IMG/VR virus record: IMGVR_UViG_3300047494_000276
Coordinates: 1 to 50,075 of that record
Strand: one strand, 5' to 3'
Length of the DNA stretch: 50,075 nt
From: a virus
The position numbers were made by a program, and so were the translations under genes. The notes under the pieces are model-generated. The model did not search any database and was not told the origin of the DNA. It saw nothing but the letters and a program-made list of their open reading frames with translations. Shown here piece after piece: positions 1 to 50,075 of this stretch. Each line of letters opens with the position of its first letter. Positions within the stretch are counted from its first letter, which is position 1.

Positions 1-198
1 ATGAAGCTCATCGTTGCCATTACCGCTGCCGCCCTGCTGACCATGCCAGCCCTGGCCGCACCTTGCCGCGGCGCCAAGGGCAGGTTCGCAAAGTGCCCGA
101 CCGCCGCGTCCTCAAGCGTTGGCTTCACCAAGGACGCGAAAGGCAAATGCCATATCGCCAGCGGCCCGAAGAAAGGCCAATTCACCAAATGCTCGTGA
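1..198 (+). CDS. small secreted cysteine-containing protein
   Basis: A 65-residue protein with a clear Sec signal peptide: a Lys at position 3, a hydrophobic core, and a likely AxA cleavage after residue 19 (PALA/AP). The mature part of about 45 residues is basic and holds two related stretches, CRGAKGRFAKC and CHIASGPKKGQFTKC, so it looks like a tandem duplication of a short GxFxKC unit with four cysteines that may pair in the periplasm. I do not recognise a named family and assign no function. It heads the plus-strand cassette and the next gene starts 6 bases after its stop. The window begins exactly at its ATG, so its own promoter is not visible. Confidence 0.65.
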   Translation: MKLIVAITAAALLTMPALAAPCRGAKGRFAKCPTAASSSVGFTKDAKGKCHIASGPKKGQFTKCS

Positions 199-204
199 TC
201 GGCC

Positions 205-843
205 TTGTGTAACCGAGCGCGCGGCAAATTCGAACCCGAGACCCTGCGCGAGAAGTTCGGCGCGAAGTGGGGTCCGCAGATCCCGAACTCGCCGACGATC
301 GAGCTATACCCCAAGGCTGCAGCCCCGGTGATCCGGTCGGTCGAGACGCAGCGCATCATCGACATCATGCAATGGGATGTGCTGGGCGGACAGGCACCGT
401 GGCCGATGACCAACGTCCGCAATCTCGGCCTGCCGCAATGGCGCGCGCTCGCCGCCAAGCCGGAAAACCGCTGCCTCGTGCCGCTGACCGAGTTCTGCGA
501 GTGGACGGCCGACAAGTTCGACTTGGGCGACGGGAAGAAGCCGGCCAAGGGCGAAATGTGGTTCACCGTCACCGATCAGCCGATCTTTGCCGTCGCCGGC
601 TTCTGGCAGCGCACCGTCAAGGGCGACGGCTTCACGATGGTCACCTGCGACCCGAACGAGCTCGTCGCGCCGATCCATCCTAAGGCGATGATCACGGTTC
701 TTAATCCAGATGATTGGGACACCTGGCTGCACGGATCATATGAAGACGTAGTCGCGTTACAGCGGCCCTACCCTGCCAAGCTAATGACCGTTCGTGGGCC
801 TGAGTTTCCGACCAGGGCGCCAAAGGAGCCGACGCTGTTATGA
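205..843 (+). CDS. SRAP-family protein (SOS response-associated peptidase, YedK/HMCES-like)
   Basis: The 212-residue product fits the SRAP family, whose members crosslink through Cys2 to abasic sites in single-stranded DNA. The start must be TTG at 205, because that places Cys directly after the initiator Met (MCNRARG), as the family mechanism needs. Other family marks are RCLVPLTEFCEW near residues 90-101, which carries the active-site Glu, and PIHPKAMITVL near 152-162, with the conserved His of the IHxRMP-like motif. It overlaps the next gene by the ATGA at 840-843. A phage-borne copy could protect replicating or damaged phage DNA; that role is inference. Confidence 0.85.
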   Translation: MCNRARGKFEPETLREKFGAKWGPQIPNSPTIELYPKAAAPVIRSVETQRIIDIMQWDVLGGQAPWPMTNVRNLGLPQWRALAAKPENRCLVPLTEFCEWTADKFDLGDGKKPAKGEMWFTVTDQPIFAVAGFWQRTVKGDGFTMVTCDPNELVAPIHPKAMITVLNPDDWDTWLHGSYEDVVALQRPYPAKLMTVRGPEFPTRAPKEPTLL

Positions 844-1034
844 CACCTGATGACGTCGCTTCGCGCATTTCTGCCCTGCGCACGCTGGGCCAAACCGATC
901 TTGAGGCGGCCGCCGCCGGCGCTGAGGAGCTTCGCATTGAAGTGCTGCAAGAGATCGCGAACGCAAACCCAGCGTGGCTTGAGCTCGCCCGCGGTGCGCT
1001 GACGACCGTAACCGAGGACATTGGCGGTGACTGA
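840..1034 (+). CDS. hypothetical protein, 64 aa
   Basis: Small, acidic, Ala-rich and probably all-helical. Its ATG overlaps the SRAP stop codon (ATGA), which suggests translational coupling. No family is recognised, and there is no signal peptide or membrane segment. Its stop overlaps the start of the following small gene. Confidence 0.6.
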   Translation: MTPDDVASRISALRTLGQTDLEAAAAGAEELRIEVLQEIANANPAWLELARGALTTVTEDIGGD

Positions 1035-1218
1035 TGGCACCGGCGATGGCAGTTGCGATGGCACCCCGGCGCTGCGCGGGTTCGACGACGACACCCTGCT
1101 CGACATGTACGACCACGCGCATGACGTGGGGGACGAGCATTGCGATGCGCTCGCGGCCGAGCTGATCTGGCGGGGGATCGATGTCAAGCCGTGCGGAAAG
1201 CCGCACGCCAGCGCTTGA
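1027..1218 (+). CDS. hypothetical protein, about 63 aa
   Basis: Short acidic protein with the segment DDDTLLDMYDHAHDVGDEHCDALAAEL-type helix typical of small phage accessory proteins. The frame is open from TTG at 1021. I chose GTG at 1027 because it overlaps the previous stop and has a GAGG element about 9 bases upstream. No domain is recognised. It ends 50 bases before the next gene. Confidence 0.5.
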   Translation: MTDGTGDGSCDGTPALRGFDDDTLLDMYDHAHDVGDEHCDALAAELIWRGIDVKPCGKPHASA

Positions 1219-1268
1219 CTCTCACGGAACGGAAGTAGAACAAACGCCGCCTCTTTCGGAGGTGAGCT

Positions 1269-1427
1269 ATGCCCGATTCTGACACGATCCCATTCCCAGG
1301 ACGCGATTTCGACGCGACCGATCCTGACCATCTCAGTATATGGCTGAAGACGGTGACAGGCCTGCCCGCGCCTCGGCCGGAGACGTACCCGAGCGACACA
1401 ACAGAGCGCGCGCAATGCGCCGGATAA
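1269..1427 (+). CDS. hypothetical small protein, 52 aa
   Basis: A short open frame (MPDSDTIPFPGRDFDATD...) preceded by an almost perfect Shine-Dalgarno, GGAGGTGA, seven bases or so before the ATG; this is why it is called despite its size. Part of that site can pair with CCTC just upstream (CCTC-TTTCG-GAGG around 1248-1262), so the ribosome site may be folded in a small hairpin. Function unknown. The next gene overlaps its last 13 bases. Confidence 0.5.
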   Translation: MPDSDTIPFPGRDFDATDPDHLSIWLKTVTGLPAPRPETYPSDTTERAQCAG

Positions 1428-1693
1428 GCCTTGAGGAAATCCGCCGTGACGTCGAAATCCAGATCCGCTGCCTTCGCGGGCCGACCAAGACGGCCTTGCA
1501 GACCATGAACGGCGATCGGGCGGCGGAGCAGGCGGCGCGCACGATCGTGGAACGTTGCTTGGGCGGCTGCGTCGTTCTCGCGCCGGACATGGTCAGCGCC
1601 GATAGCTCGATCGGCAGCTGGGGAGAGCGGCCCGGCAAATTCGGGGTCGATGAGCCTTGGCCGTTTGAGAAGGGGCATAAGCCGCCGAAGTGA
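1415..1693 (+). CDS. hypothetical protein, 92 aa
   Basis: The start was placed at the ATG at 1415 (MRRISLEEIRR...), overlapping the preceding short gene by 13 bases; the frame is open further upstream to 1340 but that part is antiparallel to nothing and lacks a ribosome site. The first 60 residues are basic and helical, with two cysteines (CLRG, CLGGC). No domain recognised. It is the last plus-strand gene before the convergent end of the late operon. No good Rho-independent terminator is visible in the 22 bases between the two stops. Confidence 0.5.
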   Translation: MRRISLEEIRRDVEIQIRCLRGPTKTALQTMNGDRAAEQAARTIVERCLGGCVVLAPDMVSADSSIGSWGERPGKFGVDEPWPFEKGHKPPK

Positions 1694-1715
1694 CGACGCG
1701 CCCTGCCCCGCCTCG

Positions 1716-1883
1716 TTAGCTGACCGCCGCGCCAGCATTCTGGTGAAGCTGATCGACCTGCGCGTTCAGCGTCGTCAGCGCCGCCGACACGGCCGCCGCA
1801 TCACCACTCGAAAGCGTCGGGATCAGCTGCGTCGCCACCTGGATCGCGGCCAGGATGAGTTGAGCGATAAGGTTCGGGTCCAT
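1716..1883 (-). CDS. hypothetical small protein at the end of the lysis cassette, 55 aa
   Basis: A 55-residue hydrophobic/helical protein beginning MDPNLIAQLILAAIQVATQL. A strong GAGGAGG ribosome site lies 6 bases before its ATG and overlaps the TGA stop of the upstream lipoprotein gene. The N-terminal 25 residues could form an amphipathic helix or a short membrane segment. It is the most promoter-distal gene of the leftward operon. Its neighbours are lysis genes, so a minor holin, antiholin or lysis-timing role is possible but unproven. Confidence 0.6.
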   Translation of the reverse strand: MDPNLIAQLILAAIQVATQLIPTLSSGDAAAVSAALTTLNAQVDQLHQNAGAAVS

Positions 1884-1893
1884 CTGGGCCTCC

Positions 1894-2199
1894 TCAGTTC
1901 GAGCCGTTAAGATGCGCGGTCGCGGATGCGAGTTGCGCTTGCGCCGCGGTCAGGTCGGCGATCGTCGTCGCGGCGCGGGCTAGCAGCACCGCGTCGTACG
2001 CCACCGCTTCCCATGTCAGGAAATCGGCGCGGCTGAGCGTGCCCGCCTTCACCTCGGCAATACCGGCCTGATAGGCCGCGAGATAAGCGGAGTCGGCCGT
2101 GACGTTGGCCTTGGCGATCGTGAGCGCGACCGAGGTCTGGTTGGCGGCGCAGCCGGCCAGGCTCGCGGCGAGCGCCAGCGCGAGGATATGCTTCTTCAT
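1894..2199 (-). CDS. small lipoprotein in the lysis cassette
   Basis: 101 residues with a lipoprotein signal: MKK, a hydrophobic core, and lipobox LAGC near residues 14-17, so the mature protein would be an Ala-rich helical lipoprotein starting at Cys17. It sits directly after the holin candidate (4-base gap). Position and lipobox suit an outer-membrane lysis partner (o-spanin-like), but it lacks the Pro-rich make-up of classical Rz1, so the spanin role is only an inference. It could instead be a secreted accessory lipoprotein. Confidence 0.65.
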   Translation of the reverse strand: MKKHILALALAASLAGCAANQTSVALTIAKANVTADSAYLAAYQAGIAEVKAGTLSRADFLTWEAVAYDAVLLARAATTIADLTAAQAQLASATAHLNGSN

Positions 2200-2203
2200 C
2201 GGA

Positions 2204-2488
2204 TCACTCCTTCGTATCGGAAATCGGCGGGCTGGCGGCAGCTTGCTTCTCGACGATCGCCTGGTTGCGATCCGCCATCTCGCCGCCCTGCTTGGTCGCG
2301 CTGAACGCCCACGAGACGGCGCCGCCGACCCAGGCCGTGCCGATCAGCAGCGTCGCGATTGTCTTGAAGAATTCGTCGGAACGCAGCGTCGGGATCGTGC
2401 CGATCATCACGAGGACGGCGACGACCAGGACAAAGCTGGCGATCATGATCCAGCCGCGCGCGTCGGGCGCTTGCAGGTTCTTAGGCAT
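2204..2488 (-). CDS. putative holin
   Basis: 94 residues with two predicted membrane segments: about residues 12-31 (GWIMIASFVLVVAVLVMIG) and 41-60 (KTIATLLIGTAWVGGAVSW), then a polar, charged tail of about 34 residues. Size, topology and position directly downstream of the endolysin fit a phage holin that permeabilises the inner membrane. Its ATG overlaps the endolysin stop by 8 bases. Holins are too diverse to name the class from sequence alone. Confidence 0.7.
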   Translation of the reverse strand: MPKNLQAPDARGWIMIASFVLVVAVLVMIGTIPTLRSDEFFKTIATLLIGTAWVGGAVSWAFSATKQGGEMADRNQAIVEKQAAASPPISDTKE

Positions 2489-3110
2489 GTGCGGTCACTC
2501 CTGTCTGGAAGCGCTGCCACCATCCCTCGGGGTGGCCGGGCAGGAAGTAGGCGGAACGATTGTCCCAGCCGTGGATGAATTGAGCGTCGGACGGCCGGCG
2601 GATCACCAGCGCCTCGTAATATTCCTCGCGCATCGCCCACCAGGCGCCGGCAAAGGCTTCGAGGCCGTAGCGCGCACCGAATGCGGAGAAAGCCTTGGCT
2701 GTTTCACCGTTGATGCCGATCACGCCATCTTGGCTGACGTCGAGCAGATCCTGCGCGGCCTTGATCGCGGCCGTCGGCCCCGCGCCCCATGCGAAGTCGA
2801 GCACCGACGCGCTGACCGTATTCCAGGGCAGGTTTTGCAGGCCCGTGGTCGAGTAGAACAGCCGCTTGGAGATATCGGCCGCCTGCGCGATCGTGACGTT
2901 CTTGACGTCCTGCACCGTGACGGCGCGACCGAGGAAGATGGTCAGCGTCTTGGCGGTGACGCCGCAATTGCTGCCGAAGAGCGTGCCGACGCCCTTGGCC
3001 TGCACGCCCGTGGCCGGATCGTACCAATTGCCCGCGTCATTCGGGTTGGTGGAATAGCCGCCTTCCCAGCGCCTCACCTCGTCGGTGGCGAAGGCGGTGA
3101 CGTCCATCAT
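2481..3110 (-). CDS. endolysin, GH108-family lysozyme-like
   Basis: 209 residues. The N-terminus WEGGYSTNPNDAGN (near residues 15-28) is the catalytic motif of glycoside hydrolase family 108 (EGG[FY]xxxPxDxG), in which the Glu is the catalytic acid of an N-acetylmuramidase that cuts peptidoglycan. A C-terminal PG_binding_3-like part follows, roughly residues 110-205, with VIGINGETAKAF and AFAGAWWAMREEYYEALV. There is no signal peptide, so export through the neighbouring holin is expected. The ATG overlaps the stop of the upstream spanin-like gene (ATGA). Confidence 0.88.
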   Translation of the reverse strand: MMDVTAFATDEVRRWEGGYSTNPNDAGNWYDPATGVQAKGVGTLFGSNCGVTAKTLTIFLGRAVTVQDVKNVTIAQAADISKRLFYSTTGLQNLPWNTVSASVLDFAWGAGPTAAIKAAQDLLDVSQDGVIGINGETAKAFSAFGARYGLEAFAGAWWAMREEYYEALVIRRPSDAQFIHGWDNRSAYFLPGHPEGWWQRFQTGVTAHA

Positions 3111-3604
3111 ACCGCGTCGCCCGATGGTGCCGCAGCCTCAGCCGCTGCCACCTTGACGCCGGATCGGGCGCCCTTTTCCAAAGCCTCGGCGCGCATCTGC
3201 TCAGCTTCCATCGACTCGATGTCGGCAAGGATCGCGATCAGCATGGGCGGTGGTTCCGGCAACCGCTTGAGCAGCATCACCAGCGCCTTGAAGCGCATCT
3301 TGACGTTGCCGAGCTCGTGGCGGGAAATGCGTTTGTCGGCCTCGTAATTCTCGGCGAGCGCCTCGAGCTTCTTCTCGTAATGGTCGCGCTGCTCGGTCAG
3401 GGCGGTTTCCAGCTTGTCCACGCGTGCGCCCAGCGCATCAATCAACTTCGCCTCCGCCGTCTTGTCGATCTCATGCATCTTGGGGCGAGAGCGCATCCAC
3501 GCGACGCCGAACCCGCCGATGAGAAGGTTCGCGATGCCGACAAGCACCGTCGTCCACGTGATGCCGTTTATGGCTACAGGTATCGCGTCGACTGAGGCTG
3601 GCAT
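3107..3604 (-). CDS. membrane-anchored coiled-coil lysis protein (i-spanin-like)
   Basis: 165 residues with one N-terminal membrane segment (about residues 15-36, WTTVLVGIANLLIGGFGVAWM), then a long charged helix rich in heptads (about 45-120, with DALGARVDKLETALTEQRDHYEKKLEAL). The tail is Ala-rich. An anchored coiled coil beside an endolysin is the shape of an Rz-type inner-membrane spanin. It is also used by accessory holin-like proteins, so the name is tentative. It starts 56 bases after a copy of the CTGACGGCGGTAAC junction motif, with CCGGAG as a distant ribosome site. Confidence 0.6.
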   Translation of the reverse strand: MPASVDAIPVAINGITWTTVLVGIANLLIGGFGVAWMRSRPKMHEIDKTAEAKLIDALGARVDKLETALTEQRDHYEKKLEALAENYEADKRISRHELGNVKMRFKALVMLLKRLPEPPPMLIAILADIESMEAEQMRAEALEKGARSGVKVAAAEAAAPSGDAV

Positions 3605-3660
3605 GGGGTCGCGCGTCTCCGGAATGACGCCGCTCGTGCTATGTCTCTGACCTTAGGCCC

Positions 3661-3674
3661 GTTACCGCCGTCAG
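3661..3674 (-). repeat. junction motif copy 1 (CTGACGGCGGTAAC)
   Basis: Perfect copy of the 14-bp word, read on the minus strand. Its TGA (3671-3673) is the stop codon of the 129-aa gene upstream. The next start codon is 56 bases further on. This junction separates the tail genes from the lysis genes. Confidence 0.9.
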
Positions 3675-4060
3675 TCCGGCGATGAGCCTGCCAGCACCGC
3701 CGCCGCGCGATCCGACGCGATGAGCGCAGCGGTTTCGAGATGCTGGACGCCCGCGATGACCATGGGATGCTGCAACGAGATCCCCGACGTGCACGCCAGC
3801 ATCAATTCCCAGAAGTCATCGACCAAAGGATCTATCGCGCGCGCGGCCCTGATCGCCAACCGCTCCGCTTGGGTGAACAGCAGCATGAACGCCGCGATCG
3901 AGAGCAGCACTGGCGCGGGAATCCAGACCCATCCCGCCCGCGCCTGATCCCATTGCGTGCCGTCCGGCTGCTCCGAGACATACTGATCATCGGTCGGCGT
4001 CGGCGCGTCGGCATAGATCGCGATCAGCGCATTGTCCGCTTTGTTGATAAGGCCCCACAT
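3671..4060 (-). CDS. tail-associated hypothetical protein, 129 aa
   Basis: It follows the big tail-tip gene with a TGATG overlap. The N-terminal half (GLINKADNALIAIYADAPTP... GWVWIPAP) resembles the short domains found after tail fibre/tip genes in many phages, often annotated as tail fibre assembly or hypothetical. The middle holds a hydrophobic stretch near residues 50-62 (VLLSIAAFMLLF), followed by helices. I cannot assign a function beyond its tail location. Its stop codon lies inside junction motif copy 1. Confidence 0.6.
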   Translation of the reverse strand: MWGLINKADNALIAIYADAPTPTDDQYVSEQPDGTQWDQARAGWVWIPAPVLLSIAAFMLLFTQAERLAIRAARAIDPLVDDFWELMLACTSGISLQHPMVIAGVQHLETAALIASDRAAAVLAGSSPD

Positions 4061-7000
4061 CAGGTCAGCTGCCTTGCTCTTGAGCCCGCCGCCACGCTGC
4101 CGGGCCCTGTGGTCTGGGTAAATGTCGCGATCGGCGTGAACACGACATCCGCGCCTGTGGAGTTCGTATAGGTGCCGGTCGCGGTCCCGTTTATGGATGG
4201 GTCGCCAGCGCCATTCGTCACCAGCACATTGTTGGTCGGGTTGCCGGTCATCAAAGATATCGTGCCGCCGTTGATCTGCTGATTTAGCTGCAACGTCATT
4301 TTGGATGCGCTGGTAGTGCCGCTCATCGTCCCCGACAGAGTGTAGGTGACGGTCTGGCCGGCCTTGACGGTGATCGACGGGAACGCGGTGTTGCCGAACG
4401 ATGTGATCACGACAGCAGGCAGGCCGCCACCCGAGCCCGAGCCATTAGAGCCAGCCGCTCCAAACGAGATCGTGGCCCTCCCTTTAAGGCCGCACTGGCC
4501 CGTGACGCCGAACGCCATGCCGGCCGTGCCTGCGCCTATGTACATCGTTGTGACGACGCCCGCCGACGTGGTTTTGGTGTAATACCAATTGCCGGAAATC
4601 GAATCGTACCGGATGCCGTAGGAATTGGTCGTGACCCAATTCTCGTAATAGACCATCGTACCGCCGAACCACACCTCAACGGGTGTCGATCCGGAGCCAA
4701 GCCCGGTGGCCGCGCCGGCGAACCTGAAGCCGCCGTCAAGGGTCGAGTAATTGAAGCTGCTATTCGGCGTCGACTCCAGGCCGATCATGATGTCGCCCGA
4801 CGTGCCATAAACGTTGGACGGCTGGATCGTCAGTTGGCAGCTTCCCGGAATATTGGGCATCGTCGAATAGGCGCCGTACCGGCCGACATTATAGCCGCCG
4901 CCGCTGGTCGCATTATCCAGCACGCCGGCATTGAACGTCATGGTGTCCGTGACCGCCATGGTGAGCGTGCCGGTTCCGGCAGCGCCAGCCGCGCCCGCTG
5001 CCCCCGCCTTCGACTTGGCGATGTTATAATTCTTCGTCACCGTGACCACGACGCCGCCGATCGTCACCTGCGCTTGGAACACGATATTGCCCTGATCCGC
5101 CGACATGGCGCTGATCGAATAGACGCCCGTGCTGCTGTTGATCGAGCCGGTGACGCCGCTCGACGACGCGATCGAATAGGACACGCCGCCGCCAGTCGTG
5201 ATGTCGGTCGTGCCGTTATACATCTTGAACGTGCCGCCGGCCGCCGAGAAGGAGGCAACCGTGCCGGAACTATCCGCCGCAACCGTCGCGCTCTCGTTGG
5301 TCAGGAGGCCCGTGATCGCATTCGAGCCCTGTTGCAGTTTCACGACGGTTTCGGTGTCGCTGAGCCCGCTCAGGGAGGCCGTGATGACGACATAGGCGGT
5401 CGCCCCGGGTGCGGTGAACTGCGCGTTGGTCAGGGTGCGGGTGTTGCCGCTGCCACCGAGCGTGACCGCGCCGAGCGAGACGCTGGACGCGTTATAGGCC
5501 GTCGCGGCCCATGTCGCGGTCCCGGTGAGGCCGCCCGCCAGATTGGCCGTGAAGGTCAGGGTCTGGCTGCTGGGCGACGCCGCGCCTGTGCTATCGAACG
5601 TCACGGTCTGCGCGGTCGAGGAAAGCGTCAGGACCGGCGCGTTGGCCCCGGCCTTGCTCTTCGAGATCGTATAGACCTTCGTATAGGTCACGCCGTTATA
5701 GGTCGCGCTCAGGGTTGCCGTCGCTTGGTCGGCGGTCAGACCGGTAACCGTGTAGGCGCCGGTCGAGGAATTGATCGAGATCGACAGCGCGGCATCATGC
5801 GAGGCGACCGCATAGCTGACCCCGCTGGTCAGCAGCGCGGAGCCCTTGAACAACTCCATCGTCCCGCCGGCATTCGAGAAGCTGGCCACGGCGCCCACAC
5901 TATCGGCCGAAACGGTCGCTGCCTCATTTGTGAGCAGCGGCGTCACGGCGTCCGATCCGTTGACCAGCCGGACCACGGTCTCGGTATCGGTCAAGCCGGC
6001 AAGGCTGACGGTCACGACCATATAGGCCGCCGCGCCGAACGCGGAGATCGGCATGACGGCGGTATTGCCGGTCACGGTCCAGCCGGGCGATGTGCTGATC
6101 ACGCCGCCGCTCGCATTGTAGAGCGTGCCGGCGAATGTCGCGGTGCCGATCGTGCCCTGGATCACGGCCGTAAAGGTGATCGATTGCCCGGCCGGATAAG
6201 CCGTGCCATCGCCGTTATAGGTGTAGGCCTGCGCGGTGGATTGCAGCGTCAGGATCGGGCCGCCGTCGCCGTCCGCGCCCGCCTTGGTGAAGGTGACGCT
6301 CTGGACCTGCGCGCCGGTCTGCTGCGCCAAGAGCAGCACCTTGAGCGGCGTGGTCGGTGCCGGAGAGTTCGGCATGGCGCCGACGTCTGTCGAATTGATG
6401 AACCCGTGCAGGACGCCGCCGACCCAGCGCAGCGAATAGACATCGCCGGGCGTGATCGCGACGTGCGTGTCAACCGTGGTGATATCCGTGGCGGGCGGAT
6501 AGCTGAAATTGTCGAGTAGCGCGGTGCCGCTCGTCGGATAGGTGTAGAGCCCCCACGCCGTGTCGGTGACCGGATCGTAGAGCCCGACGATGACGTTGTT
6601 CGTCGCCGACGTGATGACGCCCGACACTTCGGCATATTGGAGCGATTCGACAGACTGGACCGAGCCCGCGAAGCCGCCGCTCACGCTTTCGAACGAACCG
6701 CCGCCGTCCAGCTTCCATTGGTCGATGACCGGCGTCCATGCCTGTGTTCCTGCGGCATTGCGGATCGCGACCAGCAGCGGGTCATTGGCAGGATCGTAAT
6801 AGATCGGGGTGGCGGCAGTGACGGCCGCGCGATCGTCGGCGTCCCAGGCATAGATTGCCGGGTCTTCCCAGGTAAGGATCATCGGGCAGGTGCCGTCGAA
6901 CCCTGCGATCTGCTGCTCGACCCGCATCAGCTGCCGGTTGAAGCCGAGCGCCCCGATCGTGATCGGCACGATATCGCCGATCTTGTAGGACCAGCCGGCC

Positions 7001-8376
7001 ATGTTGACGACGACGCTTAGCTGGCGATCATATTGCTTACGCTCCAGCGTCTGTTTCGCCAGCCGCTGCGCCATCGCGGCATCCATGACCCAGGGCAGAT
7101 CGAGGGTGAGCACACGATCGATGCCGTCGAGGCTGTCCAGCCGGACCTCGGGATAATCGACCAGCTGATAGAGCGACGCGTCGGACGGATCGACATAGCG
7201 CCCGCGCACGACGTTGTAGCATTCCTCGAGCGACGGATCGGGATTGAGCGTCCCCTGCCCGATCATCTCGTCGTCACCGAGGCCCGGATCGGCATCGGCG
7301 AGCGCGAGGTCGTTGTGCATCACGATCAGCCCGAGCTTGCCGATCGTCTCCCGGAAGCGCCCGTTGCAGGTGGTCGCGAAGTTGGTCATCACCGTGCCGG
7401 GATCGTCGCCCTCGGATGCGACGCCGCCGCCGTGATAGCGCGGCTGCGTGCCCGTGGACGTCGTGACGGTCTCGTCGCAGAGATTGGCGGCCGTGATCCA
7501 GCCGGCGAGGTCGAGCCGGGCGGGCGACATGCCGCGTCCCACCGAGACCTTCCCGCCGATGCGCCAGCCGAGCAGCCATGTCAGCGCCTGCAGGGCGACA
7601 TTGTTCGCCAGCACATTGCTGCCGTTCTGGAATTGCCACGTCGTCTGATCGTCGGCGCGGTGCGAGCCCGAGCCGCCGGCAACCGTCGAATCCAGCCGGG
7701 GATCATAGACCGGGATGCCATCGACCCGGATCGTGATGCGGCTGTTCAGCCCTGAGGCGAACGGGCTGTTCGTGCCACCGCGATCGACGCGGATATGGAT
7801 ATAGGCGCAGCCGGTCAGGCGGCAGTTCGAGGCATTCCAGACGGTGCCGGAATTGATGCTGATCGCATTGGCCGCCGTGCCCTCGGCACGGACATCGACC
7901 GTCAGGAAACCGGCATAGCCGCTTTGAACCCCGGACGCGCTATCCCAGGCTTTGGTGTTTTCCAGCCAGATTTCGCGGATCGCGGTGACCTTATGGGCCG
8001 CGACCGCGATGATATAGTCGATGTAGCGCTGGTTATCGCCGCTGGGCTCTGTGTAGCGGATGTCCGTACCGGCCGCGACGTCCTGGCCGAAGACCATCAC
8101 GCGCGGTGTCGTCGGCACCAGCGAGGCATTGAGCCTGTCGAGCGTGGATGTCGTGACCGACGGCTTCTTGGCGAACGACGATGCGATGCCGGTCAGGATC
8201 TCGGTTGCGCCGAAGGCCAGCGCCAGACCGCCGAGCGTCGTCGTGGCGAGGAAGCCGCCGACGACTGCCCCTGTGGCGGGCAGTGTCAGGCTCGGGACCA
8301 GCGACGCGCCGCCGGTCAGGAACGCGGCGCCGATGATCACCGCGCCGATGATGATGGATTTGAGCGCCTTACCCAT
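4060..8376 (-). CDS. tail tip / host-specificity protein (gpJ-like), 1438 aa
   Basis: This central tail-tip protein follows an NlpC/P60-like gene, as gpJ follows gpK in lambda-type tails. The N-terminus has hydrophobic Gly/Ala-rich segments (residues about 8-65). Residues about 90-600 look like the conserved hub part (PRVMVFGQDVAAGTDIRY, WLLGWRIGG, YNVVRGRYVDP). From about 705 to 1125 there are two tandem Ig-like units of about 205 residues each, sharing LTNE(A/S)ATV(S/A)ADS and INSSTG(A/V)Y. A short Gly/Ala collagen-like linker near 1125 leads to a C-terminal beta-rich receptor-binding end. It is likely to set host range. Confidence 0.8.
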   Translation of the reverse strand: MGKALKSIIIGAVIIGAAFLTGGASLVPSLTLPATGAVVGGFLATTTLGGLALAFGATEILTGIASSFAKKPSVTTSTLDRLNASLVPTTPRVMVFGQDVAAGTDIRYTEPSGDNQRYIDYIIAVAAHKVTAIREIWLENTKAWDSASGVQSGYAGFLTVDVRAEGTAANAISINSGTVWNASNCRLTGCAYIHIRVDRGGTNSPFASGLNSRITIRVDGIPVYDPRLDSTVAGGSGSHRADDQTTWQFQNGSNVLANNVALQALTWLLGWRIGGKVSVGRGMSPARLDLAGWITAANLCDETVTTSTGTQPRYHGGGVASEGDDPGTVMTNFATTCNGRFRETIGKLGLIVMHNDLALADADPGLGDDEMIGQGTLNPDPSLEECYNVVRGRYVDPSDASLYQLVDYPEVRLDSLDGIDRVLTLDLPWVMDAAMAQRLAKQTLERKQYDRQLSVVVNMAGWSYKIGDIVPITIGALGFNRQLMRVEQQIAGFDGTCPMILTWEDPAIYAWDADDRAAVTAATPIYYDPANDPLLVAIRNAAGTQAWTPVIDQWKLDGGGSFESVSGGFAGSVQSVESLQYAEVSGVITSATNNVIVGLYDPVTDTAWGLYTYPTSGTALLDNFSYPPATDITTVDTHVAITPGDVYSLRWVGGVLHGFINSTDVGAMPNSPAPTTPLKVLLLAQQTGAQVQSVTFTKAGADGDGGPILTLQSTAQAYTYNGDGTAYPAGQSITFTAVIQGTIGTATFAGTLYNASGGVISTSPGWTVTGNTAVMPISAFGAAAYMVVTVSLAGLTDTETVVRLVNGSDAVTPLLTNEAATVSADSVGAVASFSNAGGTMELFKGSALLTSGVSYAVASHDAALSISINSSTGAYTVTGLTADQATATLSATYNGVTYTKVYTISKSKAGANAPVLTLSSTAQTVTFDSTGAASPSSQTLTFTANLAGGLTGTATWAATAYNASSVSLGAVTLGGSGNTRTLTNAQFTAPGATAYVVITASLSGLSDTETVVKLQQGSNAITGLLTNESATVAADSSGTVASFSAAGGTFKMYNGTTDITTGGGVSYSIASSSGVTGSINSSTGVYSISAMSADQGNIVFQAQVTIGGVVVTVTKNYNIAKSKAGAAGAAGAAGTGTLTMAVTDTMTFNAGVLDNATSGGGYNVGRYGAYSTMPNIPGSCQLTIQPSNVYGTSGDIMIGLESTPNSSFNYSTLDGGFRFAGAATGLGSGSTPVEVWFGGTMVYYENWVTTNSYGIRYDSISGNWYYTKTTSAGVVTTMYIGAGTAGMAFGVTGQCGLKGRATISFGAAGSNGSGSGGGLPAVVITSFGNTAFPSITVKAGQTVTYTLSGTMSGTTSASKMTLQLNQQINGGTISLMTGNPTNNVLVTNGAGDPSINGTATGTYTNSTGADVVFTPIATFTQTTGPGSVAAGSRARQLT

Positions 8377-8797
8377 CGCGCGGCCCCGGCATCGGCACAG
8401 ACCAGGCGCGCTGCCATTCGCTGCGCAGATGCTTGATCAGGCCCTGGCGCTCACCTTCGGCACCGACGTGCAGCGAGACGTGGCCGAATGAGATGCCCAG
8501 ATTGCCGCGGACCATGACGATATCGCCGCGGTGCGCGTGGCTGAGCGGCACGCGCGCGAACTTTGCGTTCATGGTGCGGACCAGCGTGCCTGCGCCGATC
8601 TCCTTCAACGCGGCCTTGCCCGTCATCTCATCGGCATAGTTGCCGCGAAACTCCGCCATCGCGTCCTCGCCTGTCATGGCCTCGACGCAGCCGGCCGCGA
8701 AGGTGCAGCAGTCGTTCGCCGCCCATGTGAACGGCCTCTCGCGCACCGAGGCGATGAATGCCGCCAGACGCGGTTCCCAATCACCGAACCGCGTCAA
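8369..8797 (-). CDS. NlpC/P60-like tail assembly protein (DUF6950-type, gpK-like)
   Basis: 142 residues starting at TTG (8797), which overlaps the TGA of the preceding gene (TTGA); the long upstream open frame is antisense-like filler. WAANDCCTFAAGCVEAMTG carries the DCxxF cysteine motif of this family, and FGHVSLHV near residue 105 gives the His, so a papain-like/NlpC-P60 hydrolase is likely. In siphophages this position encodes the peptidase-type tail tip protein that helps peptidoglycan penetration. The stop overlaps the tail tip gene by 8 bases. Confidence 0.78.
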   Translation of the reverse strand: MTRFGDWEPRLAAFIASVRERPFTWAANDCCTFAAGCVEAMTGEDAMAEFRGNYADEMTGKAALKEIGAGTLVRTMNAKFARVPLSHAHRGDIVMVRGNLGISFGHVSLHVGAEGERQGLIKHLRSEWQRAWSVPMPGPRDG

Positions 8798-9462
8798 AAG
8801 CTTGAATTCCGGCCGATCCCGATCGGCAGGCCGCCGCCGAGGTGGATACCACCGGCCGACACCGACGCGACGGTCGCACCGACGCCGGACTGGCCATTGG
8901 CGCATGCGATCGAGGCGGCGGCGGAGAGATCGCCGCTGTCGAACTCTGCCTGGCTCAAATAGGAACGGTTCGATGCCGCCGTCAGGAAAGCGAGGTAGCT
9001 TTCGACGTCGAGCTGGATCGTCTGGCTGGTCTTGTCGAAGACGATCTTGGGGACCGTCATATAGCCGGTGAACCACGGCCAGACCGCGCCGACCTGCGTC
9101 AGCGCTTCGTTCAATTGCAGCTGCCACAGCCGCATCACGCGGCCCTGCCAATTGGCCTTGTTGCCGATCTGGTTGAGCAAATCGGTGTCGATGCCGAGCA
9201 GGCCGGAGAGCGTGCAGGTGACGGTATCAGCCCCGCCCTCCTTCATCGTGATCGAACTGACCGAGATAAATTCCGGGTCGATCGCGGAGAAGGTATAGCC
9301 GTCGAGGTCTTCGTCGCCGGTCCCGCTGAACGTGATGCTGTATGGCGCGGTCGTGACCCGGATCGGCTCGCCGAGGATATCGAGGAAGCCGACATAGATC
9401 GGGCGAACCGGATCGGTGTACGATCGCAGCGCCGCGATGGCGGTGGGGTCAGGCCCCGACAC
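8794..9462 (-). CDS. minor tail protein (tail hub region), 222 aa
   Basis: Starts at GTG overlapping the previous TAG (TAGTG). The sequence has beta-rich features, with SITMKEGGADTVTCTLSGLLGID, WQGRVMRLWQLQLNE and a C-terminal SYLSQAEFDSGDLSAAASIACANGQS-like region. Its place between the tape measure module and the NlpC/P60-like protein is that of distal tail/hub proteins (lambda gpL region or DUF2163-like). I do not recognise a precise family, so the role rests mostly on context. Confidence 0.65.
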   Translation of the reverse strand: MSGPDPTAIAALRSYTDPVRPIYVGFLDILGEPIRVTTAPYSITFSGTGDEDLDGYTFSAIDPEFISVSSITMKEGGADTVTCTLSGLLGIDTDLLNQIGNKANWQGRVMRLWQLQLNEALTQVGAVWPWFTGYMTVPKIVFDKTSQTIQLDVESYLAFLTAASNRSYLSQAEFDSGDLSAAASIACANGQSGVGATVASVSAGGIHLGGGLPIGIGRNSSF

Positions 9463-10055
9463 TAGAAGGTTTCCTCAAGCGCCAGCTGCGTGAAATCGAT
9501 CATGTTGGGGTAGCTGCCGGTCCAGCCGCTGTCGGGCTGGGGCAGCTTCACGAGGCAGGTCGGGTTGACGATTTCGACCGCGGCAGCGTTCGCGGGCGAG
9601 GCGCGCAGCGGGTTGCTCAACGTCAGCGCGGCATGCCCGCTGGCGAACGTGACGGTGGTCAGGACCATCAAAAGCTGGTCGCCGACCGTGATCTTGTGGC
9701 CGCGTTTCAGGACTGTGCCTGTCGGGCCGTTGACGTTGAGCGTGAGCCCGGTCTGGCCGGCGCCATTGACCGTGACGGCTATCGCGCTGGCGAACTGCGG
9801 GTTGAGCGTGGCGGGCAGGCGGATCGCATTGGCGCGGTTGCCGAGTTGGACCCGGAGCGCCTGGAAATCGAGCGCGTCATCCTCGGTCTGCTTCGGCTCG
9901 ACCGAGACCTTGGCCATCCAGCGGCCGGCGGGTTGCAGAACCGTGATCTGCTCGCGCCCGGTCCATTCGCTTCGGTTGACCTGCACGGGCGGGTCTGGGG
10001 GCGTCCATTCGATCGCTGTGATGAAGGCGCATGTTGGCCAGGCGAGGATGGACAT
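9462..10055 (-). CDS. minor tail protein, about 197 aa
   Basis: I chose the ATG at 10055 (MSILAWPTCAF...); TTG at 10067 is the alternative and neither has a clear ribosome site. RSEWTGREQ and GRWMAKVSVEPKQ near residues 25-55 resemble an N-terminal motif seen in minor tail proteins of alphaproteobacterial siphophages. The rest is beta-rich (GHKITVGDQLLMVLTTVTF). It lies 35 bases after junction motif copy 2. The function is inferred from position between the tape measure and the tail tip. Confidence 0.62.
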   Translation of the reverse strand: MSILAWPTCAFITAIEWTPPDPPVQVNRSEWTGREQITVLQPAGRWMAKVSVEPKQTEDDALDFQALRVQLGNRANAIRLPATLNPQFASAIAVTVNGAGQTGLTLNVNGPTGTVLKRGHKITVGDQLLMVLTTVTFASGHAALTLSNPLRASPANAAAVEIVNPTCLVKLPQPDSGWTGSYPNMIDFTQLALEETF

Positions 10056-10090
10056 GACGCCGCGCAAGGTGCGCGCGGGGGCATGGGGTC

Positions 10091-10104
10091 GTTACCGCCG
10101 TCAG
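10091..10104 (-). repeat. junction motif copy 2 (CTGACGGCGGTAAC)
   Basis: Perfect 14-bp copy on the minus strand. Its TGA (10101-10103) is the stop of the 85-aa gene. The next start lies 23 (TTG) or 35 (ATG) bases downstream. Confidence 0.9.
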
Positions 10105-10358
10105 TCTTTCTTGACCGTGCGCCGCGCATCCTCGTTGGCAATATGGATCAACCCCTCGTCCGACACGCCACCATGCGAATAACCGGCATGGTCGAGGATC
10201 CAGCGCATCGAGCCGTCCGCGTCCTTGACGCCCCCGCGCACGACGCTTCCGACCTTCTCGAAATGCGCGCGCGCCTGCTTGACGGTGCGGATCGGCGAAC
10301 CCTTGCGCGGGGGCCGGACATTGCCGCCCTGTTTGATGAACGTGGGCATGCGGGCCAT
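10101..10358 (-). CDS. hypothetical tail-region protein, 85 aa
   Basis: Small basic protein with a good AGGA ribosome site 7 or so bases before the ATG. It lies directly after the tape measure gene with a 4-base gap. It contains TVKQARAHFEKVGSVVRGGVKDADGSMRWILDHAGY, a helix-strand mixture I cannot place in a family. Its stop is the TGA within junction motif copy 2. Confidence 0.6.
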   Translation of the reverse strand: MARMPTFIKQGGNVRPPRKGSPIRTVKQARAHFEKVGSVVRGGVKDADGSMRWILDHAGYSHGGVSDEGLIHIANEDARRTVKKD

Positions 10359-10362
10359 GTCT

Positions 10363-13300
10363 CTATCCTTGGCTGCGCGGCAGGGTCGGCCGCGTGATGC
10401 GGGTCAGCGCGCCCTGACGGCCTTGCGCACCGCCGATCTGGGCTGCGATGGCGGCTTGCTGGGCGCTTTGTTGCAGGATGCGCTGCTCGAAGCCGTCGGG
10501 GTTGACGCTGTTCGAGGCATCGATGCTGATGTTCTGGACGATCGTCGTGCCGCCGCTGCCGGGCTGCACGTTCTTCGGTTTGGCGCCCATGTTGCGGGGC
10601 ACGATCGCCACCGTCTCGTCCGCCGAGATCATCGCACGCGGCACGCCGTTGATGCTGAGCGTGTTGCTGTCGATGCCCGGATTTCCGCCCGCGGTGAACG
10701 ATCCGCCATTGGCAAAGTGGAATATGCTGCCGAGGATGCCGCCCGCGCCGCCCGTGGCTCCTCCGAACAGTGCGCCGGCCAGCGGCTCGACGACCTCCTT
10801 TTCGATGGCGATCTTCACCAGGTCGGAAATGATCTGCAGCGCAACGTCATGGAAAGCCGCACCAAGCGATTTCGCGCCCGTGATCGCGTCGGTAATCCCG
10901 TCGGTCAGATGCTGCAGACCATCGACGGCAACGCTTTCCAGCGCTTCGTTGAGCTTGTCGGCCGTGTCGGGCAGCGTTTGCAGATAGGCGTTGATCGGAC
11001 TGGCGTCGCGCTGGGCGATGCCTTTCGCCTGCAGTGCAGTCTGCCCGGGCAACGCCTTAAGCTGGCTCGTCGCGTCCGTGACCTGATCCGGCGTCGATTT
11101 CGGGTTCGCGATGATCGCGTTGAGATCGTTTTCCTTTTGCTTCTGGGCATTCGCCAGCAGTTCGAGTTCGAGTTCGCGGCGCTCTTTCGCCGTCTGGGCG
11201 AGCGCGAGCTTGTCGTTGAGGGTGTCGGCCTCGATCGACAGCTGCGTTTGCAGGTGCGCGGTCTGGGCCTGCAGCAGCGCAACCTGCTTGTTCTGCTCGA
11301 TGACCTTCTTGTCCTCGGCGGTCGCCGCCTTGGCCGCCGCGGTCAGTTCTGCCGCGCGCGCCGCCTCGATCTTGGGGTCGGCGCCATTGGCGACATTGCG
11401 CTTCTGTTGGTCCTGGATATCGGCCAGCCGCTTCGCCAGGGTGCGATCGGCCAGTTCATCCTCGATCTTCGCCTGCTCGTTGACGTCGCTGGTCAGCGAT
11501 TCCTGGGCGCGAAGCTGCTCCTCCTGCGAGGCGGCAAGCTGGTCCTGGAATGCCTTGAGGCGGGCGAGCGCTTCGGCCTCAAGCGTGGCCGCCGACTTGC
11601 CGGCCGGTGCGAACAGCTTCGAAAGGTCGCCGACCTTCCCGGCCTGGGCTGAGGGCTGAACCGGCGTCTTTGCAGCCAGCACTTGTTGCGTTGCCGTGCG
11701 GGTTAGTCCGATCTCGGTGCGAAGCTTCGCGGCGGCAGCATCGACCGCGCTTGGCGGGTTCTGCCCGAACTTGAGCTGCTGGGCGATTTCGGCCGGGCTG
11801 CGCGCGTCGCCACCGGACAAGGCGTCCTGATATTCCTTCTTGGCCTGCTGGAGCGCGGGCAAGCGGACCTGCGTGAGATAGGTGGACGGGTTCGACGCCG
11901 CGACGACATCGGCGTGGTTGTGACCGAAGATGAGCGCCTGCAAGCCTTCATCCTGCAGGATCCGCGCTGCACCGCCCATGTTGGTGATCAGATGCCCGAA
12001 CGCCGTCGCCAAGCTCTCGATCGCGCTCGCATTGCCGGCCACGACATGGGCGACATCGACCTCAAGCTGCTGCTTGACGTCCCCGAGAACCTGGCCGGCT
12101 TTGGTCAGGTCGGCGATGTCGGCCGGCGAAAGCACGCTGCCGGCGCGCTCCATGGACGTCGCGAGGTCGTTGACCTTGTCGATGCCGCCGGAGAGTAGCG
12201 GATCGAGATCGCGCCCCGCTTCGCCGAACAGCCGCGTTTCGACTGCTGCACGCTTAGCTGGATCCTCGATCGACGATAGCCTGGCGATCAGCGTCGGCAG
12301 GATTTCCCCAGCGGAGCCCACGCCCTTGAGGTTGATGCCCAGCGTCTCGAATGTCTTCGCCGCCTGCTTGTCGCCCTCTTGGGCGCGCCCGAGATAGGCG
12401 GCAAGCTGGCCGAAACCGGACTGCAACTTGGTGTTGCTCACCCCGACATCGTTCGCCGCGCGCTGGTATACCTGCAACTGAGTCGTGGTCAGGCCGAGTT
12501 GCTTCGACGTGTCCTCTAGCTGCTTGGCATAGTTGATCGACGTACCGACCGCGGCAATGCCGACCCCGATCGTCGCCGCCGCTGCGAGGCCCGCCACGGC
12601 ATAGGGAGAGCCTCCGGTGCGCTGCAGCCCGGCACCCTCTGCGAAACGTTCGGCCGCGTTCTTTGCATTCGCTGTCGAGAGCTTGCCCGCCGTCGCCGCG
12701 CGTTCGGCCTCGATCGCGGCAAGCGTCGCCTCGGCCTTGATCGTGGCCTCTTCGTCGGTCAGGCCGGCGCGTTTCAGATTGTTGATGAGCCGCAGTTCGG
12801 TCAGTTGGTCGCGGATAATGTCGCGATCGGCGCCGCGGGCCGCGGTCAGCTGGGCCTGCAAGACGGCCTGGTCGGCAAGGAGGTGATTGACCTCGGCCTC
12901 GGCGACCAGCGTGTCCGTCGAAGCCGCGGGCACGACGCTGTTCGGGATCATCGACGCCTCGCGCGGGACGGTCGCGCCGATATTGGTGCCCGAGCCCGTC
13001 TTGATCCGACTGTTCGCGATGCCCTTTTCGACTGCGGCGCGAAGGCGCGCGCTACGCTGGGCTTCCGCGACCTCGGCGTCGGCTGTCGCTTTGGCGGATT
13101 GCTGCCGGCGCTGATCGTCGGCAATCGCCGCGTCTGTGGTGCCCTTGCGTGCCGTCTTGATCCGCGCCGACGCTTGCTCCTCCGCAGACGCCATACCGGA
13201 CACGCCTGCTTTGTACTTCTGGCCCTCGGCGCTGAGATCGAAAGTCTGGCCCTTGAGCGCATCCACGGACGTCTTGAACCGGGCGTGGGCCGCGGTCGCG

Positions 13301-13374
13301 TCGTTGAAGGTCTGGACATAGCCGTTATCGCGACCGATGAACTCCGCGATGATGCTATCGACAACCTCGGCCAT
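10363..13374 (-). CDS. tail tape measure protein, 1003 aa
   Basis: This is the longest mostly helical protein of the tail module and sits directly after the frameshifted chaperone pair, the invariant place of the tape measure. The first 240 residues are coiled-coil-like. A hydrophobic segment follows near 258-280 (GGSPYAVAGLAAAATIGVGIAAVGTS). LGLTTTQLQVYQRAANDVGVS and LPTLIARLSSIEDPAKRAAVETRLFGEAGRDLDPLL, at about 300-400, are classic TP901/tape-measure motifs. Long heptad stretches fill 600-800. Its ATG overlaps the chaperone stop (TGATG). About 1000 residues suggests a tail of roughly 150 nm by the usual rule. Confidence 0.92.
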   Translation of the reverse strand: MAEVVDSIIAEFIGRDNGYVQTFNDATAAHARFKTSVDALKGQTFDLSAEGQKYKAGVSGMASAEEQASARIKTARKGTTDAAIADDQRRQQSAKATADAEVAEAQRSARLRAAVEKGIANSRIKTGSGTNIGATVPREASMIPNSVVPAASTDTLVAEAEVNHLLADQAVLQAQLTAARGADRDIIRDQLTELRLINNLKRAGLTDEEATIKAEATLAAIEAERAATAGKLSTANAKNAAERFAEGAGLQRTGGSPYAVAGLAAAATIGVGIAAVGTSINYAKQLEDTSKQLGLTTTQLQVYQRAANDVGVSNTKLQSGFGQLAAYLGRAQEGDKQAAKTFETLGINLKGVGSAGEILPTLIARLSSIEDPAKRAAVETRLFGEAGRDLDPLLSGGIDKVNDLATSMERAGSVLSPADIADLTKAGQVLGDVKQQLEVDVAHVVAGNASAIESLATAFGHLITNMGGAARILQDEGLQALIFGHNHADVVAASNPSTYLTQVRLPALQQAKKEYQDALSGGDARSPAEIAQQLKFGQNPPSAVDAAAAKLRTEIGLTRTATQQVLAAKTPVQPSAQAGKVGDLSKLFAPAGKSAATLEAEALARLKAFQDQLAASQEEQLRAQESLTSDVNEQAKIEDELADRTLAKRLADIQDQQKRNVANGADPKIEAARAAELTAAAKAATAEDKKVIEQNKQVALLQAQTAHLQTQLSIEADTLNDKLALAQTAKERRELELELLANAQKQKENDLNAIIANPKSTPDQVTDATSQLKALPGQTALQAKGIAQRDASPINAYLQTLPDTADKLNEALESVAVDGLQHLTDGITDAITGAKSLGAAFHDVALQIISDLVKIAIEKEVVEPLAGALFGGATGGAGGILGSIFHFANGGSFTAGGNPGIDSNTLSINGVPRAMISADETVAIVPRNMGAKPKNVQPGSGGTTIVQNISIDASNSVNPDGFEQRILQQSAQQAAIAAQIGGAQGRQGALTRITRPTLPRSQG

Positions 13375-14032
13375 CAGTTCAGCACCTTCATAAGGCCGCG
13401 TTCCGCCAGCCGCTCCTGCCGCCGCGCTACGAAATCGGCGTCGGGCGCCTCGACATCATCGCCACCGTCGAGATCGTGGCGATCGTTCCACGTCCACAGG
13501 AGCGCCTGATATTCCCACCAGGTCAGCCGCCGCATCTCGGACGGCTGGATGCCCATCATCGCGCAGTTCGTGAGCGCCGCCGCGAAGTCGAACCTTTCGT
13601 GTGGGTCGCCGGCTCCGCCGCCGGCTCGGCTTTTTTTGGCGGAGCGTATCCGTGGATCAGGGCGTGCAGGATGGCGTATGCCGTCATCCATATCTGCGTC
13701 ATGACAATGCGGGTGTCGCTGAGGCCGAGCAGATAGGCCTGCACGAGTTCGCTGGCCCGTACCGCCGACACCTTGACGTCCATGCCGTCGATCGTGCCCT
13801 CGCCGCCTCCGATCAGGCCCTGGCGGATGATCTCGACGAGCTCGGTGAAACGATACTCGGCAAGTTCCGGATAGATCTCGCCCTCGGCCAGACCATAGCG
13901 CCCCTTGGACGTTCGGGCATAGATCGCGCCGATGCCGGCGCCACAGGCCCGCTCGATCTCCTTGATCTGCTCCAGCCCCAGCGCGAACTTATACTCGCCG
14001 TTGCCGAACGCAAGAACCACCCAGGTCTGCAC
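13374..14032 (-). CDS. tail assembly chaperone G-T fusion via -1 frameshift
   Basis: Ribosomes that slip back one base on the A7 run (13631-13637) leave the G frame after codon 134. They continue in the frame ending at 13374, making a fusion of about 219 residues. The T part (about 85 residues) has MMGIQPSEMRRLTWWEYQALLWTWNDRH, a motif of GTA/rcc01693-like tail chaperones. The T frame has no convincing independent start, and its stop overlaps the tape measure ATG. This gpG/gpGT arrangement is conserved in siphophages and needs both products in a fixed ratio to coat the tape measure protein. Confidence 0.8.
13556..14032 (-). CDS. tail assembly chaperone G (GTA gp10-like), 158 aa
   Basis: Unshifted product of the chaperone pair. 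Starts at GTG with GTAGGA just upstream, 5 bases after the tail tube stop. MQTWVVLAFGNGEYKFALGLEQIKEIE and GAIYARTSKG match the gene-transfer-agent-type tail chaperone family, which begins with the binding of a short beta domain and an IxEIExA helix. The last 24 residues after the slip site (KKAEPAAEPATHTKG...) are low complexity, as expected for the unshifted tail. Confidence 0.85.
   Translation of the reverse strand: MQTWVVLAFGNGEYKFALGLEQIKEIERACGAGIGAIYARTSKGRYGLAEGEIYPELAEYRFTELVEIIRQGLIGGGEGTIDGMDVKVSAVRASELVQAYLLGLSDTRIVMTQIWMTAYAILHALIHGYAPPKKAEPAAEPATHTKGSTSRRRSRTAR
13631..13637 (-). other. programmed -1 ribosomal slippery heptamer A-AAA-AAA
   Basis: Read in the transcription direction the sequence is CCG CCA AAA AAA GCC, i.e. 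the canonical heptamer A AAA AAA in the frame of the G gene. Slipping -1 gives AAA AAA AGC CGA and enters the T frame. The following GC-rich stretch (GCCGAGCCGGCGGCGGAGCC) can form a stem that may stimulate the slip. Confidence 0.85.
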
Positions 14033-14036
14033 GGTC

Positions 14037-14750
14037 CTACGCGACGTTGAGGTTCGTGGTCGAGACCCGAGGCGTGTTCGAGGCGCCGGTCAGCGTCTCG
14101 GTCAGCGTGATCTTGGGCGTTCCGGCGGCCGTGAACGTGCCCGCAATCGTTCGGGTGGCGCCCGTTCCGGACACGGTCAGGGCCGTTGCGTCGCTGGACG
14201 TGGCGGTCAGGGTCGAGCCGGTCGTGCAGCCCGAAACCGTTCCCGTATAAGCAACCGCATGGGTCGCGGTGCGCGGCGTCAGCGTCAGCTGGTCAAGCAC
14301 GATGATGTCGGCGCCAGGCGTCCAGACAACCGGGCCGTCCGAGGCGAAGGTCAGCTGCGAGGTGACATAGGTGCCGTCGGCGGCGCCGATCTGCTTGTTC
14401 GTCAGGACGAACTTGCCCTGATAATAGCCCGAATCCACAACGTCGCTGGCGTCTTCGCCCATGATGAAGCGATACGGGAGCGAGATGCCGCCAAGTTGGC
14501 GCAGGAGGTCGCCCTGGGCGCGATTGTAGAGGCCGTTGCCCGCGATATCGAACTGAGAGCCGGTCACGTTGACGACGCGAGCCGGAATGTTGGTCGGGTC
14601 CGCGCAATCGCGGATATACTCGTCCGAGGTCTGATATTGCTCGGTCAGGTTCCGGGTCGTGAGACCGCAAAGCGACGTGAAGGTCGTGCTGTTATCGAGG
14701 CTGACCGCGACATCGAAATAAGTGCCTTTGACGATCGACGGGACGGACAT
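14037..14750 (-). CDS. major tail tube protein with C-terminal Ig-like domain
   Basis: 237 residues with AGGAG 8 bases before the ATG. Residues 1-145 fit a tail tube (TYFDVAVSLDNSTTFTSLCGLTTRNL, ISLPYRFIMGEDASDVVDSGYYQGKFVLTNK). Residues about 150-237 form a Ser/Thr-rich bacterial Ig-like domain (LTLTPRTATHAVAYTGTVSG... TATSSDATALTVSGTGATRTIAGTF), the common surface decoration of tube proteins. Position before the chaperones supports the call. Junction motif copy 3 lies 51 bases upstream. Confidence 0.85.
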   Translation of the reverse strand: MSVPSIVKGTYFDVAVSLDNSTTFTSLCGLTTRNLTEQYQTSDEYIRDCADPTNIPARVVNVTGSQFDIAGNGLYNRAQGDLLRQLGGISLPYRFIMGEDASDVVDSGYYQGKFVLTNKQIGAADGTYVTSQLTFASDGPVVWTPGADIIVLDQLTLTPRTATHAVAYTGTVSGCTTGSTLTATSSDATALTVSGTGATRTIAGTFTAAGTPKITLTETLTGASNTPRVSTTNLNVA

Positions 14751-14801
14751 TGGGCGCGCTCCTGAATTTGAACGCGAAACTATGGGCGGTCAGATGCCCT
14801 C

Positions 14802-14815
14802 GTTACCGCCGTCAG
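14802..14815 (-). repeat. junction motif copy 3 (CTGACGGCGGTAAC)
   Basis: Perfect minus-strand copy. Its TGA (14812-14814) ends the DUF3168-like gene. The tail tube ATG lies 51 bases further on, after its own AGGAG, so the motif is not that gene's ribosome site. Confidence 0.9.
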
Positions 14816-15255
14816 CCCGCGATCTCGCCCCGGAACGTGACCGTGGTCATCCACGCCTCGGCTTCGTCGCCATCCATGCGCGGCGACGTCGTGATCCATG
14901 CCACGCGCAGCTTGCCCGCCGAATCCTCGAGCGTGATCGTCGCACCATCGAGGCAATCCTTGGCCTCCGACCCTATCTTGAGGATGCGATCTTCGGCCGT
15001 CTCGACGATTTGCTGCCCATTCATCACCGGCTTGGTGAAGAACTGATAGCTGAACCTGAATGCCGCGCTATGGAGCCCCGATGCCAGGAATGGCGCGCCG
15101 ACGATGCTGCCGAAGCGGCCGAACGGGAATGTGCGCGATGCGGGCACGGTGGACGGATAGAGCGACGCTGCCGGCACAAGCTCGATCAGCGGCGCAAAGC
15201 CCTTGAGGCGGGACAGGACGCCGCGGCGGAACGGAAGGGCATAGTCGAGCGCCAT
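14812..15255 (-). CDS. tail terminator / completion protein (DUF3168-like)
   Basis: 147 residues. The N-terminus MALDYALPFRRGVLSRLKGFAPLIELV and the FPFGRFGSIVGAPF region fit the DUF3168 tail completion proteins that cap the tail and join it to the connector. The end carries KLRVAWITTSPRMDG and an EAWMTTVTFRGEI strand. Its ATG overlaps the preceding TAA (TAATG), and its stop lies in junction motif copy 3. It sits exactly between the HK97 gp10-like gene and the tail tube gene, as expected. Confidence 0.75.
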   Translation of the reverse strand: MALDYALPFRRGVLSRLKGFAPLIELVPAASLYPSTVPASRTFPFGRFGSIVGAPFLASGLHSAAFRFSYQFFTKPVMNGQQIVETAEDRILKIGSEAKDCLDGATITLEDSAGKLRVAWITTSPRMDGDEAEAWMTTVTFRGEIAG

Positions 15256-15668
15256 TACCCGCCCCTGATCTCACGCTGGCGCGTGACGATCGCTTCGATG
15301 ATCTCGACGCGGTGCCGCTCCACCGCAGGCTCCAAGAACGGCCTGGGCAGTATCCTTGACGTGCCACGCTCCATGTAAAGCGCATGCTCGCTGTCGGCGA
15401 TGACGCCGGTCTGAACGCTGACCGGGGTTTCGACCAGGGGGATGGGCCGGATCGAAGCATCGAGCTCGTGCGTGTCCGCGTTCGGGGGTTCGCCCGGCGC
15501 GGACGCGATATGGCCCGGCCCGCTGATCGAGCCGTCGCGGATCGAGAAGGCCGCATCTTCCGCCACGGTCTCGGCGCCGTGCAGGCACTCCTCACCGACG
15601 GCCGCGAGCAGCAGGCGCGGGTCCATGCGCACGAGGCGCGGGCCGACATTATCGGTGAAGTTGATCAC
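15255..15668 (-). CDS. HK97 gp10-like head-tail joining protein
   Basis: 137 residues starting at GTG (15668), which overlaps the previous stop as GTGA; the longer open frame upstream is a shadow of that gene. The C-terminal MERGTSRILPRPFLEPAVERHR closely follows the HK97 gp10 signature (GTSxxxxRPFLxPA). N-terminal helices (DPRLLLAAVGEECLHGAETVAEDA) also fit. This family joins the connector and tail completion proteins. Confidence 0.8.
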   Translation of the reverse strand: MINFTDNVGPRLVRMDPRLLLAAVGEECLHGAETVAEDAAFSIRDGSISGPGHIASAPGEPPNADTHELDASIRPIPLVETPVSVQTGVIADSEHALYMERGTSRILPRPFLEPAVERHRVEIIEAIVTRQREIRGG

Positions 15669-16045
15669 GCCTGCCGCCCTTTGCCGGACCAATAGATGCC
15701 GAGCGAATCCTTGGCGATGCCGGACACCAGCCAAGTCCCGGCATGCGGGCCGGCATTGACCATGATCCGCGCGTCGGTGTCGAGATTGCCATCGAGCGTG
15801 ACGACCAGGATCAGGAACAGCATGTCGCCCTCGGCATAGCCTTCGGATTGATGCATCTCCCACGACGCCTTGTCGATCTGGACCTGGCAGGCGCGACTGG
15901 ACGGCGCACCGCTGCTGACGATCGAGCCGCCGTCGTCGGTGACGGGCTCAACCTGGTCGATTACGGTGCCGGAGACGTAGGGACCGCCCATGATGCCCGA
16001 GACACGCGCGGCGACGCTGGCGAAGGCGGCGGCGGGGTCGATCAT
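15665..16045 (-). CDS. head-tail connector-region hypothetical protein, 126 aa
   Basis: Start chosen at the ATG overlapping the previous stop (ATGA, 16042-16045): MIDPAAAFASVAARVSG. The protein is largely beta-strand with a YAEGDMLFLILVVTLDGNL segment. GPHAGTWLVSGIAKDSLG near the end resembles small minor head/stopper proteins found at this spot. No firm family. Translational coupling on both sides suggests it is made in step with its connector neighbours. Confidence 0.65.
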   Translation of the reverse strand: MIDPAAAFASVAARVSGIMGGPYVSGTVIDQVEPVTDDGGSIVSSGAPSSRACQVQIDKASWEMHQSEGYAEGDMLFLILVVTLDGNLDTDARIMVNAGPHAGTWLVSGIAKDSLGIYWSGKGRQA

Positions 16046-16371
16046 ACGGTGACGATCTCGCCGTTTCGGATAAAGCCGTGCCAAGTGCCCCCGGCGCTCC
16101 CGTCGATCGAGGGCGCGACTGTCAGGTTCTCGAATTCACCGTCGATCGTCCAATGCGTACCCTCGGTGCAGCCCTGCACGATGACGCGGTGACCGCTCTC
16201 GGTGCGCTCGTCGCCGATCAGGCGCTTGAAATGGTCCCATTGCACGCGCCGCTCGGGCGAGGCGAGGAAGCAGCTTTGATAGATGCCAGCCTTCGTCGGC
16301 GACTTGAAGATGAAGCCGATGCGGCGCCCATCCTCTTCGATCCAGCGCGGGTCGAGATCGGCGAGCCTCAC
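16042..16371 (-). CDS. DUF6527-like small phage protein
   Basis: 109 residues starting at GTG (16371), overlapping the upstream stop (GTGA). MRLADLDPRWIEEDGRRIGFIFKSP resembles the N-terminus of DUF6527-type proteins, but the Cys pairs usual in that family are mostly absent here. Strands such as GTHWTIDGEFENLTVAPSIDG follow. No function is known to me. It is embedded in the head-tail connector cluster, so a structural or assembly role is possible. Confidence 0.6.
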   Translation of the reverse strand: MRLADLDPRWIEEDGRRIGFIFKSPTKAGIYQSCFLASPERRVQWDHFKRLIGDERTESGHRVIVQGCTEGTHWTIDGEFENLTVAPSIDGSAGGTWHGFIRNGEIVTV

Positions 16372-16826
16372 GGGCAATTCCAGACCGGCAACGGCCCCGC
16401 AAAGCCGTTGAACCCGGCATTGCACCCAAGCACCCGGCCGCCGCCGACGACCCTTGTGCCGCCCTTGTTCTTCTGCAGGAGCATCGAATATTCGAGGCCA
16501 TAGGGTGTCGAGGCATATCCACCCGCGACCGCGACCTTGATCGCCTCGTCAGAGAAGCGCAGCTGCACCGACGCGGAGCGGAAATCGGCCACGCCGGCCG
16601 CGACCATGGCGGCTTCGTTAGATCCTGCGATCCCCGCGATCCTGTTCGTCGCCATGTTGTGCGCGGCCATCGCGATCAGCGCCGGGGCGTAATCGTCCTC
16701 AAGCCAGGACTGATCGACGTAGCGCTGCGCGTCGGTCAGCCAATATTGGATCGTGTCAGGATCGACCGCGGCGAACGCGGGGTAGCGCCGGATCAGGTCG
16801 TCGGGCGTGGGGGCATCGTAGGCCAT
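16368..16826 (-). CDS. DUF4054 head-tail adaptor
   Basis: 152 residues; MAYDAPTPDDLIRRYPAFAAVDPDTIQYWLTDAQRYVDQSW is the hallmark N-terminus of the DUF4054/gp6-type adaptor that binds below the portal. The helical bundle (residues 1-90) is followed by a Gly-rich tail with FSDEAIKVAVAGGYASTPYGLEYSMLLQKNKGG. I used the ATG at 16826; an ATG 15 bases upstream is possible. It is the first connector gene after the plus-strand moron, with junction motif copy 4 lying 30 bases upstream of its start. Confidence 0.82.
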   Translation of the reverse strand: MAYDAPTPDDLIRRYPAFAAVDPDTIQYWLTDAQRYVDQSWLEDDYAPALIAMAAHNMATNRIAGIAGSNEAAMVAAGVADFRSASVQLRFSDEAIKVAVAGGYASTPYGLEYSMLLQKNKGGTRVVGGGRVLGCNAGFNGFAGPLPVWNCP

Positions 16827-16856
16827 GAGGGCTTGTCGCATTGCGGCGTTGGCGCA

Positions 16857-16870
16857 GTTACCGCCGTCAC
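16857..16870 (-). repeat. junction motif copy 4, one mismatch (GTGACGGCGGTAAC)
   Basis: Same word with the first base changed. No minus-strand gene ends here: the neighbouring sequence to the right is the plus-strand acyltransferase moron. The motif therefore survives without the stop codon function. It lies at the left edge of the moron and 30 bases before the DUF4054 start. Confidence 0.8.
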
Positions 16871-16904
16871 CCGGGCAAGAGTGAGAGCTAGTCGGCCGAA
16901 TGGT

Positions 16905-16943
16905 GCAATTTTGGAATTGCGACGAGCCGACAGCCACTATAGC
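16905..16943 (+). promoter_or_regulatory. inverted repeat and possible moron promoter
   Basis: GCAATT-TTGG-AATTGC (16905-16920) is a perfect inverted repeat. TTGCGA (16917-16922) and TATAGC (16938-16943), spaced by 15 bases, could be a weak sigma-70 promoter facing the acyltransferase. The spacing is short, so this is only a candidate. It would explain how a plus-strand gene is expressed inside a minus-strand operon. Confidence 0.3.
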
Positions 16944-16981
16944 GCTAATCTCCCGCAGGGTGCCGCGCACAGGGAAATTCA

Positions 16982-17092
16982 ATGCATTATGTAATTGCGG
17001 GCGCGGCAGGCGCCATGGTGCCGATCATAGGCATTCTTTTGTGGCTTGGGTCGGGCAAATCGTACCCGCCAGACTATGGCGACCGCGGCTAA
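16982..17092 (+). CDS. possible membrane microprotein, 36 aa
   Basis: MHYVIAGAAGAMVPIIGILLWLGSGKSYPP...: a 36-residue open frame with one clear membrane segment and a GGGAA ribosome site about 5 bases before the ATG. It ends 5 bases before the acyltransferase start, so the two could be co-translated. It is too short for family assignment; chance is possible, but the hydrophobic profile and placement favour a real small protein. Confidence 0.45.
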   Translation: MHYVIAGAAGAMVPIIGILLWLGSGKSYPPDYGDRG

Positions 17093-17097
17093 CCATC

Positions 17098-18162
17098 ATG
17101 CCCCGCGAAGGTCAATCCGAGCAGCTGACGGTCGTTCAAGCGTTGCGGGGCATCGCCGCGTTGTGGGTAGTGCTGTTCCACGCCGCCGAGGGCAGGCATA
17201 TTCCCGCATTGCTGCTCGCGCTGCCGCGCCCGTTTGAGGCGATCGTTTTCTCCTGGGGCCACTACGGTGTCGCGATCTTTTTCGCGCTGAGCGGGTTCGT
17301 GATCGCCTACAGCATCCGCGACGCCGCGCTGACGCTGGGCTTCCTCGGCCGGTTCGTCCTGCGCCGATCGCTACGGCTCGATCCGCCATATTGGGCGTCT
17401 ATCGTCATCGCTGTGGCTTTTGCCGTCCTGTCGGCCCGCGTGGCGCACAAGGCGTATGCGCTGCCATCCATCCCGCAAGTCGGCGCGCATCTCGCGTATT
17501 TGCAGGAAATCCTGCGCTTCCCGGAGATCAACACGGTCTATTGGACGCTGACCTACGAGGTCCAGTTCTACCTCGTGCTGGTGGTGGCGCTCGTCGCTGC
17601 GCAGTCGGCCGGCAGTTGGGCGTCCAAGCTCGCATGGGCGATCCTGTTCGGATTGGCGCTCGCTTCATCGGTCGGCTTGTTCGAAGGCATGCCGCAGGGG
17701 ATTTTCCTATCCCTCTGGGCGGATTTCTTCATCGGCGTACTCGCATGGAAGGCCGCCGAGGATGCGCGTCACCTGCCTTGGCTGATCCTGCTCGCCATCC
17801 CGATGATGCTGCATGGCCCGGCGACCGAAGGTGCGCTGTTCCCGCGATTCAGCGCAGTGACGGCGCTCGGTCTCTATGCCGCCATGCGCAGCGGCTGGGC
17901 CTATCGCGGGCTGAACAAGCGTTGGCTGCAGTTCCTGGGCGCCATTTCCTACAGCCTGTACCTGCTTCATAATCCGGTCTCAGGCGCGACAGGCTTTATC
18001 GTCCACCGGCTGTTCGGGAACGGCGTCGGCGCCGATGTGGGTGCACTAGCTGCGATCGTTGGTGCCTCGGTCGTTGCGGCGACCATCTTTTGGATGACCA
18101 TAGAACGCACCTCGCACCGCCTATCGCGACAGGTGAAGCTTGTTCGCGCGCTCAGGCGCTGA
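17098..18162 (+). CDS. acyltransferase family 3 protein (O-antigen acetylase-like)
   Basis: 354 residues with about ten membrane segments. LRGIAALWVVLFHAAEG (near residues 17-33) carries the family-3 acyltransferase signature R-G-[IL]-A and the catalytic His. LRRSLRLDPPYW and TLTYEVQFYLVL are further family marks, and FLGAISYSLYLLHNPV sits near the end. The enzyme class transfers acetyl or other acyl groups to sugars of O-antigen or capsule across the inner membrane. It is the only large plus-strand gene in the late region, a typical moron expressed in the lysogen that would alter the phage receptor. The ATG at 17098 was chosen; upstream codons read through non-coding sequence. Confidence 0.88.
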   Translation: MPREGQSEQLTVVQALRGIAALWVVLFHAAEGRHIPALLLALPRPFEAIVFSWGHYGVAIFFALSGFVIAYSIRDAALTLGFLGRFVLRRSLRLDPPYWASIVIAVAFAVLSARVAHKAYALPSIPQVGAHLAYLQEILRFPEINTVYWTLTYEVQFYLVLVVALVAAQSAGSWASKLAWAILFGLALASSVGLFEGMPQGIFLSLWADFFIGVLAWKAAEDARHLPWLILLAIPMMLHGPATEGALFPRFSAVTALGLYAAMRSGWAYRGLNKRWLQFLGAISYSLYLLHNPVSGATGFIVHRLFGNGVGADVGALAAIVGASVVAATIFWMTIERTSHRLSRQVKLVRALRR

Positions 18163-18197
18163 TGATGCAGAGTGCCGCGCCCCTGTCGGAGCCAGGA

Positions 18198-20996
18198 TCA
18201 AAGGCTGGCGTAGTGGGCGGCGCGTTCCAGATCGGCCGCCGCCAATGCGGAGGTCGTATCGTCGATCTGTGTGAAGTGATTCCAGATTCCTTGGGAGGGC
18301 ACGCCGGAAGGAATGCCAAGAAACCCGTCATTGAAGATGCACAGCACCTCGGCGTAAGCAGCGATATCGTTGATCATCTGCGTCTCGATCGCGCCCACGT
18401 GCGAAGCGGGATCAAGACCTTCCCACCAATTTACCAGATCGGTCTGAACGCTGGTGGTCCATGTCCCTGCGACCGATGGGCCGAATTCGTAAGACCAGCA
18501 CTGCGCGGGCACGTTTCTGCCGATCTTGTCGAGGAAATATTGGAACCGCTGGCGTGCCGTCAGAAGCCATGGGCCCGCACCCGCCACGGCAGCGGCGGAT
18601 ATCTGGCTGTCGATTACCGCTATACGGGCCGACCCGGCCGTCGCCGCGCTCACGGCGCTCGCGTTTGTGATGCCAGGATATGGCGCGCAGGCGATGGCAT
18701 CGCAGACGTTTGCCCAACAATCGGTGCCACCGGCCGTCTGGGTGAACAGCATCGCGATATAATCGAAATCGCCCGTTCCGGGCACGGTCGATGTCGTGGT
18801 CTGCGCGTTGTGCGCTACCTTCAGGCGAGGGGAGGCCGCCTTGCACGCGACGGTGAAGTTATAGCATTGCACGCCATGTTCTCGTGCCCAGCCCAGTTCG
18901 CCCGCGACGATGAAGGTAAATTGCGAGTTGCTGCCCATGGCAGCGGGCAGTTGGTCCGTCGTGGCTGTCGTCGTGTTTACCAGCCAGATGCCGAGATAGG
19001 TGTACCCGCTCTGATACGCCGCGATGTAGTCGCCCGCTGGAATAACGGCGCCCAAGCCCCCGCCAGGAACACCGGTCGTGTAGAAATGCCAGTGGTTCGG
19101 GTCCACAGGTCCGCCGCGGCCGTCGCCAAAGTTGCGACCGGCGAGCGCACCCTTGACGAGAAACGCCGTCTTGTCGGCTAATATGCCGCCCCAATCCTCG
19201 TTGAACCAATCCGCATGGATCGTCAGTATTCGCGGATCGAGGTTGGCTTCCATGTAAGCGACGAACTTGGCGGTCTCGGTCGCCGTCGCGTTATAGCCGG
19301 CGCAAATCCACGGGTAGGCAAGCGTGCGGTTGCAAAGCTCGACCAAAGCTTCGACGTCGAATCCCCAATGGAACCTGTTGGTGAAATTGAGCCAGTTGCC
19401 GCCATTGTTCGTGTTGATCTGATCCATGAAGCGGATAACTTGGAAGCGGCTGTAGTGGGCAACCGCTGCGGCACCCCAGATCAGACCCGACGTGTCACCC
19501 CGCTTCCGCATCGAATAGTAACCAGCGTGCGAGAGGAACGAAGCCTTGTCGATTATGAAGTAAGTATTTTGCAGGGATAGGTTAGTCGGAACGTTGATCG
19601 TGTGCACACCGGTCGTCGGGTTAGACGTGAAGGTAAACCCCGCTGCCGCTGCCCCGCCGTTTAAATTCATGGTGATCTTCTGACCGGGGGGCATGATCAG
19701 ATCGCGCAGACCGCAATCGTCAGGGTGCGGGTACCACGGCAGCACAATATATATGCTGGTCGCATCCGACGGATAAACGATCAATTGGCCTTGTTGATTG
19801 ACGATGCCGTTCGCGTAGAGGGTCGGCATATCCATGCCGCCGTATGTGCCACCGTTTATCTGGATCGAGCACCTGCGCGCCCAATCGAGGAAATATCCAT
19901 CCTTAACGGTGTAGTAGGAGAAGGCCCCGGAGTTTATCCCAAGCTTCGGCTTGCCGTGATAGGCGGTGCGGAATTTGGTGAATATCGAACTATCCCCGGG
20001 GACATTGGTCTTCCATGCGGCGATCCTGGTGTAAATGCCTTCCGACACCAAAGGCACAGAGCTGGCCGATTGCGCTGTCCATGTCTTCTTGGTCGTATCG
20101 ACGACCAGATTGGTCATCTGCTCATCGGATATGGTGATTACGCCCGAGGCGAGATCCGACATCTGCAGTGTGATCCCGGTCGGCGCGGTGCCGACATAGC
20201 CCCCGAAAAGCTGGACCATCTGGCCGCCATTGCCATCGGAAATGGGTTGCCCATAGAACACGGTGAGATTGGAGACCGCCGTCGGCGTGACCCTGATCCG
20301 CGCGTCCAGCGCTACGTTCAGCGCCGTGTTGAACGAGTTGGCGTACCCGATATAAAATCCGCTCGGGTCATAAGCCGCTAGCGGCGTCAGATCCCACACG
20401 TAGGGCACGCCGTTGACATCGACCCAGAGGATGCCGTCGAACGAGACGGTCAGGCGCTTATTCGCAAAATCGCAGTTGAGCGTGATGCTCGTGGACCAGC
20501 TCGGAAAATTCGGGTTTGCGCTCGCCGAACCGCCCAATATCGTGATCGATCCGCCGGTGCGCACATCGGCCGTGATCAGATTGTTTATCGTCAGGCCCGA
20601 ACTGTTGCAGACGACGATCGAGCGGCGATTGGCGCTTGCCCCATCGAATTCAGCTGTGAAGTTTCCGACGCCAACCTTCTTGACGAAGTTTCCAACTGCC
20701 TGGCCCGGCCTGGTCAGTTGCTGCACCGCGCCGGCCACGATGGCCATGTTGGGCGCGATCAGGCTGCCGAGAAAGGAATCGTAGAAGTGCCCCTTGCACG
20801 ATCCCCATGCCTGCCATCCCGTCAATCCGCCCGCAGCATTGGCCGCCTGTTGCGATACATCGGTGTAGATATCGACCGTGTAGCTTGAGCAGAGCGGCGT
20901 ATTATCCGGATAGATCGAGAAATCGTCCAAGAATATGTCATTCGCAGCTGCGCTGTTTTTTGAGCGACGCCGAAATGCTCTGCCTGCGAATGACAT
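18198..20996 (-). CDS. tail spike/fibre with glycoside hydrolase-like barrel, 932 aa
   Basis: The N-terminal half (about 20-480) is beta-rich, with a laminin/concanavalin-like look around residues 110-240. The C-terminal half resembles a TIM-barrel glycosidase: WGFDVEALVELCNRTLAYPWICAGY (about 535-560) and HADWFNEDWG, where Glu600 follows Asn as in clan GH-A acid/base residues. QCWSYEFGPS follows, with Glu837 in a nucleophile-like position. The probable role is a virion depolymerase cleaving host surface polysaccharide. It lies between the capsid genes and the acyltransferase moron, outside the usual tail-fibre position. Confidence 0.65.
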   Translation of the reverse strand: MSFAGRAFRRRSKNSAAANDIFLDDFSIYPDNTPLCSSYTVDIYTDVSQQAANAAGGLTGWQAWGSCKGHFYDSFLGSLIAPNMAIVAGAVQQLTRPGQAVGNFVKKVGVGNFTAEFDGASANRRSIVVCNSSGLTINNLITADVRTGGSITILGGSASANPNFPSWSTSITLNCDFANKRLTVSFDGILWVDVNGVPYVWDLTPLAAYDPSGFYIGYANSFNTALNVALDARIRVTPTAVSNLTVFYGQPISDGNGGQMVQLFGGYVGTAPTGITLQMSDLASGVITISDEQMTNLVVDTTKKTWTAQSASSVPLVSEGIYTRIAAWKTNVPGDSSIFTKFRTAYHGKPKLGINSGAFSYYTVKDGYFLDWARRCSIQINGGTYGGMDMPTLYANGIVNQQGQLIVYPSDATSIYIVLPWYPHPDDCGLRDLIMPPGQKITMNLNGGAAAAGFTFTSNPTTGVHTINVPTNLSLQNTYFIIDKASFLSHAGYYSMRKRGDTSGLIWGAAAVAHYSRFQVIRFMDQINTNNGGNWLNFTNRFHWGFDVEALVELCNRTLAYPWICAGYNATATETAKFVAYMEANLDPRILTIHADWFNEDWGGILADKTAFLVKGALAGRNFGDGRGGPVDPNHWHFYTTGVPGGGLGAVIPAGDYIAAYQSGYTYLGIWLVNTTTATTDQLPAAMGSNSQFTFIVAGELGWAREHGVQCYNFTVACKAASPRLKVAHNAQTTTSTVPGTGDFDYIAMLFTQTAGGTDCWANVCDAIACAPYPGITNASAVSAATAGSARIAVIDSQISAAAVAGAGPWLLTARQRFQYFLDKIGRNVPAQCWSYEFGPSVAGTWTTSVQTDLVNWWEGLDPASHVGAIETQMINDIAAYAEVLCIFNDGFLGIPSGVPSQGIWNHFTQIDDTTSALAAADLERAAHYASL

Positions 20997-21007
20997 GATC
21001 TTATGCT

Positions 21008-22216
21008 TTACTGATACAGAACGTTGAGGGCGACCACATCACCTGCGGTGAGCGCGGTAGTGTCGTTGTCGTTTGCAGCACCGGTCACCGCGATCGCCAG
21101 GCCCGTTCCCAGATAGTACGGCGACGGCAGCGTCATCGTCGTGCGGGCCGTTGGTGGCAGTGCGATCGTCAGAACCGGCGTGTCAGTTCCGACTGTAGCA
21201 GGCGAAGCCTTGTTGTAAATCTTGAGAAATTTAACGCTCGCAGACGTATTGTATGCTTCGACTTGAAATACTTCAGCCGAACTGGTCTTGCAACTCGTCG
21301 AGTTGGTGCTCGCCGCAGCGCTGACGATCCGGCAGGCGGCATTCGGAATCTTTAAACGATCCCATCCTGAACCAGTATAATTTGATGGGGCGACTGCCAG
21401 AAGACCTTGCGCAACGCCATCATTACGAGCGACTTGAACAATGTTGGATGTATTTGAAACGTTGTCGGCGCCTGGCGTATTTGCCGCGGAAATGGCGACC
21501 TGCAAGAAGCCTTTTGCATTTATCTGCAATTCATTTCGCGCACCCGCTGGAACCGTTGGGGCCGTAGAGTTGTAGGTTCCGCCGACAGGAACGGGATTCC
21601 CGGCCGCCGTAGCGAGGGAGGCGACCGGCCCCGTGACGACGCGACTAGCTCCCGCGGCAGTGTTGGTCGCGATCGTCGCAAGATTGCCGCCCGTTTCCAG
21701 CGCTGCGCCCGTCGGTAGCGCCGAGGACTTGACCACGACGCCGTTGGTCGTGCCCTGCGTCGTCTGGTCGATCGTGACCGGGCTGGACGAGCCGCTGATC
21801 TGATTGAGGAGCTGCGCCTTGGCGATGCTCATGAAAGACGGGTTGGAGAACACGCCATCCCAAGGGGTATCAGCAGGCGTGCCGAAGGTCGGGTAGGAGC
21901 TGATATTGACAGACGGGGTGCCGACGAACTTGGTGATCGTGCGGAGATCGCCGGTCAGCGTCATGGAGAGCGGGGATGTCGTGCTGCCCTCGGTGTAGGA
22001 CGGCGCTGCCGCAGTGCTGGTGGCGGAAACCGAGCCGCCACCGCCCCCGCCGCCGCCCCCACCGCCCGCGACATAAGTGCCGGTCTGATCGACCGTGATG
22101 ACCGGCGTCGCCTCGATCGGCTGACCCGCGCTGTTTTTCACAACCGGCGCCTGCACGACGGCCGCCATAGAAAGGGTCGGCACCAGTGCCAGGAGCATCA
22201 TAAAGCGGCGGGTCAT
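21008..22216 (-). CDS. putative exported/structural protein with poly-Gly linker, 402 aa
   Basis: Starts at the ATG at 22216 (a TTG three bases upstream is less likely) with AGGA 7 bases before it. Residues 1-22 (MTRRFMMLLALVPTLSMAAVVQA) look like a signal peptide. Eleven consecutive Gly follow at 51-61. The Ser/Thr-rich remainder contains ISSYPTFGTPADTPWDG, SALPTGAALETGGNLATIATNT and a C-terminal beta domain ending GDVVALNVLYQ; such SALPTGA-type stretches occur in phage virion or fibre proteins. A signal peptide on a virion protein would be odd, so it might be a secreted phage product. It follows a terminator-like hairpin. Confidence 0.55.
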   Translation of the reverse strand: MTRRFMMLLALVPTLSMAAVVQAPVVKNSAGQPIEATPVITVDQTGTYVAGGGGGGGGGGGSVSATSTAAAPSYTEGSTTSPLSMTLTGDLRTITKFVGTPSVNISSYPTFGTPADTPWDGVFSNPSFMSIAKAQLLNQISGSSSPVTIDQTTQGTTNGVVVKSSALPTGAALETGGNLATIATNTAAGASRVVTGPVASLATAAGNPVPVGGTYNSTAPTVPAGARNELQINAKGFLQVAISAANTPGADNVSNTSNIVQVARNDGVAQGLLAVAPSNYTGSGWDRLKIPNAACRIVSAAASTNSTSCKTSSAEVFQVEAYNTSASVKFLKIYNKASPATVGTDTPVLTIALPPTARTTMTLPSPYYLGTGLAIAVTGAANDNDTTALTAGDVVALNVLYQ

Positions 22217-22233
22217 CAATCGGTCCTTTCGCG

Positions 22234-22269
22234 AAAAGGGCCGCTCCTGCCATGAAGCGGAAGCGGCCC
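22234..22269 (-). terminator. Rho-independent terminator-like hairpin
   Basis: On the minus strand GGGCCGCT and AGCGGCCC (8 perfect pairs, loop of 16) are followed immediately by TTTT and the palindrome TTTCGCGAAA. It sits between the coiled-coil gene and the 402-aa gene, so it probably reduces transcription after the capsid genes. The U-tract is short, so termination may be partial. Confidence 0.6.
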
Positions 22270-22294
22270 AGTCGGTCCCTTGGAGGGGGAGAGG

Positions 22295-22717
22295 TTAAGC
22301 GGGGCGCTTGGCGTCGGGCGCGATCGCAGTGATGTCGCCGCGGGTAACGTCCTGGCCGACCACCGCGGCAACCGCCTCGACCTTCGGATCGCCGCCCTGC
22401 GTCCAGTGCGCGTCGTTCTTCGGATCGAGGCCGGCAACCGCATCCTTGATCAGATACGGCTTGAGCGCCGCATTCGCGGCGTCGAGCTTGCCCTGCAGAT
22501 CGGCGTTTTCGGCCTTGAGCGCATCGACCTGTCCGGTCAGGTCCGCATTCGCGGCGTCGAGCTTGCCGTCATCGGGCGCCTTGCCGAGATCGGGGATATC
22601 GCCCGCAATCTCGTCAGCGTCGAGCTCGACAGTCTCGCCGGGCTCGATCCAGCGCGTGCCGCCCGCCTTGAGGTTGATCCCGCGCGCGCCGCTGGCATGG
22701 TTGGTATAGCTGGCCAT
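22295..22717 (-). CDS. capsid-module hypothetical protein with heptad repeats, 140 aa
   Basis: Starts at ATG 22717, two bases after the major capsid stop; the longer frame upstream overlaps the capsid gene and was rejected. Residues 1-40 (ASYTNHASGARGINLKAGGTRWIEPGETVELDADEI) resemble small head-completion/decoration proteins. About 50-85 is a coiled coil with a repeated LDAANA unit (KLDAANADLTG, KLDAANAALKP). The C-terminus mentions GGDPKVEAVAAVVGQDVTRGD. Role unknown, presumably virion-associated. Confidence 0.65.
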   Translation of the reverse strand: MASYTNHASGARGINLKAGGTRWIEPGETVELDADEIAGDIPDLGKAPDDGKLDAANADLTGQVDALKAENADLQGKLDAANAALKPYLIKDAVAGLDPKNDAHWTQGGDPKVEAVAAVVGQDVTRGDITAIAPDAKRPA

Positions 22718-22719
22718 GA

Positions 22720-23676
22720 TCAGATCCCATCCCGATAAGACACCGCCTTGGGGCGGTAGATTTCGAGCTGGCCGACGTTCATCACGCCATCCACGCGCCA
22801 CGTCATCGACGAGGTGGGGAACAGCGGCATGAACTCGAATGGCCCGGGCAAAAAGAACTCCATGACATCGGGGCTCTTCTCGAATGCCATCATGCGGCGC
22901 GTGCCGCCGGCACCGGCCGTTTCGAGCTCGCGGCTATGCGTGATGTTGAGCCGCTGCCCCGTCATCGCGGTATAGCTGTTGTTCTCAGCCAGGAAGGTCA
23001 GCACCGACTCGTTCGTGTTCGGCATCTGGGCATTGTTCGCCTGCAGGAATGCCGAGGTCGCGATCATCACCGAATCCGGGAACGAGGTCTCGCGCGTATT
23101 CACGATCACGTCGTTCAGGTCCGCGTTGATGTCGGCCAGCATCTGGGCAGGCGTGGCCGTGCCCCACGAGCCGTTCGGCGCGGACGCCTGCGGCACGTTG
23201 GGATTGTTCACTAGGCCGGTCGTGTTCTTGCGGGTGTCGCCCCGGATCACGCGGTCATAGATGAACTTCTGCGCGACCTTGTTGGCCGCATCCGCCTTGC
23301 GGGCGCCGAGATCAGTGCCACCGCCGCTCATCGCCTGCGAAGCGATGCGCGAGAAGCGGTTGACCTCCTGCACGGACAGTTCGTAGCCGACACCGGCCAG
23401 GTGGAAGTTGGTGATCCCCTGGGTGAAGTTGATGCTGGCGTTCGGGATATCGAAGGCCTTGCCGGCGATATAATCGGCCTTGCCCGCGATATCGCCGGAA
23501 TAGACCAGCGTGCCGACATCCCACATGTCGCCATCCGTGTTCACCGGAACGAGCCCGGCATAGTCGAACGACGGGTAGCGCTGCATCAGGAACGAATGCG
23601 TGCGGTACAGCGCCGGCTGGGCGAACCCTACGGCCTGCTGCGCGTCCTCGAACTGACGGCCATCGAAAATGAGCAT
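22720..23676 (-). CDS. major capsid protein (DUF2184)
   Basis: 318 residues matching DUF2184-type capsid proteins: FLMQRYPSFDYAGLVPVNTDGDMWDVGTLVYSGDIAGKADYI, an N-terminal region that follows the prohead arm, and the end MEFFLPGPFEFMPLFPTSSMTWRVDGVMNVGQLEIYRPKAV. It lies after protease/scaffold and cement genes in the classical order. GGGG 10 bases upstream of the ATG serves as ribosome site. High-copy virion shell component. Confidence 0.9.
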   Translation of the reverse strand: MLIFDGRQFEDAQQAVGFAQPALYRTHSFLMQRYPSFDYAGLVPVNTDGDMWDVGTLVYSGDIAGKADYIAGKAFDIPNASINFTQGITNFHLAGVGYELSVQEVNRFSRIASQAMSGGGTDLGARKADAANKVAQKFIYDRVIRGDTRKNTTGLVNNPNVPQASAPNGSWGTATPAQMLADINADLNDVIVNTRETSFPDSVMIATSAFLQANNAQMPNTNESVLTFLAENNSYTAMTGQRLNITHSRELETAGAGGTRRMMAFEKSPDVMEFFLPGPFEFMPLFPTSSMTWRVDGVMNVGQLEIYRPKAVSYRDGI

Positions 23677-23691
23677 CGTCGTGATCCCCTC

Positions 23692-24156
23692 TTACTGCTG
23701 GACGATGCGGATGCGCACGGCGGCGCCGCTCGATACCGCGTCGATGAAAGTGGCCGGAATGGCGATGTTGCCTCCGGTGCTGACGGTCGTGAACACGCCG
23801 GCGGAGGTCACATAGACCGGCGCACCGGGCGTCGTGTTCGACCCGGCCAGCACCCAGATATCGCCCATGTCGCAGAGCGATGCCGAGGCATATTGGCCGT
23901 AGGTGTCGGCTGCACCGCCAACAGGGGCGACGAGGCCCGCGTTGGCGATCGTGACACCCTTGAACTTCGTGCCGGGCGTGGCCGTGATGGCCTTGCCGTC
24001 GGTCGCGCCGGACTGGAACGTCGCGATGCCGAACGCGATGCCCGCGACATCCTGCACAATCCCGGTCGGGCGATTGGTGACGTTCCCGTCCGCCAGCATG
24101 CCGGGAAAACCCGCCACGTAGTCGGTCAGGTAGGTGCTCTGAACGGTAATGCTCAT
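23692..24156 (-). CDS. capsid cement/decoration protein (Gp24-like)
   Basis: 154 residues with a strong GGAGG 7 bases before the ATG at 24156. VAGFPGMLADGNVTNRPTGIVQDVAGIAFGIATFQSG is characteristic of structural cement proteins placed before DUF2184 capsids (GxxGMxAD...). The rest is beta-rich (ITATPGTKFKGVTIANAGLVAPVGG, DIWVLAGSNTTPGAPVYV). Such proteins stabilise the expanded shell from outside. Confidence 0.78.
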   Translation of the reverse strand: MSITVQSTYLTDYVAGFPGMLADGNVTNRPTGIVQDVAGIAFGIATFQSGATDGKAITATPGTKFKGVTIANAGLVAPVGGAADTYGQYASASLCDMGDIWVLAGSNTTPGAPVYVTSAGVFTTVSTGGNIAIPATFIDAVSSGAAVRIRIVQQ

Positions 24157-24170
24157 GATCCTGACCTCCC

Positions 24171-24734
24171 TTAAGCTTCGGCGGTCTTCGGCGCGGTCTT
24201 CCACGCCTGAGACAGTTCGTTGCGGCTCTTGGCGCGCGCATCGAGATATTCGGATCGGGCGTCGCCCAGGCTGACCGGCTGGCCGGTGATCGCGCTCGCC
24301 AGCGCATCCACCGCCTCGACCTTCACATCGGCGGTCAGCGAAGCGAACGACGCGGCATATTGCGCGTCATTCCAGCCCTGCGCCTTGTCGCCGAGCTTCT
24401 TGTCCACGACCGCCTTCATGATGGCCGTCTCGTCCATCGCGTCCGTGACGGTGATGCCCAGCACCTTCGCCTTGCCGGCGGTCTGCGCATAGGCCTTGGC
24501 GGCATCGCGAAGCTGCGCCGGGGTCGGCTTGCTGTCGATCAGCTGCTGCTCGAGCGTGGTGATCTTGGCGTCGGCGGTGGCCTTGTCCGTGGTCAGGGTC
24601 GCGACCTGGGTTTCCAGATCGCCGATCTTAACCTTGAAGCCGTCGCGCGCCGCGAGGATCGTCGCGATCGTCGCCTGTGCCGTGTCGGCATTCGAGATAT
24701 CGACGGTGAGCCCGTCAATGAGCATGGTCTTCAC
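24171..24734 (-). CDS. possible nested scaffold protein from internal start
   Basis: Inside the protease gene, AGGAG (24741-24745) lies 6 bases before an in-frame GTG at 24734 (VKTMLIDGLTVD...), exactly at the junction between the protease and the scaffold half. Independent initiation there would give a 187-residue scaffold, as with lambda Nu3 nested in gene C. An ATG three codons later is an alternative. The nesting is inferred from the site and domain boundary only. Confidence 0.5.
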   Translation of the reverse strand: MKTMLIDGLTVDISNADTAQATIATILAARDGFKVKIGDLETQVATLTTDKATADAKITTLEQQLIDSKPTPAQLRDAAKAYAQTAGKAKVLGITVTDAMDETAIMKAVVDKKLGDKAQGWNDAQYAASFASLTADVKVEAVDALASAITGQPVSLGDARSEYLDARAKSRNELSQAWKTAPKTAEA

Positions 24735-25334
24735 GGGCTTCTCCTGTGTGTGAAGGCTGTCGAGAAAGGATTGAGGCGCGGCGTCGCAGTGCGCGGCGTC
24801 ACCGATGCGGCAGCTGGGTCCAGCGCGGCCGAGATCGACACGGGCCACATGATTGCCGGAGATTGCGTCTTGGCGTGCCTGGCACCTGGTGCCATCTGCC
24901 GCTGCGTAATCGCCGAACTGCAAGCTCGCGTCGTAGCCGTTCGAAAGCTGAACCTTGCCTGCCTCGGTGTCGGCGATCGCGGCCGCGTCCATGAGGAGAA
25001 GATCGAAAGCGAGATGGTCACCATCGCGGATCGCGCCCATGACGACGCCGTCCGCATATTTCTTCCAGTTGGTGGCGTTCACCGCCTCGCGTGGGTGATC
25101 GTTGGTGATCGGCTTGCCGATGAAGCTCCGCACGGCTCGCTCATCGAAGACGGCGGCCTCGTCGCGCAGCACATTCACGACTGCTTGGTCGCGAAGGCCA
25201 TGTTCATTGTTCGGATCGACTTCGCTGCCAGCGTATTGATAGACGCCAGCCCGCGCAGCGCGCGCCCGCACGGCCATATAGCCGTCTGCGGTGCGGCGAG
25301 GCTTATCGAGCGTCAGGCCATCGGCGAAGTACAT
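24171..25334 (-). CDS. DUF2213 capsid maturation protease fused to scaffold
   Basis: 387 residues. The N-terminal 190 match DUF2213 proteases: GYMAVRARAARAGVYQYAGSE, FIGKPITNDHPREAVNATNW, LSNGYDASL and ISGNHVARVDLGRAGPSCRIGDA, whose NHVA motif carries the likely catalytic His and is followed by RAGP. The C-terminal half is a helical, charged scaffold (LETQVATLTTDKATADAKITTLEQQL). Such fusions process the prohead and are usually self-cleaved. Junction motif copy 5 lies 33 bases upstream of the ATG. Confidence 0.82.
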   Translation of the reverse strand: MYFADGLTLDKPRRTADGYMAVRARAARAGVYQYAGSEVDPNNEHGLRDQAVVNVLRDEAAVFDERAVRSFIGKPITNDHPREAVNATNWKKYADGVVMGAIRDGDHLAFDLLLMDAAAIADTEAGKVQLSNGYDASLQFGDYAAADGTRCQARQDAISGNHVARVDLGRAGPSCRIGDAAHCDAAPQSFLDSLHTQEKPVKTMLIDGLTVDISNADTAQATIATILAARDGFKVKIGDLETQVATLTTDKATADAKITTLEQQLIDSKPTPAQLRDAAKAYAQTAGKAKVLGITVTDAMDETAIMKAVVDKKLGDKAQGWNDAQYAASFASLTADVKVEAVDALASAITGQPVSLGDARSEYLDARAKSRNELSQAWKTAPKTAEA

Positions 25335-25367
25335 GGCGGCATGATTTGCCGCGCGCTGGTGCGCATC

Positions 25368-25381
25368 GTTACCGCCGTCAG
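25368..25381 (-). repeat. junction motif copy 5 (CTGACGGCGGTAAC)
   Basis: Perfect minus-strand copy, but here the upstream gene stops at a TAG (25395-25397) 14 bases earlier in another frame. The motif is therefore kept without serving as the stop codon. The next ATG is 33 bases downstream. Confidence 0.9.
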
Positions 25382-25394
25382 CGCGCGGACTTGG

Positions 25395-26120
25395 CTACGC
25401 CTTGATAACCCAAGCATCGGTCGCGAGATCAGCGGACGCCAGATACGCGGCGGGCAGGTAGAAATACCCGTTATCGCCCCAGTCCGTGTTCCACGAATTG
25501 CGCACGATGTAATGCCCATCGCTGGTATAGCCGACGACGCAGATCGCGTGCCCGCCGACCGTCTTCTCGCTCTTGCCCGGCATCGGCACCTTGCCCGTCT
25601 GTGCGACGGCATCGCTTTCGAAGCTCTCATAGACCGTGATGCCGACGACGAACGGTGATCCGCTGGCGAGGCAATCCATGTAATCGGCAGGGCCGTTGAG
25701 CCGCTGGTAGGTCTTGATCAGGTCGGTCTTGGCGTCCGCCGTCGCCTTGGCCGGGGGTGCCTTCGCGAACTTCGACGGCACGTAAGGCCAATCGGCTTCC
25801 GGCGGCAGGCCGAGCGATGCCAGGATCTTGATCCCGTCGCGGATTTCGGCGCCGCCGTCGGTCTTGATGTCGCCCTCGACCTTGCGTTCCTGGTAATACA
25901 GCCACAGCTGCGAGCCCTCGAATCCGTTATGCAGGAACGCCATCGCGCCGGTCAGCGCGAACGCGGTGCAGCTGCCAAGCTGGCCCTGATCCCAGCATGG
26001 CGGGAATTTCGAGCGGAGATCGACGGACTTGGGCTGCGGCGCGCCGGTGCGGGTGTAGGCATAATCGCGGATGTCGCCGAGGTCGGGACGGTAGCCGTAG
26101 CGGGCAATCTTGCGGGTCAT
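25395..26120 (-). CDS. papain-like (C1) cysteine protease in the head module
   Basis: 241 residues from the ATG at 26120, with AGGAG 6 bases upstream; longer frames upstream lack this. The full catalytic set of family C1 is present: Gln and Cys in DQGQLGSCTAFALTG (near residues 45-60), His in VGGHAICVVGY (about 195-205), and Asn in RNSWNTDWGDNGYFYLP (about 212-228). DLRSKFPPCWDQG is the usual start of the mature fold. There is no signal peptide or long propeptide, so it would act in the cytoplasm or in the capsid. Its place between head morphogenesis and prohead protease genes suggests a role in head processing or as injected protein. Confidence 0.85.
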   Translation of the reverse strand: MTRKIARYGYRPDLGDIRDYAYTRTGAPQPKSVDLRSKFPPCWDQGQLGSCTAFALTGAMAFLHNGFEGSQLWLYYQERKVEGDIKTDGGAEIRDGIKILASLGLPPEADWPYVPSKFAKAPPAKATADAKTDLIKTYQRLNGPADYMDCLASGSPFVVGITVYESFESDAVAQTGKVPMPGKSEKTVGGHAICVVGYTSDGHYIVRNSWNTDWGDNGYFYLPAAYLASADLATDAWVIKA

Positions 26121-26169
26121 AGGGCGCTCCTTGGTCAGGAGCGCGAATTGCGCTTGGGCTGGACGCCGA

Positions 26170-26183
26170 GTTACCGCCGTCAG
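26170..26183 (-). repeat. junction motif copy 6 (CTGACGGCGGTAAC)
   Basis: Perfect minus-strand copy. TGA at 26180-26182 ends the head morphogenesis gene; the protease ATG lies 49 bases downstream behind its own AGGAG site. Confidence 0.9.
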
Positions 26184-27025
26184 TCGAACAGCGGCTCTTC
26201 CCAGCATTTGCAGAACGGCAGGACGCCGGCGCGGTCGTTCGGCGCCCGATCTTCCCGATATACCTTCCCGTCGCGGGCGAGATGATCATCGCGGGGATGC
26301 TGTTGCGGTGTGTGATGCCAGCGAAAACGGGCCAGGCCGGCAGCAGCGCGGCGGGCGCGATCGAGCGCGGCCGATGTCTTGTCGGTCTGATCGACGCCGA
26401 TGTTCGCCGCGCGCTTGCGCGCCTTCGTGATCACGGTGTTGAAATCGGCTTCCGCTTGCGATGCGGGCTTGATCGCGGCGAGACCGCCCAGCAGCGCCGC
26501 GGCGATCTTGTGGCCTGTCTCCTGGTGCAGCGATGTAGCGAGTTGCTGATTCCAGGTGAGCGCGTTCGCGAGCTCGGGCTTCGCGGCGGCCGGTGAATTG
26601 AGCAGCGACACATCGATACCGGTCGCGGTCTTGATCCGGGCATTCCATTGCGCGCGGTGCCAGACCTCAAGCCGGTCCAGCGCGGCTGCAAGCTGGTTTT
26701 GGATGCCGGGCAGGCTTTGCCCCAGCCGCGCCGCCGATTGGTCGATCTGGCGCTGCAGGATGGCCGAATTGCCGGTATCGCGTGCGATCGCATAGGCGCG
26801 CATGATCAGATCGCGTTCGGCCGCCCATTGGCGCGTGAGCGTGAAATACGGAGCCGCGATGCCCGATCGCATCGCCTCGGTCGGATCGATACGGCGGAAG
26901 GCGCGCGGACGAGCCTTGGCCATGCGGATCATGCCCGGCAGATCGTAGCGCTGGCCGGTGAGGTAGAGCGCCAGGCCGGTGGCGAGCGCCGCGTTGCGAC
27001 TAGTGTTGTCGGGCTGGCTGGCCAT
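26180..27025 (-). CDS. phage head morphogenesis protein (Mu gpF / SPP1 gp7-like)
   Basis: 281 residues from ATG 27025; GTG at 27043 is an alternative in the same frame. The helical N-terminal two thirds are typical of minor capsid proteins. The C-terminus RFRWHHTPQQHPRDDHLARDGKVY...PFCKCWEEPLFD is the conserved gp7/gpF signature (W-x-T-x(2,4)-D...R..H...G...P-F-C.C). These proteins bind the portal and enter the procapsid. It ends in junction motif copy 6 and starts after a hairpin-rich gap. Confidence 0.88.
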   Translation of the reverse strand: MASQPDNTSRNAALATGLALYLTGQRYDLPGMIRMAKARPRAFRRIDPTEAMRSGIAAPYFTLTRQWAAERDLIMRAYAIARDTGNSAILQRQIDQSAARLGQSLPGIQNQLAAALDRLEVWHRAQWNARIKTATGIDVSLLNSPAAAKPELANALTWNQQLATSLHQETGHKIAAALLGGLAAIKPASQAEADFNTVITKARKRAANIGVDQTDKTSAALDRARRAAAGLARFRWHHTPQQHPRDDHLARDGKVYREDRAPNDRAGVLPFCKCWEEPLFD

Positions 27026-27061
27026 CAGTTGAAACCGGAGCACAAAGCAAATATATCAATC

Positions 27062-27141
27062 GTGAGCGCCGCCGTGCTTCGGGCGTAATCGGTCACGGGA
27101 CCGTCGGAAACGACGGGGCATGTTGGCCCAGCGGCGCTCAC
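27062..27141. repeat. nested inverted repeats in portal / head-morphogenesis gap
   Basis: GTGAGCGCCGC (27062-27072) and GCGGCGCTCAC (27131-27141) are perfect 11-bp inverted arms; the right arm contains the portal stop. Between them lie GGTC-ACGG-GACC (27091-27102) and CCGTCG-GAAA-CGACGG (27101-27116), the latter with a GNRA-type loop on the plus strand. No gene lies here and no T-run follows, so it is not a standard terminator. Confidence 0.7.
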
Positions 27142-29132
27142 TTTTTCCTCATTGATTTCAACGCCACGATCTGGCCGCCCCTGACCTGCTCGGTATAGGT
27201 ATATTCGTGAGCGCCGACTCGTGCCGTGTAGTTTAGCCGCAAGCCCTTGCCGCTCGACCGCGATCCTTGCGCCGTGATCGTATGCGCGTTGCCGACGATC
27301 TCGTTGATCCTGCCGAAATCACTCTTCTCGATCGCGACCTGGCCGCGCCTTGCCTCGATCGCAGGATCGCCGTGCGACTTCATGGCATGCCGGATTTCCG
27401 AACTTCCGACGATGCGCTCGTGACCGGCGATGTCGATGCCGGTGTGCTGCAATACGGCGCTGGCATTCGCGTGCGACACCTGGCCCAGACTCGTGGCGCG
27501 ATGTGATCCGCGCTCGGTCAGCGCCTCTTCGACATGTTCGGCTAGACCGCCAGTCCACTTCCCATCCGGCCCACGCGGCTCGTCGGGATTGAACCCATCG
27601 TCAAAAGGGCGGCTCGACCCATCGTCCACCTCCTCGACCAGCACCCAGCGCTTGCGTCCGTCGTTCGCCGCCGTCGCGGCGCCCGGCTGCTTGATGGTCG
27701 GCAGGCGTCCCAGCGCCGTGGCGGGCACCAACGGGTCGCTGCCCTGAACCGCTTCCAGATCATCAGGCCCGGGCGGCGACAGCGACGGAAACCGCTCGTC
27801 CTCGGGCAGTTCGGCGAGCGCGCCGTCGAGACCTGACAGCCATTGTTCCTCGACCGCCGTGTGCTGCACCGCCTTCTCGAATGCGATCGTCGGGATGACG
27901 TTCATCGCCTCAAGCGCCGCGATGCCCTCCACACGGTTCTTGAAGATGGTCGATTTGTCGAGCTCCGACATCTCCTGCAGCGGCGGGAAATCGTACCAGG
28001 CCTCGTCCGTCACCTCGACGCCAGCGCTCGGCAGCATCACGGCGTCCAACTGATCGAGTGCCGGCCGGAGATAGGCATCCTGATCGGCGCGAATCTTGGC
28101 GATATAGTTGCTCTCGTCCCCGGTGCCGGTCGCGTTCATGCCGTCCGGCGACTTGCCGAGGAAGCGTGTGGCCGGGATATCGAACGCGCCCGCGACGGCC
28201 GCCGCGTAGACGCGGATCATGTCGGGCATGCCGGTCCATGTGACCTGGCGCGTGTCCCATTCCTCGCCGGGACTATCCTTGCCCTTGCCGCCGTCGAGAA
28301 TCCGGGTGTTGTGGGTCGATTTCAGCGCATTGGCGACCTGCACGCGCCTCGTGACCAGCTGCTCGCCCTCCGTGGTCGCCAGCGTGGCCGTGAGCCCCGG
28401 AATGCTGACCGTATCGAGCTTCGCTTCCTCGATCAGCGACGCGAAGCCGTTCATGGCGGCATCGGCGTTGCGCACCGCATCGTGCGCCGAGACCAGCACG
28501 CTATCGCCCCAAAACCAGTCGTCGCCGCTGGTGCCGCGCAGGTTCGGTCGTGGCTTGCCCTTGAACGTGATCACGCGCGACGGATGGATCGTGACCTGTT
28601 GCGCGCCGGCCTTGCCGAAGTTGATGCGATAGAACGAAGGCTGGCAGAATAGCGGATCATCAGGATCGGTCACGATCGGCCCGAGCGTGACTTGCCAGCG
28701 GTTCATGACGTGGAGGTATTTGAGCCCCGCCGCGCCGACGGTCTCTTGCGCGAGCGGGATCGTCGGATCGGTGCCGACGCCCATGACGATCAGGCCGCCA
28801 CCGAGACGGCCGAGCGTCAGCGCCTCGCGCAACTTGGTCCAGACCTGCAGGCGCTTTTCCTCAGCCTCGATCTTGGTGACGTCGGCCTCGTCCAGCTGCC
28901 AATCCCGGCGCGCGCGGGTCATGTCGAACGGCGGCAGATCGACGCCCTTCTGCACGAACCAAGACGATCGATACGATGCCTCGATCTGCTCGGGCAGCAT
29001 GAACGGCTGGGTGTAGAACCCGTAGGTGCGCTTGTCGGCGGTCGTGCCGGCGCCGGACACCAGATTGGCGAGGCCGTCTCTCAGCGGCGCATCGATGACG
29101 AACCGTCCACGGTGATCACGACGCTGGCCCAT
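27138..29132 (-). CDS. DUF1073 portal protein with C-terminal BECR-type nuclease domain
   Basis: 664 residues. About 35-480 is the DUF1073-type portal (IEASYRSSWFVQKGVDLPPFDMTRARRDWQ, ALTLGRLGGGLIVMGVG, AGAFDIPATRFLGKSPDGMNATGTGDESNY). A linker with FNPDEPRGPDGKWTGG (about 512-527) leads to a domain at about 555-664. EIRHAMKSHGD, IEKSDFGRINEIVGNAHTI and YTYTEQVRGGQIVALKSM there fit the phage-Barnase-EndoU-ColicinE5/D-RelE-like (PBECR) nuclease families. The portal forms the DNA channel. The extra domain may be delivered or used against rivals, which is inference. Confidence 0.82.
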   Translation of the reverse strand: MGQRRDHRGRFVIDAPLRDGLANLVSGAGTTADKRTYGFYTQPFMLPEQIEASYRSSWFVQKGVDLPPFDMTRARRDWQLDEADVTKIEAEEKRLQVWTKLREALTLGRLGGGLIVMGVGTDPTIPLAQETVGAAGLKYLHVMNRWQVTLGPIVTDPDDPLFCQPSFYRINFGKAGAQQVTIHPSRVITFKGKPRPNLRGTSGDDWFWGDSVLVSAHDAVRNADAAMNGFASLIEEAKLDTVSIPGLTATLATTEGEQLVTRRVQVANALKSTHNTRILDGGKGKDSPGEEWDTRQVTWTGMPDMIRVYAAAVAGAFDIPATRFLGKSPDGMNATGTGDESNYIAKIRADQDAYLRPALDQLDAVMLPSAGVEVTDEAWYDFPPLQEMSELDKSTIFKNRVEGIAALEAMNVIPTIAFEKAVQHTAVEEQWLSGLDGALAELPEDERFPSLSPPGPDDLEAVQGSDPLVPATALGRLPTIKQPGAATAANDGRKRWVLVEEVDDGSSRPFDDGFNPDEPRGPDGKWTGGLAEHVEEALTERGSHRATSLGQVSHANASAVLQHTGIDIAGHERIVGSSEIRHAMKSHGDPAIEARRGQVAIEKSDFGRINEIVGNAHTITAQGSRSSGKGLRLNYTARVGAHEYTYTEQVRGGQIVALKSMRKK

Positions 29133-29164
29133 GGCCGGAAAATACGGGCGTTGCCGCGCGCGCG

Positions 29165-29178
29165 GTTACCGCCGTCAG
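29165..29178 (-). repeat. junction motif copy 7 (CTGACGGCGGTAAC)
   Basis: Perfect minus-strand copy. TGA at 29175-29177 ends the terminase large subunit gene and the portal ATG lies 32 bases downstream. It is the most promoter-proximal copy; none was seen upstream of it in the replication genes. Confidence 0.9.
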
Positions 29179-30494
29179 CCGAGCAATGCCGACAGGTCAT
29201 ATCCGGATCGACGCACGCCCTCGAGCGCGTAGCGGCACGCATCGATCGTATGGTTCTTCTTGTCCTCAAGCACCGGCAAGACCTCGCCCGTGATCGGATC
29301 CACCTTCCAGCTGTACAGCGTGAGCTCGTCGATGACGTGCAGGCATCGCGGATGCACCATGATATCGTAATTCTGCAGGAAGGTGACGCCCTCCTCTACC
29401 GACCCGGGCCCTTTGACCGCGGGCGTGATGTTGAAGCCCTTGCGCCGCATGAAGCTGATCGTTTCCGGACGCGCACTGTCGGCCGTGATGGGCCATTTGA
29501 TGGCGCCAGGGATACCGACCCGATGCTTCGGGCCCTGCGGATTTTCCCAGCGCTTCGGATTGTGCGTATCGTCGCCTGCGAACAGTGCCGGCGTGTCGTC
29601 GATCTCGCAGCCGACCGCATACGCCTCATGATCGATGAACAGCGTTCGCCCGGTCGGATCGGCAATCGGTCCAGCCGCCCCCATGCGGCCAATGAACATC
29701 CGCACCAGGACAGAAGGATCGACGCTGAAACCCCAATCCGCACCGAAATAGAAGCGCGCATCGTCCGGCGTCTCGAACCGCTCGATCGACCAATTCTTGA
29801 AGACGCGGGCCTGGCTGTTGCGCAGATAGCCGCCAAGCCAGATGTGATTATATTTGTCGGGGTCGCGCGCCCGATCCCACTCCATCTCGCTCTTTAGCGG
29901 ATCGCCGAACCATGGGTTTTCCGTGAAGTTGACGTGTCGCACGATCGACCCGGGTGGTGGCGTGCCGCCGACGAACATCGCATCGACCGGATCGGTGGCA
30001 TGCTCGGGGTTCCAATCCCACCATATCTCGGAACCTTTGGTGCGGATCGTCGGCGTCAGCTTCTGGATGCTGGTCTGGCTGACGGATCGCGCCTCGCTGA
30101 TATAGGCGAGCGTGAAGCCTTCCTGCGATTTGATGCTGTCGATGTTGGAGCGCAGACCGAAGAAGTCGATCGAAGTGCCGTTGCGGCCCATGATCTCGGT
30201 CTTCTGGCTGTGGTAGAAGCCGTCGCCGTTGGTCGGCCCGAAGCCCATCTGCGGGATAAGATCATCGAGCAGCTGCTTGACCGAGCCGTCGATCGATTTC
30301 TGGATCTCGCGTCCGCAGAATATGCGTTCGCGCTTCAAGCCTCCCCGGAATAGCAGCCCGCGCGCGAATGAATGCGATTTGGTCGATCCGCGTCCGCCCT
30401 TCGCAGCACGATGCCTAACCGGAAGCCCATCGTCCGCGACCGTGGCGAACAACAGGTCTTCCATGCACGCGGGAAGCTCGAGCTCAATCTTCAC
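29175..30494 (-). CDS. terminase large subunit (PBSX-type)
   Basis: 439 residues from the GTG at 30494 (MKIELELP...), overlapping the small subunit; GTG at 30506 is also open. The ATPase Walker A is GGRGSTKS (residues 33-40), followed by YISEARSVS (Walker B-like) in the first 150. The nuclease half has GADWGFSVDPS, TADSARPETISFMRRKGF and NHTIDACRYAL, the three acidic positions of the RNase H-like nuclease. It cuts and pumps DNA into the prohead. The stop is in junction motif copy 7. Confidence 0.92.
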   Translation of the reverse strand: MKIELELPACMEDLLFATVADDGLPVRHRAAKGGRGSTKSHSFARGLLFRGGLKRERIFCGREIQKSIDGSVKQLLDDLIPQMGFGPTNGDGFYHSQKTEIMGRNGTSIDFFGLRSNIDSIKSQEGFTLAYISEARSVSQTSIQKLTPTIRTKGSEIWWDWNPEHATDPVDAMFVGGTPPPGSIVRHVNFTENPWFGDPLKSEMEWDRARDPDKYNHIWLGGYLRNSQARVFKNWSIERFETPDDARFYFGADWGFSVDPSVLVRMFIGRMGAAGPIADPTGRTLFIDHEAYAVGCEIDDTPALFAGDDTHNPKRWENPQGPKHRVGIPGAIKWPITADSARPETISFMRRKGFNITPAVKGPGSVEEGVTFLQNYDIMVHPRCLHVIDELTLYSWKVDPITGEVLPVLEDKKNHTIDACRYALEGVRRSGYDLSALLG

Positions 30495-30789
30495 TCGGCA
30501 CGTCACCAGGCCGGACGAACCGCACCGTCGCTTCCATGGTGTGCTTCAACGGATTGTCAGCATCGCCGGCAACCTGCATCGCGATCGAACTCAGTTTCGG
30601 GTGGACATAGGGCGCGGCGCTCTTGGCGGCGTCGATCCTGGTCGCGGCCTTGGCGCGCGGGTTGCGCACGATGCTGAGCAGATATTCGAGCGGCGTCAGG
30701 CCAGTGGCCGCGATCTCGGCTTCACGCTTCGCCGTCGCCTTGTTGCGGACGCCCTTTTGCCTACCGCCAGTTTTGACACCCGCAGCCAT
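30484..30789 (-). CDS. terminase small subunit-like protein
   Basis: 101 residues immediately upstream of TerL with an 11-base overlap. GVKTGGRQKGVRNKATAKREAEIAATGLTPLEYLLSIVRNP is the typical start of short small terminase-like proteins in alphaproteobacterial phages (basic GxRxGxxNK segment, then helices). It probably recognises the packaging site and stimulates TerL. The low length argues for a minimal version lacking a separate oligomerisation domain. Confidence 0.72.
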   Translation of the reverse strand: MAAGVKTGGRQKGVRNKATAKREAEIAATGLTPLEYLLSIVRNPRAKAATRIDAAKSAAPYVHPKLSSIAMQVAGDADNPLKHTMEATVRFVRPGDVPSED

Positions 30790-30792
30790 AGT

Positions 30793-31329
30793 CTATTTTC
30801 CGTCTAATTTAGAAATTGGGCCGGACCGCTGCGCCCGCAACAAATCCGCCGCCTTGATCATCCCAGCCATGAACTCGCTCGATCCCTGCATCTCCCGCGC
30901 CGCCGCCTCAACTATCGCGGCAGCGCGTGCCGGCGACATCATCACCCGCTTGGGCTTCTCCGGCACGGGCTGACGCGCGACCCCGGGCAACAACCCGAAA
31001 TCCCAGAACCGCGGCGCCTGGCACGGCCAGGACGGGCGACGGCGGCGGCCCAGCACATAACTCGCGGCATTGGACCGCGGCGCGCGCTCGGCAATGCGGG
31101 TCGCGGTGATTGCCGGCCCGTTGAACCTGACCCATTCGGCGCGGGCCTCCTGCAGGGTCAGCATGCCGACCGACAGCCGGTCCCGGTTGCGCAGGTCGAT
31201 CCATTTGCGGATCGTCTTGGCATGCGCTGCCGTCTCGTCCTCAATGCCGGACCATCCGACGCGGATGAATACCTCGTCGAAGTCGTTCGGCACGGGCCGG
31301 TACAGGGCTGTGGTCCCCCGGGCTGGCAT
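30793..31329 (-). CDS. hypothetical phage protein, 178 aa
   Basis: ATG directly follows the TGA of the replication gene. The N-terminus (RPVPNDFDEVFIRVGWSGIEDETAAHAKTIRKWIDLRNRDRLSVGMLTLQEARAEW) looks like a helix-turn-helix-type DNA-binding segment. The C-terminal third is helical (SPARAAAIVEAAAREMQGSSEFMAGMIKAADLL). Position between replication and terminase genes suggests a regulator of the early-to-late switch or a packaging helper; neither is proven. Confidence 0.6.
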   Translation of the reverse strand: MPARGTTALYRPVPNDFDEVFIRVGWSGIEDETAAHAKTIRKWIDLRNRDRLSVGMLTLQEARAEWVRFNGPAITATRIAERAPRSNAASYVLGRRRRPSWPCQAPRFWDFGLLPGVARQPVPEKPKRVMMSPARAAAIVEAAAREMQGSSEFMAGMIKAADLLRAQRSGPISKLDGK

Positions 31330-32100
31330 TCACTCACCACCACCGGCGGCGTAGCGCTGTTGAACTTCCCGGAAATATTCCAGGTCGCGCTGATCCTTGG
31401 CATGCTCCTCCCGAATGGCCCGATCGAAATACCGCAGCGTGCTTGGCGGATCGTTCGAATTGGCCCGGTCGGCGGCGATGCGGGTCAGGACGGGTATCAC
31501 CGTGGCAGCACGGTCGATCCCAGCTTTCTCCCAATCCGCAAGCTGGCGACGGTCGGCATGGGTGAGCGGCCAAGCCCAGCCAACGGCGCGGATCACCTCG
31601 GCGTCCATCATCGACGGCTGCGAAGGCAACCCCGTCGATTTCCGGTCCTCGTGTACGTGCGCGAGCGTGCGCGCTCCGGTATTTTTATCTTCTTCTCTTC
31701 TTTGTTCTGTGTCTCGCTCCTGTCTCACCCTTGTCTCAGGACGTGTCTCGGGCGCTGTCTCACTCCTGTCTCGCTCACCCTGAAATTGATCGTAGTTACA
31801 GATGGTTATAACCGTCACGCCTGTCTCAGCGCGCGTCTCAATCATTGCCTCGTTTTTTGCTCGGTTCCAAAAACGCGTTATCCAGGCCTTATCGCGGTCG
31901 ATCGCAGCGGCCATGTCGCGGGTCGAGATTGCCAGCTGCCCGCGCTGCAGCGTTAGGGTCCGATCTTTGTAGTTGATCTTGGTCGGACGCCATGCGGCAC
32001 GGATGACCATCCACGCGAATGCCAGCGCCTCACCGTCATTGCGGAATGAGGCGTTGCCCAGCAGGGCGCGATAGATGCGGACGTAGCCGACGTCGCTCAC
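31330..32100 (-). CDS. replication initiator / replisome organiser-like protein
   Basis: 256 residues from GTG 32100, which overlaps the previous stop (GTGA) with GGAGG 4 bases upstream. The N-terminal about 110 residues are a winged-helix type domain (GYVRIYRALLGNASFRNDGEALAFAWMVIRAAW, ISTRDMAAAIDRDKAWITRFWNRAKNEAMIETR) like phage replisome organisers. A charged linker encoded by the TGTCTC repeat array follows (about 117-140), then a helical C-terminal domain (WPLTHADRRQLADWEKAGIDRAATVIPVL). Its position next to DnaB matches lambda O beside P. Confidence 0.72.
   Translation of the reverse strand: MSDVGYVRIYRALLGNASFRNDGEALAFAWMVIRAAWRPTKINYKDRTLTLQRGQLAISTRDMAAAIDRDKAWITRFWNRAKNEAMIETRAETGVTVITICNYDQFQGERDRSETAPETRPETRVRQERDTEQRREEDKNTGARTLAHVHEDRKSTGLPSQPSMMDAEVIRAVGWAWPLTHADRRQLADWEKAGIDRAATVIPVLTRIAADRANSNDPPSTLRYFDRAIREEHAKDQRDLEYFREVQQRYAAGGGE
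31679..31839. other. candidate replication origin: phased TGTCTC iterons with pyrimidine-rich stretch
   Basis: TGTCTC occurs at 31710, 31721, 31732, 31744, 31756, 31767 and 31822, with a variant CGTCTC at 31834; spacing is 11 or 12 bases, about one helical turn, and the gap to 31822 is five such steps. To one side lies a T-rich pyrimidine tract (about 31679-31709). A perfect palindrome GGTTATAACC sits at 31804-31813. The array is inside the initiator gene, as in lambdoid origins. Confidence 0.62.
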
Positions 32101-32591
32101 GCGGCCTCCAACAAGCTTGGCATCGACCAAGCCAGCGGAGCGGGCTCCGGCATGCGGTCAGGCGTCATCTGCAACACGAGCAGCCGACTTAGGGTACATG
32201 CGATCGGCTCGAAGCCGGCGCGGATGAAACACCGTCCCGGATCGCGTTTACGCTTCACCCGCATCGGATTGACGAAGGTGATCATTCCCGTTGACGGCGG
32301 CTCGCCATAGTGCGCGCGGGTCGCGGCGATGGCTTCGCGGATCAGCACGGACGAAAGCCCCGCACCCTCATTGCGAAACAGCGCACATTCCCACGCACCG
32401 GGCCACGCGTGCTTGACGTATTGCTGAACGCTGGTGACCCACAGGGCGTTACCCAGGCCGGTCTCCGCTATAAACACGGCGCACGAGCCGGCTTTGACGA
32501 ATTGGTCCGTGCCCGGCTTCTGGCGCGAATAATGACGATCCGCCAATTCGAGGGCGCGCGGGTCGCGGCGATGGCTTCGCGTCCAGATCAC
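32097..32591 (-). CDS. GNAT/Mom-like hypothetical protein
   Basis: 164 residues, overlapping DnaB (4 bases) and the initiator gene. Sequence landmarks are ELADRHYSRQKPGTDQFVKAGSCAVFI, HAWPGAWECALFRNEGAGLSSVLIREAIAATRAHYG and GMITFVNPMRVKRKRDPGRCFIRAGF. The strand-helix pattern with a final GF/AGF element resembles a GNAT-type acetyltransferase fold, and I have seen similar phage and actinobacterial proteins left as hypothetical. A Mom-like DNA modification role is a guess. Confidence 0.55.
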   Translation of the reverse strand: MIWTRSHRRDPRALELADRHYSRQKPGTDQFVKAGSCAVFIAETGLGNALWVTSVQQYVKHAWPGAWECALFRNEGAGLSSVLIREAIAATRAHYGEPPSTGMITFVNPMRVKRKRDPGRCFIRAGFEPIACTLSRLLVLQMTPDRMPEPAPLAWSMPSLLEAA

Positions 32592-34036
32592 AGGAACTCC
32601 TCCTGCCGATCGTCCGACCCGCGCACAGCCTGATACGCACTGTGATAATAGCCCACGCTGCGCCCGGTGCGCCCATTGCGGCGCTTGGCGAGGATGAACT
32701 CGATCCGGTCGCGCACCTGGTGCATCGACGCTTCCCAGTCGGGAATGAGATCCTGTTTCGCCGGCTTCTTCAGCGCGAGGTAATATTCCTCGCGATACAG
32801 GAACATGACCGCATCTGCATCCTGCTCGATCTGGCCGGAGTCGCGAAGATCGGCGAGCGACGGTCGCTTGTCTTCACGGCCTTCGACGCCGCGGTTTAGC
32901 TGCGCCAGTGCCAGGATGCAGACGTTGGCATCCTTCGCGAGTGCTTTCAGGCCCATCGAGATTTCCGCGACCTGATCGTTGCGGGTCTTGGCGTTCTTGC
33001 TGGCGTGGAGCAGCTGCAGATAGTCGATCACGACCAGCTTGAGTTCCTTGCCCTGCGCGGCGAATTTCCGCTTGTGGCGGCGCACCGACAGCGCGAGGCG
33101 TGGCATCGTGACCGAGCCGGCATCGACGATGCGCAGCGGTAGCGCGTCGGCTTCTGCCTTCACCCGATAGAGATGGCGCAATTCGTCGCGGTTGACCGTG
33201 GCGCTCACGATGCGCTCGAACGGGATGCCGTGGCGTGCGGTGTGGCAGAGATCGGACAGGATGCGTTGCCCGAGCTCGTCGGCCTTCATTTCGAGGCTGA
33301 CGAAGAGCACGCCATGGCTGTCTTGGGCGACACCCTTGGCGATCGAACAAGCTACGCTGGTTTTTCCCATGCCAGGGCGCGCGGCGATGATGATGACCTG
33401 CCCGGCATCGAAGCCGCCAAGCAGCCGATCGATATCGCTGACGCCACACGCCACCCCTACCCTGCCATCGTTCGCCTGAATTGCCTCGATGCGTGCCAGC
33501 GCGGATCCGATGGCCTCGCCGATGGTCGGCTGGGGCGAACTGTCCCGGCGTTCCACCGCGGCGACGAGCGCGGCGTCGGTATCATCGACCAGCTGCAGCA
33601 GCGTCACGTCGGTCTTGCTTACCCTTCCCCGCGTCTCGTCCAGCGTCTCGATCAGGCGGCGGCGGGCGGCCAAATCGGCGATATCGTTCGCCTGCGCCTT
33701 CATGTCGATCAGGAGTGCGGCGCCAGAGCCAGTTAGCTGGGCGAGGTAGCCGATGCCGCCCAGGTCGTTGAACCGGGCATCGTTGGCGAACATCGGCCGC
33801 AGCGAGACGGGCGATGCCGTGCCCCCGGCGGAAACCGTTTCGACGATGGCATGATAAATCGCGCCGTGGATTGGCTCATAAAAATCCTCGGGGTCGAGGA
33901 TATCCGCGATGTTGTCGGTGATCGAGTTGCGCATGAGCAGCGCGCCAAGGATCGCGGCCTCGCCCTCGATGTTGAATAGCTCCAGTTCGACGTCGCTCTC
34001 GCGCGGCCGGCGATCGTCGTTCGCGTAAGCGCGCAT
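32588..34036 (-). CDS. dnaB: replicative DNA helicase, DnaB family
   Basis: 482 residues from ATG 34036 (TGATG overlap with the gene before). The N-terminal domain has AAILGALLMRNSITDNIADILDPEDFYEPIHGAIYHAI (about 28-65). The RecA-like domain begins with GGFDAGQVIIIAARPGMGKTSVACSIAKG (Walker A about 219-226), followed by GVLFVSLEMKADELGQRILSD, VVIDYLQLLHAS (Walker B) and LAQLNRGVEGREDKRPSLADLRDSGQIEQDAD. The hexameric helicase opens the phage fork. The gene is close to the initiator-like gene. Confidence 0.95.
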   Translation of the reverse strand: MRAYANDDRRPRESDVELELFNIEGEAAILGALLMRNSITDNIADILDPEDFYEPIHGAIYHAIVETVSAGGTASPVSLRPMFANDARFNDLGGIGYLAQLTGSGAALLIDMKAQANDIADLAARRRLIETLDETRGRVSKTDVTLLQLVDDTDAALVAAVERRDSSPQPTIGEAIGSALARIEAIQANDGRVGVACGVSDIDRLLGGFDAGQVIIIAARPGMGKTSVACSIAKGVAQDSHGVLFVSLEMKADELGQRILSDLCHTARHGIPFERIVSATVNRDELRHLYRVKAEADALPLRIVDAGSVTMPRLALSVRRHKRKFAAQGKELKLVVIDYLQLLHASKNAKTRNDQVAEISMGLKALAKDANVCILALAQLNRGVEGREDKRPSLADLRDSGQIEQDADAVMFLYREEYYLALKKPAKQDLIPDWEASMHQVRDRIEFILAKRRNGRTGRSVGYYHSAYQAVRGSDDRQEEFL

Positions 34037-34224
34037 CAACTGGCCCTCGCGGTGCGCTCAAGCGTCGCCTTGAAGGCGATGTCGGCGAGGTGAAGCTGTT
34101 CCATGAAGCCGCGATCGAGCGCGAGGCGCGGGTTATCGATCAGGCGCTGCGCAAAGCTTTGGTAGCGCGACCATGCGGCGTCCGCGCTCTGGCGCGTCGG
34201 AAGGGTGATGACGTTATCCCTCAC
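34036..34224 (-). CDS. small hypothetical protein, 62 aa
   Basis: Starts at GTG 34224 overlapping the previous stop (GTGA): MRDNVITLPTRQSADAAWSRYQSF. The remainder is helical with RLALDRGFMEQLHLADIAFKATLER. The longer open frame to 34431 is a shadow. Located just before dnaB, it may help replication; the ITLPTR stretch recurs in small phage proteins without known role. Confidence 0.6.
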   Translation of the reverse strand: MRDNVITLPTRQSADAAWSRYQSFAQRLIDNPRLALDRGFMEQLHLADIAFKATLERTARAS

Positions 34225-34394
34225 CGGCCCCGCTCCCGCGAAATAGCCGCACGCGGGCCGCCAAGGCGCAACACTTCCTGCTCCGCCGCCTCGACGGATG
34301 GGAACGGGCGGTTGCCCCATTGGCCGGACAGCGACAGGCGCGCGCCATCGATGCGGGGCGTCGTGGTGATGATGAAGATCGGGCTGGTGTTCAT
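34221..34394 (-). CDS. small hypothetical protein, 57 aa
   Basis: Overlaps both neighbours (ATGA at its start, GTGA at its stop), which is the main support. The protein MNTSPIFIITTTPRIDGARLS is a beta-hairpin-like start followed by a helix (VEAAEQEVLRLGG). No family is recognised. Confidence 0.6.
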   Translation of the reverse strand: MNTSPIFIITTTPRIDGARLSLSGQWGNRPFPSVEAAEQEVLRLGGPRAAISRERGR

Positions 34395-34792
34395 GCGCGC
34401 GCCATCGCGATCTCGCGAGCGACGCCTTCATGCGCGGCCTGCACGCCGTCTTTGTGAAATCGTCGAGCGATACGACGATGTCGCGCTATAATCGCGCCGA
34501 CCTTTTTTGGCGCGTCGGGAAACTGGTTTTTGTACCCGTCGAGACCATCGAACGACCAATCGCCCGCATCCGCAATCTCAGTTGCAATCTCGATCGTTCG
34601 ATCAAAGATGGCATCGATATGTGCCAGCGCATGACCGGAGCCGAGATGCGTCACGGTGAAAGTCGGCGGCCTTCGCCCCTTCGGTGAGCCCTCAATACTT
34701 TGATGGACGCCGCAGCCGCCATACGTCCAGCCCGACCGAGGCGTGGGCCCGTTCGGCAACGCGATTAGGAAGGTTTCTTTGATCCAGGTCAT
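34391..34792 (-). CDS. hypothetical protein, 133 aa
   Basis: ATG overlaps the RuvC-like gene stop (ATGA). MTWIKETFLIALPNGPTPRSGWTYGGCGVHQSIEGSPKGRR, then TVTHLGSGHALAHIDAIFDRTIEIATEIADAGDW and a basic helix (IIARHRRIARRFHKDG). No known motif. Its first part is beta-rich and the rest helical. Part of the tightly coupled early block. Confidence 0.6.
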   Translation of the reverse strand: MTWIKETFLIALPNGPTPRSGWTYGGCGVHQSIEGSPKGRRPPTFTVTHLGSGHALAHIDAIFDRTIEIATEIADAGDWSFDGLDGYKNQFPDAPKKVGAIIARHRRIARRFHKDGVQAAHEGVAREIAMARA

Positions 34793-35340
34793 CGCGCAGC
34801 CACCAACGGCGCCAGCAAGCCACCCTGCGCGCGCCACGGCGGCGACAGGCTCATCTGCTCGCACCCAAAGTCCATAATGCCGATGGCCTCCGCCTGATCG
34901 TGCTTGGTCGGATGGAAGCCCAGCTGACGCGCCCGCTTCATCGCATAGTCTTTCAGCTGATCGGTCTTCGTCGCCGCCGGCATCTTGCCGATGAAGAACC
35001 GCCGCCACGTCGATTGGTTGACGGGATGCACGACGCGGCACGCCATTGCCTCGCCCCAGCTTTCCACGTGGGCGACGAGGCCGTTGAGGACGCGCAGCGT
35101 GTCGATGTTGGTATGACCCTGCAGCACGGCGGGATTGAGCGCTTCCTCGTAGAAGATCGCGTCGATCGCGCCGGTGCGATGCAGGTCGGTCAGTTGCTGG
35201 TGAAGCTTGGCGTAGACGCGTCCTCGGCTGGTGAACTCGCTGCCGAGCTCCCAGACACCCGAATAGGCGCGTTCGTCGCTGTCGCCCCAGATGGCCCAGC
35301 CGCACGAACGCTTCGACAGATCGAGACCGAGGACGCGCAC
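34789..35340 (-). CDS. RuvC-like Holliday junction resolvase
   Basis: 183 residues with the RNase H-like fold of RuvC: VLGLDLSKRSCGWAIWG (first Asp, residue 6), AIFYEEALNP (Glu near 66) and FHPTKHDQAEAIGIMDFG (last Asp near 148). The catalytic acidic residues are thus all present. It would resolve branched recombination or replication DNA before packaging. Overlapping stop and start with the following gene supports operonic expression. Confidence 0.85.
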   Translation of the reverse strand: MRVLGLDLSKRSCGWAIWGDSDERAYSGVWELGSEFTSRGRVYAKLHQQLTDLHRTGAIDAIFYEEALNPAVLQGHTNIDTLRVLNGLVAHVESWGEAMACRVVHPVNQSTWRRFFIGKMPAATKTDQLKDYAMKRARQLGFHPTKHDQAEAIGIMDFGCEQMSLSPPWRAQGGLLAPLVAAR

Positions 35341-35343
35341 CGC

Positions 35344-35484
35344 CTAGGCCTTCCCGCCGACTGGGCCGGTGCGATCCTTCACAACACGGCCGTCAACGAC
35401 TATGCGGTGCGCCAGGCAGATGTCTTTGTGAGGCATCCTGTCGTATTCGGCTTGCGTCAGCCGATGCTCGCGCGCGGCGTTCAT
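35344..35484 (-). CDS. small hypothetical protein, 46 aa
   Basis: MNAAREHRLTQAEYDRMP followed by HKDICLAHRIVVDGRVVKDRTG. Its ATG overlaps the TGA of the previous gene (ATGA), it ends at TAG 3 bases before the RuvC-like ATG, and it is basic. Unknown function. Confidence 0.55.
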   Translation of the reverse strand: MNAAREHRLTQAEYDRMPHKDICLAHRIVVDGRVVKDRTGPVGGKA

Positions 35485-36107
35485 TCCGCAGCCTCAAGAT
35501 GCTCGCCGTCGTCAGTCTCCGGTGCGGAAACCGAGGCGCGTGGAACGGTCGCCTTGATCGTCTCGCCGTCGTCGAGATATTCGACATCGAGCGCATCGCC
35601 GTCAGCGAAGGTGATCGTGGCACGGGCGAATTTGCCCTCGCCTTTCTCGCCGACCGGGACGAGCACAAGATCGCCCTCCTTGAGGCTGGCCGCCCAGTCA
35701 TCAGCGGCAAGGTCGCTGTCATCGTTCGGGATAGTCGCCAGCGAAGGTCGCGGCGATTCCCCGATCGGGATGACGTTGCTGTCGCCCTGCTTGCCCTCGG
35801 CCTGATCAACGAGGTCTGCCGGAATAAAGATGCGAAACGTGGTCAACAGACCGCGCAGCGAGCGCAGGAAATCGTCGCGCTTGCTTTCCTCCATCTCGGC
35901 GAGCTGAAATGCCAGCTTTGCCGCCTGAGGTTGAATGTGCGCCTGGGCTTTAATTTCCTTGTACGCAGTGGACAGTTCCTGCCCGTGCGTGGCCTGTTTG
36001 CTCTTTGCCGGTTTAATATCATTGAAGTAAATCCGCTTCGCCAATTCGAAATCGGGCTTCTTGATCTCGACCACCTCGTCGGCGGCCTTGCGTCGTCCTC
36101 GTGCCAT
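35481..36107 (-). CDS. early phage protein with SD-supported internal start, 208 aa
   Basis: GGAGG lies 5 bases before the ATG at 36107 (MARGRRKAADEVVEIKKPDFELAKRIYFNDIKPAKSKQATHG). Residues 1-110 are helical and charged. EGDLVLVPVGEKGEGKFARATITFADGDALDVEYLDDGETI, about 148-188, looks like a small beta-barrel (Tudor/SH3-like) domain. No function is known to me. The frame remains open upstream to 36419, see the next entry. Confidence 0.7.
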   Translation of the reverse strand: MARGRRKAADEVVEIKKPDFELAKRIYFNDIKPAKSKQATHGQELSTAYKEIKAQAHIQPQAAKLAFQLAEMEESKRDDFLRSLRGLLTTFRIFIPADLVDQAEGKQGDSNVIPIGESPRPSLATIPNDDSDLAADDWAASLKEGDLVLVPVGEKGEGKFARATITFADGDALDVEYLDDGETIKATVPRASVSAPETDDGEHLEAAE

Positions 36108-36419
36108 GTCTTCCTCCTTGGGTTCAGGTGAGCCGGGATCGACCATCGCGCTTCGTAGGCCCTGCCCCTCGCCGCACGCGTTGACGCGGCTTGCGCTGCG
36201 CTGGTCGATCTGATCCGCCGGCTCGGTCGGATTGTGGCTCGCGATGAGGGGCATCTCGGTTGTGTCGATGTGGTCATATTCACCCGCCCGCTGCGCCTCG
36301 TCGTGCAGGCGCGCCTCGGCGAGACCGATGCCAGCTTGCGCGGCGGCCGATTCGGTTGGGCAACCGGCGCGGCGTGCGCGGAGGTAGCGAAACAATTGCA
36401 GAGAGCATTGCAGCTTCAT
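36108..36419 (-). CDS. in-frame upstream coding segment, apparently fused to the 208-aa gene
   Basis: ATG at 36419 overlaps the previous stop (ATGA). MKLQCSLQLFRYLRARRAGCPTESAAAQAGIGLAEARLHDEA looks like the short HTH-like early proteins of alphaproteobacterial phages that normally end after about 50-70 residues. Here no stop occurs and the frame runs straight into the downstream gene, giving 312 residues in total. Either a stop was lost or two starts serve one frame. Confidence 0.45.
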
Positions 36420-36577
36420 GCCGTGCGGCTCCCGTTGATCAGGACGTCGCGAGCGAAGCGGTTATGGATCTCGGTCGAGGCACCGGCGCGCGCGGCGCGG
36501 CTGTACGCTTCGCGCTGGGCACGGCGGCGGGCGAGCGCGCGTTCGAAGCGCCAGCGGAGGAAGAGGCGGCGGATCAT
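36416..36577 (-). CDS. small basic protein, 53 aa
   Basis: Starts and stops with ATGA overlaps to both neighbours. MIRRLFLRWRFERALARRRAQREAYSRAARAGASTE is strongly basic and helical, so nucleic-acid binding is conceivable. No family recognised. Confidence 0.55.
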   Translation of the reverse strand: MIRRLFLRWRFERALARRRAQREAYSRAARAGASTEIHNRFARDVLINGSRTA

Positions 36578-37206
36578 GCGGGATCGACCGGATAATCACC
36601 GTCGCGTTCAAGCCGCTTCCGGCACGGCGCAATCCAGCGCAGCCTGGTGTCATCCTCGCCATCAATCCAGATCAGCCACGCATAGGCTGTGGCCGTCGAT
36701 CCTTCGGGTGCGAGCCGACCCTTATGCATGACGACCCGCTCGGTGAATTGGAGCACGAACGAAGGCGGATTTTTCGAGAACAGGCGATCGAAACGCCCCT
36801 GCCCTTCAAGGAACGCGGCGCGGACAATGATGGCGACCCCGACGTTGCTGGTGGCGCATGCCTTTTCGATGAACTGCTCGGCCAGCCGGAACGGTGGATT
36901 CGTGATCGTCCAATCGACGGGAAACACATCCGTGCCTGGAAAGAGATAGTCCGCAATCGGAAAGCCGGCACCATAGTCGTGGACATCGGCGGCCTCGACG
37001 TGGCCAAAGGCTTCCCGCAGCGGCTTGACCATATGGCCACGGTTCGCAGCGGGTTCGCGGCATACCATGCCCGACACGTCGATCCCGTGCCGATCGATGA
37101 AATCCAGCAGCGCCCGCGTCGCCCAGGGCGGCGTCGGGAAATCGTCGAGCGAATCGTGCGGCTCGATGCGGCGCTGCATGACTGCGGTGGAGCGGTTCTG
37201 CGCCAT
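36574..37206 (-). CDS. DNA methyltransferase-like protein (NPPF motif)
   Basis: 210 residues from ATG 37206 (TGATG overlap). DFPTPPWATRALLDFI and CREPAANRGHMVKPLREAFGHVEAADVHDYG correspond to SAM-binding motif I and X regions. DWTITNPPFRLAEQFIEKA contains the NPPF catalytic motif IV of N6-adenine or N4-cytosine methyltransferases. It is short and no target recognition domain is visible, so DNA specificity is unknown; phages carry such enzymes against restriction. It could also be a degenerate family member. Confidence 0.78.
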   Translation of the reverse strand: MAQNRSTAVMQRRIEPHDSLDDFPTPPWATRALLDFIDRHGIDVSGMVCREPAANRGHMVKPLREAFGHVEAADVHDYGAGFPIADYLFPGTDVFPVDWTITNPPFRLAEQFIEKACATSNVGVAIIVRAAFLEGQGRFDRLFSKNPPSFVLQFTERVVMHKGRLAPEGSTATAYAWLIWIDGEDDTRLRWIAPCRKRLERDGDYPVDPA

Positions 37207-37754
37207 CAATATTCCTCCGCAATCCGCCGCTCGTGCTGCAGCTGCAGGTTGAGGACGTTGCTCGCCAATTCGCGGCGGCCATGCTCGAGCGTGCCCGCGA
37301 TCTCGGCTTCGATGATGCGGCGCGCTTCGGCGGCGGGAATCAGCTTCGAATGGATCAGCGTGCGATATTCGGCGCGTAACTCCGGCGGGCACCATGCCAT
37401 CCGCGTTTCGCTGGTCTTTCGGCCGGCGGCCTTGCGGACCTCTGGCGCCCGGTTCTTCGCCAGGACATCGGGACGGGAAAGGCAGTCGCGATATTGGCGG
37501 CGCCCATGCTCGCGCTTGCGCTCCACGTACGCAGGATCCTGCATCGCCTTGGCGATGGTCGTTTGCAGTCGAGCAGTGTGCGCAGCGACATAGGCGTCGT
37601 CTTCGAACAGGGACGAGATGCCGGCGCGGCGCTTCGCCTCAAGAGCGGGGTCTGCCGATATGCGCTTGATCGAACAGGACCGGCAATGCGTGACAGGAGA
37701 CTTTGCCGCGCACGCCGCGCGGTTCAAGCAATGGGGCCGCTGGAAGTCGCTCAC
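37206..37754 (-). CDS. hypothetical Cys-rich (zinc-binding?) protein, 182 aa
   Basis: Starts at GTG overlapping the preceding stop (GTGA). The N-terminus HCLNRAACAAKSPVTHCRSCSIKR has four Cys and two His suited to one zinc site. NUMOD-like repeated short units follow (DPALEAKRRAG, DDAYVAAHTARL, DPAYVERKREHGRRQYRD, RPDVLAKN). DNA binding is plausible. I know no exact family. Confidence 0.6.
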   Translation of the reverse strand: MSDFQRPHCLNRAACAAKSPVTHCRSCSIKRISADPALEAKRRAGISSLFEDDAYVAAHTARLQTTIAKAMQDPAYVERKREHGRRQYRDCLSRPDVLAKNRAPEVRKAAGRKTSETRMAWCPPELRAEYRTLIHSKLIPAAEARRIIEAEIAGTLEHGRRELASNVLNLQLQHERRIAEEY

Positions 37755-38194
37755 CGGCGCACCCCCGGCTTGCTCAACAGCGCATCGAGCGCATCGCGGG
37801 CGTTCTCGATCGTCGCGCGGTTGGCCTCGACCTCCTTGGCCGTGATCTCGTCGTCATCCTCCAGCGCGATCGACAGCGCGAGTGCGGCGCGGAGGACTTT
37901 GCTTTGTCGGCCTCGATCACATTCGGCGTCGAGCCTGCTTCCCTCAATCAGGCGGTCGAGCCGACCGGTGAAGCGGCCGCCCCATTCCTTGCGCGCCAGC
38001 GAATAGGAAACGATATCCATCTTGGCGGAGCCGTCCGCGTATCTCGGCACCTGGTCATGGTGACGATCGACGACGCGCCCGATATCCTTCCAAGACAGCC
38101 GGTCCTCGCTCTTGATCGCCGAGATATCGTCAGCGATCGCGGTCAAAATGTCGGTTTCTGTGAGCGTTTTCCGGGGGATTATCGGCGCGTTCAT
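37751..38194 (-). CDS. HTH-type early regulator (CII-like position)
   Basis: 147 residues. ILTAIADDISAIKSEDRLSWKDIGRVVDRHHDQVPRYADGSAKMDIVSYSLARKEWGGRF resembles the small helix-turn-helix regulators encoded two genes after cro in alphaproteobacterial prophages. The C-terminal half is helical. By position it could act like lambda CII, but no target site was identified. Confidence 0.6.
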   Translation of the reverse strand: MNAPIIPRKTLTETDILTAIADDISAIKSEDRLSWKDIGRVVDRHHDQVPRYADGSAKMDIVSYSLARKEWGGRFTGRLDRLIEGSRLDAECDRGRQSKVLRAALALSIALEDDDEITAKEVEANRATIENARDALDALLSKPGVRR

Positions 38195-38376
38195 GCTGCA
38201 CCTGCGTCATTATGGACGACCTCAGCACCCCAATCGGCACCCTGATCGCCGTCATCATCGATCGCCTCGCGCGCGGCTGCGTCGGCGAGAGCGACGGCGA
38301 GCGCGGCCCACAGGGCGAGGATGATCACCAGCACGACGATGCAGCCGGCGATGATGAGGATGTCGGTCGGGGTCAC
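38191..38376 (-). CDS. small membrane protein, 61 aa
   Basis: GTG start at 38376 overlaps the cro-like stop (GTGA). One membrane segment (about residues 5-31, ILIIAGCIVVLVIILALWAALAVAL) precedes a strongly acidic tail. Early leftward membrane proteins of this size can affect division or superinfection; here the role is unknown. Confidence 0.6.
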   Translation of the reverse strand: MTPTDILIIAGCIVVLVIILALWAALAVALADAAAREAIDDDGDQGADWGAEVVHNDAGAA

Positions 38377-38591
38377 GCTGCCGCCTGGTCGGTTTGCTCG
38401 CCGTCGGCCTTTGCCTGCTCGATGAACCGGCGCGCCTTTGCCTCGGTCTCGGGCCAGCAACGCCGCCCTCCCCTAAGCTGACCGACGAAATGGGGATCAC
38501 CGAGGGCCTTCCGACCGAAGGTGACGGGGGACATCTGCGCCTCTTTCAAGAACGCATCGATGTCTTCGATGAGCGATGGGGGCTGTTCCAT
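38373..38591 (-). CDS. Cro-like antirepressor/HTH protein
   Basis: 72 residues from ATG 38591. DIDAFLKEAQMSPVTFGRKALGDPHFVGQLRGGRRCWPETEAKARRFI fits a short helix-turn-helix domain (recognition helix around DPHFVGQLRGGR), as found opposite S24 repressors in sphingomonad-type prophages. It is the first gene of the leftward operon. The predicted transcription start is only a few bases upstream of the ATG, so the message may be leaderless. It probably competes with the repressor for the GTAGGA...TCCTAC operators. Confidence 0.75.
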   Translation of the reverse strand: MEQPPSLIEDIDAFLKEAQMSPVTFGRKALGDPHFVGQLRGGRRCWPETEAKARRFIEQAKADGEQTDQAAA

Positions 38592-38599
38592 GGACGCAT

Positions 38600-38629
38600 C
38601 GGATAACGTAGGATATGTCCTACCGTCAA
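38600..38629 (-). promoter_or_regulatory. leftward early promoter with operator O1
   Basis: On the minus strand TTGACG (38624-38629) is the -35 and TATCCG or TTATCC (38600-38606) a weak -10. The operator GTAGGATATGTCCTAC (38608-38623) fills the spacer. Repressor bound there would block the Cro-like gene and the whole leftward operon. Confidence 0.7.
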
Positions 38630-38638
38630 GCGAAGAAA

Positions 38639-38654
38639 GTAGGATATGTCCTAA
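38639..38654. promoter_or_regulatory. operator O2 (GTAGGATATGTCCTAA)
   Basis: Same half-sites as O1 with the last base changed, placed 31 bp from O1 (about three helical turns) and 38 bases before the repressor ATG. It probably serves cooperative binding and autoregulation of the repressor gene. No strong -35/-10 pair for the repressor itself was identified. Confidence 0.7.
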
Positions 38655-38691
38655 TGTAGCGGCCAAGCTTGGTTTGTGGGATTTGACCTAC

Positions 38692-39411
38692 ATGACCGAT
38701 GGAGAACGTTCGCCGCTGCAAGAGTTCGTCGCGGAAGCGCTGCGACAGCTTCCGCAACGTCGCGACTGGTACGATCGCCAATATCAGGACCGCACCGCGA
38801 CCAAGGGAAAGCCGCTTTACGACATTGAGCGCGGGAAGAATAAGAACCCTTCGCGATCGACCCTCCGCCAGCTGGCGGAGTTGATGCAGCAGCCCGTCGA
38901 TTTGCTGTCGCGCGCAGCTGACGGCGAGCGCGTCTCGCCTGTCCCGATTTCGTCGGCGGTGCTTGCCGATATTCCTCCGGCGCGGGACGCATCCGCTTCC
39001 GAAACCGTCGGCATCCAGCGCCTCGACCTCTCGCTGTCGATGGGCCCCGGCACCAACATCGATGATTATATCGAGGTCGAGACGGTCGAATTCGACATCG
39101 GCTTCCTCCGCGGCATCACGCCATCGTCGCCGCGGATGCTCCGCCTGGTGAGTGGGATCGGCGACAGCATGTTTCCGACCCTGCTCGATACCGATCTAAT
39201 GTTTCTCGATGTCGGGCAGCGCGTGCTGAACATGCAGGACCGGATATGGGGCATCTCACTCTACGGCGCCGGCGCGATCAAGCGCCTGCGCGCGATCGGC
39301 GGTAACAAGATCCTGGTGATCAGCGATAATCCTGCCGTGGACGATCAGGAAGTCGATGCGGAGGATATCTCGATCGCCGGCCGGATAGTCGGGGCTGTCA
39401 GAAGGCATTGA
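38692..39411 (+). CDS. S24-type phage repressor (CI-like)
   Basis: 239 residues from ATG 38692; an in-frame upstream extension to 38521 crosses the operators and was rejected. The N-terminal DNA-binding part includes KPLYDIERGKNKNPSRSTLRQLAELMQQPVDLL (about 42-75). The C-terminal S24/LexA-like domain has GIGDSMFPTLLDTDLMFLD with Ser159 and AGAIKRLRAIGG with Lys197, the Ser-Lys dyad. It is divergent from the Cro-like gene with operators between. RecA-stimulated self-cleavage is possible, but I see no clear Ala-Gly/Cys-Gly site. Confidence 0.88.
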   Translation: MTDGERSPLQEFVAEALRQLPQRRDWYDRQYQDRTATKGKPLYDIERGKNKNPSRSTLRQLAELMQQPVDLLSRAADGERVSPVPISSAVLADIPPARDASASETVGIQRLDLSLSMGPGTNIDDYIEVETVEFDIGFLRGITPSSPRMLRLVSGIGDSMFPTLLDTDLMFLDVGQRVLNMQDRIWGISLYGAGAIKRLRAIGGNKILVISDNPAVDDQEVDAEDISIAGRIVGAVRRH

Positions 39412-39447
39412 ATTGCGGCGGGGGCCGCGTGAAGCGAGGGGGGAACG

Positions 39448-40041
39448 ATGAACGCACTGATACTTGCTGCATTGGCAGCGACGGCCGCACCGGCACCGAC
39501 TGCACCGCCGCCTATGGCTACCATTCAGGCCTCTCCAATCAGTGCCGTTCTGCCAACGGGCACGCGCGTATCGATGCGAACGCTGGTATCGCTGACGACC
39601 AAAGGGAAGATGGTGCGCGTCGGCGACCGCATACCGCTTGAGGTCGCAGAGGCTGTCTATCTCAACGACGAGATAGTCATCCCGTCCGGCTCACCCGGCA
39701 TGGCTGAGGTGACGGAGGTTCGCAACAAGGGGATGTGGGGCAAATCGGGCGCGCTCAACGCTCGCATTCTCTACCTACGCGTCGGCACCCGCCAGATCAG
39801 GCTTTCGGGCACGTTCGACGACAAGGGGAAGACGGGGACAGGCGGCGTCGTCGCTGCGGTGGCGTTTCTTCCGGTCGCGGGCTTTTTCACGACAGGTACG
39901 AGCGCGAGTATCCCTCAAGGGTCGAATGTCAGCGCGTTTACCGATGAAGATGTCGCCGTATCTTTGACGGGCATCCCATCGCCTGTTCAACCCCCCGTCG
40001 TCGTCAAAGGCGACGGCGGGGTCAGCGACAATCCACATTGA
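39448..40041 (+). CDS. secreted protein expressed next to the repressor (conversion gene candidate)
   Basis: 197 residues with a short signal peptide (MNALILAALAATAAPAPTA) and GGGGAA ribosome site. The mature part has GTRVSMRTLVSLTTKGKMVRVGDRIPLEVAEAVYLNDEIVIPSGSPGMAEVTEVRNKGMWGKSG and a glycine-rich VVAAVAFLPVAGFFTTGTSASI. This matches a beta-rich secreted family common in sphingomonads whose function is not known to me. Its location right after the repressor suggests expression in the lysogen. Confidence 0.65.
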   Translation: MNALILAALAATAAPAPTAPPPMATIQASPISAVLPTGTRVSMRTLVSLTTKGKMVRVGDRIPLEVAEAVYLNDEIVIPSGSPGMAEVTEVRNKGMWGKSGALNARILYLRVGTRQIRLSGTFDDKGKTGTGGVVAAVAFLPVAGFFTTGTSASIPQGSNVSAFTDEDVAVSLTGIPSPVQPPVVVKGDGGVSDNPH

Positions 40042-40052
40042 GGAGCGCGACC

Positions 40053-40412
40053 ATGGACAGATCGCGATCCATGTCGGCCCTTCTCGCTTTAGCCGGCATG
40101 TGCGGTTGCCAATATATTCCCGGGACGAACGCCGCGCTGGAGCGCGAGGCAAAGGATGCCGTCACGTCAAAGGTAAATGACCCGGGCTCAGTGATCTTCC
40201 GGAATGTCGCCACCTACGAGAAGGCCGTATGCGGCGAGTTCAATGCGAAAAACGGCTTTGGCGGCTACGGCCCCTTCCATCGCTTTGTTTACGAAACAAG
40301 CCCGACAAAGGCTCTGACCATTGAACCGGCTGGCGGCCCCGGCGCGTCGAACGCCGATACCATCATGATCGAGCTCGTCGATGATCTCTGGAAGGCCGAC
40401 TGCAAGGCGTAA
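40053..40412 (+). CDS. small lipoprotein-like protein (SAxFR/VCGxxNAKN type)
   Basis: 119 residues from ATG 40053 with GAGGAG upstream. The N-terminus (SMSALLALAGMCGCQY) has a lipobox-like end. VTSKVNDPGSVIFRNVATYEKAVCGEFNAKNGFGGYGPFHRFVYE matches a widespread proteobacterial family of small secreted/lipoproteins of unknown function. Beside the repressor and another secreted protein it forms a probable lysogenic-conversion pair. Confidence 0.65.
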   Translation: MDRSRSMSALLALAGMCGCQYIPGTNAALEREAKDAVTSKVNDPGSVIFRNVATYEKAVCGEFNAKNGFGGYGPFHRFVYETSPTKALTIEPAGGPGASNADTIMIELVDDLWKADCKA

Positions 40413-40413
40413 G

Positions 40414-40803
40414 ATGCCGATCACCGCCCTAAGCCTCGCTGTCGTCGGCGCTGATTTCCAGAACCGCAAGGGCCCAACGCGGCGCTTCGAAATCGCCATG
40501 TGCCGCCCGGCTGAACCGGTGCTACTCGTGCCCGAACCGAAAAACCCCGCCGACCCTCGCGCTATACAGGTTGTCAGCCAGCGCGGCATCGTCATGGGCT
40601 ATATCTCCGCCGAACGCTGCGGCTGGATAGGCTCGCTGATCGCGCAAGGCAAAGACCTGCAACCGATGTTCCAGGAGGCAACAGCTTTCGGCGCGATCAT
40701 CCGCATATCGCTCGACGCGAACAGTCCAGATTTGCCACCCGAGAGAGAGCCCGCGAATCACGATCACGACTGGTGGCCGGACGAAATCCCGCCCGACGAA
40801 TAA
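40414..40803 (+). CDS. stand-alone HIRAN-domain protein
   Basis: 129 residues from ATG 40414, one base after the previous stop. FEIAMCRPAEPVLLVPEPKNPADPRAIQVVSQRGIVMGYISAERCGWIGSLI is the HIRAN pattern (E-P-x-N-P-x-D-x-x-A-[IV]-x-V...G-x-x-G-Y-[IL]). In HLTF/Rad5 enzymes this fold binds 3-prime DNA ends; stand-alone versions are unassigned. It is the last gene before the rightward promoter and has an acidic, His-rich tail (NHDHDWWPDE). Confidence 0.82.
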   Translation: MPITALSLAVVGADFQNRKGPTRRFEIAMCRPAEPVLLVPEPKNPADPRAIQVVSQRGIVMGYISAERCGWIGSLIAQGKDLQPMFQEATAFGAIIRISLDANSPDLPPEREPANHDHDWWPDEIPPDE

Positions 40804-40807
40804 ATAA

Positions 40808-40823
40808 GTAGGACGCCTCCTAC
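40808..40823. promoter_or_regulatory. operator O3 (GTAGGACGCCTCCTAC)
   Basis: Perfect GTAGGA / TCCTAC half-sites with a different 4-base centre, 32 bp before O4. It forms the second operator pair, matching the spacing of O1-O2. Confidence 0.75.
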
Positions 40824-40831
40824 TTTTACAC

Positions 40832-40861
40832 TTGACGACGTAGGACATGTCCTACTAGATA
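40832..40861 (+). promoter_or_regulatory. rightward early promoter with operator O4
   Basis: TTGACG (-35, 40832-40837) and TAGATA (-10, 40856-40861) with an 18-bp spacer that contains the perfect palindrome GTAGGACATGTCCTAC (40840-40855). Occupancy by the repressor would exclude RNA polymerase. Transcription would start near 40868, about 50 bases before the first gene. Confidence 0.75.
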
Positions 40862-40919
40862 GCTCCCACAGCGACAGACCGCCCTCGGGCCGGAACCTCG
40901 CTGCAACGGGAGATCATCG

Positions 40920-41273
40920 GTGCAGCAGCATCCTTTCATTACCGAGACGCCGACGCGTCAATTCCTGCGCAACCAGGTCGCGCGTCTCACCCGCGTGATC
41001 GCGCAAAGCGACCAGCCCGAACGGGTCACCATGGCACGCCGCTATGCCGCCCGGTGCAATCGCCTGATCGCGACCGAGACCGACTGGGCGCTCGATGTTC
41101 TGCGGGGCGAGTTCGGGGTTAACGGCTGGGGCGCGGCGGTTGATGATATCTGCCGCCATGTCGAGAGCGGCGCTGTCATGGACGGTGAGCCGATCGATGC
41201 CGCGACCGCGGCGGAGGTTCGCCAGCTTGGCCAGCCGGTGCGGCGCGTCCTCAAGCTTCGGCACGCGGCATGA
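40920..41273 (+). CDS. hypothetical first gene of the rightward operon, 117 aa
   Basis: GTG start with GGGAG about 10 bases upstream. TPTRQFLRNQVARLTRVIAQSDQPERVTMARRYAARCNRLI suggests a helical, basic N-terminus, and the C-terminus is helical too (DAATAAEVRQLGQPVRRVLKLRHA). No known family. As the first gene of the early operon it might be a regulator or inhibitor of host functions. Confidence 0.6.
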   Translation: MQQHPFITETPTRQFLRNQVARLTRVIAQSDQPERVTMARRYAARCNRLIATETDWALDVLRGEFGVNGWGAAVDDICRHVESGAVMDGEPIDAATAAEVRQLGQPVRRVLKLRHAA

Positions 41274-41713
41274 ACGCGCCCGCCACCATCACGGTCAGCA
41301 CGATCGATCAGGCCATCGAGCGCGCCAACGATTGGGTTCGCGTCGCCCGACCGATCATCAAGGCCTGCTTTCTCATGGATGATGCGCACCTTGAGTTGAG
41401 CCGCGCCCGGCTGGACGATCCGAAGGGCTTTGCGAGCTACGGCCAGATGTCGCCAGCGGCCCGCGATTGGGCGGAGGCCGATCGCCATATCGACCGCTGC
41501 CGGGAAGAACTCAACGGCATGCTGGAAGGCATTCGCGACAACGCCTTGTGCGACGAGCGCATGTCCGGCCCGCAGGAGAGTGAGCCCGCCGATCCGATCG
41601 CGCGGCAGGTCTGGGACAATGCCTGGGTCGATACCGAGGAATTCAACGATCAGCTGGACCGCGACGTGATGTCGATCAGCGCTGCGATCAAGCTTGTGGA
41701 AAACGAGCTGTGA
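41270..41713 (+). CDS. hypothetical early protein, 147 aa
   Basis: ATG overlaps the previous stop (ATGA). The product is acidic and all-helical (IDQAIERANDWVRVARPIIKACFLMDDAHLELSRARL, HIDRCREELNGMLEGIRDNALCDERM). No domain recognised. It lies in the recombination operon. Confidence 0.6.
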   Translation: MNAPATITVSTIDQAIERANDWVRVARPIIKACFLMDDAHLELSRARLDDPKGFASYGQMSPAARDWAEADRHIDRCREELNGMLEGIRDNALCDERMSGPQESEPADPIARQVWDNAWVDTEEFNDQLDRDVMSISAAIKLVENEL

Positions 41714-41889
41714 ACGGCCCCGATTTCCGCTCCGCCGACGTGCCCAACCAGCACGCGATGCGCGACCTCGACGCCCTGCCTTGGGCGCCGCGCCCATCGG
41801 TCAACTGGCGCGGCCTCATCGGCGGCACCGCAGTCTCCGTATTGTTGCTTGGCTTCCTCTACGCCCTTCTCGTGGTCGGCCCGAAATGA
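41710..41889 (+). CDS. small membrane protein, 59 aa
   Basis: GTGA overlap at the start and ATGA at the stop. A polar N-terminus of about 38 residues precedes one C-terminal membrane segment (about 37-57, GGTAVSVLLLGFLYALLVVG). Unknown function. Confidence 0.55.
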   Translation: MNGPDFRSADVPNQHAMRDLDALPWAPRPSVNWRGLIGGTAVSVLLLGFLYALLVVGPK

Positions 41890-42902
41890 CCGGCCCTGAT
41901 ATTCACAGCTTGGCTCGTGGCGGGGAACGCTCCCCCCTCTCTTATGGCACTCGCCACGAGCCAAGAACCGGCGGTGAGCCGCTAATCACCGCCCCCGGCG
42001 CCTACAGCGGCATCGACACGTCGGACTATCACCGCAACCCGAACCTCCTCCCCGCGCCGTCGATCAGCGCATCGGGGCTCAAAACCCTGCTCGCCAAGTC
42101 GCCGGCACATTACTGGTACGATAGCCCGCTCAACCCGGATCGACCGGAGGAGCAGGACAAGGCGCATTTCAACGTCGGCAAGGCCGCGCACGATATGCTG
42201 TTGCTCAGCGACCGTTGGCCGGAATGCTATCACGTCCTGCCCGAGGGCTACACGTCACCGAGCAGCCGGACGAAGAACTTCACCGACGATCAGTTGACTG
42301 CGCTCGCCGCGAAGGAAGCGGGAAAGACGCTGATCCGTTGGGATGACGCGGCGCTGATCCGCGGCATGGCGGCATCGATCCGGCGCAACCCGCTGGCGAC
42401 CGCCGCGCTCAGCCATGGCGAGAGCGAGGTCACGCTGGCGTGGCAGGACAAGGAAACCGGCATCTGGCTGCGCGCCCGGCCCGACTTCCTGCCGGTCAAG
42501 CGCAAGATCATCCCGGATCTGAAAACCGCCGCTGACGCCAGCCCCAAGGGTTTCCAGCGGACGATCGCGAACTTCGGTTATGCACAGGCTGCGGCGCTCT
42601 ATCTCGACGGCATCGACGCTGTGTTCGGGGAGAAGCCTTCGAACTGGCTGCACGTCGTGGTCGAGAAGGAGCCGCCGCATGTCGTCGCTCTCTACGAATT
42701 GCCGAGCGAGGATATCGGGCGCGGGCGCTGGCTGAACCGCCGCGCCATCCGCATCTTCGCCGACTGTCTCAGCACCGGGAAATGGTGCGGTTATGCCGAT
42801 GAGCCGGTGATGCTCGGCCTGCCCGGATGGGAGCGCAAGGTCATCGACGATGGGATCACGCCCGAAGGCGCCGCCTGGGGCGAGCCCGCGCAAGCCGCTT
42901 AA
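41886..42902 (+). CDS. PD-(D/E)XK exonuclease, RecE-like (DUF3799)
   Basis: 338 residues from ATG 41886. ISASGLKTLLAKSPAHYWY (about 57-75) and HFNVGKAAHDMLLLSDRW are the N-terminal marks of DUF3799/exonuclease VIII-type nucleases. RARPDFLPVKRKIIPDLKTAADASPKGFQRTIANFGYAQAAALY carries the D...(D/E)xK catalytic core (Asp in PDF, Asp-Leu-Lys) and the following Gln/Tyr motif. It would resect 5-prime ends so the RecT-like partner encoded next can anneal strands. Confidence 0.85.
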   Translation: MTGPDIHSLARGGERSPLSYGTRHEPRTGGEPLITAPGAYSGIDTSDYHRNPNLLPAPSISASGLKTLLAKSPAHYWYDSPLNPDRPEEQDKAHFNVGKAAHDMLLLSDRWPECYHVLPEGYTSPSSRTKNFTDDQLTALAAKEAGKTLIRWDDAALIRGMAASIRRNPLATAALSHGESEVTLAWQDKETGIWLRARPDFLPVKRKIIPDLKTAADASPKGFQRTIANFGYAQAAALYLDGIDAVFGEKPSNWLHVVVEKEPPHVVALYELPSEDIGRGRWLNRRAIRIFADCLSTGKWCGYADEPVMLGLPGWERKVIDDGITPEGAAWGEPAQAA

Positions 42903-42930
42903 CTCGAAATCACTCGAAAGGAACTCGAAA
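42902..42930 (+). repeat. three direct repeats of ACTCGAAA spanning the recT ribosome site
   Basis: ACTCGAAA at 42902-42909, 42912-42919 and 42923-42930, spaced 10 and 11 bases; the first touches the nuclease stop and the last ends in the A of the next ATG. AAAGGA in between is the ribosome site, so a translational operator is conceivable. Confidence 0.6.
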
Positions 42931-43808
42931 TGGCATCGACCGCTGAAAACCTGCCCGCCGTCCGGACCGCGCCGATGTCGCCGCAACGCGAGCGCTATCA
43001 GATGCTCAAGGACCAGGCGCGGCTCTTCTCGCTGTCTCCGCTGATCCCGGAGCATCTGCGCAAGGGTGGCCCCGACGCCGCCGCTGCGAACTGCATGATC
43101 GCGATCCAGATGGCGGAGCGGATGGGCGAAATGCCGCTCGTGGTGCTGCAGAACATCCACATCGTGAACGGCAAGGCCGGGTTCGCATCCCAGTACATGA
43201 TCGCGCGCGCCAACTCGTCGGGCGTGTTTGTCGGCCGCATCAATTGGCGGATCAAAGGCGAAGGCGATTCCCTTGAGGTACAGGCCTACGCGTGCCTGAA
43301 AGAGACCGGCGAAGAGGTTTCGTTCGTCGCTTCGATGCGGATGGCGAAAGCCGAGGGCTGGACGTCGAACAAGAAGTATCAATCGATGCCTGAGGTGATG
43401 CTCCGCTACCGCTCGGCAGCATTCCTGATCCGCTTCTACGCCCCGGACGTGATGCTCGGCCACCAGACAGTCGAGGAAATTGTCGATATAGTCGCGGCCG
43501 GCGAAGCGGCGCCGCCCATCACCGCCGCCGCTTTGCTCTCGCAGGCAAGCGAGGATGATGTCGTCCAGGTCGAAGACGTCGCTGCAGAACCCGAAACCGG
43601 CAAGCCGATCGAGGAAACCGGCGAGGCGCACGATGGCATCGCCGACCAGATCATCACCGAGATCGAGCTTCGGACCACGATCCCGGACATCAACTCGTAC
43701 ATGTCGGGGCAGAAGGACACGGTCCTCGCGCTCTCGGATGACGATCGGGAGCGGATTGCCATCGCGCAGGACAAGGCTGTGGCGGCGATCCGGGGTGAGG
43801 TGGCGTAA
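42930..43808 (+). CDS. recT: RecT-family single-strand annealing protein
   Basis: 292 residues. RERYQMLKDQARLFSLSPLIPEHLRKGGPDAAAANCMIAIQMAERMGEMPLVVLQNIHIVNGKAGFASQYMIARAN is the RecT/Redbeta-like core. AKAEGWTSNKKYQSMPEVMLRYRSAAFLIRFYAPDVMLGHQTVEEI is its hallmark near residues 135-185. The acidic tail follows. It would pair with the upstream nuclease for homologous recombination of phage DNA. Confidence 0.9.
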   Translation: MASTAENLPAVRTAPMSPQRERYQMLKDQARLFSLSPLIPEHLRKGGPDAAAANCMIAIQMAERMGEMPLVVLQNIHIVNGKAGFASQYMIARANSSGVFVGRINWRIKGEGDSLEVQAYACLKETGEEVSFVASMRMAKAEGWTSNKKYQSMPEVMLRYRSAAFLIRFYAPDVMLGHQTVEEIVDIVAAGEAAPPITAAALLSQASEDDVVQVEDVAAEPETGKPIEETGEAHDGIADQIITEIELRTTIPDINSYMSGQKDTVLALSDDDRERIAIAQDKAVAAIRGEVA

Positions 43809-44578
43809 TGGGCGCCGAGACGAAAATCGAATGGGCCGATCACACCTTCAACCCGTGGATCGGCTGCACCAAGGTCAGCCCGGCGTGCGATAATTGCTAC
43901 GCCGAGGCGCTGATGGACACGCGCTACGGCCGCGCGCGCTGGGGCGCCGGCGAGGATCGGGTGCGCACGGCCGCGAGCAATTGGCGACAGCCGCGCCGGT
44001 GGAACCGTGACGCGATAGCTGCTGGCACGCGCCCGTTCGTCTTCTGCGCCTCGCTTGCCGACGTGTTCGACAATGAGGTCGATGAACTCTGGCGTGCCGA
44101 TCTTTTCGACCTGATCCGCGACACGCCGCAACTGGTTTGGCTGCTGCTGACGAAGCGCATCGGCAATGTCATCCGCATGGCCGACGTCAATCGCGGCGCG
44201 CGCTTCTGTTTGCCCGAGAATGCCGCGATCGGCGCCACCATCGCCAACCAGGAAGAATATGACCGCGATCGAATGAAGCTGGTCGAGGTGAAGGAACGGC
44301 TTGGACCGCTGTTTACGTTTGGCAGCTTTGAGCCTTTGCTTGGGCCGATCATCCTCGACAGCAATGCCCCAGATTGGATTATCGTCGGCGGCGAGAGCGG
44401 ATCGAACGCAAGGCCGATGAGCCTGAATTGGGCTCGCGCTCTGCAGGCGCAGTCGGCCGTGCTCGGGCGCGTGTTCAACTTCAAGCAGGTCGGCGGCCGC
44501 GGGCCTGACAAAGGCGGTCACGCGCTCGATGGGCGCGAGTTCTTCAACCGGCCTGAGGTTGACCGGATCGCCGCATGA
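43808..44578 (+). CDS. Gp37/Gp68 (DUF5131) family protein
   Basis: 256 residues, TAATG overlap with recT. KIEWADHTFNPWIGCTKVSPACDNCYAEAL (about 5-33) is the family's cysteine motif (C-x6-C-x2-C), resembling an iron-sulfur/radical-SAM site. ADVFDNEVDELWRADLFDLIRDTPQLVWLLLTKRIGN and PDWIIVGGESGSNARPM complete the pattern. The family is widespread in phages; its reaction is not established. Presence among early genes suggests nucleic-acid modification or a metabolic role. Confidence 0.85.
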   Translation: MGAETKIEWADHTFNPWIGCTKVSPACDNCYAEALMDTRYGRARWGAGEDRVRTAASNWRQPRRWNRDAIAAGTRPFVFCASLADVFDNEVDELWRADLFDLIRDTPQLVWLLLTKRIGNVIRMADVNRGARFCLPENAAIGATIANQEEYDRDRMKLVEVKERLGPLFTFGSFEPLLGPIILDSNAPDWIIVGGESGSNARPMSLNWARALQAQSAVLGRVFNFKQVGGRGPDKGGHALDGREFFNRPEVDRIAA

Positions 44579-44667
44579 CCCGCGCCCAAAACCACGCCCG
44601 CTACCGAGCGGCAATGATCCGGCTCACGCTCCGGCGGCTGCGCCTCAGGGAGGAAGCGACACGATGA
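44575..44667 (+). CDS. basic microprotein, 30 aa
   Basis: MTRAQNHARYRAAMIRLTLRRLR... with ATGA overlaps at both ends, filling the gap between two genes exactly. It is short, so it may only be a coupling leader; the strict overlaps favour translation. Confidence 0.45.
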   Translation: MTRAQNHARYRAAMIRLTLRRLRLREEATR

Positions 44668-45269
44668 CCCAGGCTTATCCCTTGGCGTGGCCCGCTGGCT
44701 GGCGTCGGGCGGCCCATCGATCGGAGGCGCCCTTCCACAAGAAGAAAGACACCGGTCGCGGCTATTCCGAGAAGGCACGGATCACGATGGCGCAGGCGCG
44801 CAGCCAGCTGCAAGCGCAACTCGACCTGCTGCCGGCGCGGGATGTCATCCTTTCGACCAATGTAGAGTTGAACCTGAACGGCGATCCGCGCGGCGATCGT
44901 GCGCGGCCGTCTGACGTCGGCGTGGCCTGTTACTTCAAGCTTCGCAGCCGCGACACCGTGCTTGCCTGCGATAAATGGGATCGCGTCGAGGATAATATCG
45001 TCGCGCTGGCCCGGCATATCGAAGCGCTGCGCGGTCAGGAGCGCTGGGGCGTCGGCACGATCGAGCAGGCGTTTACCGGATACCAGGCGCTGCCGGCTCC
45101 CGAACAATGGTGGCAAGTTCTCGGCCTGACCGAGCGCGCCAGCTTGGCCGACATCGACGCGGCCTATCGCGCCAAGGCTCGTGCGGCCCACCCCGACAGT
45201 GGCGGCTCCGATGCGGCGATGGCGCGGCTCAACGCGGCTCGGGACCAAGGGAGGAAGGAGCGTGGCTAA
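44664..45269 (+). CDS. J-domain protein (DnaJ-like)
   Basis: 201 residues from ATG 44664. The first 150 residues are of unknown type (AYPLAWPAGWRRAAHRSEAPFHKKK, QARSQLQAQLDLLPARDVILSTNVELNLNGDPR). The C-terminus WWQVLGLTERASLADIDAAYRAKARAAHPDSGGSDAAMARLNAARD is a J domain with HPD near residues 184-186, which activates Hsp70/DnaK ATPase. Position of the J domain at the C-terminus is unusual for DnaJ proper. It could recruit the host chaperone to phage replication. Confidence 0.82.
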   Translation: MTQAYPLAWPAGWRRAAHRSEAPFHKKKDTGRGYSEKARITMAQARSQLQAQLDLLPARDVILSTNVELNLNGDPRGDRARPSDVGVACYFKLRSRDTVLACDKWDRVEDNIVALARHIEALRGQERWGVGTIEQAFTGYQALPAPEQWWQVLGLTERASLADIDAAYRAKARAAHPDSGGSDAAMARLNAARDQGRKERG

Positions 45270-45624
45270 GCGTATGACTCCTTCTCCCCTAGAAGCGAGA
45301 GCCAGAGAGTTGCTGGCGGAGGCGACGGGCCTCGACGTGTCGCTTGTCCGTCCTGAGAACGACGACGATCGCGTGCTTCAAGGCAGTGCCATCCGCGCCC
45401 TCGTCTCAGCCCTAAGTCCCAACACAGGACTGATACAGGCGTTGGAGCGGATAGCTGCAACAGCCGAAGCGTCCCCCGAACTCAACATGAGCAACTACGA
45501 TCATGATGACGTAAGCGCGCTCAATGACGCGATGATTTCGGTCGTTCTCGATCTCCGCCAAGCGCTTTCCACATTAGGGGAATCCCAGGCCAACGATGCG
45601 GGCCAGAGTGGGGGCCGGACATGA
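45262..45624 (+). CDS. hypothetical protein, 120 aa
   Basis: GTG at 45262 with AGGAAGGAG just upstream overlaps the J-domain gene end by 8 bases. Composition is acidic and helical (LEARARELLAEATGLDVSLVRPEN, LIQALERIAATAEASPEL, ALNDAMISVVLDLRQALS). No family recognised. Confidence 0.6.
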   Translation: MAKRMTPSPLEARARELLAEATGLDVSLVRPENDDDRVLQGSAIRALVSALSPNTGLIQALERIAATAEASPELNMSNYDHDDVSALNDAMISVVLDLRQALSTLGESQANDAGQSGGRT

Positions 45625-45863
45625 CGGGGCCGACTGAAGTCGCGCCTGATCGTGACACGTTCATCGGCTGGATTGCCGACCACTTTCAAGCCCGACACTC
45701 GCCGCCGTTGGGTCGCGAGGAAGCCGTGGCGATGGGCAAAACGTGCCTCGAATATTCCGAGGAAGACGCGCCTTTCGGCCATCCCGATTACGCATGGGAC
45801 AAGGATGGCGCGGTCCAGATTGCCCAGGACGAGATCGACAGCACTTGGGAATTTGAAGCATGA
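45621..45863 (+). CDS. hypothetical protein, 80 aa
   Basis: ATGA overlap at both ends. An acidic protein with DTFIGWIADHFQARHSPPLGREEAVAMGKTCLEY then HPDYAWDKDGAVQIAQDEIDSTWEFEA. Helical; unknown function. Confidence 0.6.
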   Translation: MTGPTEVAPDRDTFIGWIADHFQARHSPPLGREEAVAMGKTCLEYSEEDAPFGHPDYAWDKDGAVQIAQDEIDSTWEFEA

Positions 45864-46693
45864 CTGACCAAGCCCTGACCACCCCTGATGCGCTGCGAGA
45901 GGCTGGACACCACTTCCCCGATGGTCCGTATTTGCAGCCGGACGATACCTATGTCGGGCGCTGTCGTTGCGGATTTCGGTTCGAAGGTCGCTGCGGCGGT
46001 GAGGCTGAATTAGCGTGGACGACACACGCCCAAGCCGCCCTGACCACTACGCCCTTAGCGGGGGAGGTGCGACAGGATACGGGCGCGTTCGCAAGCGGCT
46101 TCGATCCCTCGCGCTGCGTGAAGCCATGCTATGCTTGCGAGGGTGTAGGCGAGGTTGCAGATGGGATAGACGACTCACCCTTCTCGATGCAGTGCCCGCG
46201 CTGTCTCGGCAATGCGTGGCTCGTAGATTTCGACGCGCTGCGAGCCCTTCCAGACAACACCTATACTCCATACGGCATCCGCTCCGTGCGGAACCTCGCC
46301 AGCGTTTTGGGTATCCTCGAAACAGAGCCTACCGTTGTTACGGTCATCAACAAGGCCCACGACGAAATCACTTTTCTTCGCATCCTCGCGTCAGGGATCG
46401 AAGCGCGAAGCGATGAGCCGCTGCAAGCGTCGCCTCCGGAACGTCAAGAGCCCGTGCCGGAGGCGACGCCCGACACCTGTGCAACCCCCCGCAATATAGG
46501 GGAAGCGCGGAACGAAGCGCTGGAGGAGGCGGCTAACGCGCTGAATAAACCCGTGCTCATGTGGCAAAAGGAGCTCAAGCTTCGCGGCCCAAATCCCATA
46601 GACAGCCCAGTCAGTTACGCACGCTTCGTTTGGCAAGAGGCAATCCGCACCCTCAAGTCCTCTACCCCTGTGGGGGAGGGCGACCATGAGTAG
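45860..46693 (+). CDS. zinc-ribbon protein with CxxCxGxG motif, 277 aa
   Basis: CRCGFRFEGRC (about 34-44) and CYACEGVGEV...CPRCLG (about 90-122) provide at least two zinc sites; CxxCxGxG is typical of DnaJ-type zinc fingers. The C-terminal third is helical (IGEARNEALEEAANALNKPVLMWQKEL). Small phage early proteins often combine such modules. No specific role can be given. Confidence 0.65.
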   Translation: MTDQALTTPDALREAGHHFPDGPYLQPDDTYVGRCRCGFRFEGRCGGEAELAWTTHAQAALTTTPLAGEVRQDTGAFASGFDPSRCVKPCYACEGVGEVADGIDDSPFSMQCPRCLGNAWLVDFDALRALPDNTYTPYGIRSVRNLASVLGILETEPTVVTVINKAHDEITFLRILASGIEARSDEPLQASPPERQEPVPEATPDTCATPRNIGEARNEALEEAANALNKPVLMWQKELKLRGPNPIDSPVSYARFVWQEAIRTLKSSTPVGEGDHE

Positions 46694-46835
46694 CGCAATT
46701 ATGATCGCTGCGATTTGGATCGTGAGTGGTCTCTATTTGGTGGGACGCACCCAATCGCGGGGCCCTTTGGCGAACGCGATATTCGTAGTGATCTGGCCGA
46801 TCCATTTCGTTCTCTATCTTTTGGGAAGGGAATAG
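46686..46835 (+). CDS. small membrane protein, 49 aa
   Basis: Two hydrophobic segments (SSAIMIAAIWIVSGLYLVG and NAIFVVIWPIHFVLYLLG) in 49 residues; overlaps the previous gene by 8 bases. Unknown function. Confidence 0.5.
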   Translation: MSSAIMIAAIWIVSGLYLVGRTQSRGPLANAIFVVIWPIHFVLYLLGRE

Positions 46836-46839
46836 CCAC

Positions 46840-47019
46840 ATGGAGCATATTCTAATGCTGGCGGGTATTTTTGCTTCTGGCGTGATCTTTGGGCTTGTTA
46901 TCGGCCCCGACGCCGAGCGCGAAAATTCGGCCCACGTCAACGGATGGATCGCGGGGCACGAATTTGCCAAACAGCAAGCCCGCGCCGCCATCGCCAAGGC
47001 TGTGGGGGAGGGCGAATGA
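46840..47019 (+). CDS. small membrane-anchored protein, 59 aa
   Basis: One N-terminal membrane segment (about 4-22, ILMLAGIFASGVIFGLVIG) and an Ala-rich helical soluble tail. Starts 4 bases after the preceding stop and ends in an ATGA overlap with the next gene. Confidence 0.5.
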   Translation: MEHILMLAGIFASGVIFGLVIGPDAERENSAHVNGWIAGHEFAKQQARAAIAKAVGEGE

Positions 47020-47159
47020 GCGGGCGCGAGGCATGGGACTTGCGGATTCGCAAGAACGGCGATTGCCGCGCCGAACGACACGGGAAGCCGCTGACAGGTT
47101 GGTGCAAGACGATCGACGGCATGTTTGCAGCCCTTAAGCGCAAGGAACCGATCGCATGA
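47016..47159 (+). CDS. small basic protein, 47 aa
   Basis: MSGREAWDLRIRKNGDCRAERHGKPLTG then CKTIDGMFAALKRKE. ATGA overlaps at both ends. Compact basic fold, unknown function. Confidence 0.5.
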   Translation: MSGREAWDLRIRKNGDCRAERHGKPLTGWCKTIDGMFAALKRKEPIA

Positions 47160-47767
47160 CCAAAACCAAAACTCCTGTCGCTTCTGTGATGCAGGTGGAT
47201 CGGGAGGCTGCGGCTGATTTGATGCTGTTGCGCGAAAAGGCTGCTGGCAAGTTTCCCGAGGACGAAACCGTTGCCGACGTTCATGCCGAATATATTCGAG
47301 CGGGTTTGGCGGATGATCAGGATGTGGTTCAAGTCTTCGCCCGTCACCGCATAACCACAACGCCCCCTGCTATCGATGATCCATGGCGCGTCGGGATATT
47401 CGAACAGATCGCGCTATTCAAAGGGCCGGTCGTATCGTTCGATGTCCGCGAGCCTTACTATCTGGCGTCCTGCGATGCTTGCGGATGGATAGGATCGACC
47501 GAACAGTGTCCGCCGAGTGACGAGGATGCGATTTGCCCGCGATGCCTCTCTAGCGGCGCAGACTGCGGACAGGTTGCTGAACGGCTCGCCTCCCTCCCCA
47601 CCCCAAGGGCTGACACGCCGGTTGAGGGGCGGGGGTCGCTTATTGCCGCGCTGGATGATGTTCTTGCCACGTCGGGCGCACGAGGAACCTACCATGCCCT
47701 GAAATATAGCGATGCCGTAGATCGTGCTGAGGCTCTTCTCGCCACCATCGCAAAGGCTCGGTCATGA
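47156..47767 (+). CDS. zinc-ribbon hypothetical protein, 203 aa
   Basis: CDACGWIGSTEQC...CPRC (about 102-127) suggests a zinc ribbon in the middle; the N-terminal part is helical and the C-terminal part (GSLIAALDDVLATSGARGTYHALKYSDAVDRAEALLATIA) also helical. No family recognised. It is coupled by ATGA to its neighbours. Confidence 0.6.
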   Translation: MTKTKTPVASVMQVDREAAADLMLLREKAAGKFPEDETVADVHAEYIRAGLADDQDVVQVFARHRITTTPPAIDDPWRVGIFEQIALFKGPVVSFDVREPYYLASCDACGWIGSTEQCPPSDEDAICPRCLSSGADCGQVAERLASLPTPRADTPVEGRGSLIAALDDVLATSGARGTYHALKYSDAVDRAEALLATIAKARS

Positions 47768-48396
47768 GTGACAGGCCCATCATCTTCTCCGGTGCCATGG
47801 TCCGCGCGCTACTCGACGGGCGCAAGACACAGACGCGCCGGCTGGCCACGTCGCCGCTTCGGCGGTGCGAGGCCGGCGATCGGCTCTATGTACGGGAAGC
47901 GCTTTGGATCGTTGGAGATGGGATTCGCTACGGCGAGCCGGCGAACGACTATCTATTCGACCCCGACGATTTCGCAACGCTCCACGCTTATGATGCGGCT
48001 CGCGAGCTTTGGGTGCGCAAGGTCCGTGATGGTGTCCGGGCGATCGGTATCCCATCGATCCACATGCCGCGCTGGGCGTCTCGCCTTACGCTGATCGTCG
48101 AGGGCGTGAAGGCCGAGCGACTGAACAATATCAGCGAAGGCGATGCGGTCGCGGAAGGCGTGCAGCCGGTCAACGATCCGCGAGGGCCGGCGTGGAAGAG
48201 CTATGAGACGCTGCCGAACGGCAAGCCGCACCCGCATGCGAGCGTTCCGAATGCCAGCCCGGTCACCAGCTTCCGCGAGCTTTGGAACAGTCTCCACGCC
48301 GCCGAAGGCGAGCGTTGGCAGGACAACCCTGAGATCGTCGCGCTGACCTTCCGCGTCGAGCGCGGGAACATCGATCGGATCGGGAGCGCAGGCTGA
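47764..48396 (+). CDS. ASCH/PUA-like phage protein, 210 aa
   Basis: PIIFSGAMVRALLDGRKTQTRRL at the N-terminus and CEAGDRLYVREALWI, RLTLIVEGVKAERLNNISEGDAVAEGV, SFRELWNSLHAAEGERWQDNPEIVALTFRVE are the signature of a common phage early protein (often annotated as ASCH-like or morphogenetic-protein-like). The PUA/ASCH fold suggests RNA or nucleotide binding; precise role unknown. It is coupled to the preceding gene by ATGA. Confidence 0.72.
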   Translation: MSDRPIIFSGAMVRALLDGRKTQTRRLATSPLRRCEAGDRLYVREALWIVGDGIRYGEPANDYLFDPDDFATLHAYDAARELWVRKVRDGVRAIGIPSIHMPRWASRLTLIVEGVKAERLNNISEGDAVAEGVQPVNDPRGPAWKSYETLPNGKPHPHASVPNASPVTSFRELWNSLHAAEGERWQDNPEIVALTFRVERGNIDRIGSAG

Positions 48397-48563
48397 TGGG
48401 CGCCAGCAAAGAATTGCAGCGGGTCGGCATGGCCGCGCTAGCTACGATGACGGATGCGGAGATATTGGCTGATCCGGTTCTTGCTGCGAAGGTCGCGATG
48501 GATGCCATGCGAGCGGTGGTGAACGCGCGCGCTAATCCGGAAAGGGTTCGCGATGGGCGCTGA
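48396..48563 (+). CDS. small hypothetical protein, 55 aa
   Basis: TGATG overlap with the preceding gene. MGASKELQRVGMAALATM, Ala-rich helical, with an end (RVRDGR) overlapping the next start by 11 bases. No family. Confidence 0.5.
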   Translation: MGASKELQRVGMAALATMTDAEILADPVLAAKVAMDAMRAVVNARANPERVRDGR

Positions 48564-48939
48564 AACCCCGATCGCCGCCCTGATCGACCTGGTGGAGCGC
48601 TCAGTCCGCACCGGCACCAAGGCTCACTTGCCAGCCGATCTGTCCCGTGCCCTTATGTCGCACCCAGCCTACGCCCGCCTGCTTGAGACGCGCACCAAGG
48701 AGTTAATCGATTCGTGGCAAAGCGAGCAGCCAGCGCCGGCCGCAAAGCCGGAAACGACAACGCCACCCGTATCCAAATTGGGCCGTTCTGGCTCTGGTAT
48801 CGCGGCGAACGAGACGAGTGGTGCATCTGCTGGTACGATTCCGGCCGGGATGAAAGCAGCCGTCGGACATGCCGCAAGTCTACGGGCATCGGCGGCGGTG
48901 GAGACGGTGCGCCGCCAGCACAAGCACAAGACGCACTAG
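48553..48939 (+). CDS. hypothetical protein overlapping the integrase start, 128 aa
   Basis: The first about 55 residues (ETPIAALIDLVERSVRTGTKAHLPADLSRALMSHPAYARLLETRTKELIDSW) are a convincing acidic/helical domain. The rest lies on top of the integrase gene in another frame and is low complexity. The 226-base overlap is long for a phage, so the functional part is probably the N-terminal half and the tail may be incidental. It could serve as an excisionase-like helper by position, without sequence evidence. Confidence 0.5.
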   Translation: MGAETPIAALIDLVERSVRTGTKAHLPADLSRALMSHPAYARLLETRTKELIDSWQSEQPAPAAKPETTTPPVSKLGRSGSGIAANETSGASAGTIPAGMKAAVGHAASLRASAAVETVRRQHKHKTH

Positions 48940-50075
48940 TCGCGCATTACGAGGCATGGCGGAAGCCGGTCGAGGTCAAGGCCGACGAGGCGCACGTCGA
49001 AAGCCTTATGGCGGACTGGCTGCTTAAGCACGCGAACGTCAACCTGGCCGATCCGGTGCGATATGCGAACGGGATCGCGCATTGGCAGCGGTTCTTCATA
49101 GCCGAGCGCCGCGCCGGCATGCTGACCGGTGAGCCGGTGGTCTCCGATATCAAGCCTGCCCTCGTCGAGCGCTTCATCGCTTTCCGGGAAGCCGACGGGA
49201 TCAGCCGGCACACCATAAGCCGCGATATCGCCGCTCTGCGCCAGCCGCTCAACTGGGCGTGGAAGAACCACATCATCGCCGCGGCGCCGTTCGTGCCGGA
49301 CGTGAAGGACAAGCCCGAGGCGCGCGATGTCGTCTATGACGCCAAGCAGGTTGCTGCGTTGCTCGAAGCGGCGTGGCACGTCCCCGAGCGCCGTCAGGTC
49401 GTCATGTTTGCGCTGATCATGCTCAGCACGCACGGGCGCGGCGATGCGGTGCTGCAGCTGGACGCGACGCAAGTCCAAGACGGCTTGATCTATTTCAACC
49501 CGCCCGGCCGGAAGCAGACGAAGAAGCGGCGCTCGATCGTGCCAATCGCGCCGACGCTTGCGCCGTGGCTGGACGGCCTGTCGGGCCGCGTCATCACTTG
49601 GCAGCGCCCACGCTTGAACCGCGACACCGGCCTCACCGAATATGACACCTTCCCCTGCGACAGCATCGACAATGCGTTCGAGAAGAGCCTGATCGCCGCT
49701 GGCATCTGCGCGCAGGCTGTCGGAGCCGATGGCGAGCCGGCGTGGTTGCCGCCGCGCTCGAAGCTTGGCGAGACAGCGCCGCGGCCGAAGATCGTGGGGA
49801 TCGGATCGCCGAATACGCTGCGCCACACATGCTCGACCGAGATGCACATGCGAGGGGTTCCCGAGGCGCAGATCGATCGCGCCGCCGGACACGCCGGGGA
49901 CGGCACCAACAAGAAGCATTATCGCCACCTAAGGCCCGATTATCTCAAGGAATTTATCGCGGGCGTAGAGGACTATTGGAGCGTCGTCGGGCAGTACACG
50001 AAGGTGCACCTGCGATCCCACAGTGATCCCAAAATCATCGATTTCGGTGCCGCGCGCGTCGGGCGCGCCAAATAG
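48714..50075 (+). CDS. int: tyrosine integrase
   Basis: 453 residues from GTG 48714 (MAKRAASAGRKAGNDNATRIQIGPFWLWYR). The N-terminal part is an arm-binding region, then a core-binding domain at about 80-200, then the catalytic domain. Visible catalytic positions are Arg242 in STHGRGD, a Lys-rich KQTKKRRS strand near 260, Arg370 in NTLRHTCSTE, His393 in AAGHAG and Tyr403 in KKHYRHL. The usual His of HxxR is Asn here (NTLR). It integrates and excises the prophage. The window ends at its stop, so the attachment site is not visible. Confidence 0.92.
   Translation: MAKRAASAGRKAGNDNATRIQIGPFWLWYRGERDEWCICWYDSGRDESSRRTCRKSTGIGGGGDGAPPAQAQDALVAHYEAWRKPVEVKADEAHVESLMADWLLKHANVNLADPVRYANGIAHWQRFFIAERRAGMLTGEPVVSDIKPALVERFIAFREADGISRHTISRDIAALRQPLNWAWKNHIIAAAPFVPDVKDKPEARDVVYDAKQVAALLEAAWHVPERRQVVMFALIMLSTHGRGDAVLQLDATQVQDGLIYFNPPGRKQTKKRRSIVPIAPTLAPWLDGLSGRVITWQRPRLNRDTGLTEYDTFPCDSIDNAFEKSLIAAGICAQAVGADGEPAWLPPRSKLGETAPRPKIVGIGSPNTLRHTCSTEMHMRGVPEAQIDRAAGHAGDGTNKKHYRHLRPDYLKEFIAGVEDYWSVVGQYTKVHLRSHSDPKIIDFGAARVGRAK

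Follow-up and report, generated by a model that had tools for sequence, protein, structure and literature searches.

The stretch of DNA analysed here (the window) comprises an entire IMG/VR virus record with a length of 50,075 bases and harbors a temperate siphophage. Genes for an integrase, a CI-like repressor, RecT and an exonuclease are encoded on the plus strand, and the minus strand carries the genes for terminase, portal, protease, capsid, tail, fibre and endolysin. A 14-base word, TGACGGCGGTAAC, occurs in six exact copies (positions 3661, 10091, 14802, 25368, 26170 and 29165), and a seventh copy at 16857, GTGACGGCGGTAAC, has one mismatch. All seven are located on the minus strand and within the virion and lysis region. 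They correspond to the seven minus-strand copies given in a preliminary description of this DNA, which had also found the replication and right-arm genes free of copies, as is the case. The search that it had proposed, using the 14-mer at up to two mismatches on both strands, resulted in nine matches in the window compared with a mean of 0.40 in shuffled sequence (largest number 2), which supports its claim that the repetition exceeds chance. Besides the seven copies, the search returned one match at 8972 within a gene and one at 999 on the other strand, both of which look like chance occurrences. The copies and the genes relevant to their interpretation are the following:

29165..29178, minus strand: putative upstream promoter box, exact; before the portal gene (start 29132, predicted leaderless; -10-like GTATTT at 29140-29145)
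26170..26183, minus strand: putative upstream promoter box, exact; before the papain-like peptidase gene (start 26120, leader with GGAG; -10-like CAATTC at 26145-26150)
25368..25381, minus strand: putative upstream promoter box, exact; before the head maturation protease / major capsid operon (start 25334, predicted leaderless; -10-like CAAATC at 25343-25348)
16857..16870, minus strand: putative upstream promoter box, one mismatch; before a virion structural gene (start 16826, predicted leaderless; -10-like GACAAG at 16832-16837)
14802..14815, minus strand: putative upstream promoter box, exact; before the major tail protein gene (start 14750, leader with AGGAG; putative -10 TAGTTT at 14777-14782)
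10091..10104, minus strand: putative upstream promoter box, exact; before the distal tail protein and fibre genes (start 10055, 36 bases past the box, predicted near-leaderless; -10-like CACCTT at 10066-10071)
3661..3674, minus strand: putative upstream promoter box, exact; before the gene 3107-3604 ahead of the endolysin gene (start 3604, leader with GGAG; -10-like TAGCAC at 3636-3641)
30793..31329, minus strand: candidate activator of the late genes, from a family of small helix-turn-helix proteins with ~75 conserved N-terminal residues; immediately precedes the terminase genes
30484..30789, minus strand: probable small terminase subunit ORF directly before the large subunit; assigned by position only, without a profile match
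29175..30506, minus strand: terminase large subunit; TGA stop inside the first putative promoter box
27138..29132, minus strand: portal protein; its gene directly follows the first box
24171..25334, minus strand: head maturation protease; anchor gene for lining up the putative promoters across relatives
14037..14750, minus strand: major tail protein; second anchor gene

Additional genes were noted in the window. A papain-family cysteine protease gene (PF00112; 25395-26120, minus strand) is situated between the copies at 26170 and 25368, and no homologue of it was found in the relatives searched. An O-antigen acetylase-like acyltransferase gene (PF01757; 16900-18162, plus strand) is inserted in opposite orientation inside the late region and is likely a lysogenic-conversion gene. 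Two large minus-strand ORFs between the capsid and connector genes (18198-20996 and 21008-22219; 932 and 403 aa) gave no Pfam or PHROGs match. At the left end, an SRAP-domain (SOS response associated peptidase) gene (205-843, plus strand) perhaps represents host flank or phage cargo. The product of 32097-32591 (minus strand) looks by eye like a GNAT/Mom-like DNA modification protein, with no Pfam match.

Position of the copies at gene junctions

As noted previously, the TGA of the word is the stop codon of the upstream minus-strand ORF in five of the seven copies (ORFs ending at 3671, 10101, 14812, 26180 and 29175) and not in the other two. At 25368 the upstream ORF ends slightly earlier with TAG, and the copy at 16857 is without an adjacent upstream gene on its own strand, its neighbour being the plus-strand acyltransferase gene. 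Since this copy is located between the virion gene start at 16826 and the divergent acyltransferase gene, it can serve only the downstream gene. The word was correctly described as asymmetric, strand-specific, tied to gene junctions and conserved as nucleic acid rather than as coding sequence.

The distance to the next start codon had been reported as a continuous range of 23 to 56 bases. A start codon is indeed found downstream, with a Shine-Dalgarno sequence in three copies; the continuous range is replaced by distances of 31, 33, 34 and 36 bases from the end of GTAA in four copies and of 50, 52 and 57 bases in three. Each of the three copies with a far start shows a Shine-Dalgarno sequence of the GGAG/AGGA type, so that two spacing classes can be distinguished: leaderless-type copies at 29165, 25368, 16857 and 10091, and leadered-type copies at 26170, 14802 and 3661.

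Diverging words in related phages

Relatives of the window phage were obtained by a terminase search, which yielded one close contig (G001), and by a search with the major capsid protein, which yielded 44 loci. Contig G001 carries degenerate copies of the word in the same orientation. Several of the relatives contain the word, always in sense direction, with five exact copies and seven at one mismatch in L135, three exact copies in L132 and five copies at one mismatch in L115. L135 and L132, whose exact copies are located at gene junctions, are distant relatives.

When the regions preceding the genes for the head maturation protease and the major tail protein were aligned, homologous junctions proved to carry different words in the same place and on the same strand, depending on the phage: ACGGCGGTAA, CGTCCGTAGAG, CCGCCGTAATC, GAGGGGTATAAA and CGAACCTACAGC. 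Each of them recurs throughout the late region of its own phage. The densest example of the element is contig G011 (locus L119) with 11 sense and no antisense occurrences of GAACCTACAGC. Over 22 contigs, the phage's own word was counted 111 times in sense and 4 times in antisense direction, a count which describes rather than tests the repetition, the word classes having been defined in the very contigs counted; the strand contrast of foreign words serves as control, and words of other phages occurred 11 times in sense and 17 times in antisense direction. As the sequences show, at least five dialects of the word have arisen among the phage lineages, with an unchanged layout.

None of the words was found as a repeated element in Rhizobium phage RHph_TM3_3_3 (L219) or in the relatives L122-L127 and L143-L146. 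The latter two groups are distant relatives with similar capsid genes, several of which have Shine-Dalgarno-like sequences before the protease gene. A related prophage region in the sphingomonad replicon of Novosphingobium sp. RL4 (L218) contains one ACGGCGGTAA and a variant, GCGCGGTAAA, before the protease gene (25673-25682).

A two-box layout in register with start codons

Across the 22 viral contigs, a -10-like TANNNT element is present about 20 bases downstream of the word. Anchoring 111 sites on the word gave T at offset 21 in 42%, A at offset 22 in 74% and T at offset 26 in 44% of the sites. In the window alone this signal is weaker, with T at the first position in two of the seven boxes and A at the second in six. 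Sigma-A promoters of Zymomonas mobilis, which belongs to the Sphingomonadales, consist of TTGNNN and TANNNN elements and have a 6-base discriminator; some transcripts of this organism are leaderless (PMC7566282). The TANNNN -10 element is recognizable over the 111 sites. A TTGNNN -35 element 17 bases upstream of the -10 is absent, and its position is occupied in every class by the end of the word (GTAAC, GTAG), the word being placed at about -44 to -32. Applying the 6-base discriminator of the Zymomonas mobilis model (PMC7566282), the +1 is expected at offset 33 and hence on the ATG. The sole named host among the relatives of the window phage examined here is Novosphingobium (L218).

The start codons agree with this expectation. 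ATG is found at offsets 31-34 in 80 of 126 non-redundant sites, compared with about 1-2 per position elsewhere. Among 117 non-redundant sites, 82 have a start codon at 31-36, where the +1 is expected, and the other 35 have a start further downstream. A Shine-Dalgarno sequence (GGAG, AGGA or GAGG) precedes the start in 2 of the 82 leaderless-type and 28 of the 35 leadered-type sites, the latter proportion and the contrast being inflated by the choice of the far start with the best Shine-Dalgarno sequence in the leadered class. In the leaderless-type sites the start codon is in register with a predicted +1, and a Shine-Dalgarno sequence is almost always absent. On the simplest reading, most such promoters would give rise to leaderless mRNAs and the rest to mRNAs with a short leader and a Shine-Dalgarno sequence. 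In Caulobacter, 375 leaderless transcripts have been described, and leaderless mRNAs are common and well translated (PMC4117421).

The A of the -10 box keeps its offset from the word in both groups, being present in 60 of the 82 leaderless-type and 26 of the 35 leadered-type sites, which means that the position of this box goes with the word rather than with the start codon. This bears on the idea that the word is an RNA-level signal in one long late transcript, acting in processing, translational coupling or ribosome recruitment other than by Shine-Dalgarno pairing. Such a signal would suit the set distance to the starts and the fact that five of the seven copies overlap a stop codon. However, a -10-like box tied to the word is difficult to reconcile with it, as are the copy at 16857 with no adjacent upstream gene on its strand, the dispensability of the TGA overlap and the replacement of the word by other words in relatives. 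We regard this explanation as quite improbable.

A repressor-bound, stoperator-like silencer which holds the late genes of the prophage off would account for an asymmetric, strand-oriented word at gene junctions of a temperate phage with a CI-like repressor. Such a silencer requires neither a fixed -10 partner nor a fixed distance to the start, both of which are present, and the copies are confined to the late region; its probability is therefore judged to be very low. Marginally lower still is our estimate for a recombination joint between gene modules. The copies do border exchangeable genes, with the papain-like peptidase gene between 26170 and 25368 and the acyltransferase gene abutting 16857, but a -10 signal and a start-codon register are not expected of a joint, and lineage-specific words would hinder homologous exchange. 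The peptidase gene between two copies is also consistent with genes entering the late region together with a promoter, and modules may be exchanged in this manner.

The roles considered in the preliminary description (silencer, RNA processing or translation-coupling signal, recombination joint) are thus disfavoured by the fixed-spacing -10-like partner box and by the fixed distance to starts lacking a Shine-Dalgarno sequence in the relatives. A fixed-spacing partner, a fixed start distance and an association with the downstream gene that is kept even at 16857 fit a promoter. With considerable confidence, we interpret the word as the putative upstream half of a family of two-box late promoters preceding blocks of virion and lysis genes, often with the predicted +1 at the start codon. 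Promoter activity, leaderless translation and lateness are what we infer from this arrangement.

A candidate activator and a proposed mechanism

A host-type -10 element without a TTG-type -35 implies that recognition must come from a factor which reads the 12-13 bp word. Most likely, this factor would be a phage-encoded activator at the site of the sigma -35 contact; the dependence on an activator is deduced from the missing -35 box together with the lineage-specific words. Alternatively, the word could serve as -35 element for a sigma factor, either a dedicated one of the phage or an alternative one of the host, with GGTAAC at -35 and CATAG at -10. Its AAC end and the 17-base spacing are reminiscent of ECF-type promoters, and the -10 and spacing suit any factor of the sigma-70 family. 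Yet sigma region 2/4 domains (PF04542, PF04545, PF08281) were found neither in the window nor in common to the motif-bearing phages, with one match above the cut-off in G010 only, and with a host sigma factor, the presence of at least five words in related phages would be hard to account for. A sigma factor is consequently considered unlikely, although less so than the explanations discussed above, and an activator is preferred.

The most widespread non-structural gene family across 14 near-complete motif-bearing genomes encodes a helix-turn-helix protein. A member was detected in all 21 motif-bearing loci covering the region (one of which, G025, has only one leaderless-type site) and in none of 59 loci without the motif, an association that is confounded by descent and by the definition of word classes largely in phages carrying this gene. 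The match of the family profile in G004 was weak (4e-9). Based on genome position and co-occurrence, this protein is the best candidate for the activator. We estimate as about even the chances that this helix-turn-helix protein, whose gene immediately precedes those of the terminase, is indeed the activator. For the window protein (30793-31329), the AlphaFold model has a confident helical core with a helix-turn-helix (block-mean pLDDT of 90 or more for residues 11-70). Its best structural neighbours are DNA-binding domains of the LuxR/NarL (GerE) type at weak scores (Z 2.8-4.0), and the fold search gave no strong match. The window protein had no Pfam or PHROG match, and the proteins of relatives had only weak matches to unrelated or unknown families. 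The helix-turn-helix tree was not closer to the word class than structural genes (7 changes vs 4 on the portal tree), and the recognition helices are alike in the window phage, G008 and G011 although their words differ. In the Novosphingobium relative (L218) the layout is similar and the helix-turn-helix gene was not detectable.

Two other candidates were discarded. A GcrA-like cofactor as common regulator had weak matches below the cut-off in G002 and G011 only, and a gene of 180 residues beside the helix-turn-helix gene in many relatives is missing from the window and from five other near-complete genomes.

In the proposed mechanism, the activator would bind to the word in place of the sigma -35 contact, with a host-type -10 (A at -11 strongest) about 20 bases downstream. 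At most copies, transcription would start at the ATG or within about two bases of it and yield leaderless mRNAs; at the remaining copies it would start some 20 bases ahead of a gene that has a Shine-Dalgarno sequence. The seven putative promoters would divide the minus-strand late region into separately started transcripts. The words would probably be read by a previously undescribed, virus-encoded activator. As a wider and tentative hypothesis, to which we give somewhat less than an even chance, undescribed small helix-turn-helix activators encoded beside the terminase genes of alphaproteobacterial temperate siphophages may redirect the host RNA polymerase to many late promoters, replace the -35 contact, drive mostly leaderless virion mRNAs and drift into distinct dialects, with late modules being compatible only within a dialect.

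The results provide a first map, amenable to testing, of how the late genes are controlled in a little-studied group of phages with sphingomonad-like hosts. If the interpretation is true, most late transcripts of these phages would be without a leader or Shine-Dalgarno sequence, an uncommon condition for virion genes. The parallel promoter words, set in a common frame, would constitute a natural experiment on the co-evolution of activator and site, and the set of dialects also bears on the question whether promoter dialects limit module exchange between phages. Furthermore, gene starts can be corrected, since the repeated word marks the likely start codon of many structural genes.

Comparison with known late control systems

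In phages of Gram-positive hosts, the late activators RinA, ArpU and LtrC are encoded just before the terminase genes. The candidate protein shares with them the genome place, the nature of a small, here predicted, DNA-binding protein and, as proposed, the late genes as target. In contrast to them, it shows no detectable sequence relation (no Pfam match), and many target promoters are proposed here where theirs is mainly one. Mycobacteriophage stoperators and start-associated sequences are asymmetric, oriented and located at gene junctions. The likeness to start-associated elements drawn in the preliminary description was apt, but sequence and host are different, and the -10 partner and the start-codon register of the present element point to a promoter.

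P2-like phages such as Smp131 possess late promoters with the dyad TGT-N12-ACA, which are activated by the zinc finger protein Ogr (PMC3931495). Several separate late promoters in one temperate phage and a small phage-encoded activator, here a candidate, are common to both systems. The dyad TGT-N12-ACA is not found in the window word, which is asymmetric. Furthermore, Ogr is a zinc finger, whereas the candidate is a helix-turn-helix protein whose N-terminal domain is without cysteine (compared with CX2CX22CX4C in the Ogr type); leaderless starts are predicted for the most part, and different lineages have different words. With the sigma-A promoters of the Sphingomonadales, represented by Zymomonas mobilis (PMC7566282), the element shares the TANNNN -10 and, as predicted here, the 6-base discriminator and the occurrence of leaderless transcripts; it differs from them in the 12-13 bp word in place of the TTGNNN -35. 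A few leaderless SigA-like promoters are known from mycobacteriophages, for instance of Cluster O, whose 17-bp repeat is palindromic and not thought to act in transcription initiation (PMC4351075). These are a few ordinary SigA promoters and do not include a repeated dedicated late element.

A literature search for the 14-mer and for late promoters of sphingomonad phages found neither. As far as searched, no system compared here unites an asymmetric word with lineage-specific dialects and with late transcription that is leaderless for the most part, as predicted here. We class the putative promoters with the activator-type phage late promoters.
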